From the NCBI GenBank assembly GCA_024742305.1, contig JANSYQ010000018.1, positions 1 through 64,000 on the forward strand: a stretch of DNA of 64,000 nucleotides, written 5' to 3'. Within the stretch, counting starts at the first letter, position 1. Each line of letters starts with the position of its first letter. This document shows, in pieces, positions 1 to 64,000 of this stretch. Both the position numbers and the translations under genes were made by a program. Under the pieces are notes generated by a model. It ran no database searches and was not told the origin of the DNA. It was given only the letters and a program-made list of their open reading frames with translations. This DNA comes from a bacterium (GTDB taxonomy: Bacteria; Bacteroidota; Bacteroidia; Flavobacteriales_D; Crocinitomicaceae).

Positions 1-997
1 ATAAAAAGCGTGTTTCTTTTGATCCAAACAACAAGTATTGACGGCCACCTTTCTCAATAACTACAGTGGTTTGCTTTTCAGAGTTATACCCCCAAACGTC
101 GAGGTGTACATTGGTGAGACGGTTGTTACCCGCCGTCATAAAGTCATGAGCAGCAAAGCGAGCAGGTTCAATTTTCTCTGTTGTTTTCCGCTTCGTTTCA
201 ATTCTTTCAATCATTAAATCGTACGGGAACAGTCCAATGGCTTTGGGTAGTCCTCGGTTCCACATTCCTCGCTCGTTTTTCTCTCGTTCTTCGAGTAACC
301 CAGATGTTCCACTTCCATCACCAGCAGCCATGAGAACATTGTCGAACTCCTCGGCTTCACCGCCCAAATGCAGGTAAATGCGTTCGGCGCGCTCTTTCAC
401 ATACTTGTTAATAGCATGATTCATCGCCTCCAAGAGTTCCATTTTCTCTTGAGTATCCAAAAAACGCATTGTTTCTACCATCGCTACTTTGTCGTCAAGC
501 GAAAGGCTAGGATTCAGTATGTTGTAGATTTTTGGATGCGGTCGTTGCTCGCCATCCTTCGGTCGATAGGCTTCCGTTGGTAATTTTTCTTCTAAGTACG
601 ATTCAAAGGCATCAAATTCGTTTTGGTATTGTTTCAAGTTGTTTGGATTCTTCCGTTTTGCCAAAAGAACTTTATTGAGCTCCCAAACAGCCATTTTATT
701 CGAAGCCTCTGCAAGCAAGCCTTTCGGTGATTTGCTAATTTCCTCCTTACGGATGATTAAGTGCTCCGGCGTATTAATGATGAGAAGTTCCGTTGAGTCG
801 TAGTTGATCTTTCCATTCGGGAAGGTAATCTCAGGCCCTTGGTAATCGAAATACCGACCGAGATTGTTGTCCAAAATGGGACTTTTCTTTACCACATGAA
901 ACAGGTAGGCACGCTCCTCAGGTGTCAAACCTTCATTCAGTTGGGCGTTGGCAGAAAATGATAAGGATAGAACAATTAACAGGTAGAAATTTCTCAT
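1..997 (-). CDS. Exported protein of unknown function (3' end outside window)
   Basis: An open frame runs from an ATG at 997-995 off the left edge of the window, giving about 332 visible residues; the C-terminus is missing. The first ~19 residues (MRNFYLLIVLSLSFSANAQ) are a clear signal peptide ending in A-x-A, so the product is exported to the periplasm or outer membrane. The mature part is hydrophilic and lysine/glutamate-rich, with no transmembrane segment and no catalytic motif I recognise. It lies downstream of a T9SS cargo gene on the same strand but is separated from it by a terminator hairpin (1062-1103), so it probably has its own promoter; a near-consensus TATATTCG box lies at 1020-1013. 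Function unknown. Confidence 0.75.
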   Translation of the reverse strand, partial: MRNFYLLIVLSLSFSANAQLNEGLTPEERAYLFHVVKKSPILDNNLGRYFDYQGPEITFPNGKINYDSTELLIINTPEHLIIRKEEISKSPKGLLAEASNKMAVWELNKVLLAKRKNPNNLKQYQNEFDAFESYLEEKLPTEAYRPKDGEQRPHPKIYNILNPSLSLDDKVAMVETMRFLDTQEKMELLEAMNHAINKYVKERAERIYLHLGGEAEEFDNVLMAAGDGSGTSGLLEEREKNERGMWNRGLPKAIGLFPYDLMIERIETKRKTTEKIEPARFAAHDFMTAGNNRLTNVHLDVWGYNSEKQTTVVIEKGGRQYLLFGSKETRFL

Positions 998-1061
998 AAA
1001 CGATCGGATGTACGAATATAACAAAGAAACATGCCCTTCGTAACAGTTTGGAGCAAAAAAA

Positions 1062-1103
1062 AAAGCCCCCGCATCTCGACTCCGCTCGATGACCAGGGGC
1101 TTT
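1062..1103 (-). terminator. Rho-independent terminator, copy A of the conserved-core hairpin family
   Basis: Outer stem AAAGCCCC (1062-1069) pairs perfectly with GGGGCTTT (1096-1103). On the minus strand it is followed by a long T tract (complement of the A run at 1055-1064). The loop carries the core TCTCGACTCCGCTCGATGA seen in four other hairpins of this window. It lies just after the stop codon of the minus-strand gene ending at 1123. Confidence 0.85.
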
Positions 1104-1122
1104 GATTATCAGTAATCGTGAA

Positions 1123-2151
1123 CTACTTTTTCACGACCGTTTTAGTAACTGTTTGTCCTGCGTTGTTGATTGCCAACAAATACATTCCTGCGTTAAGATT
1201 GGAAATATCAATCGTTTGACCGTTTGAGATGTCAAGTGTGTTGATAATACGTCCGCTAGCATCCAAAAGCTGTGCAGTAGCAGATGCATCGAATTCTCCG
1301 AATACAGTAACCACATCATTTGCCGGGTTTGGAGCCACAGTGAAATCAAATGATTCCAGCTCCTCAACTCCTACAAAAATTCCGTCTTCTTGAGACAAAA
1401 CCAAAGAAGTCTCTGTAATTGGTGTTGTTCCACCTTGGGGCAAAATTGTGATTGTCAAGTGAACGAATACAGGCAAGTTTGAGTTCGCGTAGTCGTAGTA
1501 CTCGTACTGACTTTTAATTACGTCAACGGCACCTACCAAAGGAAGTGTCGTTTGTGCGTTCTCCTCGCTGTAGTAACGAATAACGTTTGAAAGTGAAACG
1601 CTGTTTGGAAGCAAAAGTGTTCCTGATCCGTCAACAGAAGCGTCGATAGTTCCTGTCAACGATTCGTTAACTGGGAAACCATTGAAAGTCATAGACAAAG
1701 ATCCGTCGTAGTTATCGTTTACAGTTGCGCCTCCTTGGTCAAATGGGTACGTACACAAGATCGAAGGATCGTTTTCGTAAGTAACGATAATGTCTCCGAA
1801 AGTAGCTTCTGTGTAGTAGAACCCTTGCGACGTTCTCTCAGATGCAGTAGAGGAGAAGAACTGTTTGATGTCTCCTACTGAAAGCACTTTTGTTGCTCCA
1901 GGGAAGTTCGCTCCGTTCGGGTCAGCCGTTGGATCGATACATTCTACGTCTTGGGTTACACCGTTGTAACCTGCGATGGTAGAGTAGTCCCAAGTAACTC
2001 CAGCTCCAGTAGTTCCTGCGTAATTAGTTGCGAATGAATCCACTACGAAAAGCGTCGATGTCTCACCGATAGTAGGTTCGTTAGCCGACGTCATTTGCGC
2101 TTGCGAAAATGTAGCTGCTAATAGAAAAGTGAAGAGTAAAGGTTTTCTCAT
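1123..2151 (-). CDS. T9SS type A sorting-domain secreted protein
   Basis: The 342-residue protein has an N-terminal signal peptide (about residues 1-19, ending FSQAQ) and a C-terminal T9SS type A sorting domain (about 265-342). The sorting domain is recognised by the APNPANDVV start, the LLDASGRII strand, the NLNAGMYLL turn and a basic TVVKK end. The ~240-residue middle is rich in Ser/Thr/Gly/Asp, looks beta-rich and has no enzyme motif I recognise; it may be a surface or adhesion protein. T9SS carries such proteins across the outer membrane and removes the C-terminal domain. A canonical promoter (2197-2168) precedes it and a strong terminator follows it, so it is a single-gene unit. Confidence 0.85.
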   Translation of the reverse strand: MRKPLLFTFLLAATFSQAQMTSANEPTIGETSTLFVVDSFATNYAGTTGAGVTWDYSTIAGYNGVTQDVECIDPTADPNGANFPGATKVLSVGDIKQFFSSTASERTSQGFYYTEATFGDIIVTYENDPSILCTYPFDQGGATVNDNYDGSLSMTFNGFPVNESLTGTIDASVDGSGTLLLPNSVSLSNVIRYYSEENAQTTLPLVGAVDVIKSQYEYYDYANSNLPVFVHLTITILPQGGTTPITETSLVLSQEDGIFVGVEELESFDFTVAPNPANDVVTVFGEFDASATAQLLDASGRIINTLDISNGQTIDISNLNAGMYLLAINNAGQTVTKTVVKK

Positions 2152-2167
2152 AATTTTTGATTTTCTC

Positions 2168-2197
2168 CAAAAGTAAAAAATTGCGACATTTCTTCAA
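2168..2197 (-). promoter_or_regulatory. Bacteroidota promoter (TTG-N19-TACTTTTG)
   Basis: Read on the minus strand, TTG (2197-2195) is followed after 19 nt by TACTTTTG (2175-2168), matching the Bacteroidota -33/-7 consensus. The ATG of the T9SS gene (2151) follows 16 nt later. Its position argues that the plus-strand gene on the right does not begin at the ATG at 2157. Confidence 0.75.
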
Positions 2198-2237
2198 TGT
2201 CCCCCATCATTGTATGCCGCCGTTTAAACAAAGGGGT

Positions 2238-2245
2238 TATCTTTG
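2238..2245 (+). promoter_or_regulatory. Candidate -7 box TATCTTTG for the RND transporter
   Basis: TATCTTTG matches TAnnTTTG and lies 19 nt before the preferred TTG start at 2265. No clear TTG lies at the ideal upstream spacing, so the promoter is only half supported. Confidence 0.45.
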
Positions 2246-2264
2246 TGCCTCAAACGAAACAGAA

Positions 2265-4544
2265 TTGAAGAAGGTTGGCGAAAAGTGGTTTAAAAGATAC
2301 TCAGTAATAGCCGTTTGCGCATTATTTGTCTCTCTTCTGTTCTTTCTCTACTACGCCGCTCAGATAGAGTTTGACTACGATTTCGAGAAATTTTATCCTA
2401 CGGATGACCCTGAAACTGAATTTTTTATTGACTACAGAGAAAAGTTTGAATCTGACAACGATTTCTTGCTTATTGCGATAGAAAATGAAGGAGGAATATA
2501 CGATTTGGATTTTCTGAAAAAAGTAGATGCCCTTACGAATGACTTAAAAAATGCAAAGTATGTGAAGAACGTACTTTCTATTACGCAACAGAAGGAATAC
2601 TTTATCATTGGCGGTGTTACCGATGAAAAGCCGTACATCAATTTTGAAGATGTCGATTTAAAAAGAGATTCGGCCAACATTAGCACAAAAGACGAGTTGG
2701 TAAACAATCTTGTTGCCAAGGATGGAAAATCGGTTTGTCTCTTTGTTCGCCACAAAGACTTTTTATCGAAGAAGGGGAGCGATGTTCTGATTACGAATAT
2801 TGAGCGAAAGGCAAAATCGTATGGTTTTAATGACTTGCGCATAGGAGGTCGAGCGATAGGACAGAAATATTATATCGATAAGATGTCCTTTGAGATGATA
2901 CTATTCCTGAGCCTGAGCGCCGTTTTGGTGGTTATCTTTCTATTGGTAGCCTTTAAGTCTATTTGGGGAATAATGATTCCGCAGGCGGTAATCGTTGCGG
3001 GAATGATTTGGCTGGTAGGAGGTATGTCTCTTGCGAATCAGCCGATGAACATTATTCTTACGGTTCTTCCATCTGTCATGTTTGTCGTCTCCATGTCTGA
3101 CGTCATTCATTTGGTTTCCCGATACCTAGATGCGCTTCGTGAGTTAGAGAATTCCTTTGAAGCAACAAAAGTAGCAGTACGTGAAGTTGGATTGGCGACA
3201 TTGCTTACCTCCATCACCACAGCCATTGGGTTCTTCTCCTTGATTTTTGTTCGTGTGGAACCGATTCAAGTTTTCGGTACCGTCATGGGAATTGGTGTGA
3301 TGATTGCCTTCATTCTCACTTTTGCGGTACTTCCTGCCTTGTTTTATTTGACCGGAGGACCGAAATACATCACAGCAAAAAAGAAGGATCACTTTTGGCG
3401 CCGTCGATTGGAAAAATGGTTCCTGCTCGTTGGTAGAAACAAGAAAACCATTCTTGGTGCAGGCGTTGTCGTTTTGGTATTGAGTGTTGTTGGAATTATG
3501 CAGTTGGAGAGCGACAACATGCTCATGGATGATATTTCGGAAGGCGAACCTTTGAAACAAGATTTCAATTATCTGGATGATCATTACGGCGGAGCTCGTC
3601 CGTTTGAAATGGCGGTTACCATTCGAGACACAAATGTTCGAGTTTGGGACCAAGAAGTACTAAAGACGATTGATACCGTTGAGAATTATCTTACTAATTC
3701 CTACGGCGTAAACATCAAAATGTCAGTTGTAACTGCAATGAAGGTACTCAATAGAGGAATGAACTTGGGTAAGGATGAGGCCTACAAACTTCCTGAACGC
3801 AATAGCAAAAGACGTAGTATTCGAAGAGCTCTGCGCGTTGCTGGGGAGGGGCAATTCGTTCGAACAATGTTGGATAGTACAGAAACGATACTTCGTATTA
3901 GTGGTACCATTCCCGATTTAGGAAACAAGAAGGTCACGGCGTTAAATGAGAAGCTGGAAAAGTTCCTAAAAGGAAAAACAATGGGCGGTAAACTTGATTA
4001 TCAAGTAACGGGAACGGCACATTTGGTCGATAAAAACCTTCGTTATATGTCTACCAGCTTGGTAAAGGGATTGGCGGTTTCTATTTTAATTGTAGCGCTA
4101 ATTATGGGCTTGATTTACCGATCGTTTAGCATGATGTTGATCAGTTTGGTGCCAAATATCTTCCCACTGGTATTCATCGGTGGAGCGATGGGCTTCCTTG
4201 GTGTAGATCTCAAAATATCTACGGCCATTATCTTTACTATCGCCTTCGGAATTGCGGTTGATGATACCATACACTTGTTGGGCAAATTCAAGTACGAATT
4301 GATGAAAGGCAAGGGCGTTGTGTATGCTTTGCGCAGAAGTTATTTCACCACTGGAAAGGCAATGATTCTCACGACATTAATTCTATGTTCTGGATTCTTG
4401 TTGTTGGTGTTCTCTAGCTTCCTAGGAACCTTCTATTTGGGAATCATGTTGTGTCTCGCACTGATTGTAGCATTGATCGCAGATTTAACCATTTTGCCTG
4501 TTCTTATCCTCCTTTTCTACAAGCCGAAGAAAAAAGAGTCTTAA
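2265..4544 (+). CDS. RND/MMPL-family transporter
   Basis: A large integral membrane protein of the resistance-nodulation-division superfamily (MMPL/HpnN-type). Counted from the TTG start, there is one TM helix near residues 13-31, a large periplasmic loop, five TM helices (about 205-360), a second helix and loop, and five more (about 620-750), i.e. the duplicated RND layout. The hallmark GIAVDDTIHLLGKF lies in the second half and a matching MSDVIHLVSRY in the first. RND proteins of this type use the proton gradient to export lipids or other hydrophobic molecules. An in-frame ATG at 2157 would add 36 residues, but those overlap the divergent promoter and look non-coding. I prefer TTG at 2265, 19 nt after a TATCTTTG box. 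Substrate unknown. Confidence 0.8.
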   Translation: MKKVGEKWFKRYSVIAVCALFVSLLFFLYYAAQIEFDYDFEKFYPTDDPETEFFIDYREKFESDNDFLLIAIENEGGIYDLDFLKKVDALTNDLKNAKYVKNVLSITQQKEYFIIGGVTDEKPYINFEDVDLKRDSANISTKDELVNNLVAKDGKSVCLFVRHKDFLSKKGSDVLITNIERKAKSYGFNDLRIGGRAIGQKYYIDKMSFEMILFLSLSAVLVVIFLLVAFKSIWGIMIPQAVIVAGMIWLVGGMSLANQPMNIILTVLPSVMFVVSMSDVIHLVSRYLDALRELENSFEATKVAVREVGLATLLTSITTAIGFFSLIFVRVEPIQVFGTVMGIGVMIAFILTFAVLPALFYLTGGPKYITAKKKDHFWRRRLEKWFLLVGRNKKTILGAGVVVLVLSVVGIMQLESDNMLMDDISEGEPLKQDFNYLDDHYGGARPFEMAVTIRDTNVRVWDQEVLKTIDTVENYLTNSYGVNIKMSVVTAMKVLNRGMNLGKDEAYKLPERNSKRRSIRRALRVAGEGQFVRTMLDSTETILRISGTIPDLGNKKVTALNEKLEKFLKGKTMGGKLDYQVTGTAHLVDKNLRYMSTSLVKGLAVSILIVALIMGLIYRSFSMMLISLVPNIFPLVFIGGAMGFLGVDLKISTAIIFTIAFGIAVDDTIHLLGKFKYELMKGKGVVYALRRSYFTTGKAMILTTLILCSGFLLLVFSSFLGTFYLGIMLCLALIVALIADLTILPVLILLFYKPKKKES

Positions 4545-4549
4545 ATCAT

Positions 4550-4557
4550 TATTTTTG
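4550..4557 (+). promoter_or_regulatory. Candidate -7 box TATTTTTG before nhaC
   Basis: TATTTTTG matches TAnnTTTG and ends 21 nt before the nhaC ATG, overlapping the region just after the RND stop. There is no clear -33 TTG. It suggests nhaC can be transcribed separately from the RND gene. Confidence 0.45.
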
Positions 4558-4578
4558 AACCACTTCAAATACTAAACC

Positions 4579-6078
4579 ATGGCCAAAGATTCTAAGAAAA
4601 AGTTAAGTACAATACAAATGTTCTTACTGGCTCTAATTCCTGTTTTAATCCTCATTGGCCTTCTTGCTTTGAGTGTCTATCTCTACGGTGATGATAGTTT
4701 GAGTGGCGCGAATCAAATGGCACTTATTGTCGGTGCAATTATCGCCGGCCTTGTTGGATGGCGATTGGGGTTCTCTTGGAAAGATATTGAAAAAGGAATG
4801 GTGAAGAGTATTAAGTCCGCTTTACCAGCCATTTTAATTCTCTTAATGATTGGCGCGCTTTCTGGAGCTTGGTTGATTTCAGGAATTGTTCCCACTATGA
4901 TATACTACGGATTAGAGATTTTAAATCCCACCATCTTCTTATTTGCCGCTTGCATCATCAGTGCTATCGTTGCAGTGGCCACAGGAAGCTCTTGGAGTAC
5001 CGTTGCTACTGTTGGTGTGGCGTTAATTGGTATTGGAGGTGCCTTGGGAATAGATCCAGCAATGTCTGCAGGAGCGATTATCTCAGGAGCGTATTTCGGG
5101 GATAAAATGTCGCCGCTTTCAGATACCACTAACCTAGCACCGGCGATGGCAGGAACTGATCTGTTCACTCATATTCGCTATATGGCGCTTACGACAATAC
5201 CATCCATTGTAATCACTTTGATCATTTTTCTAATTATTGGTTTCTCTCTTTCAACCAATAATTCTGAAATGGGAGCTTTGGAAATGGGCAAATTAATTAA
5301 AGAAAATTTTGTTATTTCCCCATGGTTTTTACTAATTCCAGCGCTAGTTGTATTTCTAATTATTAAAAAAGTTCCCTCGCTTCCTGCTTTATTTATTGGT
5401 ACAATTACGGGGTGTTTGGTGGCAGTGTTTTTTCAACCAGATATTGTCCAAGATCTTGGAGCGGCTCACAATGAAATGGATGGTAAAGAGATCACATGGT
5501 CTCCGAACTATGTGCAATCTTCGTACATAGCTTCCATAGATGCAATGACAGGATATATTGCAATTGAGACGGAAAATGCTGGTGTTAACAAATTGTTGTC
5601 GTCAGGAGGAATGTACGGCATGCTTAACACCATTTGGTTGATTGTGTGTGCGATGTGTTTCGGAGGGATTATGGAGGCTTGCGGATTACTTCAAGCGATT
5701 ACTAAAATGCTTATGCGACTGGTACGCTCAACAGGGTCGTTGATCGCCACAACCACAGGAACATGTCTGTTTTTCAATACAACTGCATCCGATCAGTACC
5801 TATCCATTGTTGTTCCGGGAAGAATGTTTGCAGATGCATATAAAGACCGTGGTTTGGCTCCTCAAAATTTGTCTCGAACCTTGGAAGATTCGGGTACAGT
5901 TACATCTGTTTTAATTCCATGGAATACATGTGGAGCAACACAATCAAAAGTGTTAGGAGTAGCTACTGGTGACTACTTTATCTATTGCTTCTTCAACATC
6001 ATCAGTCCGATTATGACCATGGTATTTGGTTATGTAGGTATCAAGATTGCCAAGTTGAAGCCTAAAAAGAAGGATTAG
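4579..6078 (+). CDS. nhaC: Na+/H+ antiporter, NhaC family
   Basis: The 499-residue polytopic membrane protein has about eleven hydrophobic segments. The central signature TGSSWSTVATVGVALIGIG, followed shortly by SGAYFGDKMSPLSDTTNLAP (both around residues 135-190), is characteristic of the NhaC family. These antiporters exchange cytoplasmic Na+ for external protons and support pH and sodium homeostasis, as expected for a bacterium living in salt water. The second half repeats the pattern with FNTTASDQYLSIVVPGRMF. The start ATG (ATGGCCAAAG) is followed by a short lysine-rich cytoplasmic leader, and the protein also ends in lysines (KPKKKD). It lies 34 nt after the RND gene and may share its transcript. 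Confidence 0.9.
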   Translation: MAKDSKKKLSTIQMFLLALIPVLILIGLLALSVYLYGDDSLSGANQMALIVGAIIAGLVGWRLGFSWKDIEKGMVKSIKSALPAILILLMIGALSGAWLISGIVPTMIYYGLEILNPTIFLFAACIISAIVAVATGSSWSTVATVGVALIGIGGALGIDPAMSAGAIISGAYFGDKMSPLSDTTNLAPAMAGTDLFTHIRYMALTTIPSIVITLIIFLIIGFSLSTNNSEMGALEMGKLIKENFVISPWFLLIPALVVFLIIKKVPSLPALFIGTITGCLVAVFFQPDIVQDLGAAHNEMDGKEITWSPNYVQSSYIASIDAMTGYIAIETENAGVNKLLSSGGMYGMLNTIWLIVCAMCFGGIMEACGLLQAITKMLMRLVRSTGSLIATTTGTCLFFNTTASDQYLSIVVPGRMFADAYKDRGLAPQNLSRTLEDSGTVTSVLIPWNTCGATQSKVLGVATGDYFIYCFFNIISPIMTMVFGYVGIKIAKLKPKKKD

Positions 6079-6115
6079 ATCCTCACGGATAGTCTTTATT
6101 CCACTGTCTTTTTGT

Positions 6116-6123
6116 TAATTTTG
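6116..6123 (+). promoter_or_regulatory. -7 box TAATTTTG before ffh
   Basis: TAATTTTG matches TAnnTTTG and ends 22 nt before the ffh ATG. The -33 element is not obvious. Confidence 0.5.
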
Positions 6124-6145
6124 TAGTCCTGAAATTGAAAAAATT

Positions 6146-7495
6146 ATGTTTGAAAATTTAACGGATAAGTTTGAAAGAGCCTTTAAAGTCCTAAAAGGGC
6201 AAGGGCAGATCACAGAAATCAACGTTGCTGAGACTTTGAAAGAAGTGCGTCGTGCATTGTTGGATGCCGATGTGAACTTCAAAACAGCGAAGGAATTTAC
6301 GAACACCGTTAAAGAGAAAGCACTAGGTCAAAACGTACTCACGGCCATTTCCCCCGGACAACTCTTAATCAAGATTTGTCACGAAGAGTTGCAAGAACTC
6401 ATGGGAGGTAATGAGGTCGAAATTGACGTAAAAGGAAACCCGGGCATCGTTTTGATGTCAGGACTTCAAGGTTCGGGTAAAACGACGTTTTCAGGAAAAC
6501 TAGCGAATTACCTCAAAAATAAGAAGGGGAAGAATCCACTTTTGGTTGCCTGTGACGTTTACCGTCCCGCAGCGATTGATCAGTTGCACGTCCTCGGAGA
6601 ACAATTGAACGTTGAGGTATACTCCAACAAAGAGGAAAAGAATCCGGTTAAAATTGCTCAAGCTGCCGTTCAGCACGCAAAAAGTAAAGGATTCAACGTG
6701 GTGATTATTGACACCGCGGGTCGCTTGGCTGTGGATGAGCAGATGATGGCGGAAATCGCCGAGGTCAAGAATACCATCAAGCCTACGGAAACACTTTTCG
6801 TTGTGGATTCCATGACGGGACAAGACGCGGTAAACACGGCGAAAACCTTCAACGAGCGCATAAACTTTGACGGTGTTGTATTGACGAAGTTAGACGGTGA
6901 TACGCGTGGTGGTGCTGCGCTATCGATCAAAGCGGTTGTAAACAAACCAATTAAGTTTGTTGGAACGGGCGAGAAAATGGATGCATTGGATGTGTTCTAT
7001 CCTGCTCGTATGGCCGATCGAATTTTAGGGAAAGGAGACGTTGTTTCCCTTGTTGAGCGCGCTCAGGAGCAGTTCAATGAAGAAGAAGCACGCAAGCTCC
7101 AAAAGAAAATTCAAAAGAATCAATTCGATTTCAACGACTTCCTTGGTCAGCTTCAGCAAGTGAAGAAAATGGGGAACGTGAAAGATTTGATGGGCATGCT
7201 TCCTGGAATGGGGAAAGCCATGAAAGATGTTGAAATTGAAGACGACGCGTTCAAGCATATCGAGGCTATTATTCACTCAATGACTCCGCAAGAGCGAGCC
7301 AATCCGCAAATCATCAATGGTGCACGTAAATCTCGAATCGCGAAAGGAAGCGGTACAAGTATGCAAGAAGTGAACAAACTAATGAAGCAGTTTGGCGACA
7401 CCAAGAAAATGATGAAGATGATGTCGAACCCTAAAAATATGCGTCAAATGATGAAGCAAATGAAGGGTGGCGGCGCTGGATTCCCGGGAATGTAA
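6146..7495 (+). CDS. ffh: Signal recognition particle protein Ffh (SRP54)
   Basis: The 449-residue GTPase binds signal sequences of nascent membrane proteins and, with 4.5S RNA and FtsY, delivers ribosomes to the Sec translocon. The order is the usual one: N domain (residues 1-90), G domain with P-loop GLQGSGKT (106-113), DTAGR (189-193), TKLD (247-250) then GDTRGG, and a methionine-rich M domain (about 300-449) ending MKMMSNPKNMRQMMKQMKGG. Length is normal for the family. It is preceded by a TAnnTTTG box and stands alone; its co-workers YidC and GatB are elsewhere in the window. Confident call. Confidence 0.97.
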   Translation: MFENLTDKFERAFKVLKGQGQITEINVAETLKEVRRALLDADVNFKTAKEFTNTVKEKALGQNVLTAISPGQLLIKICHEELQELMGGNEVEIDVKGNPGIVLMSGLQGSGKTTFSGKLANYLKNKKGKNPLLVACDVYRPAAIDQLHVLGEQLNVEVYSNKEEKNPVKIAQAAVQHAKSKGFNVVIIDTAGRLAVDEQMMAEIAEVKNTIKPTETLFVVDSMTGQDAVNTAKTFNERINFDGVVLTKLDGDTRGGAALSIKAVVNKPIKFVGTGEKMDALDVFYPARMADRILGKGDVVSLVERAQEQFNEEEARKLQKKIQKNQFDFNDFLGQLQQVKKMGNVKDLMGMLPGMGKAMKDVEIEDDAFKHIEAIIHSMTPQERANPQIINGARKSRIAKGSGTSMQEVNKLMKQFGDTKKMMKMMSNPKNMRQMMKQMKGGGAGFPGM

Positions 7496-7632
7496 TTGAA
7501 ACTCTCAGAGCGATGTTGAAATCGTTCTTGAAATATCCTGACACTTGTGTGAAATCTATGAAATTTGGAAATGGTAGGTTTGTTCATAAAAGAAGGTTTC
7601 CGTACATCTATTGCTCTAATTTATCTCTAAAA

Positions 7633-7702
7633 AATTACACATGTTGCTCAAATTCGACATTTCTCGAATTGCCTAATTTTAGAAATGTGTAATTCTAGAA
7701 TT
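7633..7702. repeat. Nested inverted repeats in the ffh-OMP intergenic region
   Basis: The ~300-bp gap after ffh (7496-7791) has no convincing gene. It contains an outer inverted repeat AATTACACAT (7633-7642)/ATGTGTAATT (7685-7694), an inner hairpin AATTCGA (7651-7657)/TCGAATT (7664-7670) with a 6-nt loop, and a perfect 12-nt palindrome AATTCTAGAATT (7691-7702) overlapping the right arm. The two genes converge here, so a bidirectional terminator or a structured RNA is possible, but there is no long T tract. Confidence 0.5.
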
Positions 7703-7791
7703 TGCTTTACAGCTGCCCGTGGAGGTATTGAATTAAATCCTATCTCTTACACTGAGAATCCGAATTCTCAACGCTTCACCCTTGTAGATTC

Positions 7792-8391
7792 CTACTTATC
7801 ATTAATCCCAAAGGCTCTGAACCCTAATTGAATAACAACATAACTGCGACCTACTTCGACCGTTTCAACACCTCCAACGCTCGTTGTTACACTCACAAGA
7901 TCTTGACCGGGAACAAAGTTGTAAATTCCTGAAATTCGGAAATTACCAAAGGTAACTCCAAGTTCCGGTCCCAATCCAAAGGATCGAACTGCTGAGGCAG
8001 AAACGCCAACACCTTCACCTTGCACATTGGTTCCAATATTTGCTTGTGTATACCATCCTGCTGAAAGTCCAACGAAGGGTTTTGTATTTCCGTCGCCTAG
8101 ATAGTATTCACCTTTCAGACAGTACGCCGCTCGAGATGAAAGTCCCACGGATACATCCCCTGAGGTTCCTTGAATCGATCCTCCGAATAACACATCTCCT
8201 TCCAAACGCAAGCCTACGCTAATATTTGGATTGAAGAAAAACTTGGGTTCAGCACTTGCGGAAATACCGTATGCTTTGAAGTTTCCGGTGGTAAATGCTC
8301 CTCCAATGCCAGCGTCAGAGCGGAAAAAATAATCTTGGGAATAAGCCATTGATGTAACGCACAGCGCTACTACGAGTAGTAAGTTTTTCAT
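7792..8391 (-). CDS. Outer-membrane beta-barrel protein
   Basis: The start is set at the ATG 8391-8389, which gives a good signal peptide (MKNLLLVVALCVTSMAYSQ) and a 199-residue precursor; an upstream in-frame ATG at 8430 would put 13 hydrophilic residues before it. The mature chain shows alternating hydrophobic/polar beta-strands with many glycines and aromatic residues, ending in a strand (SYVVIQLGFRAFGINDK), typical of a small 8-stranded outer-membrane barrel of the OmpW/PorT-like class in Bacteroidota. No enzyme motif is visible. Specific role unknown; it may be a pore or structural protein. Confidence 0.7.
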   Translation of the reverse strand: MKNLLLVVALCVTSMAYSQDYFFRSDAGIGGAFTTGNFKAYGISASAEPKFFFNPNISVGLRLEGDVLFGGSIQGTSGDVSVGLSSRAAYCLKGEYYLGDGNTKPFVGLSAGWYTQANIGTNVQGEGVGVSASAVRSFGLGPELGVTFGNFRISGIYNFVPGQDLVSVTTSVGGVETVEVGRSYVVIQLGFRAFGINDK

Positions 8392-8548
8392 AATTTGTTT
8401 TTTTAGTTTAGCTAGATCATTTTGATCCACAGCAATTTAACCAATAATCACGCCAAAAAGCAATTATTATTCAAACAAATCGGTTGAAGAAAAACGTCCT
8501 ATTCGAGTTGGTTCTTCCCAAGAAATATTCCTTTTAAGCCTAGTGAAC

Positions 8549-10411
8549 CTAGGAAGTTTGCTTCATGAAAGGTCCAATTTCAAGCGTTACATCTTGTTTG
8601 AACCCAACGTAATACACCGTTTTCGCTGGAACTCCAATGTCTTTTGGCCAATTTCCTACGTTTGGATCTTCGTCTAAGCTAAACCCGTACGCCATTCCGA
8701 ACTTTTTCGCACCGTTTTCTCCAAAAATGAACTGTTGATCGGCGCTATTGCTTCCGAAGGTAGCGTAATGGAAAAACTTCGCGTATACATCATACACACG
8801 CGGCTTTTGATTGTAGGTATTGTTCGTATGTGTGAACCAGTTTTCATATTTCGTCCATGCGTCAGAGCTGTAGTTCTTGGGGATCGTAGTTCCCGCTTTC
8901 TTAACACCATCCAAAGCAACTCCACGAGAGATAGCTTCAAAAATAGCCGCTTCAATCTGTCCGAATGTTTTGTATTCTAAATCCGTTTCACCTTTGTTTT
9001 TATCACGAACCGCCTGTATGAAGCCTTGATCTTCATTGAAGTCGGAAGCAGGAATAATAATTTGCATTTTGTTCGGCCCTGTCAAGGTGAACTTTTTACC
9101 GTCAGAGGTTCCCGAATAATTCCCCACGTTTGCGGCATTGAGAAATAAGTCGAGTTGATTTCCGTCTGTGAAAAAGGCGTTCACTGTTTCTGTCCAGTAG
9201 CTTGCCAGTTGAGAACTTGGGTAAATCGCCAACCAGTCTTTGGGAGATACAATGGCAGAAAACTGATTTTCTATTAAACTCGGGTAGCCTTCATCACCAC
9301 TGCTCGAGTAGAGTAATTCGCTAAATCCTTTACCGCCCAAAGGATCGCTAATACAAAAAGCAGTAAAAGCATCTCCAATTTCCTCACGACTGATACCCGG
9401 AACCGCACCATACGTTAGAGGATCACCCGTTACTGTGAAAGATAGGTTGAGTCCAAACGAATCTACTGCAGAAACGTCGTATTGCGCAATAGGACCAAAT
9501 TCAAAGATATCGTAAGGTCCTTCAGGACAAGGGGTTGGCTTGTTCTTGAAAGGATACGCAGCGTATGGTGTTTTTGGGGAGAAAGCCGCTGGAGTCACGT
9601 CTTTTTTCGTTACTAGAAACACCAATCGGTTGTTTCCGGCGCTTTCAATGTTTGGAATAGACATCGTTTTCACAGAATCCACCTCTAAAAAGGTAGCTTT
9701 TGTCGCCGTCTGTGTTTCGAATTTCCCACTGGATTGAAGGAATAGAAACTGAGTGTCCGTTGCAGAAACCTGTTGTTCAATAAAACCAGCTACCCATACT
9801 GTATACTGTGTAGTGTCGAGTTTGGAGTTATTCTTCAAAGTAATCGTGTTTACCACCTTTGGATTATGTACAGAGATGCTCTTGCTATTGCTACTCACAG
9901 AATCCATGTGAACTGTTACTGTCGTGTTGATAGGATAGTTGTCTGCGGCAATTTTAGGTACGGTAAGAACGATTTGAGTCCCCAAGTCATCCATGGTGAA
10001 TTCTGAACTGGAAATTTGAGTGGACTCAATCTCCACGTAATTAGCTCCTTTAAATCCGGCGCCATTGATGTATAGTTTGTTTCCAACTAAGGCCGGGTTA
10101 GGAGTGATGTTGGTTATTTTTGTTGGGTTTTCAATGGTAATAGGAAAGGTATTTCCTACCGGTTGATTCGGTACAACTACTTGAGCCGTTGTACTTAATG
10201 GATACGTTGTTCCTGCCTCCATTACTGGAATAGTTGCTGTGATTTCCGTATCCGAATTAACATGGAACGTTCCGGGAGGGGTTCCAGTGGAACCAAAAAG
10301 AATGTTTACTGCACCGGTAAAGTTAGATCCAGTAATGGTAATGGTCGCATTCATGTTCACTTGAACATTTGTCGACTCGCCATTAATCGCTGTGATTGTT
10401 GGGGCTGCCAT
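8549..10411 (-). CDS. IPT/TIG-domain protein with GH64-like beta-1,3-glucanase region
   Basis: A 620-residue protein. Residues ~3-88 and ~92-178 are two IPT/TIG immunoglobulin-like domains (PTITAINGESTNVQVN start, ITGSNFTG; then ITNITPNPALVGNKLYING). Residues ~187-612 resemble the GH64/thaumatin-like beta-1,3-glucanase fold: NNSKLDTTQYTVWVAGF, a YDIFEFG strand, AVDSFGLNLSFTV and a long segment ending EIGPFMKQTS. GH64 enzymes hydrolyse beta-1,3-glucans such as laminarin or curdlan, but I could not place the catalytic acids with certainty. There is no signal peptide (it starts MAAPTITAI) and no T9SS domain, which is odd for a polysaccharide-active protein. A TATATTTG box (10495-10488) lies upstream. 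Confidence 0.6.
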   Translation of the reverse strand: MAAPTITAINGESTNVQVNMNATITITGSNFTGAVNILFGSTGTPPGTFHVNSDTEITATIPVMEAGTTYPLSTTAQVVVPNQPVGNTFPITIENPTKITNITPNPALVGNKLYINGAGFKGANYVEIESTQISSSEFTMDDLGTQIVLTVPKIAADNYPINTTVTVHMDSVSSNSKSISVHNPKVVNTITLKNNSKLDTTQYTVWVAGFIEQQVSATDTQFLFLQSSGKFETQTATKATFLEVDSVKTMSIPNIESAGNNRLVFLVTKKDVTPAAFSPKTPYAAYPFKNKPTPCPEGPYDIFEFGPIAQYDVSAVDSFGLNLSFTVTGDPLTYGAVPGISREEIGDAFTAFCISDPLGGKGFSELLYSSSGDEGYPSLIENQFSAIVSPKDWLAIYPSSQLASYWTETVNAFFTDGNQLDLFLNAANVGNYSGTSDGKKFTLTGPNKMQIIIPASDFNEDQGFIQAVRDKNKGETDLEYKTFGQIEAAIFEAISRGVALDGVKKAGTTIPKNYSSDAWTKYENWFTHTNNTYNQKPRVYDVYAKFFHYATFGSNSADQQFIFGENGAKKFGMAYGFSLDEDPNVGNWPKDIGVPAKTVYYVGFKQDVTLEIGPFMKQTS

Positions 10412-10487
10412 AAAGATGATTTAATAAGGTTAAAAAATAGAGCGAGTCGATGTATGCATCAATCGCCTAGAAGTATTCAGTGAGCTT

Positions 10488-10495
10488 CAAATATA
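10488..10495 (-). promoter_or_regulatory. Candidate -7 box TATATTTG for the IPT/GH64 gene
   Basis: On the minus strand TATATTTG matches TAnnTTTG. It would leave a ~70-nt 5' leader before the ATG at 10411, containing an imperfect hairpin (10442-10466). Confidence 0.4.
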
Positions 10496-10508
10496 TTTAA
10501 TAATTCCT

Positions 10509-10541
10509 TTCGTGAATATTGCAAGAAAAAATATTCACGAA
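10509..10541. repeat. Perfect 12-bp inverted repeat
   Basis: TTCGTGAATATT (10509-10520) and AATATTCACGAA (10530-10541) are exact reverse complements separated by 9 nt. Two smaller hairpins follow at 10560-10574 (ACGTTT-TTG-AAACGT) and 10576-10595 (ACTCA...TGAGT). The set lies between the end of lpxH and the promoter of the IPT/GH64 gene and could end the long upstream operon or be an operator. It lacks a strong T run. Confidence 0.55.
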
Positions 10542-10606
10542 GAGAAGCGGGAGGCTTTTACGTTTTTGAAACGTGACTCAATTTAAAAAGTGAGTTAAAT
10601 CTCCTA

Positions 10607-11359
10607 TTATTTCCAATATTTCAACTCGACGGAATCCTTATCCACCTCTAAATACGTGCAGTAATTGATCCATTCGCCCAAATTGAAATACATGGAGTTT
10701 TCGCCCACTTCTTTTTCAATAGGTAAGTGTCTATGGCCAAAGACGAAATAATCGAAATGTTCCTTTTCCAAAATTTCCTTGCAGAAGATAACGAGCCATT
10801 CTTTGTCGTCGCCGTGATACTTCTCATCTGCATCTCCAGTATGTGCACGACTGGTTTTTGAGGACTTATCAGCCAGCCATACACCAAAATTGGGGTGCAA
10901 TCGTGCAAAACACCACTGACAAAACTTATTAGCGAAAACTTTCTTTAAAAACTTGTAGCCCTTGTCTCCTGGACCCAATCCATCGCCATGACCAATGAAG
11001 AAACGCTTACCGAAAAATTCTTTCGTGATTGGTTCTCGATGCAGTGTTGCTCCCAGTTCTTTCGGAATGTAATCGAAGATCCACATGTCGTGGTTGCCCG
11101 TGAAGATATGCACGGGAATGCCGCTATCGGTTATCTCGGCAATTTTACCTTGCAAGCGAACAAATCCTTTGGGAATGGCTCGTTTGTACTCAAACCAAAA
11201 ATCAAAGATGTCGCCCACGAGATAAATCTCTTTAGCGTCTTGTTTGATATGGTCCAGCCACGCGACAATTTTCTTTTCGCGTTCGAGGCTTGCCTCATAA
11301 TTGGGAGCGCCAAGGTGGAAATCCGAGGCAAAATAAATCTTACGATGGGTATCCGTCAT
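10607..11359 (-). CDS. lpxH: UDP-2,3-diacylglucosamine diphosphatase (LpxH-type phosphoesterase)
   Basis: A 250-residue calcineurin-like metallophosphoesterase. The metal-binding motifs are complete: ASDFHLG (D13, H15), GDIFDFW (D50), GNHDMW (N89-D91), IGHGDGLG (H124) and FGHRH (H209, H211). The GHGDGLGPGDKGYKFLKK segment and the length fit LpxH, which hydrolyses UDP-2,3-diacylglucosamine to lipid X and UMP on the inner membrane during lipid A synthesis. It is the last gene of a tight eight-gene operon; its ATG overlaps the preceding stop by 4 nt (ATGA). The fourth lipid A-kinase gene, lpxK, is in the same operon. Other UDP-sugar hydrolases of the same fold cannot be wholly excluded. Confidence 0.85.
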   Translation of the reverse strand: MTDTHRKIYFASDFHLGAPNYEASLEREKKIVAWLDHIKQDAKEIYLVGDIFDFWFEYKRAIPKGFVRLQGKIAEITDSGIPVHIFTGNHDMWIFDYIPKELGATLHREPITKEFFGKRFFIGHGDGLGPGDKGYKFLKKVFANKFCQWCFARLHPNFGVWLADKSSKTSRAHTGDADEKYHGDDKEWLVIFCKEILEKEHFDYFVFGHRHLPIEKEVGENSMYFNLGEWINYCTYLEVDKDSVELKYWK

Positions 11360-12465
11360 GAATCACCAAATATACGAGACAATTCTTCCTCTAATTGAGG
11401 TCCCCGCAATTTTGTTCGGATGATTTTTCCTTCTTTATCGATGAGCACCGTGAATGGAATTCCGCTTACACCGTATAGTTTCGCCGCTTTGCTCTGCCAA
11501 AATTGCAAATCACTGACATGGTTGGGCCAAGATAAGTTATCGTTCTCGATGGCTTTCAACCACTTGTCTTTGTCTTTGTCCAATGAAACGCTCATTACGG
11601 TGAACCCTTTGTCTTTGTACTTCTCATACAAGGCAACAACATTCGGGTTCTCTCGTCGGCATGGTCCACACCAAGACGCCCAAAAGTCTAGCAATACAAC
11701 ATTTCCGCGAAGGTCGGATAGTGACAGCATTTCTCCGTCAGGCATTGCTTCCGTGAAATCGGGGGCCATTTTACCGGGAGCTAGAGGATCTTTTGCAAGC
11801 ATTTCTTTTTTCAACTTCTCCATTTTACTGTATTCCGCTTGAACGGTAGGAGATTCGCTGAAGCCTGCCATCAATTGCTTAGTAATGTTTTCGTACCCTT
11901 CAAAATCAACGTTAGGATCAATGATGGACTGAATGGCATAAAGTGCTGCTGAATTTTGGTTGGCTTGAATAAATGCACGAACAATGGTTTGATATTGTTG
12001 CTGTTTCTGTTGGAATTCACCACGTAGCGAGTTTTGCTGACTTGGATCAGCTGAAATTACTTGGTTCACAGAATCTACGTACGTTACCCAAGCGTCTTTT
12101 TCACGCGTAAATTCATTCATCTTTGCCGATTCATCCGAACCAACGATGTTGCAGAATTGATCAATTTTCGCTCCATCTCCATAAACTTTGATTTCAGAGT
12201 CCTCTCGGAGAATGAGGTCAACTTTCGAAGAGCCAAAACGAAGCGAGTAGTAATCAGCGCTCGGTACCTTTGTTTTAATTTCGAAGTCGCCATTCTTCTT
12301 AAACTTGGTTCCTTTGATTGGACTCGATTTCTCTCCCGTAATAGGGTAGAGGTAGATCGAGTCGGCATCGGCATTGAAAATATTACCTGAAACTGTTACT
12401 TGTATTTCCTGAGCATTTGTTGTTAAAACGAGTCCTAAAAACAATGCTAGTGATATCCATCTCAT
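11356..12465 (-). CDS. TlpA-like periplasmic thiol-disulfide protein with N-terminal DUF4369-like domain
   Basis: A 369-residue protein with a signal peptide (1-19, ...VLTTNAQ). It has an N-terminal beta-rich DUF4369-like domain (about 20-110, with VSGNIFNADADSIYLYP), a helical linker, and a C-terminal TlpA/AhpC-TSA thioredoxin domain (about 232-369). The redox motif is WCGPC (265-269) and the cis-proline lies in SGIPFTVL. Such proteins reduce or exchange disulfides in the periplasm. It lies 6 nt after a second gene of the same architecture and overlaps lpxH by 4 nt. The two copies share the segment WASWCGPCRRENPNVV, so they are a tandem duplication. Confidence 0.88.
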   Translation of the reverse strand: MRWISLALFLGLVLTTNAQEIQVTVSGNIFNADADSIYLYPITGEKSSPIKGTKFKKNGDFEIKTKVPSADYYSLRFGSSKVDLILREDSEIKVYGDGAKIDQFCNIVGSDESAKMNEFTREKDAWVTYVDSVNQVISADPSQQNSLRGEFQQKQQQYQTIVRAFIQANQNSAALYAIQSIIDPNVDFEGYENITKQLMAGFSESPTVQAEYSKMEKLKKEMLAKDPLAPGKMAPDFTEAMPDGEMLSLSDLRGNVVLLDFWASWCGPCRRENPNVVALYEKYKDKGFTVMSVSLDKDKDKWLKAIENDNLSWPNHVSDLQFWQSKAAKLYGVSGIPFTVLIDKEGKIIRTKLRGPQLEEELSRIFGDS

Positions 12466-12471
12466 AATTCG

Positions 12472-13644
12472 TTATTTTTCGAATAGTTCTTTCAATTTTT
12501 GTTCCAAAGCTTCTCCTCGTAGGTTAACAGCGATGAAATTTCCTTCTTTATTCAGTAAAACGGTGAACGGAATTCCTGAGAATCCATATTGTTGAATTAC
12601 CGGAGATTCCCAGCGTTTAAGATCACTCACGTGATTTGGCCAACTCAATCCATCCTTGATTATAGCTGCTTTCCACGCTTCGGGATCTTGATCGAGAGAA
12701 ACGGAGAAAATGGTAAATCCTTTGTTCTTGTATTTGTTATACAATCGAACAACATTAGGATTTTCCCGTCGACACGGTCCGCACCATGAAGCCCAAAAAT
12801 CAACCAAAACATATTGTCCTCTGAGGTCGGAAAGTCGCATAATTTCCCCTTCAGGATTCGCCATCGCAATGTCCGGAGCTGGAATGGTTCCTGAGTTGTA
12901 GTTTTGGTGTTTTTCAAACTCTTGTTCAATCTGATAGATTTGATAGCCAAGATTTTCCACGTATTTCGAATCTGGGAAACGATCCATGAGCGATTGCTCG
13001 ACACGTTTTAGTCGAACCAAGTTCTCTTCCGGCCAACCATTAAATCCTTGCTTAGGAATCGCAGAAGGAATCAAAACAACGTTGAACGGATTGGACGGAT
13101 CGTTATCCAACTGTTCGAAAATGAACTCATCTACACCAGCGCTTAGTTCTTGGTAGCGTTCATTAACTTCTTCTTTAGGTAGATTCTCCGGGTTCAACTT
13201 GAGCATGGTGTTTTGTCGGTCGAATTCACCATATACCTTCATGTATTCCGTCATCAGCTCGGACCAATCTGTACCAGAAACCGTTGGTGTTTTGAAGGTA
13301 GCGGAAGACGCGTCAATATGCACCTTGTCATTAGGCACCAAGGTCATTGGGATCACTTTTTCCTTTGTTTCTCCCATGCGGAGACTGTAAATTCCATAGC
13401 CGGGAATGTTTCCTTTCATTTCGAACTGTCCTGTTCCATCGGATGTGGCTTTCGCTACCTCAATTACACCGCTTTGAGACTGTGCTTCCAAATAAAAGGT
13501 CATGTTCTGACCGTTTTCAATTTTTCCTGTAATGGTGAAATTGTCTTCGAGTGCTTTGCTTGGAGTACCGGATTCACTGGTTTCTTCCATGCTATCGCAG
13601 GAGAACAGTAAAAAACCAATACATAAGGTGACTACATACTTCAT
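12472..13644 (-). CDS. TlpA-like thioredoxin lipoprotein
   Basis: A 390-residue paralogue of the next gene in the operon. It begins with a lipoprotein signal (MKYVVTLCIGFLLFSC, lipid-attached Cys16), so it is membrane-anchored where its neighbour is soluble. A DUF4369-like N-terminal domain (about 34-120, FTITGKIENGQNMTFYLEA) is followed by a helical region and a thioredoxin domain with WCGPC (287-291) and a cis-Pro in SGIPFTVL. The likely role is periplasmic thiol-disulfide exchange. The ATG shares one base with the gatB stop codon (TAATG), indicating translational coupling. Confidence 0.88.
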   Translation of the reverse strand: MKYVVTLCIGFLLFSCDSMEETSESGTPSKALEDNFTITGKIENGQNMTFYLEAQSQSGVIEVAKATSDGTGQFEMKGNIPGYGIYSLRMGETKEKVIPMTLVPNDKVHIDASSATFKTPTVSGTDWSELMTEYMKVYGEFDRQNTMLKLNPENLPKEEVNERYQELSAGVDEFIFEQLDNDPSNPFNVVLIPSAIPKQGFNGWPEENLVRLKRVEQSLMDRFPDSKYVENLGYQIYQIEQEFEKHQNYNSGTIPAPDIAMANPEGEIMRLSDLRGQYVLVDFWASWCGPCRRENPNVVRLYNKYKNKGFTIFSVSLDQDPEAWKAAIIKDGLSWPNHVSDLKRWESPVIQQYGFSGIPFTVLLNKEGNFIAVNLRGEALEQKLKELFEK

Positions 13645-15104
13645 TATAACTCCTCTAATCTTTTACGCATCAACGCGTTAGCAACTTTTGGATCTGCCTG
13701 ACCTTTCGAAGCGCGCATCAATTGTCCCATGAAGAATCCAACCAATTGCTTTTCTCCATCTTTATAACGAGATACCTCGTCCGGGTGTTGCTTGATCACG
13801 TCGTCAATAAACGTTAAAATCGCGTCCTCGTTGGAATCCTGCAAAACGTTAAGTTCCTCTGCGATTTTTAATGGTTCTTTATCATGCGTTTCCAGCATAG
13901 CCGGGAACACTTTCTGAGACGCTGTTGAAGAGGAAATCTTACTATCATCAATGATTTGAATCAATGCTGCAATGTTTTTCGCTGGTATGGGGAATTCTGA
14001 GATTTCCAGTCCACGGTTATTCAAGAACGACTTGATATCTCCCATGACCCAGTTGGCAGCTCCTTTGTAGTTCTTCGTATGCGCAATGATTTCCTCGTAG
14101 AAAAGTGCAATCTCCTTGTTATCAGTGAGGTTTGAAGCGTCATAATCGGATAAGCCGAATTCCTTTGTGTATTTGAGAAACAATTCTCGGGGCAATGGCG
14201 GCATGTTGCTACGCACTGCTTCAATTTGCTCTTGGCTCACGGTAATGGGCAAAAGATCAGGCTCAGGGAAGTAACGGTAATCGTTTGCAGCTTCCTTGGA
14301 CCTCATGGAGATGGTGATTCCTTTCAAGGCATCGAAAGACCGAGTTTCTTGTGAGATTGTTTCGCCTGCTTCAATAGCGTTAATCTGGCGTTCGATTTCA
14401 AACTCAATGGCTTTCTGAACATTTCGAATGGAGTTCATGTTTTTGACCTCGACTTTCGTTCCGAATTCCTTGGCGTCTTTGAGCATCACTGAAATGTTGG
14501 CATCGCAACGAAGTGAGCCTTCCTCCATGTTACCATCACAGATTTCGAGGTATCTAACCAATCGGCGTACTTCAGAAACGTAATTGTAAGCCTCTTGCGA
14601 AGAGCGAATGTCAGGCTCGGATACAATTTCTAAGAGGGGAACACCAGCACGGTTCAAGTCGACTAAAGTATCGTACAAATCAACGTCGTGCATGCTTTTC
14701 CCGGCATCTTCCTCCATGTGAATACGCGTGATCCCTATGCTTTTTTCTTCTCCATTTTCATCTTTAATGATGATGCGACCTTCGGTACAGATTGGCGTAG
14801 TGTCCTGTGTAATCTGATAACCTTTCGGAAGATCGGGGTAGAAATAGTTTTTGCGAGCAAAATGTTGTTCGGGCGCAATATTCGATTCACAAGCCAATCC
14901 TAGTCGAATGGCATACTGAATGGTTTGCTTGTTCATGCGCGGCAAAGTTCCCGGATGTCCAAGAGTGATGACACTCACATTGGTATTTGGCGTTGCACCA
15001 AATTCATTGACATCGTTCGAGTATGCCTTCGTTTTCGTTAGCATCTGCGCGTGAACCTCAAGTCCAATGACCGCTTGATATTTTGAACGCGTTTCTGGAT
15101 TCAT
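13644..15104 (-). CDS. gatB: Asp/Glu-tRNA amidotransferase subunit GatB
   Basis: A 486-residue protein. GatB is the kinase/transamidase subunit of GatCAB, which activates Glu-tRNA(Gln) or Asp-tRNA(Asn) with ATP and amidates it using ammonia from GatA. The N-terminus has the family signature IGLEVHAQMLTKTKAYSNDV, then HPGTLPRMNK; the middle has RCDANISVM and YRYFPEPDLLP; the C-terminal YqeY-like tail ends KGQADPKVANALMRKRLEEL. Length is normal. gatA and gatC are not in the window. It starts immediately after the PNP stop (no gap) and overlaps the next gene by one base. Confidence 0.97.
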   Translation of the reverse strand: MNPETRSKYQAVIGLEVHAQMLTKTKAYSNDVNEFGATPNTNVSVITLGHPGTLPRMNKQTIQYAIRLGLACESNIAPEQHFARKNYFYPDLPKGYQITQDTTPICTEGRIIIKDENGEEKSIGITRIHMEEDAGKSMHDVDLYDTLVDLNRAGVPLLEIVSEPDIRSSQEAYNYVSEVRRLVRYLEICDGNMEEGSLRCDANISVMLKDAKEFGTKVEVKNMNSIRNVQKAIEFEIERQINAIEAGETISQETRSFDALKGITISMRSKEAANDYRYFPEPDLLPITVSQEQIEAVRSNMPPLPRELFLKYTKEFGLSDYDASNLTDNKEIALFYEEIIAHTKNYKGAANWVMGDIKSFLNNRGLEISEFPIPAKNIAALIQIIDDSKISSSTASQKVFPAMLETHDKEPLKIAEELNVLQDSNEDAILTFIDDVIKQHPDEVSRYKDGEKQLVGFFMGQLMRASKGQADPKVANALMRKRLEEL

Positions 15105-15917
15105 TTATACTCTTGAAATTAATTCTCTCATTATAATTGTCATGGAAGGCTCCTTGGCATTTGCCACGGCGATAACATCTTCCACGCTTACTTCTTGAAT
15201 GTGCCCCGGTACGCCCAAATCCGTAATGATAGAAATGGCGAAACAAGGAATATCCATGTGTCTTGCAACAATCACTTCGGGAACTGTTGACATTCCTACG
15301 GTGTCGGCTCCGATAATGCGCACGTAGTTGTACTCTGCTGGAGTTTCTAGCGTAGGTCCGGTGAGACCTGCATAAACCCCCGTGCTGACTTTAATATTCT
15401 CTTCCTTGGCAATTTCTTGAGCCAAAGCAATCATTGAACGATCGTAGGGCTGACTCATGTCCGGGAAGCGAGGTCCAAGCTCGTCAATATTTTTACCAAT
15501 TAGTGGATGTGCCGGAAATAGGTTAATATGATCGTTGAGAATCATAATCTCTCCGATTTCGTAGTCGGGGTTTACTCCTCCAGAGGCGTTACTTACGAAC
15601 AAGCGCTCAATTCCCAAGAACTTCATCACGCGCACCGGGAAAGTTACTTCCTGCATTGTATAACCCTCATAGAAGTGGAAGCGCCCTTGCATGGCGACTA
15701 CCGATTTCCCGCCAAGGTTTCCGAAGATTAATTTTCCGCTGTGGCTTTGCACTGTAGAAAGCGGAAAGTGTGGAATGTCTTTGTATTCGATTTCGTCAAT
15801 GATTTCGATTTCCTTTACCAGTCCACCAAGTCCGGTTCCAAGGATAATTCCAACCGTTGGTTTCACCGAGGTTTGCGATTGGATGTATTCGTGTGCTTCT
15901 TTAATTTTTGCTAACAT
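15105..15917 (-). CDS. Purine nucleoside phosphorylase I
   Basis: A 270-residue trimeric-type (PNP/MTAP family) phosphorylase. Visible motifs are the phosphate-binding ILGTGLGGL (about 25-33), MQGRFHFYEGY (around 75-85), SNASGGVNPDYEIGEIMILN and the purine-site segment GPTLETPAEYNYVRIIGADT followed by GMSTVPEV. The enzyme cleaves (deoxy)inosine or guanosine with phosphate to free base plus ribose-1-phosphate in the cytoplasm. It overlaps the end of lpxK by 17 nt and abuts gatB. The SHSGKL and TVPEVIVARH segments fit PunA-type enzymes. Confidence 0.93.
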   Translation of the reverse strand: MLAKIKEAHEYIQSQTSVKPTVGIILGTGLGGLVKEIEIIDEIEYKDIPHFPLSTVQSHSGKLIFGNLGGKSVVAMQGRFHFYEGYTMQEVTFPVRVMKFLGIERLFVSNASGGVNPDYEIGEIMILNDHINLFPAHPLIGKNIDELGPRFPDMSQPYDRSMIALAQEIAKEENIKVSTGVYAGLTGPTLETPAEYNYVRIIGADTVGMSTVPEVIVARHMDIPCFAISIITDLGVPGHIQEVSVEDVIAVANAKEPSMTIIMRELISRV

Positions 15918-16932
15918 ATTTATTGAGTAGGTTCTTCAGTTTCGTTTCTTCTTTAATAGCTATGCTTATAGGTTGATAAAACCAAGGTGCAGATCCATCA
16001 CGAACAGCATCGAATTGCTGCAATCGCATGTAATCTTTTTCGGTTGTAACAATGATTTTATCACGGCTAGCAAAAGTATTAAATTTTTGATGAATCTTGT
16101 GGATGTCAGCACGGGTAAAAGCGTGGTGATCGGGAAACTTCAAATGTATAACGTTATAGTGCGATTCAAGGTGTTTTAAAAGAGGTTCGGGATTGCCAAT
16201 TCCGGTAACGAGAAGTACATTTTTAATTTCCGTTGGAGTTTCGCCGGAGATTTGCTCTAAATCGGCATATTTGATCGAGGAAAAGAAAACGGGCTGATCT
16301 GTCTTCGCTAGGCTGTTAGTTAATTCATTTTGCTGCTGCGAGGTTATGTTGTTTGGACATTTTGAGACGATTATTACATCTGCACGATTCGCACCACTTT
16401 TCGATTCTCGCAAACGTCCTACTGGTAACAGAAAATCACTTGAGTAGGGGCGATTGAATTCTGTTATGAGGATGTTGAGTCCGGCTTTTACTTTTCTGTG
16501 TTGGAACGCATCATCGAGTACGACAACGGTAGAGGCATCTTCCGTATTTCTGATGTGATCAACGCCCAATTTTCTGTCTTCGGACACATGCACGTTGATT
16601 TTGTCTGCATAACGGCGGTAATATTGTAAAGGTTCATCCCCGATAGATTCGGCTGAGGCATGTTGATCTGCGGTAATTAATCCTTTGGTTTTACGCCCGT
16701 AGCCTCTGCTTAGCGTAGAAACGGGGATTTCTTCTCGCAGGAAATGCTCAATGAGATAGGCGACGAATGGCGATTTTCCGGTTCCTCCTACGGATAAATT
16801 CCCAACGGTAATGGATTTCCCGGGAATGGGATACGATTTTTTTACGCCAATATTGAACAGCCAATTACGAATGCCTACAACGGCACCATACAACAAAGCA
16901 AAGGGAAGTAATGCCCAGCGAATGGACTTCAT
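15901..16932 (-). CDS. lpxK: Tetraacyldisaccharide 4'-kinase LpxK
   Basis: A 343-residue inner-membrane-associated kinase that phosphorylates the 4' position of the lipid A disaccharide. A hydrophobic N-terminal helix (LPFALLYGAVVGIRNWLFN) is followed by VGNLSVGGTGKSPFVAYL with the P-loop, the RGYGRK element, and VVLDDAFQHRKVK with the conserved DDxFQH. Length matches the family. It starts 9 nt after DUF4956 and overlaps PNP by 17 nt. The lipid A hydrolase LpxH ends the same operon. Confidence 0.95.
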   Translation of the reverse strand: MKSIRWALLPFALLYGAVVGIRNWLFNIGVKKSYPIPGKSITVGNLSVGGTGKSPFVAYLIEHFLREEIPVSTLSRGYGRKTKGLITADQHASAESIGDEPLQYYRRYADKINVHVSEDRKLGVDHIRNTEDASTVVVLDDAFQHRKVKAGLNILITEFNRPYSSDFLLPVGRLRESKSGANRADVIIVSKCPNNITSQQQNELTNSLAKTDQPVFFSSIKYADLEQISGETPTEIKNVLLVTGIGNPEPLLKHLESHYNVIHLKFPDHHAFTRADIHKIHQKFNTFASRDKIIVTTEKDYMRLQQFDAVRDGSAPWFYQPISIAIKEETKLKNLLNKYVSKN

Positions 16933-16941
16933 TTTTGACGA

Positions 16942-17604
16942 TTAATTCGAATTGTAATCAGAAAAAGCCTGATCGTCGTCAAAGTAATAAATTCTGACCT
17001 GAGCGGTGTCGTCAAGGAAGTTAATTTTTCCAACCTCTACGCGATTTATAGCCAAACCAGTACGCTCCTCCAAATCCGCTTTCATTTCGTCATAAGTATC
17101 AGGTCGTATGAGGTCTATGCGCTCATAGGTAATTGTTTTGCGCGTTTCGTGTTTGACTAGCCACAGTCGTTCCAAACCGAAAGTCAACGCAACGATAAAT
17201 ATGTTAATGACAGCCATTTCGGCGATACTAATCTTATTAGACGCCAATGAATTCACCACACTTACTCCAATGACGAGAAATAAGTAGGTCATTTCCTTAA
17301 TTTCAATGGCATCGGTTCGATAGCGGATGATGCCGAATATGGCAAAGAGACCGAGTCCCATTCCCGTATCAATGTTGAATTTTTTCAACGCGAAACAAAG
17401 AAAGAAGGTGATAAAACCGATCAGATAATAGGTAAAGAGGTAATCCTTGCGTTTTTTGCTCGGATAGTACAAGTACCGAATGATGATTGTAAGGAAAATA
17501 ACGTTGACCCCTAAACGGAAAATTAATTTGTAGAGGTCGTCATCGAACCAGGTAATGTTTAACAATTCCTCCATCGATGATTCTGGAGCAGCTTTAAGCA
17601 ACAT
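16942..17604 (-). CDS. DUF4956 membrane protein
   Basis: A 220-residue protein with about four TM helices (roughly 27-44, 55-71, 80-98 and 115-145) and a soluble C-terminal domain (150-220). The motif GLGLFAIFGIIRYRTDAIEI is typical of DUF4956 proteins, which are commonly encoded beside VTC-domain polyphosphate polymerases. The gene overlaps the VTC gene by 11 nt, matching that pattern. A role in moving or regulating polyphosphate across the membrane is inference from gene context only. Confidence 0.82.
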   Translation of the reverse strand: MLLKAAPESSMEELLNITWFDDDLYKLIFRLGVNVIFLTIIIRYLYYPSKKRKDYLFTYYLIGFITFFLCFALKKFNIDTGMGLGLFAIFGIIRYRTDAIEIKEMTYLFLVIGVSVVNSLASNKISIAEMAVINIFIVALTFGLERLWLVKHETRKTITYERIDLIRPDTYDEMKADLEERTGLAINRVEVGKINFLDDTAQVRIYYFDDDQAFSDYNSN

Positions 17605-18358
17605 TGGCTTGTAGTTTATTTAGTTTGAGCAATTTCTTTTTGAATCGGTTGTATTTTACGTTCTCTTTTCCAAAAAGTTCGATTACACCGATACAATATT
17701 TGCTAATCCGGTATGGTCGAATCATCATTCGTTTCACTATTTGGTAGAAGGGAGAGCGTCTTGAGAGTCGTTCTTGTTTCAATTCGGCGATCACTAAATT
17801 GTCCAGCATTTTTGAAGTGTCGTTACCGTTGAACTCCAAATTAAGGTCAAAGGTGAGTCGCTCCAAATGCTCTTTCCCAACAAGCGTGATGCGATGAAAC
17901 TTATTAGTGAGTATGTAATTTAAGTTTTCTTGTGCTACACCGGTGCTTTTTACAAAGTCGGCATGTTCGGCATTCATCATTCCGGGAAGGTCTTTGACCA
18001 TGATCCGTTGCTTATCCGTTCGTCCTTTGCTCTTATGCTTCACTTCAAGAAAAGATAAGTCTGACTCCACATACTTTCGGAAACGCACTTTGAAACGGTC
18101 CACTTTTTTTCTGTGGTGATCGATGTAAAAGTCCAGCGTTTTGCTATCGTAGTACTCGCTTTCGTACTGAGGCAAACGCAAACCTTCAATTTCAAGAATC
18201 TTGTAATGCTTTTGTAATTCGGGAAGAATTTCTGTCAATTGTTTTACCGTAATTACAAACTTGGTATCAACACGATTCATTAACGCCGTTCCGTTCATTT
18301 CATTGAGATGAATAGGTTCGAAGGTGTTTATAATGTTATCTAAATGTTGTGTTGACAT
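17594..18358 (-). CDS. VTC-domain polyphosphate polymerase-like protein
   Basis: A 254-residue cytosolic protein of the VTC/CYTH-like tunnel fold. Conserved basic and acidic residues line the expected strands: LMNRVDTKFVITVKQL (about 25-40), YESEYYDSKTLDFYIDHH, KVDRFKVRFRKYVES, FLEVKHKSKGRTDKQRI, and late LVIAELKQERLSRRSPF. In yeast Vtc4 this domain makes polyphosphate from ATP; bacterial homologues are presumed to act similarly, often with DUF4956 as here. It is the first gene of an eight-gene operon, with a canonical promoter whose -7 box ends only 5 nt before the ATG. Confidence 0.85.
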   Translation of the reverse strand: MSTQHLDNIINTFEPIHLNEMNGTALMNRVDTKFVITVKQLTEILPELQKHYKILEIEGLRLPQYESEYYDSKTLDFYIDHHRKKVDRFKVRFRKYVESDLSFLEVKHKSKGRTDKQRIMVKDLPGMMNAEHADFVKSTGVAQENLNYILTNKFHRITLVGKEHLERLTFDLNLEFNGNDTSKMLDNLVIAELKQERLSRRSPFYQIVKRMMIRPYRISKYCIGVIELFGKENVKYNRFKKKLLKLNKLQANVA

Positions 18359-18363
18359 TAATT

Positions 18364-18394
18364 CAAAGTTACGATTACAACGTACAAAAGCAAA
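18364..18394 (-). promoter_or_regulatory. Canonical promoter of the eight-gene VTC-to-lpxH operon
   Basis: On the minus strand TTTG (18394-18391) is followed after exactly 19 nt by TAACTTTG (18371-18364). Only 5 nt (AATTA) separate the box from the ATG at 18358, so the transcript should be leaderless or nearly so. Confidence 0.8.
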
Positions 18395-18423
18395 TTGAGG
18401 TTTGATTCATCGTGAAATAAATC

Positions 18424-19512
18424 TTAGCTATCCAGCAGTCCTAAACAGACTTTCATGCGTATGATTCGTTTACAAGATGAGTTGATTTTTTCTTCAAAAA
18501 CTTGTTGTTCACGATACTTTTTTAAAAGGGCATTATGTGTTTCAGATGCACTGACGGGCATTAGAAGTATATCGCAGCCAGCTTCAATGGCTCGGACAGA
18601 GACGTTATCAAAATGGACAACTCCGCCCATATTGAGTGCATCCGTAACGATTAAGCCTTTAAAACCGAGGCTGTCGCGCAACAATTCTGTCACGACTGAC
18701 TGGGACAAGGTCGCTGGCAAGTCTTCGGTGTTGTAGTTTTCGTTGTTTTGGATAGCAATATGCGCCACCATGATGGAGAGTACACCCGATTGAATAAGCG
18801 GTGGGTAATTGCCTAGTTCTTTGAGTTCTCCATCAATTATCTGAAGGCTTTTGTGCGTATCTCCCGAAACAAGTCCATGTCCGGGAAAATGTTTTGCCGT
18901 GGCAATAATGTTGTGTTTTTGAGTAACTCGAATAAATTCTTCTGAAAAGGGTAAAATATTTTCAGGATTCGTGCCAAAGCCACGATAACCAACTGTTTTA
19001 TTCTTGGCAACATCGACAACTGGGGCAAAATTGTAGTTGACTCCAACCTCGTTCAAATCTTCGGAGATGATGGTCGCTGTTTCCGTTAATTGAGTTGAGG
19101 AAGTAATTTGATTTGCCTTGGGAACCATTCTAGACCCCATCATTTTTCGATTCACCAAGCTAGGTTCCGCATCAGCCGAGTAGAGGAAAGGGATCGTATT
19201 AGATTCCTCATTTAATTGATCATACTTGGAGGTCCAATTTTCAAATTGCTCTTTGGTCCCATTAAGCAATAGAACTCCCCCAATTTTCTTTTCTCTTACC
19301 AATTTTTCGATGGTATCTTCCGGAGAGCCGTATCGACCAACAGCAGGCATAATAAGTTGAGAAACTCTATCATGATCGCTGAGGTTTTCGAAAATACTAT
19401 CGACAATTTGATCTAGTTTTTCATTTTCTGAGAGGTAATCATTCAAAGAGAAATCTTGGGAGGTCGCTGTAAAGCTTAAAAAGAGGGTGAGTGAGAGGGA
19501 AAAATATTTCAT
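18424..19512 (-). CDS. Glycoside hydrolase family 3 (NagZ-like beta-N-acetylhexosaminidase)
   Basis: The start is set at the ATG 19512-19510, giving a signal peptide (MKYFSLSLTLFLSFTATSQ) and 362 residues; the open frame continues 47 codons upstream but that part crosses the divergent radC promoter region. The GH3 N-terminal TIM barrel shows SQLIMPAVGRYG, FAPVVDVAKN, the NagZ catalytic-loop signature AKHFPGHGLVSGDTHKSL with the Asp-His dyad, and GLIVTDALNMGGV with the nucleophile Asp. The likely reaction is removal of GlcNAc from muropeptides or chitooligosaccharides in the periplasm. Many Bacteroidota homologues carry an extra C-terminal beta-lactamase-like domain; this one is the barrel only. 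Confidence 0.88.
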   Translation of the reverse strand: MKYFSLSLTLFLSFTATSQDFSLNDYLSENEKLDQIVDSIFENLSDHDRVSQLIMPAVGRYGSPEDTIEKLVREKKIGGVLLLNGTKEQFENWTSKYDQLNEESNTIPFLYSADAEPSLVNRKMMGSRMVPKANQITSSTQLTETATIISEDLNEVGVNYNFAPVVDVAKNKTVGYRGFGTNPENILPFSEEFIRVTQKHNIIATAKHFPGHGLVSGDTHKSLQIIDGELKELGNYPPLIQSGVLSIMVAHIAIQNNENYNTEDLPATLSQSVVTELLRDSLGFKGLIVTDALNMGGVVHFDNVSVRAIEAGCDILLMPVSASETHNALLKKYREQQVFEEKINSSCKRIIRMKVCLGLLDS

Positions 19513-19595
19513 GGGGTGAAAATAGGTTGAAAAACCAAAGGAAAAATAGTACCTTAGGTAAAGGTATCCATGGTTAATTGTCGAAAAAATGAAGA

Positions 19596-20294
19596 ATGAA
19601 AGAAATTGCATTGCGCAAACCAATGAAAGATTGGTCGATTGACGAACAACCAAGAGAGAAATTACAAAATCAGGGGCGTAAATCCCTAACCAATTCTGAG
19701 CTGCTCGCCATTGTACTGCGTTCAGGAACTCCCAAACAAAGTGCTTTAGACATTGCCCGAACTATCCTAGATAGTGTCGATAATGACTTGCATCGTTTGG
19801 CGCGTAAAACGATAGACGATCTAATGAAGTTTCCGGGAGTTGGTAAAGCCAAAGCAACCGAAATCTTAGCTGTCATGGAATTGGTCAGAAGAAGACAACA
19901 GAGCAAGCTTCGAGACAAAGCCATGATTAAATGTTCCGCCGACGCCTTTCAATTAATTGCGCCCGTATTCATGGATTTGGATCACGAAGAGTTTTACGCA
20001 TTGTACCTAAGTCGAGGAAACAAAGTGCTCCAAATAAAGCAAATTTCACAAGGTGGAATTTCAGGTACAGTAGCAGACGGAAAAGTCATATTTAACTACG
20101 GTCTTGAAACAAAAGCGTCTGGAATTATCTTAGCGCACAATCACCCTAGTGGGAATTCGTCGCCTAGCGTTGCCGACATCCAGCTTACTAGTTCGTTAAA
20201 GAAATTTGGAGAGTACATTGATGTGCAAATCCTCGACCATATTATCGTTGCTGGAAATAATTACTTTAGTTTTGCCGATGAAGGTAGAATCTAA
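19596..20294 (+). CDS. radC: RadC/YeeS family JAMM-domain protein
   Basis: A 232-residue protein with an N-terminal helix-hairpin-helix region (about 15-90, FPGVGKAKATEILAVMELVRR) and a C-terminal MPN/JAMM domain. The JAMM zinc motif HNHPSGNSSPSVAD (H-x-H-x7-S-x2-D) is complete. RadC is called a DNA repair protein by tradition, but its actual role is unsettled. It is the first of three plus-strand genes (radC, deacetylase-like, DUF423) with a 5-nt gap and then an 8-nt overlap, so they are probably one transcript. Its promoter must lie in the 83-bp space shared with the divergent GH3 gene. Confidence 0.93.
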   Translation: MKEIALRKPMKDWSIDEQPREKLQNQGRKSLTNSELLAIVLRSGTPKQSALDIARTILDSVDNDLHRLARKTIDDLMKFPGVGKAKATEILAVMELVRRRQQSKLRDKAMIKCSADAFQLIAPVFMDLDHEEFYALYLSRGNKVLQIKQISQGGISGTVADGKVIFNYGLETKASGIILAHNHPSGNSSPSVADIQLTSSLKKFGEYIDVQILDHIIVAGNNYFSFADEGRI

Positions 20295-20299
20295 ACAGT

Positions 20300-21529
20300 G
20301 TGTCCGATAAAGTATTCAAGATAAAGGTCAGAAAGGAAACGCCGCGTATTTCGTACGTGTGTGACTTTGTGTTTGGAGGAAGGAACTTGAAATATGAACT
20401 GACTCAATCAGGCGACTCAGCTGATTTCGACTACGCATCCGAACAATGCTCTGACTTACTCTACACGGATGCTATTGTTACGGAGTGGCCCAGTTTCAAT
20501 GAAATAAAGAAGGTTTTTGAATTTGGTGGGAAACCCGATTACTTGGCGTCCATCTTCTACGTGCTTACATGCATGGAGGAGTATGGCGATGTTCAAAAAG
20601 ATCATCATGGAAGATTCACGGCGAATCAAAGTATTCTCAAAAAGTACGGATTGCTTCAAAAAGCAGTTTGTGATTGCTGGGCAGAGGAAATTCTGAGAGA
20701 ATGTGGCGTAAAAGAATTTTCCGCTCCAAATTTTCAGATGCAGCCTACGTTTGATATTGACAATGCGTATGCCTACAAATATAAAGTTGGAGTGCGTCGT
20801 ACTTTATCCATTCTCCGAGATCGAATTCAAGCGAACAAGGATCGGTTGAGAGAACGAAGGTCAGTTGATCAGGGAGGTCAAGATCCTTACGATACTTACC
20901 AAACGATCTGTATCATTGCGGAAGATTTTCCCGAGACAATGCTTTTTTGGTTGGTGGCAAGCAAGGGGAAATACGATCGTAACTTGGATATTTCACATCC
21001 TCAGCATCAACTGCTCATCCAAAGAATGGTGGATAATGCAGAGGTCGGGATTCATCCATCTTATGCCTCTTTCTGCGACATACGTGCCGTGGAAACGGAG
21101 AAGGAAACACTTAGTAACATTGTTGGAGAGGTAAAGAGAAGTCGTCAACATTTTCTTCGGTTTACAGTTCCTGAGTCTTACAAAACTTTAATAGCTGCTG
21201 GAATAGAACACGACTATACTATGGGCTTCGCTGATGATATTGGTTTTCGGGTAGGAACAGCACGCGTATTTCCATGGTTTGATTTGTCTTCAAACACCAA
21301 GACAGAGTTGATGATTCACCCGTTTGTATATATGGATGGAACTTTAAATGAGTACCTGAAACTTTCTCCACAGCAAGCGAAAGAAAAGGTGAAAGAACTA
21401 TATGACGAAGTGAAACGATATGGTGGCGTGTTCTGCTTTATTTGGCACAACGAAACGATTGGAGAATACAAACATTGGAAAGGGTGGAAGTCTGTACTGG
21501 AATACACCTTATCTTTGTACCATGAATAA
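20300..21529 (+). CDS. Polysaccharide deacetylase-like protein
   Basis: A 409-residue protein starting at GTG (20300), 5 nt after the radC stop. The C-terminal half resembles the NodB-type polysaccharide deacetylase family as found in Bacteroidota: FQMQPTFDIDNAYAYK (aspartates near the start of the barrel), AEVGIHPSYASF (GxHxS-like metal site), TVPESYKTLIAAGIEHDYTM, and the closing FCFIWHNETIGEYKHWKGW with a conserved His. The N-terminal ~140 residues are a separate domain with no known function to me. No signal peptide is seen, so it may act in the cytoplasm on a precursor. Substrate unknown. Confidence 0.65.
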   Translation: MSDKVFKIKVRKETPRISYVCDFVFGGRNLKYELTQSGDSADFDYASEQCSDLLYTDAIVTEWPSFNEIKKVFEFGGKPDYLASIFYVLTCMEEYGDVQKDHHGRFTANQSILKKYGLLQKAVCDCWAEEILRECGVKEFSAPNFQMQPTFDIDNAYAYKYKVGVRRTLSILRDRIQANKDRLRERRSVDQGGQDPYDTYQTICIIAEDFPETMLFWLVASKGKYDRNLDISHPQHQLLIQRMVDNAEVGIHPSYASFCDIRAVETEKETLSNIVGEVKRSRQHFLRFTVPESYKTLIAAGIEHDYTMGFADDIGFRVGTARVFPWFDLSSNTKTELMIHPFVYMDGTLNEYLKLSPQQAKEKVKELYDEVKRYGGVFCFIWHNETIGEYKHWKGWKSVLEYTLSLYHE

Positions 21530-21914
21530 GTCGATTGTTGTTACTGGTACTGTAATCATCATTGTAGCCATCATTTTGGGAGCCTTTGGTGCGCATGCTT
21601 TAAAAGAGCGTTTGAACCCTGAACAATTGGCATCGTTCGAAACAGGCGTGCGTTACGCAATGTATCACGGTTTGGGCTTTTTGATCCTCGGTTTAGCTGC
21701 TGATCGTTTACCGAAATTGACTTGGGTATTTCGTCTTCAACTAATCGGAGTCGTTTTCTTTAGTGGGTCCATTTTCTTTCTAGCACTACAGCCCATCCTT
21801 GGTATTTCCCTGAAGTTTTTAGGTCCAGTAACGCCGATTGGAGGTACACTGCTCATTGTCGGCTGGGTGCTACTCCTAGTCTCTTTGTTTAAAAAGGGGC
21901 AACGGACTACTTAG
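21522..21914 (+). CDS. DUF423 small membrane protein
   Basis: A 130-residue inner-membrane protein with four hydrophobic helices. It opens with MNKSIVVTGTVIIIVAIILG, immediately followed by AFGAHALKERL, the DUF423/YgdD hallmark, and then ASFETGVRYAMYHGLGFL. Function is unknown in this family. The ATG at 21522 lies inside the end of the deacetylase-like gene (8-nt overlap); upstream in-frame codons from 21420 are out-of-frame shadow of that gene. The end overlaps the stop of the convergent T9SS gene. Confidence 0.85.
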   Translation: MNKSIVVTGTVIIIVAIILGAFGAHALKERLNPEQLASFETGVRYAMYHGLGFLILGLAADRLPKLTWVFRLQLIGVVFFSGSIFFLALQPILGISLKFLGPVTPIGGTLLIVGWVLLLVSLFKKGQRTT

Positions 21915-23217
21915 CAACTACGACTCGCTGCGTTTTCGTCTCGTAACCCACAGCAACTGTCATAAAGTAAATGCCGCTTTGCACATTGCTTAGTGCGTAT
22001 TCCAACTCTCCATTCACGGCGTTGAATGAGAGTGCATCTACTTGAATTCCTTGTGAATTGGAAAGAATGAGCATTCCATTTCCGGAACTAAGCCCTTTTA
22101 ACGTTAATACGCCGTTTGAACTCACAGGGTTCGGAAACACTTGCCAATCAGCGTTTTTCGTTTTGTTTTCCACACTAACAGGGCCAAAAACATTTTTGCG
22201 GCCATCTGTATCATATTGGGTTAACAAATAATAGGTCTTCTCATAGGAAGTTTGATCTTGTCCCCAATAATGCTGTGTCTGACTCGTTGTTCCAGCACCT
22301 TGAATGGTGAGCGTATTTTCCCAATTCAGTCCATCAGTTGATTTGGATACCACGAAGTGACTGCTGTTTCGTTCAGATAGCGTTATCCAGCGCAGCTCTA
22401 CCATTCCTGATTCATTTATTTCAGCAGTAAAGGATTCTAGCTCAATTGGAAGTACGATAGCTCCACAGATACCCACTGCTGTAGCACAATCTTCAGGAGT
22501 TGACATGCCGATACCCGCCCCGTTGGCGCACCAGGAAATAGTATTAGCAATTGTTCCTTGATTGTTAATATTTCCTCCGGAGTTTAGCGCACCGGAACCA
22601 TTGATTACACCTGTTGGTCGGTTTACTATATTACCGTTGGTTTCAATGCATGAGCCTGGATCAAGGTTAATTGTTCCTTCGTTTCGCAGGTTTCCTGAGG
22701 TAACTGTCCACTTTGATCCGTTAAGTAGGTTTAAAGTGGCACCGATGGCAATATCTACTCTTCCGGTGGTCAATGTCGCTTGATCAACCGTAAATGTCCC
22801 ACCATTCAAAGCTACTTGGTTGGAAGCGAGTAAACTACCGCCTAGATGAATGTTTGTCGTCGTAGTACCATTTTGCGTAAAGTTCGTCAAACTAGCAGGA
22901 CCGAATAGATCCATTGTAGCATTGTTTGCCAAAATGTCGAATGCGCCAGCAATAGAACCAGAAGCAAGAAGCGTAAGGGTTGTACCTGTTAAATTTAAGT
23001 TGGGAGCAACTGTGAGCGAGTGAGCGACATCAATGGTTGCAGCCCCGGGTGTGGCCCCGGGTGTACAACCGCAGGGAGTAACGCCTCCATCGGTCGACCA
23101 AACAGTCGTTGTGTTGTTCCATGTTCCCGCAGCCATAGTTGTATACGTTTGTGCGGATGAGTAAAAGGTAGAAAAGAGAATTGCGAGTGCCGTAGCAATA
23201 GTGTTGTAGTAATTCAT
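21907..23217 (-). CDS. T9SS type A sorting-domain protein with beta-helix-like repeats
   Basis: A 436-residue protein with a signal peptide (about 1-22, ...FSTFYSSAQ). Residues 25-235 are rich in T, N, G and short hydrophobic strands (TFTVDQATL, GRVDIAIGATLNLLNGS, NEGTINLDPGS), suggesting a right-handed beta-helix. A fibronectin-like linker follows (IELESFTAEINESG, VELRWITLSERNSSHF), common in Flavobacteriales cargo proteins. Residues ~360-436 are the type A sorting domain (VFPNPVSSNGVL, LSNVQSGIYFM, TQRVVVAK). It is probably a surface-displayed structural or adhesive protein. Its stop overlaps that of DUF423 tail to tail by 8 nt. Confidence 0.85.
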   Translation of the reverse strand: MNYYNTIATALAILFSTFYSSAQTYTTMAAGTWNNTTTVWSTDGGVTPCGCTPGATPGAATIDVAHSLTVAPNLNLTGTTLTLLASGSIAGAFDILANNATMDLFGPASLTNFTQNGTTTTNIHLGGSLLASNQVALNGGTFTVDQATLTTGRVDIAIGATLNLLNGSKWTVTSGNLRNEGTINLDPGSCIETNGNIVNRPTGVINGSGALNSGGNINNQGTIANTISWCANGAGIGMSTPEDCATAVGICGAIVLPIELESFTAEINESGMVELRWITLSERNSSHFVVSKSTDGLNWENTLTIQGAGTTSQTQHYWGQDQTSYEKTYYLLTQYDTDGRKNVFGPVSVENKTKNADWQVFPNPVSSNGVLTLKGLSSGNGMLILSNSQGIQVDALSFNAVNGELEYALSNVQSGIYFMTVAVGYETKTQRVVVAK

Positions 23218-23478
23218 GATGTTGCTGTTAGTTAGTTGTCGTAGTAATAAAACGTAGTAATAGTAGGGGTGGTTGGTATGTGTGCATAATAAATGTTACT
23301 TGTTTAACTTAATGTTAATGCTTGAATAAGGTATGCACGCCTAGTAAATATTAGGAAAATTGAGCTTTCAAAACGAGCAAAAAAAATGTTCTTTTTTTGA
23401 AAATTGATTAAGAAAAGTTCCTTTTTATCTCAAAATGAGTCGATTTCCTAAGTTGAAATTTAGTATTTGGTTATTGGC

Positions 23479-23486
23479 TATTTTTG
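23479..23486 (+). promoter_or_regulatory. -7 box TATTTTTG five nt before an ATG
   Basis: TATTTTTG matches TAnnTTTG and ends 5 nt before the ATG at 23492. This supports that start over the upstream ATG at 23435 and implies a nearly leaderless mRNA. Confidence 0.55.
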
Positions 23487-23491
23487 TGAGA

Positions 23492-24280
23492 ATGTCGAAC
23501 GAATCAAAAAGTTTTAGCGTTACGTTTTTAGGAACAGGCACCTCTCAGGGAGTACCGGTAATTGCGTGTAGTTGTGATGTTTGCCAGTCACAGAATAAGA
23601 AGGATTCCCGATTGCGATGCTCCGTTTTGCTAGAGTACAATGGTAAAAATTACGTGATTGATACTGGGCCCGACTTCCGTCAACAGATGCTTCGGGCAAA
23701 TGTTCAATCTTTGGAAGCACTTTTGTTTACGCATGAGCATAAAGACCATGTTGCTGGAATGGACGACGTCCGCGCGTTCAATTTCAAGCAGAGGAAAGAC
23801 ATGGAAATTTACTGTTCGGAAGCTGTAGAAAAGGCGTTGCGCAGGGAGTTTTATTACGTTTTTGAGGCGAACAAATATCCGGGAGTTCCTGCTGTTAATT
23901 TGAACAGAATTGAAAATGAACCGTTTCAGGTGAATGATATGAAAGTGGTGCCCATTGAAGTGATGCACTATAAACTTCCGGTTCAAGCGTTTCGCATAGA
24001 TGGTTTCACCTACATCACGGATGCAAAGACCGTTTCAGAGAGTGAGCGAGAAAAAATAAAGGGTACGAAAGTTTTGGTGGTGAATGCACTCCGGCGAGAG
24101 GATCACATTTCACACTTTAACTTGGAAGAGGCACTAGCGTTTATTGAAGATATAAATCCAGAACAGGCCTATTTAACGCACATTTCTCATCTATTCGGAA
24201 AGCACGAGGATATCGAGAAAGAATTGCCCGAAAACGTGTTCGTAGCATTCGATGGACTTCGATTAGAAATGAATCATTAA
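23492..24280 (+). CDS. MBL-fold metal-dependent hydrolase (PhnP-like)
   Basis: A 262-residue metallo-beta-lactamase-fold protein. Metal motifs: LFTHEHKDHVAGMDD (HxHxDH), TGPDFRQQML with the preceding Asp, VIEVMHYKLPV-type His near residue 150, YITDAKT with the bridging Asp, and the last His in THISHLFGKHED. The opening FLGTGTSQGVPVIACSCDVC, with a cysteine cluster, matches the PhnP/cyclic phosphodiesterase subgroup, so a phosphodiesterase acting on cyclic phosphates or RNA-like substrates is likely. I chose MSNESKSF at 23492 as start because a -7 box lies just upstream; an ATG at 23435 would add 19 poorly conserved-looking residues. Confidence 0.82.
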   Translation: MSNESKSFSVTFLGTGTSQGVPVIACSCDVCQSQNKKDSRLRCSVLLEYNGKNYVIDTGPDFRQQMLRANVQSLEALLFTHEHKDHVAGMDDVRAFNFKQRKDMEIYCSEAVEKALRREFYYVFEANKYPGVPAVNLNRIENEPFQVNDMKVVPIEVMHYKLPVQAFRIDGFTYITDAKTVSESEREKIKGTKVLVVNALRREDHISHFNLEEALAFIEDINPEQAYLTHISHLFGKHEDIEKELPENVFVAFDGLRLEMNH

Positions 24281-24294
24281 GAACATTATTCTGC

Positions 24295-24302
24295 TAAATT
24301 TG
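24295..24302 (+). promoter_or_regulatory. -7 box TAAATTTG before fabI
   Basis: TAAATTTG matches TAnnTTTG and ends 19 nt before the fabI ATG. No clear -33 TTG is present. Confidence 0.5.
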
Positions 24303-24321
24303 TAGTCATAAATAAAGAAAC

Positions 24322-25134
24322 ATGGGAAACAACTTATTGAAAGGAAAACGAGGAATTATTTTTGGAGCCTTGAATGAGCAGTCCATCGCTTGGAAAGTAG
24401 CTGAGCGAGCGCATGAAGAGGGAGCTTCATTTGTTTTGACCAATGCCCCAATCGCTATGCGCATGGGAGAAATTAACAATTTGGCGGAAAAGACAGGTAG
24501 TAAGGTAATTCCTGCCGATGCTACGAGCCTCGAGGATCTTGAAAAGTTGATTTCAGAATCGATGGAGGTGCTAGGAGGAAAGATTGACTTCATACTTCAC
24601 TCTATCGGAATGTCTGTAAATGTTCGTAAAGGACGTCATTACACTGATGAAAACTATGATTTCACCATGAAAGGATTAGACGTTTCGGCATTGTCGTTTC
24701 ATAAAGTGATGCAAACTTCTAAGAAGTTGAACGCCATGAACGAATGGGGATCTATTGTTGCATTGAGCTACATTGCCGCACAACGTGTATTCCCTGATTA
24801 CAACGATATGGCAGACAATAAATCGTACCTAGAATCTGTCGCTCGTAGCTTCGGATATCATTACGGTGTTTCCGATAAAGTGCGCGTGAACACAATTTCA
24901 CAGTCACCAACGATGACAACAGCGGGAAGCGGCGTGAAAGGATTCAACGAATTCATTAACTTCTCAGAGAAAATGTCACCACTTGGAAACGCAGACGCAG
25001 CGGCTTGTGCCGATTACTGTATCGTCATGTTCTCTGATTTGACACGCTATGTAACCATGCAGAACTTGTTTCACGACGGTGGCTTCTCCAATACAGGGGT
25101 GACACAAGAAGTGATTGAAAAATTCTCAAGCTAA
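24322..25134 (+). CDS. fabI: Enoyl-[acyl-carrier-protein] reductase FabI
   Basis: A 270-residue short-chain dehydrogenase-type enzyme that performs the last step of fatty acid elongation, reducing trans-2-enoyl-ACP with NAD(P)H. The FabI nucleotide-binding variant IIFGALNEQSIAWKVA (about 13-28) is present, as are LHSIGMS, SYIAAQRVFPDYNDMADNK with the catalytic Tyr-x6-Lys, and RVNTISQSPTMTTA. Length is as expected. A TAnnTTTG box precedes it and a clear intrinsic terminator follows, so it is a single-gene unit. It is the target class of triclosan-type inhibitors. Confidence 0.95.
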   Translation: MGNNLLKGKRGIIFGALNEQSIAWKVAERAHEEGASFVLTNAPIAMRMGEINNLAEKTGSKVIPADATSLEDLEKLISESMEVLGGKIDFILHSIGMSVNVRKGRHYTDENYDFTMKGLDVSALSFHKVMQTSKKLNAMNEWGSIVALSYIAAQRVFPDYNDMADNKSYLESVARSFGYHYGVSDKVRVNTISQSPTMTTAGSGVKGFNEFINFSEKMSPLGNADAAACADYCIVMFSDLTRYVTMQNLFHDGGFSNTGVTQEVIEKFSS

Positions 25135-25153
25135 TTGAGTGTTCATACATTGA

Positions 25154-25184
25154 AGAATGCGGCTTTCGGGTCGCATTTTTTTTG
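25154..25184 (+). terminator. Intrinsic terminator of fabI
   Basis: AATGCG (25156-25161) pairs with CGCATT (25172-25177), followed by a run of eight T. It lies 20 nt after the fabI stop. Confidence 0.8.
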
Positions 25185-25266
25185 CGTTGAAAAATAAAGA
25201 AGACAAATGGAGTAGGGGTTGACTCAATTTTAATTGTCATATTAGAAATCCCCAAAAACATTAACT

Positions 25267-25911
25267 ATGAGAATTCTGCTCGTTCTTTGCGTGTTGTGGA
25301 CTTTCGACTCCAGTGCTCAGCAAACTAATTTTACTTCGACATCGCCAAATAGTTTGAAGGTGAAGGGCAATCGTGGGGGGATTCTTTCTCTCGGTATGCG
25401 CTCAACACTTAGCACCTTCAATGGTCATCATAATGAATCGAATGGATTTGGTGTTGGAGGCCAGTTCCGCCTTCAGTTTTCAGATCGCGTAAACTCCGAT
25501 TGGTTCTTCGATTATATTCAAAGCGATGTTGGTGATTTTGCAACAAGAACAGATTATCATATTGGTTGGAGCGTACTTTACTATCCGCTAAAGAATACAC
25601 AGCCACTGGTTCAACCGTATATTTTGGCGGGACATTGTTTTGACCGGACGTTTATGGTAGAAAATGGAAATCGTTCTAATTCTATCACGCGCTGGAGCTC
25701 AGCTGCTCAGGCTGGATTGGGGGTTCACTTTAACATTACAGAACGATTCGATATTTCAGTGGTTAGTCAATACATGCTGCACCTTGGGAATGAAATAGGG
25801 GCGCACGAACACGATGGGCATGTTGAATTTCATGAAGTGTCAGGAAGTAGCATGGAAGGACACTTGCTGTTCCATGTAGGGTTAAACTATAAAATTGCAG
25901 ACCTATGGTAA
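25267..25911 (+). CDS. Outer-membrane beta-barrel protein (first of a pair)
   Basis: A 214-residue protein with a signal peptide (MRILLVLCVLWTFDSSAQ) and alternating beta-strands through the whole mature part (GGILSLGMRSTLSTF, GFGVGGQFRLQFSDRV, WFFDYIQSDV, YHIGWSVLYYPL), ending in the strand HVGLNYKIADLW with a terminal aromatic residue, as in outer-membrane barrels. It contains a His/Glu-rich stretch (EIGAHEHDGHVEFHEV) that could bind metal; this is only inference. It overlaps the next gene by 7 nt, so the two barrels are probably co-translated. Confidence 0.7.
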   Translation: MRILLVLCVLWTFDSSAQQTNFTSTSPNSLKVKGNRGGILSLGMRSTLSTFNGHHNESNGFGVGGQFRLQFSDRVNSDWFFDYIQSDVGDFATRTDYHIGWSVLYYPLKNTQPLVQPYILAGHCFDRTFMVENGNRSNSITRWSSAAQAGLGVHFNITERFDISVVSQYMLHLGNEIGAHEHDGHVEFHEVSGSSMEGHLLFHVGLNYKIADLW

Positions 25912-26519
25912 GAATTCTTTTGATTGTTCTCTTAACAGGAGGTGTTTCTTGCTTTGCACAGCGAGGTGAGAACCGTTATATATTAAGGGAAATTCCAGCT
26001 TCGTACCGCCTCCCAGGATTGATTTCTGCGTCTGCAACTTTTGCTCCCTCCATGGGTATTGGAGACGGCTTGAATAGTTATCATTTACATGGGTTTGCTG
26101 AATATCACCTCTCAAGAAATGTTAGTTTGAAAAGCGATTCATATCTGTTATTAAACCGTCCCTTGGTGACATTTTATAATGACGAAATGTTTCGGTCGTA
26201 TTTCGGAGCTTTTTACCATCTAAACAACAACGAAATAGGCGGCAATTGGGACGTGAAATTCGGACTTCTGCCAGGAGTTACCTATCTTAAACGGACACCA
26301 TGGATCACTGGTGAAGATGAAGATGCCTTCACCCGCTCATTGGCTCCATCGGTTAGTTTAGCCGTTGGTTTTGATTATTACGTATGGACGTATTTTCACT
26401 TCTTTTCCCAAGTTTCGTACGTTCACTCCAATGTGCGCGGACTTCCAAATGGATCACAACAGTTGGATGAAATCATTTTTTCTGCCGGACTTGGATTTCA
26501 AATTCCAACGCGACGTTAA
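25905..26519 (+). CDS. Outer-membrane beta-barrel protein (second of a pair)
   Basis: A 204-residue protein starting with a signal peptide (MVRILLIVLLTGGVSCFAQ). Strand-like segments alternate with short turns (LHGFAEYHLSRNVSLKSDSYLL, SYFGAFYHLNNNEI, WDVKFGLLPGVTYL, SLAVGFDYYVWTYFHFF, IIFSAGLGFQIPTRR). It looks like a small barrel in the outer membrane. Its ATG lies inside the last codons of the preceding barrel gene. It ends tail to tail with the Hint lipoprotein gene, the two stop codons overlapping by 4 nt. Function unknown. Confidence 0.68.
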   Translation: MVRILLIVLLTGGVSCFAQRGENRYILREIPASYRLPGLISASATFAPSMGIGDGLNSYHLHGFAEYHLSRNVSLKSDSYLLLNRPLVTFYNDEMFRSYFGAFYHLNNNEIGGNWDVKFGLLPGVTYLKRTPWITGEDEDAFTRSLAPSVSLAVGFDYYVWTYFHFFSQVSYVHSNVRGLPNGSQQLDEIIFSAGLGFQIPTRR

Positions 26520-27829
26520 AAGAAGTTTTGAACCGTTTCCGTTCCTACAACAACTCCATTTACAATAAAGTTATTTCCGTTTTCCAAGGTAGATATGGTA
26601 TACGTCATGGTGCCTTCACTTACTCTTTCGATCGACGTTACTGAAACAGCTTCGCCATTCATTTCAATGAGTTTGGCACCTGTGGTTAATGGAGTAACAT
26701 TCTTATAGCCGTAGCGCTTCATAGTTTTTTCCGGAGAAACTGAACACCAACCATTCTCAGTTAAAAATGGGTGATCATCTGTTACCGTAAGTTTTGTAGT
26801 GCCCAAATTGATTTCTACGAGATTGTCGTGGTAAACAGTCAACATTCGTTTTACTTCAGTTTGGTAGAATGTTTTAGAGTTTTGATCATACGTAATTACC
26901 AAGTCGCCACGCTTCAGTTCATTAATGGGTTTTGTTGCATTCATAGATACTGCTACTTGAGCATCTGCCGTGAAACACGCGGCGCAACCACCGGGTGGTG
27001 TTGGACCAATCTCCTCATCAAACTGAACGACTTTACCACGGTTTAATTTGTAATATTTGGTATGATTTGGACAGTTGGAAAAGTTCATTGCTACGGTTCC
27101 ATCGCCATTTATCTCTAGGATTCCAGCATCATAATCGGTACTGCTGAGTTCCGTAATTTTCACTCCTTTATCGAATGCGACGATTACGTTGTGCGTTCCG
27201 GGGTCAACCCATTCATCGTAGCGTTGACTCACCAAAACTTCTTGCTTGAAATCTTCTGTGTCAATATCGATAATCTTTGCCTGGATCTCTGCCCAATCGG
27301 AAGGAAGTCCCTGCGTGTCATCCGCCTGTCCCCAAAAATGATCGAACTCTTGCGAGAAATCATTAACGATAATGGAATACGTTCCTTTATTTCCATTGTA
27401 GAGGACGTAACATGCTTCATAGCTTCCATTTCCAGTTATGTCGGCACGTTCTTCCAAAAGAACTTCGGTTTTCTCTTCCCACTTTTGAATCAGTTTCACG
27501 ATGTCAATATCTTGTTGCTTCATTTGACTTTCTTGAAACCCCGGATTTTCATGGTACCAATCTTGCTTCGCGAAATGCTCCTTCAAATCTTTTGATTCAA
27601 ACACACGACCGTACTTGGCGTATACTGTATTGCGAGCTAGTCTAAGATCAGCTTTCGACATCTCTGAGAACTTGCTCATATCAATAATCGGTGCCTTGGT
27701 CTTCTTTCCAAGTTGCTCGCTGTGATCAGAAGTAGTTTCTTTTTGCGATTCCGCCTCCTTTGATTCGGAGGAACATGCTGCTATCAACAGAACAGTAATT
27801 ACGGCGAGTAAGGTGTGCGTAGTTTTCAT
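26516..27829 (-). CDS. Lipoprotein with YARHG and Hint (hedgehog/intein) domains
   Basis: A 437-residue protein. The N-terminus is a lipoprotein signal (LLIAAC, lipidated Cys19). A YARHG domain spans ~55-120 (MSKADLRLARNTVYAKYGR, then WYHENPGF). Residues ~130-275 are a beta-rich domain that looks at FG-GAP-like or secreted-fold content (ITGNGSYEACYVLYNGNKGT). After GGCAA comes a Hint domain (285-437): CFTADAQVAVSM begins with the nucleophile-position Cys285, the splicing-block B motif TVTDDHPF gives T350 and H353, and NNFIVNGVVV (419-428) is the closing strand. The terminal His-Asn of inteins is absent (VVVGT instead). So, as in hedgehog proteins, N-S acyl shift and cleavage or ester transfer are possible but not classical splicing. 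The fate of the released N-part is unknown. Confidence 0.78.
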   Translation of the reverse strand: MKTTHTLLAVITVLLIAACSSESKEAESQKETTSDHSEQLGKKTKAPIIDMSKFSEMSKADLRLARNTVYAKYGRVFESKDLKEHFAKQDWYHENPGFQESQMKQQDIDIVKLIQKWEEKTEVLLEERADITGNGSYEACYVLYNGNKGTYSIIVNDFSQEFDHFWGQADDTQGLPSDWAEIQAKIIDIDTEDFKQEVLVSQRYDEWVDPGTHNVIVAFDKGVKITELSSTDYDAGILEINGDGTVAMNFSNCPNHTKYYKLNRGKVVQFDEEIGPTPPGGCAACFTADAQVAVSMNATKPINELKRGDLVITYDQNSKTFYQTEVKRMLTVYHDNLVEINLGTTKLTVTDDHPFLTENGWCSVSPEKTMKRYGYKNVTPLTTGAKLIEMNGEAVSVTSIERVSEGTMTYTISTLENGNNFIVNGVVVGTETVQNFF

Positions 27830-27896
27830 GTTTTAAATGTACGAAACAGGATCGAATGAGGAATTACTGAAGAGTAAAACTGGCTGAGAGGTATAC

Positions 27897-27950
27897 ATTT
27901 CTAGGGAATAAGGAATAAGGAATAATGAATGATGAATGATGAATGATAAA
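27897..27950. repeat. Short-period repeat tract (GGAATAA / TGAATGA)
   Basis: Tandem near-copies of GGAATAA then TGAATGA upstream of the TonB-domain gene at 28005. The same word type recurs at 37174-37238. It is AT-rich and non-coding; it may be an intergenic repetitive element. Confidence 0.6.
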
Positions 27951-27991
27951 TTGGAATTGTGATTGACGATTTACAGTTAAAGAATAGATTG

Positions 27992-27999
27992 TATTTTTG
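27992..27999 (+). promoter_or_regulatory. -7 box TATTTTTG five nt before an ATG
   Basis: TATTTTTG matches TAnnTTTG; the start codon at 28005 follows after 5 nt (ATGAA). An ATG at 28000 is out of frame and stops at once. A nearly leaderless transcript is implied. Confidence 0.55.
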
Positions 28000-28004
28000 A
28001 TGAA

Positions 28005-28745
28005 ATGACTAGGCTAACACGTATTTTTCTTGTTCTGCTGACCTTGGTGACTTCGTTTGTATCTCAAGCCGAACTTGGTAAATCAGGCGATGTAACCATT
28101 ATCGTTACAGATCGCTTCGGAAGGTCGATTGCAAATGCAGAGGTCACATTCGGATTAGATCAATTGCTTACATCGGACAAGGAAGGGAAAGTGACGGTAG
28201 AGGATGTTGATTGGGGGAGTTCATATCAAATAAATGTCATAGCTACTGGATATCGGGATTACTTTGGATTTCATGAGGTTGATAAAAAACGAAATTCAAT
28301 TACGATCAAACTAGGATGGACCAAAGAACGCTGGGCAGCGTATACCAAGCAATTTCGTTTGGAAGAAATTATGAGACGTGACTCCGTTATTGTCACTACG
28401 GATCTCTCAAAGTACGGAGATTGCAGTAATGTAGATACAGATCACTTTTGGTTCGACGCACAGTTCCCGGGCGGACAAAAAGAAATGGGGCGCTACGTCA
28501 GCGACATGATAGACTACCCCGAGAGTTCCATCGACTATGGTGAGCAAGGAAAGGTCTATGTTTCTTTCGTTATTCAACAGGACGGAAGTGTTGCTGAGGT
28601 AAGGGTAATGAGAGGCGTTTCCGCGAGTCTTGATCGGGAAGCAAAACGAGTAATCCGCGAAATGCCTACATGGATTCCGGCATCTTGTAATGGAAAGACC
28701 GTTTCAGTACGCTGCACATTGCCAATTGTTTTTACGTTGAATTAA
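28005..28745 (+). CDS. Exported TonB C-terminal-domain protein (first paralogue)
   Basis: A 246-residue protein. An N-terminal signal or anchor (MTRLTRIFLVLLTLVTSF...SQA) is followed by a carboxypeptidase-regulatory-like Ig domain (about 28-103, VTIIVTDRFGRSIANAEVTF). The C-terminal TonB domain (about 155-246) has FPGGQKEMGRYVSDMI, GKVYVSFVIQQDGSVAEV and LDREAKRVIREMPTWIPA. TonB C-domains contact outer-membrane receptors. There is no proline-rich spacer and the leader looks cleavable, so a normal energy-transducer role is uncertain. Two cysteines (GDCSNV and ASCNGK) are conserved in the next gene and may form a disulfide. Confidence 0.75.
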   Translation: MTRLTRIFLVLLTLVTSFVSQAELGKSGDVTIIVTDRFGRSIANAEVTFGLDQLLTSDKEGKVTVEDVDWGSSYQINVIATGYRDYFGFHEVDKKRNSITIKLGWTKERWAAYTKQFRLEEIMRRDSVIVTTDLSKYGDCSNVDTDHFWFDAQFPGGQKEMGRYVSDMIDYPESSIDYGEQGKVYVSFVIQQDGSVAEVRVMRGVSASLDREAKRVIREMPTWIPASCNGKTVSVRCTLPIVFTLN

Positions 28746-28755
28746 TACATTTTAA

Positions 28756-29478
28756 ATGAAGTATACTTTATTAGTTTTCGCTCTATTCTTTCTCGCTCTG
28801 ACTAGTTTTGCAGCGAAAGGTTCGTTTACCTTGAAAACGGTTGACATTGCTGGAAACCCAGTTTCAAACCATGAAGTTAAAGTAAAAGGAAAGGGACACT
28901 TTACATCAGATTCGGAGGGACTTATTACCGTTAGTGAAGCCAAAATTGGAAAAGAGCATGTGATTGAATGTAGTTATACGGAGTTGTACAGGGGATTCTG
29001 GGATGAGTTAGAATTTGTTCATCCTGACTCTGCAATAATCATTGAGCTTGATTGGACAGACAAGGGTTGGGATATAGGGTTTCACGACTTGTTCAGAAAA
29101 GAAATGGCGCAACGAATGAAGGAAGTGGAATCTATGGAGAATCCGGGTACAGGGCCTTGTGATTCAACCAATGAGGAAAACGTTACAATCAATGGGAGTT
29201 TTCCGGGAGGAAATCGTGTATTGAATAAATATATAATGGCAAATATCCAGTATCCGGAAGAAGCTATTGATAACAATGAACAGGGAAAGGTGATCGTGTC
29301 TTTCATCGTCTTAGAAGACGGAACACTGGATAACATCGAAATCAAACAATCTGCATCAAAATCATTGGATGAGGAAGCATTGAGGTTGGTTAGAGGAATT
29401 CCCGGTTTTATTCCACCATTCTGCGACGGAAAACCTGTGAGTTTTAATGCAAACTTGCCGTTTAGCTTTGACATGTAG
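28756..29478 (+). CDS. Exported TonB C-terminal-domain protein (second paralogue)
   Basis: A 240-residue paralogue of the preceding gene, 10 nt downstream, with the same layout: signal peptide (MKYTLLVFALFFLALTSFAA), regulatory-like Ig domain (FTLKTVDIAGNPVSNHEVKV), and TonB C-domain (about 150-240) with SFPGGNRVLNKYIMANI, GKVIVSFIVLEDGTL and LDEEALRLVRGIPGFIPPF. Both conserved cysteines (GPCDST and FCDGK) are kept. The gene arose by tandem duplication and is likely on the same mRNA. Confidence 0.75.
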   Translation: MKYTLLVFALFFLALTSFAAKGSFTLKTVDIAGNPVSNHEVKVKGKGHFTSDSEGLITVSEAKIGKEHVIECSYTELYRGFWDELEFVHPDSAIIIELDWTDKGWDIGFHDLFRKEMAQRMKEVESMENPGTGPCDSTNEENVTINGSFPGGNRVLNKYIMANIQYPEEAIDNNEQGKVIVSFIVLEDGTLDNIEIKQSASKSLDEEALRLVRGIPGFIPPFCDGKPVSFNANLPFSFDM

Positions 29479-29511
29479 GTTAAGATTACCTTGAATTAAA
29501 TAATCACCCAA

Positions 29512-29814
29512 ATGACTAGAACGATTTCAAGCAGTTATTACGAAGTATTTGATTCGAGTATTTCCGTTTTAAAACAGCTAGGATGGTCAATGAATAAAGT
29601 TGATAAAACCAAAGGTGAGATTATAGCCTCAGTACGAATTAGCCTGTGGTCATGGGGAGAGCGCGTTTTAATAGAACTAACAAATTTAAGAGGCAGTGTT
29701 TCTGTTGAAATAAAATCTGTTGCCAAAGCTCAACTGTTCACGTGGGGGAAAAACAGGTTGAATGAAGAAAAATTTTTAGACATGTTGAGCAGAGAAATGA
29801 GAAAATCTGATTGA
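29512..29814 (+). CDS. Small protein of unknown function
   Basis: A 100-residue soluble protein without signal peptide. It alternates short helix and strand: SSYYEVFDSSISVLKQLGW, KTKGEIIASVRISLWSWGE, VLIELTNLRGSVSVEIKSVA, and a C-terminal helix NEEKFLDMLSREM. The pattern of a strand pair reading KGEIIA...SWGE resembles small alpha/beta domains seen in lipid- or stress-related DUFs, but I do not recognise the family. It is 33 nt after the TonB-domain pair and may be co-transcribed. Confidence 0.6.
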   Translation: MTRTISSSYYEVFDSSISVLKQLGWSMNKVDKTKGEIIASVRISLWSWGERVLIELTNLRGSVSVEIKSVAKAQLFTWGKNRLNEEKFLDMLSREMRKSD

Positions 29815-29870
29815 AATGAATGCAGCGAATTTTTGATCGAATCGATATGCTAAATTGTAAGATGAGTTGG

Positions 29871-30150
29871 AGTTTGAGCGTGAGTTTTGAAGAAAAGAAA
29901 AAGCGCGATTTCTGATGAAACCCTTGATTTTCATCAAAAGACAGAACTATTTCATGGACTGATCAACGCAAGCTAGCCCAAAGAAGGTATTGTCAACCCC
30001 TTGATTTGACCTTTCAAATCGGACTTAAGAATTCTTCTTTTATCACTCTCACATATCACACTCAATTCTGAAAGAAAAGCTGATATAGAGATAGTTTCGA
30101 GTTTGAGTGTGAGTTTTGAAGAAAAAGAAAAAGCGCAATTTCTAATGAAA
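29871..30150. repeat. ~50-nt imperfect direct repeat flanking 180 bp beside tRNA-Met
   Basis: The sequence at 29871-29920 recurs at 30100-30150 with about four substitutions and one inserted A. Each copy begins AGTTTGAG(C/T)GTGAG and ends in a (G/A)ATTTCT(G/A)ATGAAA half-stem. The right copy contributes the left arm of the tRNA terminator; in the left copy that hairpin is broken, and a different hairpin (TGATGAAA/TTTCATCA) follows. The 354-bp gap 29815-30168 has no other gene. Confidence 0.7.
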
Positions 30151-30160
30151 TTGCGCTTTT
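30129..30160 (-). terminator. Terminator of tRNA-Met
   Basis: A perfect 14-bp stem AAAAGCGCAATTTC (30129-30142)/GAAATTGCGCTTTT (30147-30160) with a 4-nt loop TAAT. In the tRNA (minus) direction it is followed by TTTTTCTTTTTCTTC. Confidence 0.9.
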
Positions 30161-30168
30161 CTTTTAAG

Positions 30169-30242
30169 TAGCGAGACCGAGAGTTGAACTCGGGACCTCA
30201 GGGTTATGAATCCTGCGCTCTAACCAACTGAGCTATCTCGCC
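30169..30242 (-). tRNA. tRNA-Met (anticodon CAT)
   Basis: On the minus strand the 74-nt sequence folds as a cloverleaf: acceptor GGCGAGA/TCTCGCT, D arm GCTC AGTTGGTTA GAGC, anticodon loop TTCATAA with CAT, T arm CCGAG TTCAACT CTCGG and discriminator A. CCA is not encoded. The first acceptor pair is G-U. CAT could also be a lysidine-modified tRNA-Ile2, but the D arm and loop suit elongator Met. It has a canonical promoter and strong terminator of its own. Confidence 0.9.
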
Positions 30243-30275
30243 ATGTGTACCTAACATTTTGGTTAAATGCGGGTG

Positions 30276-30305
30276 CAAATATAATAGGAATTTTACTTTG
30301 TACAA
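30276..30305 (-). promoter_or_regulatory. Promoter of tRNA-Met (TTG-N19-TATATTTG)
   Basis: On the minus strand TTG (30305-30303) precedes TATATTTG (30283-30276) by exactly 19 nt; the mature tRNA begins 33 nt further on. Confidence 0.75.
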
Positions 30306-30338
30306 GAATTCTCTTGCTTAAAAATAGATTCCCAAATG

Positions 30339-32051
30339 TTACTTTAAGGCATCTAACTCAGACTGAACAAATGACGCTAATGAAGTAATGTTGGCTTCCG
30401 TAAAGTCAAACTTGACACCTGCTTCCGCATAAATCTCTGGAATGGAGCGTGTATAGCCCAATTTTAAAGCGTTTTTATACTGCTGAATGGCCTTCGGTTT
30501 ATCTTCCAAACTGTTCTTCCAAACCCCTAATGCACCCAACTGGGCAATTCCATATTCGATATAGTAAAACGGTACTTCGAAAATGTGTAATTGACGCTGC
30601 CATGAGGTACGCTGCAAGTCTTGGTAACCCGACCAATCTGTTAATCCCGTCCCGTATTGCTTGGAAAGCTCCACCCAGTAACTATGACGTTCTTCCGCAG
30701 AGTGTTGGTGGTTTTCGTACAACCAATGCTGGAATTCATCCACCTGGGCAATCCAAGGAAGTAAACGAAGTATCGTTTCTAGCTGTTCCTTTTTCGCACG
30801 GTTTAAATCGTCCTCATTGGAGTAAAACTCTTGCCATTGGTCCATTGTCAGTAATTCCATGGACATCGATGCCAGCTCTGCCACCTCCGACGGAAGGCTT
30901 TTGAATCCAGTGATTTCCAATTCACGACTGAGGAAGGAATGAACAGCATGTCCGCCTTCATGAACCATCGTAACCAAATCTCGATGCGAGCCAACGGCAT
31001 TCATAAAAATGAACGGGACTCCAATTTCGTAAAGTGGGTAATTGTAGCCGCCTGGTGATTTTCCATCTTTCGACTCTAGATCAAGATGTCCCATTTCAGA
31101 CATCGTGGCGAGACAATCTCCGAAATACGGATCTACGCGATTGAACATTGCGATGCTTCCTGAAAGCAATTCAGCTCCCGTTTTGAAGGGTTTTAATGGA
31201 AGTTTTCCTTCTGGGTCAACATCTAGGTCCCACGGTTTGAATTTGTCTTTTCCGAGTTTGCTCAAACGCTCTTGCTGAATCTGTCGAACAATAGGAACAA
31301 TGGTAGATTTCACAGATTGATGAAAATCGCGACAGTCTTGAACGGAGTAATCGAATCGCCCCATTGCTTGAAGTTTGTAGTCGCGGAAATTCTCAAATCC
31401 TGCATTCAGCGCTACTTGGTGACGTTTCTTGAGTAAGGAGTCGAAAAGTGCATCGAACTTATCGAAATCTTCTCTTCGGCGCGCGCCCATCTTTTCAAAG
31501 ACATCCTTTCGAATGGCTTCGTCCGTTTCCTTTAGGTAGAGTGCAGCCTTTTGCATTGTTATATTTTCACCTTCATGTTCAATGGATTGAGCCGCAGACA
31601 ATGCACCAAATTTCTGACTTTCCTCCGCTAACTCTGCTTGAATCGGAATATTTTCCTCTCGGTACAAATTCAGAGCATTTTCAATACTTCTGAAAAGAAT
31701 GGCGTAGGCTGGGTCAGACTTCAGGTCCTCCGTAAATGGACTTGCCGTTAATTTGCGATTTAATTGATCTTCAAGCGGCGCCAGCTTCGGTTGAATTTCC
31801 GTGACAAAAAATGTGTAATCCTTGCTTAAGGTCTCATCTTTCGTATTTATGGTCATCTTGATGTAGCGCCAAGCCATATCTTCCTCTAGAATTGCCTCTA
31901 ATTCACTGATGTCTTTTAACCATGCCTCGAATTCCGACTTTTCCGAAATGTCTCGTTCCAGAAGATTGGTGTAGTACTTTTCAATTTTCTCCCATGCATC
32001 AATCACTAAGTCAGATGCAACGAATGTTCTTTTTGGTTTGGTAATTTTCAT
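30339..32051 (-). CDS. M3 family oligoendopeptidase
   Basis: A 570-residue cytoplasmic zinc metallopeptidase of the M3/PepF family that degrades short peptides. The zinc motif HEGGHAVHSF (HEXXH at 364-368) and the downstream Glu ligand in SLPSEVAELASMSMELL are both present. The late segment PFYYIEYGIAQLGALGVWKN is typical of PepF. No signal peptide. Length is normal. It lies 3' of a DUF5606 gene, from which it is separated by terminator copy E, so it is probably transcribed on its own. Confidence 0.92.
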   Translation of the reverse strand: MKITKPKRTFVASDLVIDAWEKIEKYYTNLLERDISEKSEFEAWLKDISELEAILEEDMAWRYIKMTINTKDETLSKDYTFFVTEIQPKLAPLEDQLNRKLTASPFTEDLKSDPAYAILFRSIENALNLYREENIPIQAELAEESQKFGALSAAQSIEHEGENITMQKAALYLKETDEAIRKDVFEKMGARRREDFDKFDALFDSLLKKRHQVALNAGFENFRDYKLQAMGRFDYSVQDCRDFHQSVKSTIVPIVRQIQQERLSKLGKDKFKPWDLDVDPEGKLPLKPFKTGAELLSGSIAMFNRVDPYFGDCLATMSEMGHLDLESKDGKSPGGYNYPLYEIGVPFIFMNAVGSHRDLVTMVHEGGHAVHSFLSRELEITGFKSLPSEVAELASMSMELLTMDQWQEFYSNEDDLNRAKKEQLETILRLLPWIAQVDEFQHWLYENHQHSAEERHSYWVELSKQYGTGLTDWSGYQDLQRTSWQRQLHIFEVPFYYIEYGIAQLGALGVWKNSLEDKPKAIQQYKNALKLGYTRSIPEIYAEAGVKFDFTEANITSLASFVQSELDALK

Positions 32052-32061
32052 AGCACAAAAA

Positions 32062-32095
32062 AACCGATCATCGAGCGGAATCGAGTTGATCGGTT
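32062..32095 (-). terminator. Terminator of DUF5606 gene, copy E of the conserved-core hairpin family
   Basis: Outer stem AACCGATCA (32062-32070)/TGATCGGTT (32087-32095), with a T7 run after it on the minus strand. The loop read on the minus strand (ACTCGATTCCGCTCGA) matches the shared core. Located between the DUF5606 stop (32130) and the M3 start (32051). Confidence 0.82.
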
Positions 32096-32129
32096 GTATT
32101 TTTTAATTATTTCAATTTTGTCTTTCGAC

Positions 32130-32600
32130 TTATTCTTCTTCGTCAGCGGTAACCTCTGCTGTTTCTTCTGAACTTGCCGAAGTGTCCATTTGGCTTTCTT
32201 CCGCCTCATTTTCGGGTGTCGCTTCTAGCGCTCCAGCCTTCAATAGCAAGTTGTACCATTGGAACAATTTTTTGATGTCTGAGGCATACACGCGCTCTTC
32301 GTCGTAATCCGGTAAAATTTCCGTAAAGTAATCAGTTAGCTCACCAATGTCTGACTTATGAGAAGGACCTTCTTTCCCTTGTTGTTTTTCATAAATGTCC
32401 GCGAAGATTTCCTTCAACGGCTTGTCGTCATCAATGGTGTAGATACTGATGTCCTCTAGCGCAGAAACGCGATCTGATGAATACGCTGGAAATCGCTTTT
32501 TGTCAATCAAAGATTCAACAATAATACTATTCTTCCCCTGCGCAATTACTTTGTAAAGTCCCGGTCTTCCCGATATAGATATGATTCCAGATAAATCCAT
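32130..32600 (-). CDS. DUF5606 family protein
   Basis: A 156-residue protein with the family opening LSGIISISGRPGLYKVIAQG, followed by NSIIVESLIDKKRFPAYSSDRVSALEDISIYT (small SH3-like barrel), then helices and a very acidic C-terminal tail (residues ~133-156, EEETAEVTADEEE-like). The family is restricted to Bacteroidota and has no known function. The fold suggests nucleic-acid or protein binding, as inference only. A TATTTTTG box (32626-32619) lies 18 nt upstream of the start. Confidence 0.82.
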   Translation of the reverse strand: MDLSGIISISGRPGLYKVIAQGKNSIIVESLIDKKRFPAYSSDRVSALEDISIYTIDDDKPLKEIFADIYEKQQGKEGPSHKSDIGELTDYFTEILPDYDEERVYASDIKKLFQWYNLLLKAGALEATPENEAEESQMDTSASSEETAEVTADEEE

Positions 32601-32667
32601 GTTCTCAAATTAAAGTGCCAAAAATACAAATTTCATTGTGCAAAGCAGTATCTGAAGCAACCTTCCC

Positions 32668-34983
32668 TTATAATTTTACAAATCGTGCAGAAGCCGTTCC
32701 CGAAGCTGTGGTGATATTCAAAATGTAGCTTCCTGACTGCATGTTAGTTACATCAATTTGATTTCCGGAAAGGTTTATGTCGATGCTTCTTCCATTCAAG
32801 TCGATACACTCTACTTCCAAAATTTCTTCATCAGAAACAATCTGAATTGATGCTGACGTTGGGTTTGGATAAACGTTGAATGATTTGATGCCAATTTCTG
32901 CTAAGGAAAGACTAACGGCATAAGGTGCAGACAAGGCAAAACATCCGTCATCGTTGACGGTCATTACTTGATAGTTACCATCAGACTGATAGGTAATAAT
33001 TTGATTTGTTTCTCCATTTACTGCAACACCATCGATATACCATTGATAGTTGGTCGCAGTGGACGATTCTAACCCTGTTCCAATATAATTTACTGTTGGA
33101 GTTGGTTCCAAAGTTTGTGATGATAGCATTGCCAAAGCGTCCACTTTTCCGAAGCCGTATTCAAAGTTGGGAACGGTACCCGTGTATTGATCTGTATACG
33201 ATGTAGCGTGCAAATCTGTGAGGAAGTTGGCGTAGTCTGCCATCCCACAACGTTCAAGGTAAAGTGCCGCGATTCCGGCAACCACCGGAGAAGCCATAGA
33301 TGTCCCTCCATTTCTTGCATGCCAGCCAGCAGAATCCACAACGGACCAGTAGGCAGGATTTTGCAATACCCACAATGGAGCAGCTGTTACCGAATTGTCT
33401 CCGGCAGCAATCACGTCCGGTTTCATGATTCCATGTCTAGAAGGTCCACGACTCGAATTTTGACTTCGTTCTTGCGCATCTACACCTGTAATAGGGTAAG
33501 TAACATAGTTTCTGTCGGTAAAGGTCCATCGGTTCTTCATATTCGCTACCGAAACAATTTTCTCAGAGCAGTTCCACGATGACACCAAGGTTTGTAGTGA
33601 ATCGGGCATTACGTAGTTCACAATATCCGGCAACTCAACTGCTGTTGGAATGTTGGTGACCATATCGTTCAATTGCAACCATTCACCCGACCATAGATCG
33701 TATTTCCCTGAACCCGTCGTTTCAAAACGGAACAAATAGTCCGTAGAATCTACTTCGACTACCGCTTGCAAATGGAACAAGCCGGTAATTATTTCTGTAT
33801 AAAAAGTGACCGTTCCAATTTGATTGCTTCCATTCCAAATCGTATCGGTGATTGTGTTGTTTCCTACCGTCGCAGCATCGTAGAAATTGGTACGACCACT
33901 AAAGGTGTAATTCGGTGCAGGAGCATTAGCACCCATCGCGAATTCGTAGGTAGCATCACCAGTGTCCGACCAAAGATCAAAGAATACAGTGTTGGGACCA
34001 ATTTGAGACGAAGGATTATTCAAGAACCACACAAAGCTTGTGTCGGGACCGATATTCGCATTTTGATTGTGATAATACCCCTGAGCTCCGGAGTTCCCCA
34101 TGGCGCCGACTATAATTCTTCCGGGTTTTTCATCAATTAACGCTTCCATCATTTCTGATGCTGGATCGCTTCCATCGTGACTTCCTAAATATGTTCCTAA
34201 ACTCAAGTTGACAACGGCAGGCATGTTGTATTCATCCGCGATTTGGAAAATGTAGTCTACGGCATCGGCAATAGTTAATGTCCAGTTGGGTAGATTAAAA
34301 TTCGTTTCAACAATCACCAAATTGGCGTCTGGTGCCATTCCGATGTTTAATCCGTTAGCATTTCCATTACCTACCGCTTGTCCTGCCACGGTAGACCCAT
34401 GTGCAGAGGCTTCCTCGGTACTTGTACACGTTCCATTATTGATCGCAGTGCTGTCCCATTCGTAGCCGTAGCCAAATCCTGCGGGAGAATTACCATTTAC
34501 GGAGTGATCCCAGTAACGGAGTACACGCGTATTTCCATTGTCATCAATAAAATCAGGGTGAAGCCAATCAATACCTTGGTCAACTACACCAATAATCACA
34601 TCTTGTCCGGTGTAAGCTGTATTTAAAGGAGCGGCACCCAAATGGACATCATCAACATTGTGGTGCAATCTTGCTGTATCTCCCAAGGCTGTTGGCGGAG
34701 CAAACTCGAAGTAGAAATTCTCCAAGGTTCCATCCAGTTTGTGATCATAAATCCACTGTGGAGTAGTTGTAATAAACAGCCAATTGTCCGTTTGGAATTT
34801 TACATGAATCGCTTCTTTCTCTAAAAGCTGTTCGTGTTGTAAAGAATTGGGTACACAGAACACGGTTGGGGCATCAGGTGCCTCTTTTAGGACCTTATCG
34901 AATCCAAATTTTTGTGCGTTACCCATTGTGGGAAAAAGTAGTAGTAGAAGGATCAATAGACCTCCTGTTGTAATGTTCGCCAT
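32668..34983 (-). CDS. Secreted S8 subtilase with T9SS type A sorting domain
   Basis: A 771-residue extracellular serine protease. Signal peptide 1-23 (ending GNAQ), propeptide to ~115, then the subtilisin domain with the catalytic triad D135 (VVDQGIDWLHPDF), H195 (AHGSTVAGQ) and S562 (GGTSMASP). A beta-rich insertion of ~170 residues sits between the oxyanion-hole region and the serine. A PKD/Ig-like linker (YQWYIDGVAVNGETNQI) and type A sorting domain (about 703-771, NVYPNPTSASIQIV, NMQSGSYILNI) close the protein. It probably degrades external protein for nutrition. Confidence 0.92.
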   Translation of the reverse strand: MANITTGGLLILLLLLFPTMGNAQKFGFDKVLKEAPDAPTVFCVPNSLQHEQLLEKEAIHVKFQTDNWLFITTTPQWIYDHKLDGTLENFYFEFAPPTALGDTARLHHNVDDVHLGAAPLNTAYTGQDVIIGVVDQGIDWLHPDFIDDNGNTRVLRYWDHSVNGNSPAGFGYGYEWDSTAINNGTCTSTEEASAHGSTVAGQAVGNGNANGLNIGMAPDANLVIVETNFNLPNWTLTIADAVDYIFQIADEYNMPAVVNLSLGTYLGSHDGSDPASEMMEALIDEKPGRIIVGAMGNSGAQGYYHNQNANIGPDTSFVWFLNNPSSQIGPNTVFFDLWSDTGDATYEFAMGANAPAPNYTFSGRTNFYDAATVGNNTITDTIWNGSNQIGTVTFYTEIITGLFHLQAVVEVDSTDYLFRFETTGSGKYDLWSGEWLQLNDMVTNIPTAVELPDIVNYVMPDSLQTLVSSWNCSEKIVSVANMKNRWTFTDRNYVTYPITGVDAQERSQNSSRGPSRHGIMKPDVIAAGDNSVTAAPLWVLQNPAYWSVVDSAGWHARNGGTSMASPVVAGIAALYLERCGMADYANFLTDLHATSYTDQYTGTVPNFEYGFGKVDALAMLSSQTLEPTPTVNYIGTGLESSTATNYQWYIDGVAVNGETNQIITYQSDGNYQVMTVNDDGCFALSAPYAVSLSLAEIGIKSFNVYPNPTSASIQIVSDEEILEVECIDLNGRSIDINLSGNQIDVTNMQSGSYILNITTASGTASARFVKL

Positions 34984-35101
34984 TTGTCAGGATTTTATAC
35001 CATATAGACGTAAATATACGCCGAATGGTTAATTTTTCAGAGTCAAAGTAGAGAATAGTTCTATTTTTACGCTGCAATCATTTTTTCTAAACACTATTAA
35101 A

Positions 35102-36616
35102 ATGAACAAAACTATTATCAGATTATCTCTTGCGGTTTTTGCTTTGGGTATCACAAATGTGATGTACGCGCAAACGAAAGAGGAGAAGAAAGCGGCGAAA
35201 GCTGAAGAAAAGCGTCTTAAAGAAATTCCTAACTGGTACAACGGTAAAGGACCGGGAATGAACACGGAAAAGGCGTACAAAATGTTGAAAAACCGCAACT
35301 CAGAGACGGTAGTGGTTGCGATCATCGACTCAGGTGTAGATATTGAGCACGAGGATTTGCAAGGACGCATTTGGGTAAACGAAGATGAAATTCCAGGAAA
35401 TGGAATTGACGACGACAACAATGGATACATTGATGATGTTCACGGATGGAACTTCCTTGGGAATGCCAACGGAGAAAATGCCAATGATATTCGTCTAGAA
35501 GTAACTCGAATTTTTGCGAAGCTCGATAAGAAATATGGAAAAATGCCAGTTTCTATCACAAACGAAGAAGAGCAAGCAGAGTACGATTTGTACTTGGAAG
35601 TAAAAGAGAAGGTAGAAACACAACGTGCTCAAGCACAACAAATTGTAACGATCATCAATCAACGAATGGGTGGGGCAACTGAAGAGCAAAAAGCGCAGTT
35701 GAAACCAGCGTTGGAGTACTATACCACACAAGCTGAGGTGTATTACAATCCTGATCATAATGGACGTGCAATTGTAGGTGATGATCCGGATGATTTTTCT
35801 GATACTAATTACGGAAACAACGATGTTGAAGGTCCTGATGCATTGCACGGAACACACGTTGGAGGAATTGTTGGAGCCGTTCGTGGAAACGAAGTTGGTT
35901 ACGATGGTGTTGCAAACGACGTTTTATTGATGTCGCTCCGTGCAGTACCAAACGGAGATGAGTTCGACAAAGATATCGCGTTGGCAATTCGCTACGCTGT
36001 AGATAATGGAGCGAAAGTGATTAACATGTCTTTTGGTAAGGCGTACTCTCCACATGCGAAAGAAGTATTTGAGGCATTTGAATACGCAGACTCTAAAGGA
36101 GTTTTATGTATCCACGCAGCAGGAAACGATCACAAAAACATCGACGAGGAACCTAACTTCCCAACTTCGATGTATGATTTCCAAATGAAGAAATTGGATC
36201 ACTTCTTGACTATTGGAGCAAGCACTCGTTACGTAAAAGACGACATGCTTCCTGCACCGTTCTCAAACTACGCTTCTTCAGGAGTTGACGTTTTTGCACC
36301 AGGAATGGAAATTTTGAACACTGTACCACAAAGTGAGTACCAAGAATTGCAAGGAACTTCAATGGCGTGTCCAATGGTAACTGGAGCAGCTGCATTCTTG
36401 AAGTCATACTTCCCGAATATGTCAATGAAAGATATTGCAGATGTATTATTGAAGTCAGCGACATCTTACCGTGGAGAGCTTCAGGTAAAACCTGGAGGAG
36501 GAAACAGTGACGAAGATTTGCAATCGGATATGGTAGATTTCGGAACTTTGTCAACTACAGGAGGAATCATCAATCTTGCGGAAGCAGTGAAGATGTGTCT
36601 TGAAATGGAAAAATAA
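35102..36616 (+). CDS. S8 subtilase without sorting domain
   Basis: A 504-residue serine protease with a signal peptide (1-24, ...NVMYAQ) and a charged coil (KEEKKAAKAEEKRLKE). Catalytic triad: D76 (AIIDSGVDIEHEDLQGR), H249 (LHGTHVGGIVGA) and S420 (QGTSMACP). Between D76 and H249 there is an extra ~120-residue helical, Glu/Gln-rich segment (about 130-210), which places it in the large Bacteroidota group of periplasmic subtilases. No T9SS domain and no pro-domain of the usual kind, so it likely acts in the periplasm or outer-membrane surface. It ends at terminator copy B. It is divergent from the secreted subtilase at 32668-34983. Confidence 0.9.
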   Translation: MNKTIIRLSLAVFALGITNVMYAQTKEEKKAAKAEEKRLKEIPNWYNGKGPGMNTEKAYKMLKNRNSETVVVAIIDSGVDIEHEDLQGRIWVNEDEIPGNGIDDDNNGYIDDVHGWNFLGNANGENANDIRLEVTRIFAKLDKKYGKMPVSITNEEEQAEYDLYLEVKEKVETQRAQAQQIVTIINQRMGGATEEQKAQLKPALEYYTTQAEVYYNPDHNGRAIVGDDPDDFSDTNYGNNDVEGPDALHGTHVGGIVGAVRGNEVGYDGVANDVLLMSLRAVPNGDEFDKDIALAIRYAVDNGAKVINMSFGKAYSPHAKEVFEAFEYADSKGVLCIHAAGNDHKNIDEEPNFPTSMYDFQMKKLDHFLTIGASTRYVKDDMLPAPFSNYASSGVDVFAPGMEILNTVPQSEYQELQGTSMACPMVTGAAAFLKSYFPNMSMKDIADVLLKSATSYRGELQVKPGGGNSDEDLQSDMVDFGTLSTTGGIINLAEAVKMCLEMEK

Positions 36617-36638
36617 TGATTGTAACATATTAGATTTC

Positions 36639-36680
36639 AAAATCCCGGCATCTCGACTCCGTTCGATGATCCGGGATTTT
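36639..36680 (+). terminator. Terminator of the S8 subtilase, copy B of the conserved-core hairpin family
   Basis: Outer stem AAAATCCCGG (36639-36648)/CCGGGATTTT (36671-36680) with following T run. Loop carries TCTCGACTCCGTTCGATGA, the shared core. The next ATG (36689) follows only 8 nt later. Confidence 0.87.
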
Positions 36681-36688
36681 TTTTGCCT

Positions 36689-37165
36689 ATGAAAAATATA
36701 TTGATACTGTTGGTTGCCACGATTCCCATTATGGCAATGACATCCAAGCCGGATCCGAAAGATGCATTGGATCAAATGATAGATGATTGGCACGTAGCAG
36801 CTGCACAAGGAGACTTTGAAGGATATTTTGGGGTCACTACGGAAGAATTTGTCTTTTTAGGAACTGCGCCGGAAGAGCGTTGGACGCAAGAAGAATTCAT
36901 GAGTTTTTGTAAACCGTATTTCGACCGTGGAAAAGCATGGGACTTCAAGCCTTCCAATAGGAATTGGTCGTTTTCAAAAAATGGTAAAACCGCATGGTTC
37001 GATGAAGACCTAGATACTTGGATGCGCGGTTGTCGTGGCACGGGAATCGTTCAAAAGATCAAGGGCGAGTGGAAAATTGTATACTACAACCTCCATGTGT
37101 TAATCGAAAATGAGAAAATTGACGCCTTTATTGAATTGCGGGATGCGCCGTTCGAGGAGGAGTAA
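36689..37165 (+). CDS. NTF2/SnoaL-like domain protein, exported
   Basis: The start is the ATG at 36689, giving 158 residues; an in-frame TTG two codons earlier is less likely. The N-terminus is a short signal (MKNILILLVATIPIMAMTS). The rest is a SnoaL_3/DUF4440-type alpha+beta fold: DALDQMIDDWHVAAAQGDFEGYF, EEFVFLGTAPEERWTQEEFM, then WSFSKNGKTAWFDEDLDTWM and GIVQKIKGEWKIVYYNLHVLI. These domains bind small molecules; no function is assigned. It begins directly after terminator copy B, with almost no room for a separate promoter. Confidence 0.8.
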   Translation: MKNILILLVATIPIMAMTSKPDPKDALDQMIDDWHVAAAQGDFEGYFGVTTEEFVFLGTAPEERWTQEEFMSFCKPYFDRGKAWDFKPSNRNWSFSKNGKTAWFDEDLDTWMRGCRGTGIVQKIKGEWKIVYYNLHVLIENEKIDAFIELRDAPFEEE

Positions 37166-37173
37166 ATAATTTT

Positions 37174-37238
37174 GAATAATGAATAATGCTCCTTCGCCGA
37201 AGCTACGGCGCAGGCGCGGAATAATGAATAAGGAATAA
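37174..37238. repeat. GAATAATGA tract with GC-rich hairpin element
   Basis: The gap between 37166 and 37288 contains GAATAATGAATAATG and GAATAATGAATAAGGAATAA flanking a GC-rich insert whose CCTTCGCCG (37191-37199) pairs with CGGCGCAGG (37206-37214) around AAGCTA. This AT-repeat/GC-hairpin combination is foreign-looking relative to its surroundings. Resembling GC-rich hairpin words are seen in many bacterial genomes, but I cannot name a family with certainty. Confidence 0.6.
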
Positions 37239-37241
37239 CGG

Positions 37242-37295
37242 TTACTGAGCAACGAGGTCATCGAGCTTGTCGAGATGCCGAAATACTCTCAGTAA
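37242..37295 (-). terminator. Hairpin copy D of the conserved-core family, overlapping a stop codon
   Basis: On the minus strand TTACTGAG (37295-37288) pairs with CTCAGTAA (37249-37242). The loop carries GCATCTCGACAAGCTCGATG, the shared core. The TGA stop of the gene at 37289 is inside the stem. The T tract after it is weak, so termination efficiency is uncertain. Confidence 0.65.
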
Positions 37296-39031
37296 GTAAC
37301 ATGAACAAAGCCTGAAGTTTCGATATCTTCTTGCTCTTCGAAGTCAACATAGATGCGATAGAAGTACACGCCTTCGCTGACCGGATTTCCCTGAGTATCT
37401 TTTCCATCCCATTCTTCGGTTGGGTCCTCTGACCGAAATACCACATTGCCCCAGCGATTGACAATTACATTTTCATAGCGTGCATTACAAAGGGTAGTGA
37501 AGGGTAGCGCATCGTTTACCATATCGCCATTTGGCGTAAATATGTTACCCACATTTATGTCACAATATTCCACAACTTCAGGATCAGGGGGCGTTGGTGG
37601 AGTATTCTCGAAGCAAACATCGGAGAACTTCATCGTGAATATATCTTTACCACTCGTAGCTGCAATCGCATCTCCATTGAAAGTCATGGAACCATCAAAA
37701 TAACCATTCACCCAAAGGTTACAATTATCATCTACCGTGATTCCTTGACCGCGATCGTAACTAGGTCCGCCACCTTCCTGTACCCATCGCCAAATACCGT
37801 TTCCATCTATTGCAGCAACAAAAACCTGGACACTGTCGCCATTAGAGTCGAATTCGTAAATTCCAAAATCAGCCTTACCACTGTATTGTCCAGTGACGAA
37901 AATGTTGCCGTCACTATTGGAGGTAATGTAGTTTCCTCGGTCTTTTCCTTTCTTTGATCCTGCACGTCTCGCCCAAATCCATTCGCCATTCTTAGAGATT
38001 TTAGCAACGAAAATGTCTCGTCCCTTTGGTCCGCCTGCGCTATCCAAAAATGAGCTGCCAAAGTAAGTAGTGTCACGAAATTCTCCCGTTACGTACATGA
38101 ACCCATCGTGACCGTCGACTATTCCGTTGGCACGATCGCTGAGTGGTCCCTTGGCATCTTGCACCCAAAGAAAATTTCCATCATTGTCATATTTTACCAC
38201 GTAAATGTCTGTTCCTCCCTGACTTGTGAGTGTTTCGGTGCCAAAATTTTGTGTATCGACATAGCCGCCAGCCACGTAAACATTGCCTTCTTCATCGACC
38301 GTGACAGCATTATCACGTTGCGCATAAATTCCTCCGAACGTTTCTACCCATTGCCAATTTCCCTGATCGTCCATTTTTGCAACAAATGCTAGTGAGTCGC
38401 CAGGAGCAAGGTTCAGAACAATATTGTCAAATGTAGCCACTCCCGGTTGATCTCCCGGATGTGAAACAAATCCGGTTACAAAAACATTGTTATTCGCATC
38501 AACGGCCAAGTCCTGACCGTGATCATCGCGGTATGGATAACCGCCTTCGTCGTTACCCGCATTTTTCATCCAAAGCGGATTGCCGTTTGGGTCAATTTTG
38601 GTTACGAAAATTTGATCGGTGTATCCCGTGGCGTTATAGACATTGAGTGGAGGCCAATCCAATCCACCCCAGCAGGTTCCAGTGACATACGTGTTGCCAT
38701 TACCGTCAATTGTTAGTCCCAAACCTCGATCATCGAAAAAGTTGGTGCCGTGCGTTTCCCACAGGAAGTTCCCTTGTGGATCAAGCTTAGCTACAAAAGC
38801 TTCTTTACTTTGAGTGTACGAGAAACCAGTATTATGTGGTCCAAAATTCGCTTCCTCATTATAGTACCCGGTGATGTAAGCGTTTCCTTCTGCATCATGC
38901 ACCACCTTGGTCCCTTTGTCAGACTTCAATCCACCACTTGCCACTATCCATTCGAAGTTCTGTCCGAAGGAGGTTGTAGCAATTGCCACGAAAAGAAACG
39001 TTGAAAAGAAGTTGTACAAAAGTTTTAGCAT
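37289..39031 (-). CDS. SBBP-repeat protein with gliding-motility (T9SS type B) C-terminal domain
   Basis: A 580-residue exported protein (signal 1-23, ...ATTSFGQ). Residues ~30-470 contain repeated NG/DG-NxxVTG-type blades (DAEGNAYITGYY, DGNGNTYVTG, DANNNVFVTGFV, DEEGNVYVAGGY), an SBBP beta-propeller. Residues ~487-580 are the type B sorting domain: CDINVGNIFTPNGDMVNDAL, YENVIVNRWGNVVF, WDGKDTQGNPVSEGVYFYRI. Type B cargo is anchored or released via PorP/SprF-type helpers. Likely a surface adhesin or filament component. Confidence 0.88.
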   Translation of the reverse strand: MLKLLYNFFSTFLFVAIATTSFGQNFEWIVASGGLKSDKGTKVVHDAEGNAYITGYYNEEANFGPHNTGFSYTQSKEAFVAKLDPQGNFLWETHGTNFFDDRGLGLTIDGNGNTYVTGTCWGGLDWPPLNVYNATGYTDQIFVTKIDPNGNPLWMKNAGNDEGGYPYRDDHGQDLAVDANNNVFVTGFVSHPGDQPGVATFDNIVLNLAPGDSLAFVAKMDDQGNWQWVETFGGIYAQRDNAVTVDEEGNVYVAGGYVDTQNFGTETLTSQGGTDIYVVKYDNDGNFLWVQDAKGPLSDRANGIVDGHDGFMYVTGEFRDTTYFGSSFLDSAGGPKGRDIFVAKISKNGEWIWARRAGSKKGKDRGNYITSNSDGNIFVTGQYSGKADFGIYEFDSNGDSVQVFVAAIDGNGIWRWVQEGGGPSYDRGQGITVDDNCNLWVNGYFDGSMTFNGDAIAATSGKDIFTMKFSDVCFENTPPTPPDPEVVEYCDINVGNIFTPNGDMVNDALPFTTLCNARYENVIVNRWGNVVFRSEDPTEEWDGKDTQGNPVSEGVYFYRIYVDFEEQEDIETSGFVHVTY

Positions 39032-39156
39032 GTTTCCTGATTGTTAATGAAACATTAAGACAATTTAAAGAAACAACTACTTATTTACAATTTCTGGGGT
39101 AATGGAGTCAACCGTATTATTGGAGTGCTAAGATGTAGCTCTTGTTGATTTCAATG

Positions 39157-39202
39157 AAAAAGCCCCTGCTTCTCGACTACGTTCGATGACCAGGGGCTTT
39201 TC
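39157..39202 (-). terminator. Terminator of pyrG-yidC, copy C of the conserved-core hairpin family
   Basis: Outer stem AAAAGCCCCTG (39158-39168)/CAGGGGCTTTT (39191-39201), followed on the minus strand by T5. Loop TTCTCGACTACGTTCGATGA carries the shared core. It lies 20 nt beyond the yidC stop. Confidence 0.87.
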
Positions 39203-39221
39203 TTATCGTTTGCTTCGCGAG

Positions 39222-41276
39222 TTATTTTTTCTTTCTCGCTTGGTTGCGTGCTTTTTGTTGCTCGGCTTGGGCTTTTTGCATTTGCTCCAATCGCTCTTGG
39301 AACTTCGATTTCTTTTTGCCTTTACCGTTTCCTGACTGTGCAGCTGCTTTGCGAGCCGCCATCTTCGCTTTCAACTTTTCTTCATCCACAAAGAATCGCT
39401 TGATCGCAATCATTATTAAGATGGAAGAAAGTGTTGAGATAAAGTAGTAATAACTCAATCCTGATGAGTAGTTGTTGAAGAAGAAGATCATCATGATAGG
39501 GAAGAAGTACATGATGTATTTCATGTTTGGCATTCCCGGCTGTTGCGGTGTAGCCATGTTCCCTTGGTTGATCATCGTGTAAATCAACGTAGTTCCTGCC
39601 ATCAAAAGTGTAAACAAACTCACGTGATCTCCATAGAATGGAATTTCAAAACCAAGCGTGGCAATGGAGTCATAAGAGGATAAATCTTCGGCCCATAAGA
39701 ACGATTTCTGACGTAAATCAAAGGTCGATGGGAAGAAACGGAAGACTGCCAATAGGATCGGCATTTGTATCAGCATTGGGACACATCCGGCGAGCGGACT
39801 CGCCCCCGATTCCCTATAGAGCGTCATCATCTCCTGCTGCTTTTTCATTGCATCTTCTTTCTCCGGATACTTTTTATTCAGTTCATCAATTTCCGGTTTC
39901 AGGATGCGCATCTTCGCTGAAGAAGTGTACATTTTCCACTGAATTGGCATCAATACCAGCTTCAAAATGATCGTTAGGAAAAGAATCGCAATTCCAATCG
40001 CCAATCCCCATGATTGTAGAATGTTAAACAAGGGTTGAACCGCGTACAAGTTGATCCAACGGAAAATTCCCCATCCATAGTTCAAAATTTCGTCGTAATC
40101 TGAATCGTATGAAGCAAGCACGTCGTAATCATTCGGACCGAAGTACCAGTCCATGTGCAATGACGCATCATCCGTGTTGCTCAATCCAAGATTTACCTTC
40201 GCTTTATACTTTTTGATGTAAATACCTCCGTCTTTCGATCCTTCGTTAAAGGTTCCCACAGCCAAACGTGACCCTGATTTCTCAAATGGTCGCTCTGGGT
40301 GCAAGAAGGAGGAGAAGTAACTTTGCTTGAAGTTGACCCACTCGATATCGTCTTCTGCTTTTTCCGAATCGCTGCTTACTTCGCTGAGATAAGAGAATCC
40401 TTCTTCTTTGTAATTGTAACAAACGGTAGAAACACGACGTTGCTCACTCATCAAACGCTCTGTTTGGCGGAATTTCGTCTGCCAAGAAAGCAATACGTTC
40501 TGTGGGCTTACTTTTCCACCATACCCTTTGATTTTGATATCGTACCCAAGATCGTAACGACCGTCTTTTAATCCGTAGGAGAAGCGAATAAGCTCGTCAT
40601 CCTGTCCGCGGTACTCAAAAACGATTCTTTTCCCGATGGAGTCATATTCAGCAACATCAAATGCCAAGCCTCCAGTGGTAAACTTCCGACCGTTCTTTGT
40701 GATAATCAACTCGTTTACGGCATCTCCAGCTTCAAACAAGGTCAAACCTGAGATTTTCCCATCGTTCTTTGCAAAGTCTCGGTACGATTCAAATTCTTTC
40801 AGTAAGACGGAAGCAACCGTTCCTCCTTTTGCATTGAACTGAACGATCAGTTTGTCAGATTCTAAGGTTAAAAGGCTGTCTTTTACTTCTGCACGAGGTT
40901 TGCCTTGAGAGGTTCCTCCTTTAGCCATATCTGCAGATTTTTCTTTTGGAGCTACAACAATCATTTCCGCAGAAACGATGGTGTCCTTTACAGGAGTTAC
41001 GGTGGTATCCATATAGACAACCATTCCTGAATCAGCTGGTGCTGGATTCCCTTCGTCGTCCAGTTTTGCGATCCAATTACCTTCCAGTGTTTTGGCTTCT
41101 TTTTCTTTTTTCTCTTTTTCCGCTTTTGCTCGAGCAGCAGCATCTTTCTTTTCTTGCTCCTTGCGCTCTTTCTCTCGCATTTTCTTTTGATCCTCTTCAG
41201 AGGGTTGGTTGAAAATGGCGAAGACTGTCAAAAGCAGCCCAATGAGTATCAGTCCTGTGACCGTATTTCTATCCAT
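39222..41276 (-). CDS. yidC: Membrane protein insertase YidC
   Basis: A 684-residue Oxa1/YidC-family insertase that helps membrane proteins enter and fold in the inner membrane. An N-terminal TM helix (TVTGLILIGLLLTVFAIF) is followed by a Lys/Glu-rich coil, a large periplasmic beta-sandwich domain (about 130-350), and the conserved five-helix core: LQSWGLAIGIAILFLTIILK, the positively charged MPIQWKMYTSSAKMRILKPE hairpin, ASPLAGCVPMLIQMPILLAV, and late YFFPIMMIFFFNNYSSGLSYYY. The tail is basic (KGKKKSKFQER...KKK) as expected for ribosome contact. It is 22 nt downstream of pyrG, one operon. Confidence 0.96.
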   Translation of the reverse strand: MDRNTVTGLILIGLLLTVFAIFNQPSEEDQKKMREKERKEQEKKDAAARAKAEKEKKEKEAKTLEGNWIAKLDDEGNPAPADSGMVVYMDTTVTPVKDTIVSAEMIVVAPKEKSADMAKGGTSQGKPRAEVKDSLLTLESDKLIVQFNAKGGTVASVLLKEFESYRDFAKNDGKISGLTLFEAGDAVNELIITKNGRKFTTGGLAFDVAEYDSIGKRIVFEYRGQDDELIRFSYGLKDGRYDLGYDIKIKGYGGKVSPQNVLLSWQTKFRQTERLMSEQRRVSTVCYNYKEEGFSYLSEVSSDSEKAEDDIEWVNFKQSYFSSFLHPERPFEKSGSRLAVGTFNEGSKDGGIYIKKYKAKVNLGLSNTDDASLHMDWYFGPNDYDVLASYDSDYDEILNYGWGIFRWINLYAVQPLFNILQSWGLAIGIAILFLTIILKLVLMPIQWKMYTSSAKMRILKPEIDELNKKYPEKEDAMKKQQEMMTLYRESGASPLAGCVPMLIQMPILLAVFRFFPSTFDLRQKSFLWAEDLSSYDSIATLGFEIPFYGDHVSLFTLLMAGTTLIYTMINQGNMATPQQPGMPNMKYIMYFFPIMMIFFFNNYSSGLSYYYFISTLSSILIMIAIKRFFVDEEKLKAKMAARKAAAQSGNGKGKKKSKFQERLEQMQKAQAEQQKARNQARKKK

Positions 41277-41298
41277 TACTTAAATCTGTCTGTTTAAT

Positions 41299-42948
<1,650 letters not shown>

Positions 42949-43078
42949 TTACAAAGACCCGAAAGGCTTTTTTAGCGTTTATTTTGATTGTGTTTTTAAC
43001 AATTTTGAGACCTTGCAGTGGATTTCTTTTGCGGATTTCTACTTTTGGTTCAAATATTTCATTCGAAAACAACTATTG

Positions 43079-44254
43079 ATGATGCGATTACTTCTACTAA
43101 TGTTTACGTTGGGTACCTTCTCAACTGGCTACAGTCAAAATTGGAACGAACTTGCTAATTATTCAGGCGGCCCAATGGATGATGGCTGCTCATTTACCAT
43201 AGATAACATTGCCTACTGCGGATCGGGTAGAGATTCCTTATTTAATGTTTCTGCTGATTTTTATGCTTTTAATTTTGCTACGGAACAGTGGAGTGAAATT
43301 GGCGCATTGCCTTTCTCCATGCGAAGACAGTATGCCACAGCCGACACCTATAACTCGGAAGGCTATGTTTTTGGAGGCATTAATCAGGAAGGTGAATATT
43401 TGAAGGATTTGTGGCGGTACACTCCTGCTGGGAATACTTGGGACTATCTAGGTCAAGCACCTTTTGAAGGGCGAGCGGGCATGCAAAGTTTCGTAATTGA
43501 AGACACACTGTACATCGTTGGGGGTCGGACGGCGACATCTGATGCGGTGAATGACGTTTGGGCGTATGATTTTACCACTTCCACGTGGACGGCAAAAAAT
43601 GATATGCCAAATGATGGTATATGGCGAGGGTTCGGAGCGGTTTACAATGGAACTGGAATAGTTGGATTGGGATCTGATTCTACATTTACGAAACGTGGAG
43701 AGGTGTTCTTTTATGATGCTTCACAGGATTCTTGGACCGAAATGGTAGCATTAGAAACAGAGCCAATGAGCTATCCTGCGGCGAGTGTTATAAATGATCG
43801 ATTGCTCATTTATGGTGGGATTGATACCTTGGATGTGATCAGAAACGATTTTCGCTATTTGGATTTGACGAACCTTGCTTGGAACTCTTTAAATTCTTTC
43901 CCTGATGTTGCTCGAAGAGGTGTTATGACTTTTAGCTCGTCGAGCGACTTTTATATTTCAACAGGACTTACGACCACCGAGCGACTGGATGAGACTTGGG
44001 TGGCTCGAGACGTAGCTAATTTGGAAGAGGTTATCGCCGGTGTGAAACTGAACGTTCGTGTAGAAAACGGAGTCTTGTACTTGTTTGACGACGTATCGGA
44101 TTGTTACCTATACAATAGTCTTGGAGCCGAAGTGCCGTTGATTCCAATGAGCGCAGGAGTATACCAATTGCCAGCAGGATTGCCAGCAGGCATTTATTTC
44201 TGTCAAGCAATGAAAAACGGTCAACTTTCCAGCGGGAAGATACACATTCAATAA
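43079..44254 (+). CDS. Exported kelch-repeat protein
   Basis: The start is the ATG at 43079 (the next ATG at 43082 is equally possible), giving 391 residues with signal peptide MMRLLLLMFTLGTFSTGYSQ. The body holds kelch-type blades: DDGCSFTIDNIAYCGSGRD, YNSEGYVFGGINQEG, IEDTLYIVGGRTATSD, INDRLLIYGGIDTLD, with W-x-x and GG pairs, forming a six-bladed beta-propeller. The last ~70 residues (GVKLNVRVENGVLYLFDD, LPAGLPAGIYFCQAM, SSGKIHIQ) look like a short T9SS sorting domain. Probably a surface protein. It converges with the next gene; their stops overlap by 7 nt. Confidence 0.8.
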   Translation: MMRLLLLMFTLGTFSTGYSQNWNELANYSGGPMDDGCSFTIDNIAYCGSGRDSLFNVSADFYAFNFATEQWSEIGALPFSMRRQYATADTYNSEGYVFGGINQEGEYLKDLWRYTPAGNTWDYLGQAPFEGRAGMQSFVIEDTLYIVGGRTATSDAVNDVWAYDFTTSTWTAKNDMPNDGIWRGFGAVYNGTGIVGLGSDSTFTKRGEVFFYDASQDSWTEMVALETEPMSYPAASVINDRLLIYGGIDTLDVIRNDFRYLDLTNLAWNSLNSFPDVARRGVMTFSSSSDFYISTGLTTTERLDETWVARDVANLEEVIAGVKLNVRVENGVLYLFDDVSDCYLYNSLGAEVPLIPMSAGVYQLPAGLPAGIYFCQAMKNGQLSSGKIHIQ

Positions 44255-45144
44255 GCCCATCCGGAGTTGGCCCCAATCGATAAGTACGGCCTTGGCTTGC
44301 GTACCTTTGATGAGTCAAAAATCGGAAGTCCATTTTCATCAAGCATCGGATAGTGCGGCGTAGGTCGATTAATGAACACGCCGAGATCATGGATCATTTT
44401 GTTTTGAAAGATGTGTCGAATTCGTTCGGCGTCCCATCCAACGCGAACTCCTGAATTCTGTTGGTAATCGTGCTGTTGTCGCCAACCAAGGTAAAATATA
44501 CCATGACTCGTTCTACCAAATTTTGTGTCACGTAAATCTCGGTATCCCGATTTACAATCATCGCATTCCTCTGTTTTCAGTGGCGCAGACTTCGATTCTC
44601 CGGTCCACAATTGAATACCCGCTGTAAACTTGTGTCGTTGGTAGCGATAGCTAAAATGGAACTGCCCCGTACGGAAGCGATCCCGACCTTGTCCACCGAA
44701 AATGTCGTTTTCGTGATACATCGAAAATTCACGAATGTGCATTCCGAATCCTCCGGAAGTTTGAGACGTTCCCGCACCATCGTAATACCAAACGTAATTA
44801 AAGCCAACCCCTAAATTTTTCTCGGTTTGATGGTTTAATCCATCCATTTCAAAGTCAACTTCCCGTTCTTCTTTTCCTCCTGTAATAACCACTCCTGCAG
44901 TACTTCTCGACTCCCAAAAATTCCGTCGATTTCCAAAACTGTGAGGATGAAAGTTAATACGAGTACCCAAGTTTACTTGATAGAAATAGTCTGTATAATA
45001 ACCGTTTAAATTGATTCCTACATTCGAATTATGTGAGCCAACGGTCATGACAAGTCCAATCGAACCACCAAAATGATCTCGAAAGTAATTCTGCCCGAAA
45101 ACAGAGAAGGATCCTAAGAAGAAGAGTATAACGATGACTCGCAT
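44248..45144 (-). CDS. Exported protein resembling polymorphic toxin type 23 domain
   Basis: A 298-residue protein with a signal peptide (MRVIVILFFLGSFSVFGQ). The rest is beta-rich and contains a block I associate with the Bacteroidota polymorphic toxin type 23 family: LGVGFNYVWYYDGAGTSQ, GGFGMHIREFSMYHENDIFG, GRDRFRTGQFHFSYRY, and RIRHIFQNKMIHDL ahead of THYPMLDENGLP-like residues. The domain occupies the whole protein and there is no toxin-delivery region or obvious immunity gene beside it, so it could be a repurposed secreted or outer-membrane protein. The family assignment is from memory and should be tested with a profile. Confidence 0.55.
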   Translation of the reverse strand: MRVIVILFFLGSFSVFGQNYFRDHFGGSIGLVMTVGSHNSNVGINLNGYYTDYFYQVNLGTRINFHPHSFGNRRNFWESRSTAGVVITGGKEEREVDFEMDGLNHQTEKNLGVGFNYVWYYDGAGTSQTSGGFGMHIREFSMYHENDIFGGQGRDRFRTGQFHFSYRYQRHKFTAGIQLWTGESKSAPLKTEECDDCKSGYRDLRDTKFGRTSHGIFYLGWRQQHDYQQNSGVRVGWDAERIRHIFQNKMIHDLGVFINRPTPHYPMLDENGLPIFDSSKVRKPRPYLSIGANSGWAY

Positions 45145-45202
45145 GGTGTAAATATGCCAAAAAACATTCCAAAGTTGATAAACGGGAAAAAGTTAGAAAG
45201 GA

Positions 45203-45247
45203 AAAGGTAGAAAGTGAAATAAACTTAACTTTTCACCTTCTACCTTT
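45203..45247. repeat. Imperfect 18-bp inverted repeat in a divergent promoter region
   Basis: AAAGGTAGAAAGTGAAAT (45203-45220) is nearly complementary to TTTTCACCTTCTACCTTT (45230-45247), 16 of 18 positions. It lies between divergent genes, so it is not a terminator for either. Its purine-rich words resemble the perfect repeat at 60342-60410. Confidence 0.6.
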
Positions 45248-45341
45248 GACCGAGTACTATTCTTTATCTCATCAAAAGCGCCCTTAGAACATGGTAAAAT
45301 TCCAATCATCCTTTTTTTCGTGACTTTGAATAGATTGCTCT

Positions 45342-45349
45342 TATGTTTG
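45342..45349 (+). promoter_or_regulatory. -7 box TATGTTTG four nt before an ATG
   Basis: TATGTTTG matches TAnnTTTG; the lytS-like ATG at 45354 follows after 4 nt. A leaderless mRNA is implied. Confidence 0.55.
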
Positions 45350-45353
45350 TAGT

Positions 45354-46400
45354 ATGCTCAACAGTCAGAAATTTTATTGGGTGGCACAATTTGGTGGTTG
45401 GACCGGTTACTTCGGTTTGATTGCCTTATCTACTTACACTAGAGAGCCCGACCGACTGACGGGAGTATACTTTCTAAACCTGGCTTACATCATTCTCGCG
45501 GGAATCTTAACGACGCACCTACAGCGTTTTGTATTTATCAAATTGGGATGGTTGAACCTTCGCTTGCAGCCGCTAATCCCGCGTTTGTTGATCACTTCGG
45601 CGATGTGTGCTGTGATTATTTGGGGGCTCGACTTCATCACTGATTATTACCACGGACTTTTCGATCCAAAAAAACCGTTGCTGGAATGGTCGAAATTTAT
45701 ATTACAGCTCTTCGCCATTCTCATTTTGGTACTTACATGGAACGCGATCTACTTCACTTTTCATTTCTTTCAAAAGTCGAGAAAACAGGAGATTTCTAAC
45801 TTAGAACTTGTGGCGAGCAATAAGGAGAGTGAGCTAAAAAACTTGCGTTCACAGCTGAATCCACACTTTTTGTTCAACTCGCTTAACAGTATCCGTGCAT
45901 TGGTGGATATCGACCCAATTAAAGCGAAGAAATCTATCACCACCTTATCGAATCTGTTGCGGCAATCTTTGGTTTTAGGGAAAGAAAATTTGGTTCCGCT
46001 AGAGAGCGAACTCGGAGTAGCTAAGAGCTACCTCGATTTAGAGCGCGTACGTTTCGAGGAGCGATTGCAAGTAGAGTGGGAGATTGATAGTGATTTGGAA
46101 GATTTTCAAGTGCCACCGTTTTCATTGCAAATGATGGTAGAGAACGCCATCAAGCACGGAATCTCTAATCTAAAGGATGGTGGGATTGTGAAAATCAAGG
46201 CGTATTCGAGTTCAGAACGCGTTTGTATTCAAGTGATTAACAGCGGAAACTTACAGAAAGTTATGGATTTGGGTGTTGGAATTGATAATATTCAGAAACG
46301 ACTAGAATTGCAGTACGGTGATAACGCATCGTTCGCACTGCGCGAATTACCCGATAATTTTGTAGAGGCATTAATGTGTTTTAAAAATGAAAGAGTTTAA
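45354..46400 (+). CDS. LytS-family sensor histidine kinase
   Basis: A 348-residue inner-membrane kinase with four TM helices (about 6-25, 38-56, 78-98, 112-140), a short coiled region, and the His_kinase domain: LNPHFLFNSLNSIRALVDID with the phosphorylated His (about residue 168), LRQSLVLGKENLVPLESEL, and the ATPase part FSLQMMVENAIKHGISNLKDG and GVGIDNIQKRLELQYG. It would sense an unknown membrane or envelope cue and phosphorylate the LytTR regulator encoded next, whose start overlaps its end by 14 nt. Confidence 0.92.
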   Translation: MLNSQKFYWVAQFGGWTGYFGLIALSTYTREPDRLTGVYFLNLAYIILAGILTTHLQRFVFIKLGWLNLRLQPLIPRLLITSAMCAVIIWGLDFITDYYHGLFDPKKPLLEWSKFILQLFAILILVLTWNAIYFTFHFFQKSRKQEISNLELVASNKESELKNLRSQLNPHFLFNSLNSIRALVDIDPIKAKKSITTLSNLLRQSLVLGKENLVPLESELGVAKSYLDLERVRFEERLQVEWEIDSDLEDFQVPPFSLQMMVENAIKHGISNLKDGGIVKIKAYSSSERVCIQVINSGNLQKVMDLGVGIDNIQKRLELQYGDNASFALRELPDNFVEALMCFKNERV

Positions 46401-47148
46401 AAGTGTTGTAATCGACGATGAGCGTTTGGCTCGTGAAGAATTGAAGTCTGTATTGTCTGAATTTCCTGAAATTACTGTTGTAGGGGAGGCACAGAACGGA
46501 GAAGAGGGAATTGAATTGATCAAGAAAACCGATCCCGATTTGATTTTTCTTGACGTCAACATGCCGGAATTATCGGGGTTTGATATGTTGAAGAAGTTAG
46601 AGAGTATTCCGCACGTTATTTTCATTACTGCCTATGACGAATACGCGCTGAAAGCCTTTGAAGTAAACGCACTTGACTATATTCTCAAACCTATCGATCC
46701 GGAACGATTATCCGAAGCAATTGAAAAGCTAAAAGAGCGCGAGGAAAGTGAATTCGAGTCTGCAGCAGATATTAGAACAAGTCGTAAGGATCGTATGCTT
46801 ACGACTACGGACAAAGTGTTTATCAAGGACGGGGAGAAGTGTTTTTTCGTTGAGTTGTCCAAAGTACGCATGTTAGAATCGGATGGAAACTACGTGAAGG
46901 TATACTTTGGAAAAAATCGTCCGCTGATATTGCGCTCGTTGAATAGTTTTGAAAGTCGTTTGGATCCCGAGCATTTCTTCCGTGCGAACCGGAAATTCAT
47001 CATCAACCTAGACTGGATTGATAGCGTGGAGAACTGGTTTAACGGTGGATTACGCGTAGAACTCAAGCACGAAATCGAAGGAAAGAAAGAAACGGTGGAT
47101 ATTTCGCGCCGTCAAGCGATTCGATTTAGGGAGTTGTTGTCGTTGTAG
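46387..47148 (+). CDS. LytTR-family response regulator
   Basis: A 253-residue regulator. Receiver domain 1-125: VVIDDERLAREELKSVLSEF with the acidic pair, PDLIFLDVNMPELSGFDML with the phospho-acceptor Asp (about residue 57), ITAYDEYALKAFEVNALDYILKPI. C-terminal LytTR DNA-binding domain (about 150-250): VRMLESDGNYVKVYF, PLILRSLNSFESRL, FFRANRKFIINLDWID. Overlap with the kinase gene shows a two-component pair. Targets unknown. A non-coding stretch (47149-47308) of imperfect AGAC/GTCT words follows, between convergent genes. Confidence 0.93.
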   Translation: MKEFKSVVIDDERLAREELKSVLSEFPEITVVGEAQNGEEGIELIKKTDPDLIFLDVNMPELSGFDMLKKLESIPHVIFITAYDEYALKAFEVNALDYILKPIDPERLSEAIEKLKEREESEFESAADIRTSRKDRMLTTTDKVFIKDGEKCFFVELSKVRMLESDGNYVKVYFGKNRPLILRSLNSFESRLDPEHFFRANRKFIINLDWIDSVENWFNGGLRVELKHEIEGKKETVDISRRQAIRFRELLSL

Positions 47149-47308
47149 ATAGTAGACCGCTGCGCTTTTAGATACTGAACCGCTCGTTTTACTGGCTTCT
47201 AGACGATAGACTTATTGGTTCTTTATTCAAAGCGTTTTCTTATAATCAGTCTAGTGTCAAGCGTCTAAGAATCTAATGTCTTTTTTCTTTGATCTTTCCA
47301 TCTTTGCT

Positions 47309-48139
47309 CTACCCAACTAAGTAGATGCCGTCTTTCTCTATGGTAATTAATCGTTCTCGATACAGGTTTCCAACGGCTTGTTTGAAGGTTTTCTTACTCA
47401 TTCCGAGAGCAGCACGGATATCATCCGGGTGACTTTTATCTGTCAGAGGAATGGATTTCTTCTTTTTGAGCATCTCTAGGATTTTCTCTGCTGATCCGGA
47501 AACTTTGGCGTAGCTCGTTGGGTCCAATCGTACATCCAACTTACCATCCTCTCTGACTTTCGCTACGTAACCGGTAGTTCGCTGTCCGGGAGTCACTTGG
47601 CGACTGATGTCATTATTAAAGATCAATCCAGCGTACTTATTCTCAACGATCACTTTTACGCCTAACTCAGTTTGTTCGCAAATCAGAAGGTTCACTTCTT
47701 TCTTCGGGTCGAAGTCTTCAGTACATTGTTGTAAGAAACGGTTCACCTTAGCTGATGCAAAAAGTCGGTCGGTTGCTTCGTCGAGTTGCAAGGTTACGAG
47801 ATAATATCGCCCTTCCTCAAACTTTAATTTTTGCTCCTTAAACGGAACCATGAGATCTTTTTCCAATCCCCAATCTACAAAAGCACCGAAGTAATTTACC
47901 GCCTTGGTTTGTAAGTACGCAAATCCATACAAGTCAATCAAAGGGCGCTCCGTTGTTGCTACCAAACGATCCTCGGAATCACGATACAAATAGACATCCA
48001 CCTCGCTATCGATGGTCATGTCATCAGTTAAATATTTGTTGGGGAGTAAGACATCGTTGTCTTCAGCATCACCAAGATACGCGCCCACAGATGTGAAACG
48101 CAGAACACGCAAAGTGTTCACCTCGCCTAATTTCATCAA
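47309..48139 (-). CDS. CvfB-like S1 RNA-binding protein
   Basis: A 276-residue cytoplasmic protein with tandem S1-like beta-barrel domains (TVDSEVDVYLYRDSEDR, AVNYFGAFVDWGLEKDLMVPFKEQ, GVKVIVENKYAGLIFNNDISRQ) and a C-terminal winged-helix domain (HPDDIRAALGMSKKTFKQAVGNLYRERLITIE). This is the CvfB architecture (conserved virulence factor B, RNA-binding, YitL). Its start (MMK..) is 3 nt after the end of the Usp gene, so both share a transcript. It may modulate translation or RNA turnover. Confidence 0.85.
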   Translation of the reverse strand: MMKLGEVNTLRVLRFTSVGAYLGDAEDNDVLLPNKYLTDDMTIDSEVDVYLYRDSEDRLVATTERPLIDLYGFAYLQTKAVNYFGAFVDWGLEKDLMVPFKEQKLKFEEGRYYLVTLQLDEATDRLFASAKVNRFLQQCTEDFDPKKEVNLLICEQTELGVKVIVENKYAGLIFNNDISRQVTPGQRTTGYVAKVREDGKLDVRLDPTSYAKVSGSAEKILEMLKKKKSIPLTDKSHPDDIRAALGMSKKTFKQAVGNLYRERLITIEKDGIYLVG

Positions 48140-48142
48140 TTT

Positions 48143-48949
48143 CTAGAAATACAATGATGACGCCAACTTGGAATTTACCACCAAAAAGGGAATTCCTTGT
48201 TTATTGCACATCAAATTTTGAGCAAAGGTATCAAATTGTGGTAACAAACTCTCAGAGTGGTACGCAATAGCGATCATTCCTCCGTCATTGGATTTGGCGT
48301 AGCTCATAATTTTACGATCATACGAACCGCGTTTCTTGGTAATCTCAACGGTTGGAGTAATGTCGCGCTCCTCGTATTGATCTTTCACGATGGAAATTCT
48401 GTTGTGCAGTCGGGTGTGTAGAATTTGATCGGATTGATCTTCCGCTAGTACGTGTACTTGCGACTTCAATATTTTGGACATATCTCCAGCAATATTGACA
48501 ATTTGGAGACTTTCTTTTGTGAGATCAATAGGAACTAGAATGTTTTTCACCTCCTTGACTTCCGTATTCTTCTGAACAATGAGAAACGGGCACTCCGCAC
48601 TGGTTACTACTTTCATTGCATGGCTACCAAACAAAGATTGTAATCCTCGCTTACCATGTGTTCCCATAATAATGAGCTGTGCATGTTCTTTTTTCGCCAA
48701 ACTACCGATATCCGTAAAAATAGATCCTACACGAACGGTGCTTGTAAGCTCAACTGCGGGGGGCGTTTGCGTACTTTCTACAAGCGCTTGCAATTTCGAT
48801 TTGGCTTGCATTCCTTTCGCCTTGTCCGGTGCTACATTCAATAGTTTAATTTCAGCTCGTACCTTACTTCCTAAAAACAATGCATATTCAAGTGCTTTTT
48901 CAGAGACTGGAGTGAAATCGTACGGAACGATATAGAGGTTCTTGCTCAT
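48143..48949 (-). CDS. Universal stress protein with two UspA domains
   Basis: A 268-residue protein: UspA domain 1 (about 1-137), YIVPYDFTPVSEKALEYALFLG to LIIMGTHGKRGLQSLFGSHA with an ATP-type G-x2-G-x9-G-S motif, and domain 2 (about 140-268), ILVPIDLTKESLQIVNIAG to IAIAYHSESLLPQF. Tandem UspA proteins often bind ATP or AMP and respond to stress or growth arrest. It is the first gene of the usp-cvfB pair. Confidence 0.85.
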   Translation of the reverse strand: MSKNLYIVPYDFTPVSEKALEYALFLGSKVRAEIKLLNVAPDKAKGMQAKSKLQALVESTQTPPAVELTSTVRVGSIFTDIGSLAKKEHAQLIIMGTHGKRGLQSLFGSHAMKVVTSAECPFLIVQKNTEVKEVKNILVPIDLTKESLQIVNIAGDMSKILKSQVHVLAEDQSDQILHTRLHNRISIVKDQYEERDITPTVEITKKRGSYDRKIMSYAKSNDGGMIAIAYHSESLLPQFDTFAQNLMCNKQGIPFLVVNSKLASSLYF

Positions 48950-49136
48950 AGTTAGTGCTTTGATTTAAAGGTAGAACTTTTTTTTATTCACTTTCAAGTG
49001 GCACCACAACAATGTATAAACGTCCAATTGTGGTTAATATTTTAACAATTTGAACGGGTAAAATGTTACAAAGGGTGATTAAAGTTCTGGAAAAAAAGCT
49101 CAGAGTAGCGATCCAAACGATGTGCAAATGAACCGT

Positions 49137-50258
49137 TTAGTTCTTTCGTCTAAACCAGCGGCGCTTTTTCTTTTTCTTACCGTTGACAATGGTGAGGTCG
49201 TTCGGATCTCGTTTGTCGCGTTTGTTGACGCGGGCATCCAATTCTTTTTGTCGATCCGTGCGCGTGTCTTCTTTTGCTTCACTGCCTTCCGTTTCCGGTG
49301 TAACGGCTACGTGTTCTGATCCTCCGGCTGGAGCACTGGCGTCTTCAGGGTTTTGCCATTGCATTTTTACCGTACGCTTCTCCAATTGACCGTTATCGTT
49401 CATCACAGTAACCTCCTGCTTTTGATTGCTGGTCATATTGTCGTTCACCCCAACCACATCTTCTTTCAGTACCCACTTTTTTCCCTCGTAAACAAAGGCG
49501 TCGTAGGACATGTCAGGAACATAATAAGAGCGGAAGTTTTTCAATGCTGGCGATTCAGGCGAAAGGTGATCCATCATGATACGGTCGCGGTGTGCTTCAT
49601 AGTTAAGGAACATGCTAGTCTTTTTCGAATGCTCAAAGAAGACACGTTTGTGCGTTTCGTTGCCCATTTTGAATATGGGACTTCCAAACTTCACCGCGCT
49701 GGATGTAAAATACATCGCATCGATCAATTTTAGCTGACTCAACGAGGAGTTGTGGTCCCAACCAAGTAGCGTGTAGATCGTTCTTGAGCCACGCTCTACA
49801 GGGATTATTTTGTAGTACAAAGCGCCGTACCAGTTCTCGTGATCAATCACATCTGATGGTTGCGATGGCATTCCGAAGCTCATGTCTTTCAACTCTGTCA
49901 CGCGTACTTCGTCTTTTCGATCATCGTTGTACATCACAAAACAGTGATACGTGTGACTGAAATCTTCTTGTTCCACGTTCCAGTTTACGATGCGGACGTT
50001 TCCGTCTGGGCTATCAATGATTCCAACAGTTTCTAAAAGGGCGAAATTGTACGTAAGTGCATTTGGCTCGTTGAGTGTCTGCGCCATAAGCTCCTTAAAT
50101 TCTTCGTTCGCTGACTTTTTATCAGCATTGGTTTCAGCAGCGCGAAGTACGTCCAATAGACTGTCTAATTCCTTCTCCTTTTGTTGGAGTACAGAGGTCT
50201 CTTGAGCAAACGTGAAAAAGGATGCTACAACAAAAAATGATAGAACTGTGACTTTCAT
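49137..50258 (-). CDS. Exported protein of unknown function with basic C-terminal tail
   Basis: The start is set at MKVTVLSFFVVASFFTFAQ (50258); two upstream ATGs (50267, 50264) are also in frame. The signal peptide is followed by coil (QEKELDSLLDVLRAAETNADKK) and then an alpha+beta domain, about 50-270, with FALLETVGIID, RIVNWNVEQEDFSHTYHCFV, YGALYYKIIPVERGSRTIY, TLLGWDHNSSL. The final ~90 residues are charged and end in GKKKKKRRWFRRKN. I do not recognise the family; it may be a periplasmic protein with a nucleic acid- or membrane-binding tail. Confidence 0.72.
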   Translation of the reverse strand: MKVTVLSFFVVASFFTFAQETSVLQQKEKELDSLLDVLRAAETNADKKSANEEFKELMAQTLNEPNALTYNFALLETVGIIDSPDGNVRIVNWNVEQEDFSHTYHCFVMYNDDRKDEVRVTELKDMSFGMPSQPSDVIDHENWYGALYYKIIPVERGSRTIYTLLGWDHNSSLSQLKLIDAMYFTSSAVKFGSPIFKMGNETHKRVFFEHSKKTSMFLNYEAHRDRIMMDHLSPESPALKNFRSYYVPDMSYDAFVYEGKKWVLKEDVVGVNDNMTSNQKQEVTVMNDNGQLEKRTVKMQWQNPEDASAPAGGSEHVAVTPETEGSEAKEDTRTDRQKELDARVNKRDKRDPNDLTIVNGKKKKKRRWFRRKN

Positions 50259-50325
50259 ACTCATCATAACGAAGATAAAGGGTTTTTGTTACGCTAAAAA
50301 GGACTGTTCAAGGATCGTGCCTGAA

Positions 50326-50769
50326 TTAATGGAACGAAATAAAATTAAACGCGGGGGGAGGAATGTCCAAAAGTCTTAATTCACGGGAGATTTGCGCCCG
50401 ATGGTAATTGCTATGGTTGAGAATGTGATACAAAATATCCATGGTATCTTTTTCGTAAGAAATTCCCTCCTCGCTGGTATAATTTACCTTGTTCGTAATC
50501 TCCTGCTTCTCTAAAAAGTCGACTGTTTTTAAATGATTCTCTTGTGCCAGTTTCTCCCAGTAATCAATGGGTAGAAGGTCCCAAGTGTGAGATTCGGAAG
50601 GAATTTCCAAGAGACGGTGCATCCAAATATGGTGAACATTCACAATGTGTGAGAATGATTTTAAGATGTATTCATTGAGACCATCTTCGTGTTGTTTCAA
50701 ACGCTCGATCCAACGCTGGTTGCAACGAAAGTCGTACTCAAATTTATCAAGGAAAAAATCGGTAATCAC
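50326..50769 (-). CDS. DinB-family protein
   Basis: A 147-residue four-helix-bundle protein of the DinB/YfiT superfamily. Candidate metal-ligand histidines are NVHHIWMHRL (near residue 46) and LNHSNYHRAQI (around 117-122). Such proteins are predicted metal-dependent enzymes or thiol transferases; the actual substrate is unknown. It begins 1 nt after rpe, so both form one operon. Confidence 0.82.
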   Translation of the reverse strand: MITDFFLDKFEYDFRCNQRWIERLKQHEDGLNEYILKSFSHIVNVHHIWMHRLLEIPSESHTWDLLPIDYWEKLAQENHLKTVDFLEKQEITNKVNYTSEEGISYEKDTMDILYHILNHSNYHRAQISRELRLLDIPPPAFNFISFH

Positions 50770-50770
50770 C

Positions 50771-51421
50771 TTACAATTGTTTCAAAGCAGCGATGGTTTT
50801 TTCCGGATCATCAGACTTGAAAACAAAGCTTCCGGCTACCAAGGCATCGGCTCCAGCATCCACCAAACGTCGTCCTGTTTCCAAGTTTACACCGCCATCT
50901 ATTTCGATTTTCGCAGAACTGCCCGTCTCGACAATCATCTTTTTCAATTCTGCTACTTTTTCGACTGCTTGCTCGATGAATTTTTGACCGCCAAACCCAG
51001 GGTTTACGGACATAATCAATACTAAATCTAGATCGCGAATTACGCTGCGCAACAATTCAGGGTTTGTGTGAGGGTTCAATGCTACACCAGCCTGCATGTC
51101 GTGCGATTTAATCAATTGAATGGATCGATGTAAGTGCGGACATGCTTCATAGTGCACAGTCAGAATATCTGCCCCGGCATTTTTGAAATCCTCTACGTAT
51201 TTGTCCGGTTCAACGATCATCAAATGAACATCCATTGGTTTGGTAGCGTATTTCTTCATCGCTTTAAGAACAGGAAGTCCAAAAGAAATATTGGGAACAA
51301 AAACGCCGTCCATGATGTCAATATGGAACCAATCTGCCTCAGAGCGATTAATCATTTCTACATCGCGCTGCACATTGGCAAAATCGCAAGAAAGCATGGA
51401 TGGGGATACAATTACCGACAT
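50771..51421 (-). CDS. rpe: Ribulose-phosphate 3-epimerase
   Basis: A 216-residue TIM-barrel enzyme of the pentose phosphate pathway that interconverts ribulose-5-phosphate and xylulose-5-phosphate. Metal and catalytic motifs: VSPSMLSCDFANVQ, FHIDIMDGVFVPNISFG, DVHLMIVEPDKY, MSVNPGFGGQKFIE, EIDGGVNLETG, and the phosphate site VAGSFVF. Length and sequence are normal. A TACCTTTG box (51445-51438) lies 16 nt before the ATG. Confidence 0.97.
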   Translation of the reverse strand: MSVIVSPSMLSCDFANVQRDVEMINRSEADWFHIDIMDGVFVPNISFGLPVLKAMKKYATKPMDVHLMIVEPDKYVEDFKNAGADILTVHYEACPHLHRSIQLIKSHDMQAGVALNPHTNPELLRSVIRDLDLVLIMSVNPGFGGQKFIEQAVEKVAELKKMIVETGSSAKIEIDGGVNLETGRRLVDAGADALVAGSFVFKSDDPEKTIAALKQL

Positions 51422-51452
51422 GAAAAAAAGTTTGCGGCAAAGGTAGCGAATG

Positions 51453-53045
51453 TCAGGATTTTTGGCGCATGATTTTCAGGTATTCTTCATCACGTCCGTA
51501 AATGTCTACGTGTACTACCATTCTATCTTTTTGTCGCGCCACGGTAACGTAGTCAATATAGATCGGAATGGGATCTAATAACTTAATGTGATAATTGAAG
51601 TCTGTTTTCCGTGATAAGATGCTGTCCAACGAGTCCGGAATCATTTCATTACCCCCGTAGCGCGTGCTATCTCTGTGGAGAATCACTTTTGCCAAATCCA
51701 CGGGATGTTGTGTTCTCATGCAGCCATGTGAGTACGCGCGAACATCTGCACCGAACAATCCCTTTGATGGCGTATCGTGGAAGTAGACACTGTGTTCGTT
51801 GTAGAAATCAAACTTGATTACGCCCAAGCTATTGGCGCGTCCCGGGTCCTGAACCACCTTGTATGGAAATGCGTTTTGTCTTATACTTTTCCAATCAACG
51901 GTGGAAGGATCGACCTCTTCACCGGACTTATAAATTTTGTAGTTGTGTTTGCCCAAATAAGCGCTGTTGTATTTCAGTGCAGGCAGAATTTCCTTACTGG
52001 AGATAGAGTAGGGTACGTTCCAATATGGGTATACGACAATTTTTCGAAGTTTTGATTCCAATTGAGGTGTTTGGTTCTCGTATTTTCCCACCACGATATT
52101 GTGATCGCTTTTCAATGAATCGTTGATGTACAAACGTAATTTGTACTCCGGAATGTTGATACGGATGTACTTTTTCGGGTATTCTCTGTCGGAGCGAATC
52201 TTGTCCATCGCAAGTAGTATGCGCTCTACCTTATGGTATGAACTTTCATTCAGGGCTTTTGACGTGTACTTGCCGATTACGCCATCGGGTTTCAATCCAT
52301 TGTGTACTTGGAAGGTTTTTAAGGAGTCCAATACGCCCGTGGTATCTTTTACATCTGCCGGGAAATAGCCTTTTGAAATTAATGCCAATCGGGTTTTGTT
52401 GACAGCCTCGGTAGAGTCGTACTTCACCGAGCGAATATTGAAAGTGGAAGTGTCCAGTGGGTATTTGTCTACAAAGTCGATGAGTCCCAGCCCTAACACT
52501 TGATACGTACTATCCTTCGGTCCTAAAGCGATAAATTGCTCACGGATTTGAGTCTCTGAGTCGAACTTAACTTTTTTATCGAAATCGGCAGGACTAACGC
52601 ACGCCAGCTTCTTCTTTCGCTTTTCTTTGAAGTCGATAATACCGCTTTCAATATCATTGAGAACCATAGCAGTGGAGGCAGTGAGCCAAATTTCATCTTG
52701 AATGAAATTCTTCGTTTTCCCGTATTCAAATCGCGTTTCAGGAACACCCAACGTAATTTTGTTGGAGATTGCTTCCTTCAATGCTTTTCCTTCTTTTGTC
52801 AATGTCTTTCCTTCACTCCATCTGGATTTAAATCCGCGCTGTTTGTAGTAAGAACGCACAAAATTATGAGCTGTTTTGGGCACTCCAATGGAGTTTAAAT
52901 AGTCGGATTCCGTCGCTTTTTTGATTTTTTCAGATAGCGGAATGTTTTGATGCTCAAAGGATTGAATTTCTTCCTTCGATTTTTCGCTTTCTGAACATGC
53001 AAAAAGTAAGAGGGTGAGTAGTAAGAACGCGGTGATCTTCTTCAT
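51453..53045 (-). CDS. L,D-transpeptidase (YkuD/YcbB-type) lipoprotein
   Basis: The start is the ATG at 53045, which gives a lipoprotein signal (MKKITAFLLLTLLLFAC, Cys17) and 530 residues; the longer frame from 53186 overlaps the divergent rhomboid region. N-terminal helical region, a peptidoglycan-binding domain (TTGVLDSLKTFQVHNGLKPDG), and a YkuD catalytic domain (about 325-490) with NIPEYKLRLYINDSLKSDHN and SHGCMRTQHPVDLA containing the nucleophile Cys. YcbB-type enzymes form 3-3 crosslinks in peptidoglycan or attach lipoproteins. It lies on the outer face of the inner membrane or inner leaf of the outer membrane. Confidence 0.9.
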   Translation of the reverse strand: MKKITAFLLLTLLLFACSESEKSKEEIQSFEHQNIPLSEKIKKATESDYLNSIGVPKTAHNFVRSYYKQRGFKSRWSEGKTLTKEGKALKEAISNKITLGVPETRFEYGKTKNFIQDEIWLTASTAMVLNDIESGIIDFKEKRKKKLACVSPADFDKKVKFDSETQIREQFIALGPKDSTYQVLGLGLIDFVDKYPLDTSTFNIRSVKYDSTEAVNKTRLALISKGYFPADVKDTTGVLDSLKTFQVHNGLKPDGVIGKYTSKALNESSYHKVERILLAMDKIRSDREYPKKYIRINIPEYKLRLYINDSLKSDHNIVVGKYENQTPQLESKLRKIVVYPYWNVPYSISSKEILPALKYNSAYLGKHNYKIYKSGEEVDPSTVDWKSIRQNAFPYKVVQDPGRANSLGVIKFDFYNEHSVYFHDTPSKGLFGADVRAYSHGCMRTQHPVDLAKVILHRDSTRYGGNEMIPDSLDSILSRKTDFNYHIKLLDPIPIYIDYVTVARQKDRMVVHVDIYGRDEEYLKIMRQKS

Positions 53046-53118
53046 AGTCGAGTCTGCGGAAATCGTTATTTTCGCTTTCGTGGTTGTGTAATTAACCCAC
53101 CGAATATATCCAAATTTT

Positions 53119-53796
53119 ATGGACATTAACGTACTGACTATCATTTTAATTATCACGGTGATTATTTCATTGGTTGCATTGAACAATCAGCAAATTTTGG
53201 ACCGATATATGTTCATTCCCTACGAGGTAAAACATCATAAACGTTACGACCGTTTTATCACACACATGTTTTTGCATGCGGATATCGGTCACCTTGCCTT
53301 TAACATGTTCTCTCTCTACTTTTTGGGAAGTATGTTTTTAACTCAAGTAGGAGGTACGTACTACAATCCGGCTAACGGGGAAACTTTCTACTTAGACGGC
53401 GGATTGATATATACTTACGGACAGGTGATGGGGCAAGTGCATTTTATCATTCTCTATATTGCAGGAGGCTTGTTCGCTACAATTATTCCCTACGCTCGGC
53501 ATCAAGATCATCCTCATTATAAATCACTCGGAGCATCGGGGGCGGTTTCAGCGGTTATTTTCGCGGCTATCCTGTGGAATCCAACGATGGAATTGCAGTT
53601 GTTGTTTATTCCCATTCCGATTAAAGCATGGTTGTTTGGAATCCTTTATTTGGGCTTTGAATACTACATGGACCGTCGTGGAGGAGGAAGAATCGCGCAC
53701 GATGCGCACATTGGGGGCGCCTTGTTTGGTGTTCTTTACGTATTAATTATTAATATTGATAAGGGAAAGGAATTCATTCAAGCAATATTCGGATAA
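53119..53796 (+). CDS. Rhomboid family intramembrane serine protease
   Basis: A 225-residue protease with six TM helices. The catalytic pair is in GASGAVSAVIF (GxSG, Ser around 143) and HDAHIGGALFGVLYVLI (His around 196). The HMFLHADIGHLAFNMFSLYFLG opening is typical of rhomboids. They cleave membrane proteins within or near their TM segments; the substrate is not clear. First of a three-gene operon: rhomboid, aminotransferase (2-nt gap), YciI (19-nt overlap). Confidence 0.93.
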   Translation: MDINVLTIILIITVIISLVALNNQQILDRYMFIPYEVKHHKRYDRFITHMFLHADIGHLAFNMFSLYFLGSMFLTQVGGTYYNPANGETFYLDGGLIYTYGQVMGQVHFIILYIAGGLFATIIPYARHQDHPHYKSLGASGAVSAVIFAAILWNPTMELQLLFIPIPIKAWLFGILYLGFEYYMDRRGGGRIAHDAHIGGALFGVLYVLIINIDKGKEFIQAIFG

Positions 53797-53798
53797 AC

Positions 53799-54647
53799 AT
53801 GCTATACGTCAATAACAACGGAGAGGTTTTAGCTGCTGATCAACCAACACTGCGAGCGGGTAACCGCGGACATTTATACGGTGACGGCGTTTTTGAGAGC
53901 ATCCGAGTGTTTAGTGGCCGACCTATCAATCTTGACAATCACATCAAACGACTCATTGAAGGAGCAACGAAATTGAAAATGCGTCCTCCGAGCTATTTTG
54001 ATATGGCTTTCTTCGAGGAGAAGATCAACGAAGTCTTGAAGAAATCGGGTATCACGGAAGGAGGAAAATGCCGCATTTCTTTGGATCGCGCCATTGGTGG
54101 AACCTACGCTCCGGAATCTAATGAGGTAGAGTTTTTCATCGAAGTCTACCCAATGGAGTCGAATGAGTACAAACTCAACACACGCGGACTGGAAGTTGAC
54201 TTGTTTACCGAGTTGAAGAAAGACAAATCGACTATTGCTAATTACAAAACAAAGAACGGTCTCTTGTACGTTATGGCTGCTGTTGCGGCAAAAGAGAAGG
54301 GGCTGGATGATTATCTTATTTGTAATTATGGTGGTGGAATTTTGGAAGGCACTTCGTCCAACTTGTTTGTTGTGAGCAATGGAGTTTTGTACACACCCGG
54401 CTTGGAAGAGGGATGTATTGCCGGAACGATGCGCATGCAAATCATCAATCTTGCTATCAAAAACGGCATAAAGGTGTATGAATGCAACATTCTACCGCAG
54501 AACCTGCTTGTGGCAGATGAGATATTTTTGACTAATGCGATTCAAGGTGTCTTGTGGATTGGTGGATATCGAACCAAACGATACTTCAGCAACACAGCCC
54601 GGAAAATCGTCGATTTATTAAATGAACGATGGCACGTAGAAGCATAA
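53799..54647 (+). CDS. Class IV aminotransferase (branched-chain/D-amino acid type)
   Basis: A 282-residue PLP-dependent enzyme of the BCAT/DAAT/ADC-lyase fold. GHLYGDGVFESIRVFSGRP (around 25-42), the PLP Lys in NYKTKNGLLYVM (K150), and GGGILEGTSSNLFVVSNG (E183) are present, as is EGCIAGTMRMQII. The reaction is transfer of the amino group from a branched-chain or D-amino acid, or lyase activity on aminodeoxychorismate; the sequence alone does not decide. It follows the rhomboid gene after 2 nt. Confidence 0.88.
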   Translation: MLYVNNNGEVLAADQPTLRAGNRGHLYGDGVFESIRVFSGRPINLDNHIKRLIEGATKLKMRPPSYFDMAFFEEKINEVLKKSGITEGGKCRISLDRAIGGTYAPESNEVEFFIEVYPMESNEYKLNTRGLEVDLFTELKKDKSTIANYKTKNGLLYVMAAVAAKEKGLDDYLICNYGGGILEGTSSNLFVVSNGVLYTPGLEEGCIAGTMRMQIINLAIKNGIKVYECNILPQNLLVADEIFLTNAIQGVLWIGGYRTKRYFSNTARKIVDLLNERWHVEA

Positions 54648-55087
54648 TTGCACTCTCTCTTCTTTTTCTTTCTTTCAGCTCTTGGGGGCAAGATTCCACC
54701 ATAGTTTTCGATTCGTTGTACGCGCAAGAATTGGGAGCTGATGATTACGGCATGCGCTCTTATGTCATGGCTTTCCTAAAAGCTGGACCCAATCGAAGTC
54801 AATCTCCTGAAGAAGCCAAAGAATTGCAGGCAGCTCACATGGCCAACATTGGTCGATTGGCAGATGAGGGAAAGTTGGTGCTTGCCGGTCCCTTTTTGGA
54901 TGACGGCGAACTGCGCGGAATCTACATATTCGCTGTTGAAAGCATTGAAGAGGCAGAGGCTTTGACGGCAACAGATCCGGCAATTCAAGCAGGTAGTCTC
55001 GTGATGGAGTTGCATCCATGGTATGGTTCCGCCGCAGTAATGGAGGTCAGCGAAATTCACGATAAAATTTCTAAAATCAAGTTTTAG
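54629..55087 (+). CDS. YciI-like protein with signal peptide
   Basis: A 152-residue protein. A signal peptide (MARRSIIALSLLFLSFSSWGQ) precedes a YciI-like ferredoxin-fold domain (about 45-140): YVMAFLKAGPNRSQSPEEAK, AHMANIGRLADEGKLVLAGP, GIYIFAVESIEEAEALTATDP, VMELHPWYGSAAV. YciI proteins are usually cytoplasmic; export is unusual. It overlaps the aminotransferase by 19 nt, so it is translated from the same mRNA. Confidence 0.8.
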   Translation: MARRSIIALSLLFLSFSSWGQDSTIVFDSLYAQELGADDYGMRSYVMAFLKAGPNRSQSPEEAKELQAAHMANIGRLADEGKLVLAGPFLDDGELRGIYIFAVESIEEAEALTATDPAIQAGSLVMELHPWYGSAAVMEVSEIHDKISKIKF

Positions 55088-55129
55088 CAGTTGGTGTATT
55101 TTTAAAAGAAAAGTTTTCGACCCTATTAG

Positions 55130-55158
55130 TTACCATGGTAAATAAAATGTTATATTTG
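55130..55158 (+). promoter_or_regulatory. Promoter with palindromic operator before the flavin reductase operon
   Basis: A perfect 12-nt palindrome TTACCATGGTAA (55130-55141) lies just upstream of the -7 box TATATTTG (55151-55158); TTAG at 55126-55129 is a weak -33. The palindrome lies between these elements, a repressor-like position. Confidence 0.6.
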
Positions 55159-55172
55159 TCGAAAATTACGCT

Positions 55173-55709
55173 ATGAAAAAAATCTTAGCCTTCGCCGGAA
55201 GTAATAGCTCCACTTCAATTAATCACCAACTTCTGGAGGTGCTTGGAAAAGAAGTGGAAGTGGACTTCGAGCTCGTTTCCTTGCGGGATTATGAAGCTCC
55301 CATGTTTGGTGTGGACTTAAAGAATGCCGAAGGCGTGCCCAACACGATGAAATTGCTTCACGAGAAAATGAAGACTGCTGATGGTCTTCTCGTTAGCGTA
55401 GCTGAACACAATGGTTCCATGGCAGCAGTACTCAAAAATACCTTCGACTGGTTATCCATGCTGGAAAAGAAGTTCTTTTTGAACAAACCGACTGTATTCC
55501 TTAGTACTTCTCCCGGACCAAGAGGTGCTGCGAGTTCGCTAAAGCATATAGTAGAAATTATGCCGTATCGCGGAGCGGATATTGTTGGACATCAAAGTGT
55601 TCCTAGTTTTTACGAAACTGTGAAAGACGGTGAAATTGAATCTGAAATGAAAGAGAAGTTGACCGCTTTAATTCGTACATTAGAAGCAAGCTTAATCCAA
55701 GAATCATGA
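55173..55709 (+). CDS. NADPH-dependent FMN reductase
   Basis: A 178-residue flavodoxin-like reductase. FMN phosphate site: ILAFAGSNSSTSINHQLL; substrate loop LLVSVAEHNGSMAAVLKNTFDW and the motif FLSTSPGPRGAASSLKHI. It reduces FMN or quinones with NAD(P)H in the cytoplasm. Its stop overlaps the start of a small ferredoxin-like gene by 4 nt (ATGA), so the two proteins are probably made together. A palindromic operator lies in the promoter. Confidence 0.88.
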   Translation: MKKILAFAGSNSSTSINHQLLEVLGKEVEVDFELVSLRDYEAPMFGVDLKNAEGVPNTMKLLHEKMKTADGLLVSVAEHNGSMAAVLKNTFDWLSMLEKKFFLNKPTVFLSTSPGPRGAASSLKHIVEIMPYRGADIVGHQSVPSFYETVKDGEIESEMKEKLTALIRTLEASLIQES

Positions 55710-55930
55710 AAGAAGTAGCAAAAGAATACAGCAATGGTGAGGTTACCGTTGTTTGGAAGTCAGAATTATGCAAACACGCAGGCGAGTGCGTTAGAAATTC
55801 TCCGAAAGTATTTCGCCCGAAAGAACGACCTTGGATTGATGTGTCGCAGGCTTCTTCAGAAGAGTTGATGAACACCATTGATAAATGTCCTTCCGGTGCG
55901 TTGAGCTACTACAAAAACGCAGAGAAGTAG
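55706..55930 (+). CDS. Divergent single-cluster 4Fe-4S protein (Fer4_19)
   Basis: A 74-residue protein with cysteines in ELCKHAGECVRNSPKVF and TIDKCPSGALSYY, i.e. three Cys in the spacing of the Fer4_19/Mjh-type divergent 4Fe-4S family. Such proteins often accompany acetyltransferases or flavin enzymes in redox or nitrosative stress. Translationally coupled to the FMN reductase (4-nt overlap), suggesting electron transfer between the pair. The following 258-nt gap (55931-56188) contains only a promoter-region hairpin. Confidence 0.82.
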   Translation: MKEVAKEYSNGEVTVVWKSELCKHAGECVRNSPKVFRPKERPWIDVSQASSEELMNTIDKCPSGALSYYKNAEK

Positions 55931-56138
55931 TATTTTTCTGTGTTTCGGTTCCAAGCATTTTCACCGTGAGATTCAAATGGTGTATTGCTTTTCTTTGTTA
56001 GTTCCTGCTGACTTCGAGATGTTTAATTCGTCCATTTTAACGGTGTTATAAGTTATCTTCATTGTAAAACCCTACTAATTTACTGGAGAAAAAATTTCAC
56101 ATTTAGGGTTGCAATAGTTGAACCTTTAACGGTTTAGC

Positions 56139-56161
56139 ATATACTATTCATGTTAGTATAT
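56139..56161. promoter_or_regulatory. Inverted repeat ATATACTA-N7-TAGTATAT upstream of a T9SS thioredoxin
   Basis: ATATACTA (56139-56146) and TAGTATAT (56154-56161) are perfect reverse complements 7 nt apart, ending 27 nt before the ATG at 56189. Possible operator or 5' leader hairpin. No TAnnTTTG box is obvious nearby. Confidence 0.45.
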
Positions 56162-56188
56162 TGAACTTCGAATCTTATACTCAAACAC

Positions 56189-57028
56189 ATGAAAAAACTA
56201 TTATTATCCTTAGGCGTTATTGCAACAACTTGTTTTGCAGGTAATGCACAAATTCAAAATTACTCTGTTGGTCAAACAGTTAACGACTTCACTGTTACAG
56301 ACGTTCATGGAGCAACTCACAACCTAAGTCAGATTGCTGCCTCTGGTCAGTGGATATTGATCGACTTCTTCTTCACGACTTGTCCTCCGTGTCAAGGAAC
56401 AGTTCCTTATTTCAGTGAATTACACGAAAAATACGGATGTAACGAAGGGGATCTATTTTGTATTTCAATCGACACTGGAGATGACGATGCAGACGTTCTT
56501 GCATTTGAAAATACATACGCAACTCAAGGAGGGTTTTCACCAGCGCCAGCAGCTTCGGGAACGGAAGGTGGAGGTAATGCTGTAATTGCAGACTTCGGAC
56601 CTTCGGCATACCCAACGTACTGTCTTATTGATCCCAATATGGTGATGCAAAATGGAGACATTTGGCCAATCAACAACGTTGGTTCTTTCGAGACAGCATT
56701 CGCGAATGCAGGATTTTCTCCGCAAGAAATGTCTTGTGGGTCACTTTCTGTTGAAAACGCTGAATTAGCTTTGAACGATGCAGTATTGTTCCCGAACCCA
56801 TCCACCACGGCAACTACATTGTCAGTTTCTTTGGAGTCGGCAATGGATGTTGAGGTGACAGTATTGAACATGCTGGGAGCACAGGTTTCCACTAACACTT
56901 TCACAGGTGCTGAAGGAACAAACAAATACGAAATTGCAACAGACGGATTGGCGGTAGGTCAATACATTGTTTCTGTTTCCCTAGGAGATTACGCAACACA
57001 TCAATTGAACTTGAGCGTTGTAAAATAA
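56189..57028 (+). CDS. TlpA-like thioredoxin with T9SS type A sorting domain
   Basis: A 279-residue secreted protein. Signal peptide 1-20 (...CFAGNA). The AhpC/TSA/TlpA thioredoxin domain (about 24-185) has the redox motif CPPC (C65-C68; TTCPPCQG) and the cis-Pro segment SAYPTYCLI. The sorting domain (about 200-279) is seen in VLFPNPSTTATTLSVSL, VLNMLGAQVSTNTFTGAEG, LAVGQYIVSVSLG and LNLSVVK. It is unusual for a disulfide reductase to be sent to the cell surface; it may protect or fold surface proteins. Confidence 0.87.
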   Translation: MKKLLLSLGVIATTCFAGNAQIQNYSVGQTVNDFTVTDVHGATHNLSQIAASGQWILIDFFFTTCPPCQGTVPYFSELHEKYGCNEGDLFCISIDTGDDDADVLAFENTYATQGGFSPAPAASGTEGGGNAVIADFGPSAYPTYCLIDPNMVMQNGDIWPINNVGSFETAFANAGFSPQEMSCGSLSVENAELALNDAVLFPNPSTTATTLSVSLESAMDVEVTVLNMLGAQVSTNTFTGAEGTNKYEIATDGLAVGQYIVSVSLGDYATHQLNLSVVK

Positions 57029-57045
57029 TTTTTCCTTTACTTCTG

Positions 57046-57080
57046 AAAAAGGTCTTCGTCTTTAGATGAAGGCCTTTTTT
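57046..57080 (+). terminator. Terminator of the T9SS thioredoxin
   Basis: AAAAAGGTCTTC (57046-57057) pairs with GAAGGCCTTTTT (57068-57079) with one G-T wobble, followed by TT; a 7-T run ends it. Confidence 0.85.
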
Positions 57081-57174
57081 TGTACACGCATCTTGAATAA
57101 CGAAATGCGGACAGATAAACGAAAAGTTCGTAATTTAGAGCGACTTGAAGAAAACTTTATCAACTGAAATCGCT

Positions 57175-58239
57175 ATGCAAAAAATAAAGCACGCGCTCCT
57201 TGCTGCCGTCATTACTTGTGGATGCTCCATAACAGTACACGCACAGGAGGACACTATTGTTGAAGCAACCATCCTCGGTGCTGAGGAAATTGAGGCGGAC
57301 AAAAGCTACAACGAAGGAATCAAACAATTTCAAAACAACGACTTCCAAGGAGCTGTGAATTCGTTCACAAAAGCCATTGAATTGAAGGACGGTTTTACCA
57401 AAGCCTATTTAAATCGTGGTTCCGCCTACATGGAGTTGGAAAAATACAGTGAAGCCATTTCGGATTTCAATGTAGCTCTAAATGATTCTGAGGGGTCCGA
57501 AGCCTACTATCTTCGTGCGAAAAGTTTTGAAGCACTAGGAAGTAGAGATAAGGCAAAGGGTGATTATACTTCTGCTATGAAAGCCAATCCGGAAGATGAT
57601 CGACCGTATTATTACCGTGGGTTGATCAAATTCAACGAAGGCGATTACGAAGGAGCCATTGACGATTTTACAGAGGCAATCAACCGAAATAAGCGCCATG
57701 CTTACGCCTACAACGACCGTGGTAGTGCAAAACGCATGCTTGAGCGCTACGATGACGCCATCAAAGATTATTTGAAAGCACTACAAATTGATAACCAACT
57801 TGCCTTTGTACACAATAATGTTGGTAGTGCCTACCGTAAAAAAGGACGTTTCGATGAAGCTGCGAAAGCCTATTCAAAAGCCGTTGAAGTTGACCCAAAA
57901 TACTACATCGCGTACAACAATAGAGGAAGTGCTTATTACGACGCGGGAGAATACGATCGAGCACTGGCGGATTTTGATAGAGCTATTGAACTGAATAAAA
58001 ACTATGTCTTTGCTTACAACAATCGAGCATCCGCGAAGTTCAAATTAGAAGACTATAAAGGTTGTATAGAGGATTGTACAAAGGCTATTTCTTTGGATCC
58101 TGAATATGCCTATGCCTACCAAAACCGAGGGAACGCAAAAGAATTGCTTCGAGATGATGCTGGCGCTTGCAGTGATTGGAAGAAGGCAGCAGAACTAGGT
58201 GCGGAAGGAGCAAAATCGTACGCAGGAAATTGCAAATAA
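57175..58239 (+). CDS. Exported TPR-repeat protein
   Basis: The ATG at 57175 gives a signal peptide (MQKIKHALLAAVITCGCSITVHAQ); an upstream TTG (57145) has no support. The 354-residue product has about eight tetratricopeptide repeats (A-Y-x-N-R-G-S pattern: TKAYLNRGSAYMEL, EAYYLRAKSF, RPYYYRGLIKF, HAYAYNDRGSAK, VFAYNNRASAKF, YAYAYQNRGNAK). TPRs bind other proteins. It ends in Cys/Gly and is 16 nt before a PorE-like OmpA gene, so it may act in the same outer-membrane complex. Confidence 0.87.
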   Translation: MQKIKHALLAAVITCGCSITVHAQEDTIVEATILGAEEIEADKSYNEGIKQFQNNDFQGAVNSFTKAIELKDGFTKAYLNRGSAYMELEKYSEAISDFNVALNDSEGSEAYYLRAKSFEALGSRDKAKGDYTSAMKANPEDDRPYYYRGLIKFNEGDYEGAIDDFTEAINRNKRHAYAYNDRGSAKRMLERYDDAIKDYLKALQIDNQLAFVHNNVGSAYRKKGRFDEAAKAYSKAVEVDPKYYIAYNNRGSAYYDAGEYDRALADFDRAIELNKNYVFAYNNRASAKFKLEDYKGCIEDCTKAISLDPEYAYAYQNRGNAKELLRDDAGACSDWKKAAELGAEGAKSYAGNCK

Positions 58240-58255
58240 TCCCAAAAAAAGAAAG

Positions 58256-60337
58256 ATGAAAACAGTAGTATCCATTCTATTATTATTTGTTGTTTTTGGG
58301 ATTCAGGCTCAAAACGTTGAGTTCACCAAAGACAATTTCAAAAACAATAAAGACGGTCTGAAAGCGGCGATTAAATCCATTGAGGCCGGCGACGAATATT
58401 TTGAAGGTCCACAAGTGATGTGGAAAGAGGCGATCCCTTTATACCAGGAAGCAAATGATTTCAACCCGAATAACGCAATGTTGAATTATAAGTTGGGAGC
58501 GTGTTATTTGCACTCAATGAATCGAGGAGAGGCGTTGCAGTATCTCGAAAAAGCGTATCAGTTGAATCCTTCCGTTGAGGCGCAATTGAATTACTTTTTA
58601 GGACAGGCGTATCATTTACAGTATGAGTTCGATGATGCCATTAAATTCTACAGCAAGTATCAATCGGCGGTAATCAACAATCCCGATCCGTGGTACCGAG
58701 AAGACTTACAGATGCGCATTCAGCAATGTTACAATGGAAAGAAAATTATTGAGGAACCCATTCGCGTTTTTATTGATAACCTCGGACCAAGTATTAACAC
58801 CAAGTATAACGAATATGGAGCGGTAATTTCTGCCGATGAATCCGTGATTATTTTTACCGCTCGACGCAATACTTCAACCGGAGGAAAAATCGATCCTATG
58901 TTAAACGAGAATTTTGAGGACCTCTATATTTCCTACAAAAATCCGGATGGCAGCTGGACACCTTCTGAAAATTTAGGAGAGAACGTGAACTCAAAAGATC
59001 ACGATGCGGTTTCTGCGGTTTCTGCAGATGGTCAACGTGTGATCATTTACTTGGGTCGTGAAAATAATGCAGGTGATTTGTATGAGTGTACGCTTGACGG
59101 AGATGTTTGGAGTAAGCCGGAGTCACTCGGAAAAAATGTAAACACAAAAGATTATCACGAGTCCTCGGCATGCTATTCTCCTGATGGAAACACCATTTAC
59201 TTTGTTTCGAACAAACCCGGTGGAATTGGCGATCACGACATTTACATGACCCAAAAGGACGAGAAAGGGAAGTGGGGACCTGCCACGAATCTTGGAACAG
59301 TGATCAACACAAAATACGATGAAGAAGGCGTATACATGCACCCGGATGGAAAAACGCTTTATTTCAGTTCGAAAGGGCATACTTCCATTGGTGGTTACGA
59401 TATTTTTAAAACGGTATATGACGAAGCGAAACAAGAATGGAGTCAGCCGGTGAACATTGGTTATCCGGTAAACACAGCCGATGACGATGTCTTTTTCGTT
59501 ATTTCTGCTGATGGCAAGCATGGTTACTTTACATCGAGTAACCAACCGGAATCGAAAGGAGGGCGCGACTTGTACGTAATTACGTTCTTAGGACCGGAAA
59601 AACCGATGGTGTTGAACAACGAGGATAATCTTTTGGCAGAGGCTACAGCACCGATAAAGGAGCGCGTAATAGCACCGGTAGTTGAGGTCAAGGAAGCCCA
59701 ATTGACCATTTTGAAGGGCGTAATCAGCGATTTCCTTTCGAAAGCGCCACTTGAAGCATTCATTGAAATTGTAGACAACGCAGCGAATAAAACCATTGCT
59801 ACTTTCAAGTCCAACAGTAAGTCTGGGCGTTACCTAGTGTCACTTCCAGCGGGTAAAAACTATGGAATTGCCGTGAAGAAAGACGGTTATTTGTTCCACT
59901 CGGAGAACTTCGATATTCCAGCCACAGCAGCATTCCAAGAAGTGGAGAAGAATATCGAATTGAAACAATTGGCGGTTGGGAGCAAAATTGTACTTCGCAA
60001 TATCTTCTTCGATTTAGACAAAGCTACGCTTCGTGCAGAATCAACAGCAGAATTGCAACGCTTAATCAAATTGATGAATGACGTACCAACTTTAAACATT
60101 GAGTTGGGCGGACATACTGATTCACGTGGTTCTGATTCCTACAACATGGACCTTTCCAAACGACGCGCAAAAGCCGTTGTAGATTACCTTACAGAAAACG
60201 GTATCGACGCGAGTCGCCTAAAATGGGAAGGGTACGGAGAAACTCAGTTGGTGAACGGCTGCTCTAATGGTGTCAACTGCTCCGACGAGGATCATCAAGC
60301 GAACCGACGTACAGAATTCAAAGTACTATCATTTTAA
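58256..60337 (+). CDS. PorE-like T9SS outer-membrane protein (TPR, PD40, CRD and OmpA domains)
   Basis: The ATG at 58256 gives a signal peptide (MKTVVSILLLFVVFGIQAQ) and 693 residues. Domain order: TPR (about 45-140, NYKLGACYLHSMNRGEALQYLEKAYQL), PD40/WD40-like propeller (about 175-430, YGAVISADESVIIFTARRN, YECTLDG, GNTIYFVSNKPGG, FVISADGKHGYFTSSNQ), carboxypeptidase-regulatory-like domain (about 480-565, KGVISDFLSKAPLEAFIEIV), and OmpA peptidoglycan-binding domain (about 575-690, FFDLDKATLRAESTAELQR, GGHTDSRGSDSYN, LSKRRAKAVVDYL). This order matches PorE, which ties T9SS to the cell wall. It follows the TPR gene after 16 nt. Confidence 0.85.
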   Translation: MKTVVSILLLFVVFGIQAQNVEFTKDNFKNNKDGLKAAIKSIEAGDEYFEGPQVMWKEAIPLYQEANDFNPNNAMLNYKLGACYLHSMNRGEALQYLEKAYQLNPSVEAQLNYFLGQAYHLQYEFDDAIKFYSKYQSAVINNPDPWYREDLQMRIQQCYNGKKIIEEPIRVFIDNLGPSINTKYNEYGAVISADESVIIFTARRNTSTGGKIDPMLNENFEDLYISYKNPDGSWTPSENLGENVNSKDHDAVSAVSADGQRVIIYLGRENNAGDLYECTLDGDVWSKPESLGKNVNTKDYHESSACYSPDGNTIYFVSNKPGGIGDHDIYMTQKDEKGKWGPATNLGTVINTKYDEEGVYMHPDGKTLYFSSKGHTSIGGYDIFKTVYDEAKQEWSQPVNIGYPVNTADDDVFFVISADGKHGYFTSSNQPESKGGRDLYVITFLGPEKPMVLNNEDNLLAEATAPIKERVIAPVVEVKEAQLTILKGVISDFLSKAPLEAFIEIVDNAANKTIATFKSNSKSGRYLVSLPAGKNYGIAVKKDGYLFHSENFDIPATAAFQEVEKNIELKQLAVGSKIVLRNIFFDLDKATLRAESTAELQRLIKLMNDVPTLNIELGGHTDSRGSDSYNMDLSKRRAKAVVDYLTENGIDASRLKWEGYGETQLVNGCSNGVNCSDEDHQANRRTEFKVLSF

Positions 60338-60341
60338 TATT

Positions 60342-60410
60342 AGTGAGAGGTCAAAAGTGAGAAGTGAAAAGTGTGAAGTTCTTTTACCTTCTCACTTTTG
60401 ACCTCTCACT
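60342..60410. repeat. Perfect 23-bp inverted repeat after the PorE-like gene
   Basis: AGTGAGAGGTCAAAAGTGAGAAG, split here as 60342-60364, is an exact reverse complement of 60388-60410. The loop is 23 nt of similar purine-rich words. It could end the PorE transcript, but the arms are unusually long and it lacks a classic T run at the exact 3' edge (TCTCTCTTTT follows). Confidence 0.8.
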
Positions 60411-60453
60411 TCTCTCTTTTCCCTATCTGTAGACGCTTGATTGTTCAAATAAA

Positions 60454-60484
60454 TTTGTTAGATCAATCTAACTTTTTAAATTTG
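60454..60484 (+). promoter_or_regulatory. Canonical promoter with DtxR-like operator for the TonB receptor
   Basis: TTTG (60454-60457) is followed after 19 nt by TAAATTTG (60477-60484). Within the spacer, GTTAGATCAATCTAAC (60458-60473) is a perfect 7-bp inverted repeat with a 2-nt centre, resembling DtxR/IdeR-type iron or manganese operators (TTAGGTnnnnCCTAA). Confidence 0.7.
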
Positions 60485-60509
60485 TACTATCTAAAGAACG
60501 AGTTAGAAG

Positions 60510-62900
60510 ATGTGGAAAAGAATTAGTAATACTTTGGTCCTTGCGATTTGCACCTTTTGTTTTGGACAAAAATCGGTAGGTCAGGAATCAACGCTAAAAG
60601 GGACAATTACTGAGCTTTCCGGTGATCCAATTCCTTTTGTAAAGGTAGTTTTAGTTGGGTCGAATTTGGGTACAATAGCCGATGAAAAAGGAAAGTATGA
60701 AATCCCAAAAATTCCAACAGGAACTTATTTTCTTGAAGTTCGCTCGTCCGGCTACATAACGCGCAAAGACACTCTTCAGATTGGCGAGAGCCAAATAACA
60801 CAAGTAGATTTTATCTTACAGCCTGACTTACTTAACATCGGAGAAGTTGTAGTTTCTGGAACACGAAGTGCAGTAGAACGATACAATTCGCCCGTTATCA
60901 CCAACACGATTTCCAGTCGAACCTTTGAAGCGACGCAATCACTAAGCATTGCTGAAGGATTGAGCTTTTCCCCAGGATTACGCGTCGAGAACAACTGTCA
61001 AAACTGTGGCTTTACGCAGCTTCGCATGAACGGATTGGAAGGTGCGTACTCGCAGGTATTGATTAATAGTCGTCCGGTTTTTTCTGCACTAGCGGGCGTT
61101 TACGGCTTAGAAATGCTTCCAACGGGAATGGTAGATCGAGTAGAGGTGGTGCGCGGTGGTGGATCCGTTTTGTACGGTGGAAATGCCATTGCAGGTACAG
61201 TCAACATTATCACCAAGGACCCCGTGGAGAATTCTTTCGAGCTAGGAGTCAATCAGGCATTTATTAATGGACAAGGTTCAGATAGGACCATCAACATGAA
61301 CGGTTCCATCGTTTCAGAGCAATTGGATAAAGGAATCACTTTTTTTGGTTTCAATCGAATGCGAGATCCATGGGATGCCAATGGCGATGGTATTTCGGAG
61401 ATTGTGAAGTTGGAAAACAACACCTTTGGATTTGATGCTTTTTGGAACATAGATGAGCGCAACAAATTGAAATTGGGGTCCTATTTCATCAATGAATTCC
61501 GCCGGGGAGGAAGTCAATTCGATTTACTGCCACACCAAACGGATGTAACGGAGCAATTGGACCATGCGATCATAAGTTCCAACGTTTCTTATGAGCACGC
61601 GAGTAAGAATCTGAAACACAAAGTTTCGTTGTACGGATCGTTGCAGGCAGTGGATCGTGAGAGTTATTACGGTGGTGGAGGGAGTGTCCTTGAAGAAGGT
61701 GATTCGCTCACTGCCGATGCAATTTTGGCTTTGAATGCCTACGGTAATTCAAATGACATTTCACTTGTTGGAGGAGCGCAGTACAACTATGAACTGAGTG
61801 AGAAATTGCTCTTCATTTTCGGATCTGAATATATATTCAATGATGTTCGAGATGAAATGCCTGGTTACAATCGATTGATAGATCAACGGGTGGGAACTAT
61901 TGGGAATTATGCTCAAGTGGAGTACAAGCCCATTAATAAATTAACGTTTCTTTTGGGTGGTCGATTTGATAACGTGAACATTCAAGGAGTGTACGATTTG
62001 GATGCCGAACGTTTTGAAAACAATCGAACGCTGAATGTGCCAGTGCCACGATTTTCTGCGATGTACGAAATTATGAAAGGGCTGAAAGCGCGTGCTTCTT
62101 TTGCTCAAGGATATCGCGGTCCACAAGCGTTTGACGAAGATTTACACTTAGAAACGGTAGGAGGTGCAGCACGATTCATCCGCATCAATCCAGATTTGAA
62201 AGAGGAACGATCTAACAGTGCACAGCTCTCTTTGAATTACGACAAGATTGTGAACAAGTGGCAAATGAACTTTGTAGCTGAAGGATTTTATACAGAACTC
62301 ATTAATCCGTTTATTCTCTCAGATCAATACGAATTGCCAAGCGGAGTATCCGTAATTAACAAAAGAAATGGGGCAGGAGCCATGGTAGCGGGAACCAATT
62401 TGGAAGCGAATGTAGCCTTTGGGCGCAAATTCTTAATTCAATCGGGAGTTACGTTACAGACTACGCGCTACGCAGAAACCGAAGAGATTTGGGCACCGGA
62501 AGATCCCAACGATCCAACTCCAGCTACAGTAACCGATAAGTTGCTTCGTACTCCTAATGCGTACGGATATTTCAGTGTGATTTATAAGCCGATTCGTAAC
62601 TTAATGATTGCTTATTCAGGAACAATTACCGGTGCCATGGACGTCCCGCATGTTATTGACATTGACACCGAGCAAACGATCTTGGAGCGAACTCCAACCT
62701 TCTTTGATAATAATATCAAGGTGAGCTACGACTTTCAGCTGCAGAAGGATTATCACCTGAATGTTTTCGGTGGTGTTCAGAACATCTTCAACAGTTACCA
62801 AAACGATTTTGATATGGGAGCCAACCGAGACGCAGGATATGTATACGGTCCAATGCGTCCAAGAACTTTCTTCATGGGGATAAAGTTCGGATTGAATTAG
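60510..62900 (+). CDS. TonB-dependent outer-membrane receptor with carboxypeptidase-regulatory domain
   Basis: A 796-residue receptor. Signal peptide 1-24, carboxypeptidase-regulatory-like domain (about 27-105, LKGTITELSGDPIPFVKVVL), a plug domain (about 110-235) with VVVSGTRSAVERYNSPVI, the unusual NCQNCGFTQLRMNGLEG with a CxxC pair (C163/C166) and NSRPVFSALAGVYGLEMLP, and a 22-stranded barrel ending MRPRTFFMGIKFGLN. The plug CxxC and the metal-type operator suggest uptake of a metal complex; this is inference. Its stop overlaps that of the M1 peptidase by 4 nt. Confidence 0.9.
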   Translation: MWKRISNTLVLAICTFCFGQKSVGQESTLKGTITELSGDPIPFVKVVLVGSNLGTIADEKGKYEIPKIPTGTYFLEVRSSGYITRKDTLQIGESQITQVDFILQPDLLNIGEVVVSGTRSAVERYNSPVITNTISSRTFEATQSLSIAEGLSFSPGLRVENNCQNCGFTQLRMNGLEGAYSQVLINSRPVFSALAGVYGLEMLPTGMVDRVEVVRGGGSVLYGGNAIAGTVNIITKDPVENSFELGVNQAFINGQGSDRTINMNGSIVSEQLDKGITFFGFNRMRDPWDANGDGISEIVKLENNTFGFDAFWNIDERNKLKLGSYFINEFRRGGSQFDLLPHQTDVTEQLDHAIISSNVSYEHASKNLKHKVSLYGSLQAVDRESYYGGGGSVLEEGDSLTADAILALNAYGNSNDISLVGGAQYNYELSEKLLFIFGSEYIFNDVRDEMPGYNRLIDQRVGTIGNYAQVEYKPINKLTFLLGGRFDNVNIQGVYDLDAERFENNRTLNVPVPRFSAMYEIMKGLKARASFAQGYRGPQAFDEDLHLETVGGAARFIRINPDLKEERSNSAQLSLNYDKIVNKWQMNFVAEGFYTELINPFILSDQYELPSGVSVINKRNGAGAMVAGTNLEANVAFGRKFLIQSGVTLQTTRYAETEEIWAPEDPNDPTPATVTDKLLRTPNAYGYFSVIYKPIRNLMIAYSGTITGAMDVPHVIDIDTEQTILERTPTFFDNNIKVSYDFQLQKDYHLNVFGGVQNIFNSYQNDFDMGANRDAGYVYGPMRPRTFFMGIKFGLN

Positions 62901-64000
62901 TACTCTACCTCCTCAAAAAGCAACTTCACATTAGGGTCGTATCTGAATCCAGTGATTTTTTTACCGGGTTCAAAGGCATAGTTGGCATTGGCTCCATGTG
63001 CACTCAAAACAACTAGCTCTGTGGAGCCGTCCTCGTAGATCGCTTCTACTTCCAAATCAAACTGAAAGCTTGCTTCTTCTTGCATCTGCTGCATACGAAG
63101 CACTGTTCGCCCTTTTCGTTCAATCGTTTCAAAAAGAAGAACGGGATGTCCCGCTCGATGGAGCCATTGCTCGAAGAAATAAGAAAGGTGTCTACCGGAT
63201 ACTTCTTCCATTACTTGGCGAAAATCTTTTGTAGAAGCATTGCTAAATTGATACGATTCATAATACTTTTTAATTCCAGCAAAAAAAGAAGAATCTCCCA
63301 CCTCTTCACGGAGCATGTGTAGGAACCAAGCGCCTTTCTGATAGGAGTTAGGATTCAGCAAATGCATCAAATCTTTATACGCAGTATCAACAACAGGATG
63401 CGCGTAGTTTTTAGCAAAATTTACCACACGAGTACGTTCACCAATCAGTCGTTCGTTCATAGCTTCGCGCCCGTATTTCTGCTCCCAATACATGTCTGTC
63501 AAATAGGTAGCAAATCCCTCGCTGAGCCACAAATGCGGCCAATCTTCTTCGGATGCAGAGTTCCCAAACCATTGATGCGCAATTTCATGTGCGATCAATG
63601 CTTCCATAGTGCCTTCACCTGTTACTGCATTTTCATCGTAGAATATGTTCCCAGCGTTTTCCATTCCACCAAATTGTGTAGTGGACTGCACATTGGCCAA
63701 TTTTTCAAATGGATAGGGACCTAAAATTTCGATAAAGTACTCCAAAACCTCCACGGAAACTTTCATGTCCTTCATTCCTTCCTTCTTGTTTTCCGGGTAT
63801 ACCCAAGCGGAGACATCAAATCCGGGGTCAGGTTTGTAAATATCCCAAAAGAAATCAGCCACACCGATGACCATCAACTTTGTTGGAAGATTGATGCTGG
63901 TGGCGAAATCAAACTTAATTTTTTCGCTATTTCTAACAAACGTGCGTGATATGAAGTCTCCCGTGGCAATGCAGTCGTAGTGCGCAGGGGCGATTACGCT
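62897..64000 (-). CDS. M1 family aminopeptidase (5' end outside window)
   Basis: The frame is open from the stop at 62897 past the right edge, so the N-terminus is missing; about 367 residues are visible. The gluzincin motif HEIAHQWFGN is followed 18 residues later by the third zinc ligand Glu in LSEGFATYLTDMYWEQKYG, and FGGMENAGNIFYDE is the GAMEN-type substrate motif (here GGMEN). Hydrolyses N-terminal residues of peptides. A C-terminal beta domain ends FRYDPNVKLLFEEVEY. Upstream in-frame residues (DFISRTFVRN, TSINLPTKLMVIG) continue the same domain beyond the ORF start I would otherwise assign. Confidence 0.9.
   Translation of the reverse strand, partial: SVIAPAHYDCIATGDFISRTFVRNSEKIKFDFATSINLPTKLMVIGVADFFWDIYKPDPGFDVSAWVYPENKKEGMKDMKVSVEVLEYFIEILGPYPFEKLANVQSTTQFGGMENAGNIFYDENAVTGEGTMEALIAHEIAHQWFGNSASEEDWPHLWLSEGFATYLTDMYWEQKYGREAMNERLIGERTRVVNFAKNYAHPVVDTAYKDLMHLLNPNSYQKGAWFLHMLREEVGDSSFFAGIKKYYESYQFSNASTKDFRQVMEEVSGRHLSYFFEQWLHRAGHPVLLFETIERKGRTVLRMQQMQEEASFQFDLEVEAIYEDGSTELVVLSAHGANANYAFEPGKKITGFRYDPNVKLLFEEVEY

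What the first reader, a model, noticed from the sequence alone, without database searches (positions are those of the whole stretch)
1062..39202. Five hairpin terminators share one core but have different compensating outer stems
Hairpins at 1062-1103, 32062-32095, 36639-36680, 37242-37295 and 39157-39202 all carry a core close to TCTCGACTCCGCTCGATGA, in either orientation relative to the transcript. Each copy has its own outer stem (AAAGCCCC/GGGGCTTT; AACCGATCA/TGATCGGTT; AAAATCCCGG/CCGGGATTTT; TTACTGAG/CTCAGTAA; AAAAGCCCCTG/CAGGGGCTTTT), so pairing is kept while sequence changes. All lie just after stop codons. That points to a repeated, probably once-mobile palindromic unit adopted as a terminator, or to a conserved loop recognised by a protein.
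Basis: partly seen in the sequence, partly recalled or inferred. Interest (0 to 1): 0.72.

Follow-up and report, generated by a model that had tools for sequence, protein, structure and literature searches.

The report
Palindromic repeats nested in terminator loops
A tiny hairpin-forming DNA repeat sits inside the loops of many gene-ending signals in this bacterium, and in sister species the same signals often hold a different version of it, or hold it the other way round, so the repeat seems to turn over while the signal itself is inherited.

Summary
Partly confirmed. All five window copies exist; four are intrinsic terminators, the fifth (37242-37295) has no T-tail and another loop subtype. 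The genome holds at least 134 model matches at E<=1. In a sample of 97 copies a pairing outer stem surrounds 25 of 44 copies with the six-base loop (mostly CTNCGC) but only 4 of 53 with the five-base loop (mostly CAAGC/CAGGC). The unit is a 20-25 nt imperfect hairpin with a conserved two-base bulge. No Y1 (RAYT-type) transposase is detectable in the genome. In 18 terminators compared with two sister species, outer arms keep locus-specific similarity (0 of 1000 permutations) and cores do not (625 of 1000); where both species hold a recognisable core it is inverted in 4 of 9 and 4 of 11, and types differ between species. So the 'compensating stems' are separate inherited terminators, and the nested palindrome turns over inside them. 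How it moves is unknown. Closest known: GTAG and CGTC REPs, and uptake-sequence dialects in Neisseria terminators; each failed at least one membership test. New variant of a known kind.

The parts
1062..1103 (-). intrinsic terminator (AAAGCCCCTG/CGGGGGCTTT arms, T-tail on - strand) with nested class A core at about 1072-1094
   Evidence: 19 nt after the stop of ORF 1123-2151; in G021 the orthologous terminator holds a core in the opposite orientation
32062..32095 (-). intrinsic terminator with nested class A core (weakest copy)
   Evidence: (21.6 bits); in G018 the orthologous terminator holds a core in the opposite orientation, in G021 a diverged insert below the threshold
36639..36680 (+). 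intrinsic terminator with nested class A core
   Evidence: near-identical arms in G021 and G018; shortened insert in G021, stem-variant core in G018
37242..37295 (.). class B copy (loop CAAGC) inside an 8-bp inverted repeat without T-tail; not a terminator of this kind
   Evidence: absent at the syntenic place in G021 and G018
39157..39202 (-). terminator after yidC with nested class A core
   Evidence: orthologs in G021 and G018 hold inserts of the same length, at or below the threshold
39222..41276 (-). yidC (60KD_IMP, YidC_periplas), gene upstream of the 39157 terminator
35102..36616 (+). subtilase (Peptidase_S8) gene upstream of the 36639 terminator
32130..32600 (-). DUF5606/DUF6852 gene upstream of the 32062 terminator
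1123..2151 (-). gene with Por_Secre_tail sorting domain upstream of the 1062 terminator
25153..25180 (+). core-free terminator (TTCG loop), core-free in G021 too: control
57048..57077 (+). core-free terminator (TTTA loop), core-free in G021 too: control

Best explanation
The core is a REP-like, non-autonomous palindromic repeat: an imperfect hairpin (variable 4-bp base, G-A/T-C top, loop of 5-6) with a conserved unpaired GA (TC on the other strand). In this lineage one subtype lies mainly in the loops of intrinsic terminators, where an extra hairpin does not break the outer stem and T-tail and is therefore tolerated. The terminators are inherited in place and their arms drift with compensation. 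Inside them the core turns over: it is inverted, shortened, lost, or of the type that prevails in that species. Shown: repeat nature, nesting, bulge, ancestry signal in arms but not in cores, opposite orientation at the same terminator. Inferred: that cores are exchanged by spread of copies within a genome (transposition by a HUH-like or other enzyme not encoded here, or strand switching or gene conversion between palindromes), and that termination is the function retained.
For: At least 134 matches in the genome; relatives range from 72 to none. Outer-stem excess: 29 of 97 copies at score >=6 against 3.6 when flanks are re-paired at random; class A 25 of 44, class B 4 of 53. 26 of 27 nested class A copies follow a stop codon within 300 nt. 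18 orthologous terminators, 17 with G021 and 17 with G018: arms at the same locus 5.64 against 4.17 permuted (0 of 1000); cores 8.38 against 8.50 (625 of 1000). Orientation differs in 4 of 9 (G021) and 4 of 11 (G018) terminators where both cores pass the threshold. Of the 9 recognisable G021 cores at these loci, which were not chosen on G021, 7 are of one other type; its pattern occurs 23 times in G021, 11 in G018, 5 in G020, 3 here, 0 in reversed controls. Chosen the other way, on that G021 type, 3 of 7 terminators with an own ortholog hold a core here, none of the G021 type: infB, frr, C40:165606. rseP: same arms with T-A to C-G; core intact, shortened, absent in three species. TC bulge in 93 of 97 copies (copies were found by a sequence profile, which leans that way). 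Basal stem: 34 two-sided cells against 8.4 shuffled on 28 rows chosen by hand as hairpins.
Against: Own loci were chosen on the own core, which inflates own-species similarity; between the two species not used for the choice (G021, G018) the within-species excess is not significant (242 of 2000; 139 of 2000 for long hairpins), G018 being mixed. Rapid divergence of a 22-nt core could erase locus similarity without any exchange. The G021 type was named from the same sequences, so the typing is partly circular. No empty site with a clean insertion boundary or target duplication was found; core-free orthologs could be losses. Whether the same loops are occupied in both species is unsettled: 5 of 8 against 1 of 9 by eye (Fisher two-sided 0.05), but 3 of 8 against 1 of 9 (0.29) if the two G021 inserts below the threshold are left out. 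Covariation: two of the five measures do not exceed shuffles (pairs with two-sided change 4 against 3.4; further pair types 8 against 8.8). The GA-bulge class is not the only frequent class. No mobilising enzyme was identified, and no 3' end was mapped.
Confidence: 0.65

Rival explanations
1. Old insertions plus local change only: cores were placed in the loops once in a common ancestor, then diverged by mutation and were inverted by strand switching within the palindrome. Because the arms are complementary, inverting the whole hairpin leaves them unchanged. No later spread between loci.
For: By eye, occupied loops coincide between own genome and G021 (5 of 8 against 1 of 9; not significant with the stricter threshold); inserts of equal length but diverged at yidC and W32062; shortened inserts at rseP, S8_W36639, thiolase and fabD in G021.
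Against: Own cores are near-uniform while most recognisable G021 cores at the same loci form another type, in both directions of choice; no locus-specific similarity of cores.
Confidence: 0.2
2. The core is a recognition sequence (uptake or DNA-binding-protein signal) kept uniform per species by selection, with terminators as a convenient place, as for DNA uptake sequences.
For: Species-specific types at orthologous terminators; both orientations; precedent of uptake-sequence dialects in terminators (PMC3630211, PMC1852404, passages).
Against: At least 134 matches in 4.1 Mb (a lower bound) where uptake sequences generally number 1,000 or more per genome (PMC1852404 passage); in uptake-sequence terminators two inverted copies make the stem, here one palindrome fills the loop.
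Confidence: 0.08
3. The nested hairpin is selected for termination or RNA stability, and its sequence similarity reflects convergent constraint.
For: Nested copies follow stop codons; the inner hairpin mostly retains pairing.
Against: Terminators with short loops follow yidC in several genus members (by eye, e.g. L283, L284, L286, L291, L297), and core-free terminators exist in the window. Pairing alone does not explain the conserved GA bulge and loop letters, nor class B copies, 49 of 53 of which lack a strong outer stem.
Confidence: 0.06

Closest known systems
REP elements with GTAG tag and TnpA_REP/RAYT (e.g. E. coli, Pseudomonas, Stenotrophomonas)
   Same: short imperfect palindromes, mostly after coding regions, many copies; a bulge inside the stem, in E. 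coli REPs important for TnpA_REP activity (PMC8266576, passages)
   Different: no GTAG end, no Y1 transposase match in the genome; nested in terminator loops
CGTC-tagged REPs (Di Nocera 2013, PMC3733652; abstract, passages, Results parts 1-3 of 4)
   Same: apparently no dedicated transposase; reported from Bacteroidetes, Spirochaetes and other phyla; the paper also tells of some REPs lying inside longer palindromes
   Different: tag most often GGT before the stem (53 of 97), 6-bp stem with 2-nt bulge instead of 8-9 bp, loop 5-6 instead of 4-5; the word terminator does not occur in that paper's main text
DNA uptake sequences in terminators and their dialects (Neisseriaceae, Pasteurellaceae; PMC3630211, PMC1852404, passages)
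   Same: species-specific repeat variants housed in intrinsic terminators
   Different: there two inverted copies form the stem and copies generally number 1,000 or more; here one self-complementary unit fills the loop
IS1272 stem-loop-replacing transposition (PMC5678879, passages)
   Same: mobile DNA that takes the place of an inverted repeat recognised by structure rather than sequence
   Different: a full insertion sequence with a transposase; here only a hairpin of 20-25 nt differs and the arms are kept

Membership tests
GTAG REP / RAYT system | GTAG tetranucleotide at one end of the hairpin | tested here: not met
   the three bases next to the basal stem read GGT in 53 of 97 copies, else GAT, GGA and others
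GTAG REP / RAYT system | cognate Y1 transposase (PF01797) in the genome, flanked by the repeat | tested here: not met
   0 matches in the genome, 99.86% complete; of 30 RAYT-like loci of relatives (L091-L120) one has a core, about 1.2 kb from the gene
GTAG REP / RAYT system | imperfect hairpin with conserved bulge (E. coli type) | tested here: met
   TC bulge in 93 of 97 copies
CGTC REP | CGTC/TGTC/CCTC tag | tested here: not met
   commonest reading is GGT before the stem, GGTC with the first stem base; similar, not the same
CGTC REP | 8-9 bp stem, loop of 4-5, short CCA-like tail | tested here: not met
   6-bp stem with a 2-nt bulge, loop 5-6
DNA uptake sequence in terminators | about 1,000 or more copies per genome | tested here: inconclusive
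   134 model matches, a lower bound because 150 of 1437 candidates were scored
DNA uptake sequence in terminators | inverted pair of the signal forms the terminator stem | tested here: not met
   a single palindromic unit lies inside an unrelated stem
DNA uptake sequence in terminators | promotes DNA uptake | not testable with these tools
   needs a transformation assay
Intrinsic terminator (the host structure) | GC-rich stem followed by a T-run after a stop codon, conserved between species | tested here: met
   3' ends not mapped

The most novel reading that the evidence does not exclude
Terminator loops are standing docks for palindromic DNA: an occupied loop tends to stay occupied, but the occupant is repeatedly overwritten, in either orientation, by the hairpin type currently spreading in that species, through structure-guided exchange (strand switching or replacement between palindromes) that needs no transposase of its own.
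Probability: 0.2. Interest if true: 0.78.

Novelty: new variant of a known kind. Interest (0 to 1): 0.57.

Why it matters
It offers a natural experiment on how REP-like repeats without a transposase spread and where they are tolerated: the arms of each terminator identify the site, the loop reports the repeat. It also suggests that pipelines which remove T-tailed hairpins before looking for REPs (RepRanger, PMC12306157, passages), or which cap the terminator loop at 13 nt (TransTermHP, PMC1852404), may miss or mis-sort such nested elements (inference; neither program was run here).

Tried and rejected
RAYT origin: no PF01797 match in the genome; of 30 fetched RAYT-like loci one has a core at about 1.2 kb (the GA-bulge shape in 20 of them, L101-L120: the same core in L109 and one other hairpin in L102).

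Rfam: one match in the window at gathering threshold, a tRNA. A simple terminator scan of 30000-42000 with loops up to 8 did not list the hairpins of that stretch. Letters of the core in print: six spellings gave one paper (an esterase paper, one occurrence of one 14-letter term), six spellings of a related repeat gave none; topic searches listed no paper on REP-like units in terminator loops by title or abstract start. Supplements and subscription papers were not searched.

In GC-rich genomes some exact matches may be chance. In other genus members nesting was seen by eye in copies of G014, G018, G019, G020, G021, G022 and G029, not in those of G023, nor in G050 of the same order.

Rows dropped: of 71 extracted copies 50 went into the model. 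Of 22 own loci outside the window with a candidate gene 15 were sent; the 7 left out had mostly T9SS-sorted, short or doubtful proteins. With 5 that makes 20; L267 gave no match and L273 had no equivalent hairpin in G021 or G018, leaving 18. In the unselected comparison of 172 genes 20 had a hairpin in both; I left out C40 53593, 57739 and 190872 as weak or non-orthologous, counted the convergent pair 38316/39315 once and added W32130: 17. Of 19 G021-type copies examined, 8 lie in terminators by eye; one had no match in the own genome, leaving 7, of which own holds a core in 3 (infB, frr, C40:165606) and none at fumC, hutU, proDH and L460. One search paired the L460 orthologs with the wrong gene (labelled POP) and took a wrong hairpin for proDH; one search mends both. 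W32062 falls in the 'other' class because its arms overlap the core.
Full report
What is there. The five hairpins are real. Four (1062, 32062, 36639, 39157) are intrinsic terminators placed 19-34 nt after a stop codon with a T-tail on the matching strand. The fifth (37242-37295) overlaps the stop of ORF 37289-39031, lacks a T-tail and has the loop CAAGC in place of CTCCGC. The weight-matrix scores of the five (30-46) are far from the next place in the window (13.6) and from shuffles (15.7 at most). Most window copies were part of the training alignment.

How common. In the own genome (4.09 Mb, 56 contigs, 99.86% complete) TCGASTNCGNTCGA occurs 34 times against 2 for the reversed pattern, TCGACAAGCTCGA 31 times against 0. 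The covariance model of 50 copies gives 134 matches at E<=1, a lower bound since 150 of 1437 candidates were scored; 71 of them were listed. Among 34 genomes of the genus, own included, 23 have a match at E<=1, several of them single weak ones; larger families are G018 72, G030 35, G020 30, G014 28, G023 18, G021 15, while 11 have none. G030 appears to be Crocinitomicaceae bacterium M30B20, because its contig C7 and JAGYIR010000011.1 have the same length, 767,451 bases; this places the genus by inference.

Anatomy. From 97 own copies collected by pattern and model (not a census), 44 fit the six-base loop class (A) and 53 the five-base class (B). Arms that pair around the core (score 6 or more) are found in 25 of 44 A and 4 of 53 B; the whole set has 29 against 3.6 when left and right flanks are re-paired at random. 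With the cut at 5.8 there are 27 nested A copies: 14 have arms flush with the core, 26 follow a stop codon within 300 nt, and both orientations to the gene occur. Read as GGT-CATC-GA-loop-TC-GA-GATG-CC, the core is a 6-bp hairpin with an unpaired GA; the bulge (TC on the other strand) is kept in 93 of 97 own copies. In the basal stem of the own copies 15 cells of 388 show two-sided change, 10 one-sided, 18 are broken, so support from the own genome alone is modest. On 28 distinct cores from three species, chosen by hand as hairpins and so leaning to pairing, 34 cells change on both sides against 8.4 in shuffles, and slid structures give 0-4; two of five measures do not exceed shuffles. In 264 kb of own sequence and 276 kb of G021 the class with a G-A/T-C pair and GA bulge counts 18 and 14 where the mean class has 3.3; A/T-rich classes reach the same height (18 in each), and about half of the 18 are cores.

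Orthologous terminators. G021 and G018 are the nearest relatives found (yidC 90% and 89%); the window and about 190 kb of contig C40 are collinear with G021. I compared 18 own core-bearing terminators with 17 orthologs each in G021 and G018. Arms: mean score at the same locus 5.64, permuted 4.17 with sd 0.19, 0 of 1000 as high. Cores, scored in the better orientation: 8.38 at the same locus, 8.50 permuted, 625 of 1000 as high. So arms carry ancestry and cores do not. With a threshold at the 99th percentile of shuffled cores, 18 of 18 own, 9 of 17 G021 and 11 of 17 G018 terminators hold a recognisable core; the others hold diverged, shortened or ordinary loops. Where both pass, orientation differs in 4 of 9 and 4 of 11. 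In G021, 7 of 9 belong to a type CACTGAGGTTCTCGAAGTG. I took that reference from these same sequences, so the typing is partly circular; the pattern count is a separate check: 23 in G021, 11 in G018, 5 in G020, 3 in the own genome, none in reversed controls. rseP shows one homologous stem with an intact core here, a shortened insert in G021 and an ordinary loop in G018, with a T-A to C-G change in the arm.

Choice in the other direction. Of 19 G021-type copies examined, 8 lie in terminators by eye. Seven have an own ortholog: a core of another type stands at infB, frr and C40:165606, none at fumC, hutU, proDH and L460. So loops that hold the G021 type there hold either the own kind or no core here.

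Limits of these tests. Own loci were picked on the own core. Swapping species labels within loci gives a strong within-species excess for own against G021 and own against G018 (0 of 2000), but not for G021 against G018 (242 of 2000; 139 of 2000 with long hairpins only). In an unselected set of 17 terminators present in both own genome and G021, 8 own terminators hold a core and, by eye, 5 of these do in G021; of 9 without, 1 does in G021 (Fisher two-sided 0.05). Two of those five (yidC, W32130) fall below the threshold; without them it is 3 of 8 against 1 of 9 and not significant (0.29).

Mechanism. The arms are complementary, so inverting an entire terminator palindrome leaves them as they were and flips only the core; strand switching inside a palindrome can do this without any enzyme of the repeat (general knowledge, not tested). 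A change of type at many loci needs more: spread by an enzyme acting on folded single strands, structure-dependent replacement as described for IS1272 (PMC5678879, passages), or template switching between terminators that share AAAAGCCCC-like arms. No PF01797 protein is detectable in the own genome, though 30 of the 60 genomes searched, own included, have one; of 30 fetched RAYT-like loci one has a core, at about 1.2 kb. I hold the two shown points (inherited arms, cores without locus memory) firmly and the route of spread loosely.

Comparison with the known. A bulged imperfect palindrome recalls E. coli REPs, whose bulge matters for TnpA_REP (PMC8266576, passages), but the tag and transposase tests fail. 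CGTC REPs also apparently lack a dedicated transposase and occur in Bacteroidetes (PMC3733652), but tag and stem differ. Uptake-sequence dialects in Neisseria terminators (PMC3630211, PMC1852404, passages) are the best parallel for species-specific variants inside terminators, with a different geometry. Searches listed no description of REP-like units in terminator loops that turn over between species; they cover open-licence main texts only.

Noticed in passing
L439:9712-9751 (own contig C40, about 89.7 kb): Another palindrome, CCCGATAGCTATCGGG, fills the loop of a conserved terminator; the G021 ortholog has similar arms and an 11-nt loop. A second, unrelated palindrome in a terminator loop.
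   Followed up: partly
window 37166-37288: In G021 and G018 the syntenic place of the class B copy holds an extra short reading frame (starting MKTTVEISNYPLNADYE, read by eye) that is absent here.
   Followed up: no
L036, L042, L050, L265: Several class B copies are flanked by partial tandem repeats of their own ends, e.g. CTCGGCATCTCGGCATC.
   Followed up: no
G021 loci: G021 shows a parallel split, by eye: its GGTT-loop type lies in terminators in 6 of 8 copies, its GGCT-loop type in 1 of 10.
   Followed up: partly
UASB270 loci among L126-L195: The core sits in a longer repeat, often followed by GGAACACCGCACGTCGAGC-like sequence, many times in this genome.
   Followed up: no
window 30128-30242: tRNA gene on the minus strand at 30169-30242 beside a long core-free hairpin at 30128-30161.
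   Followed up: no
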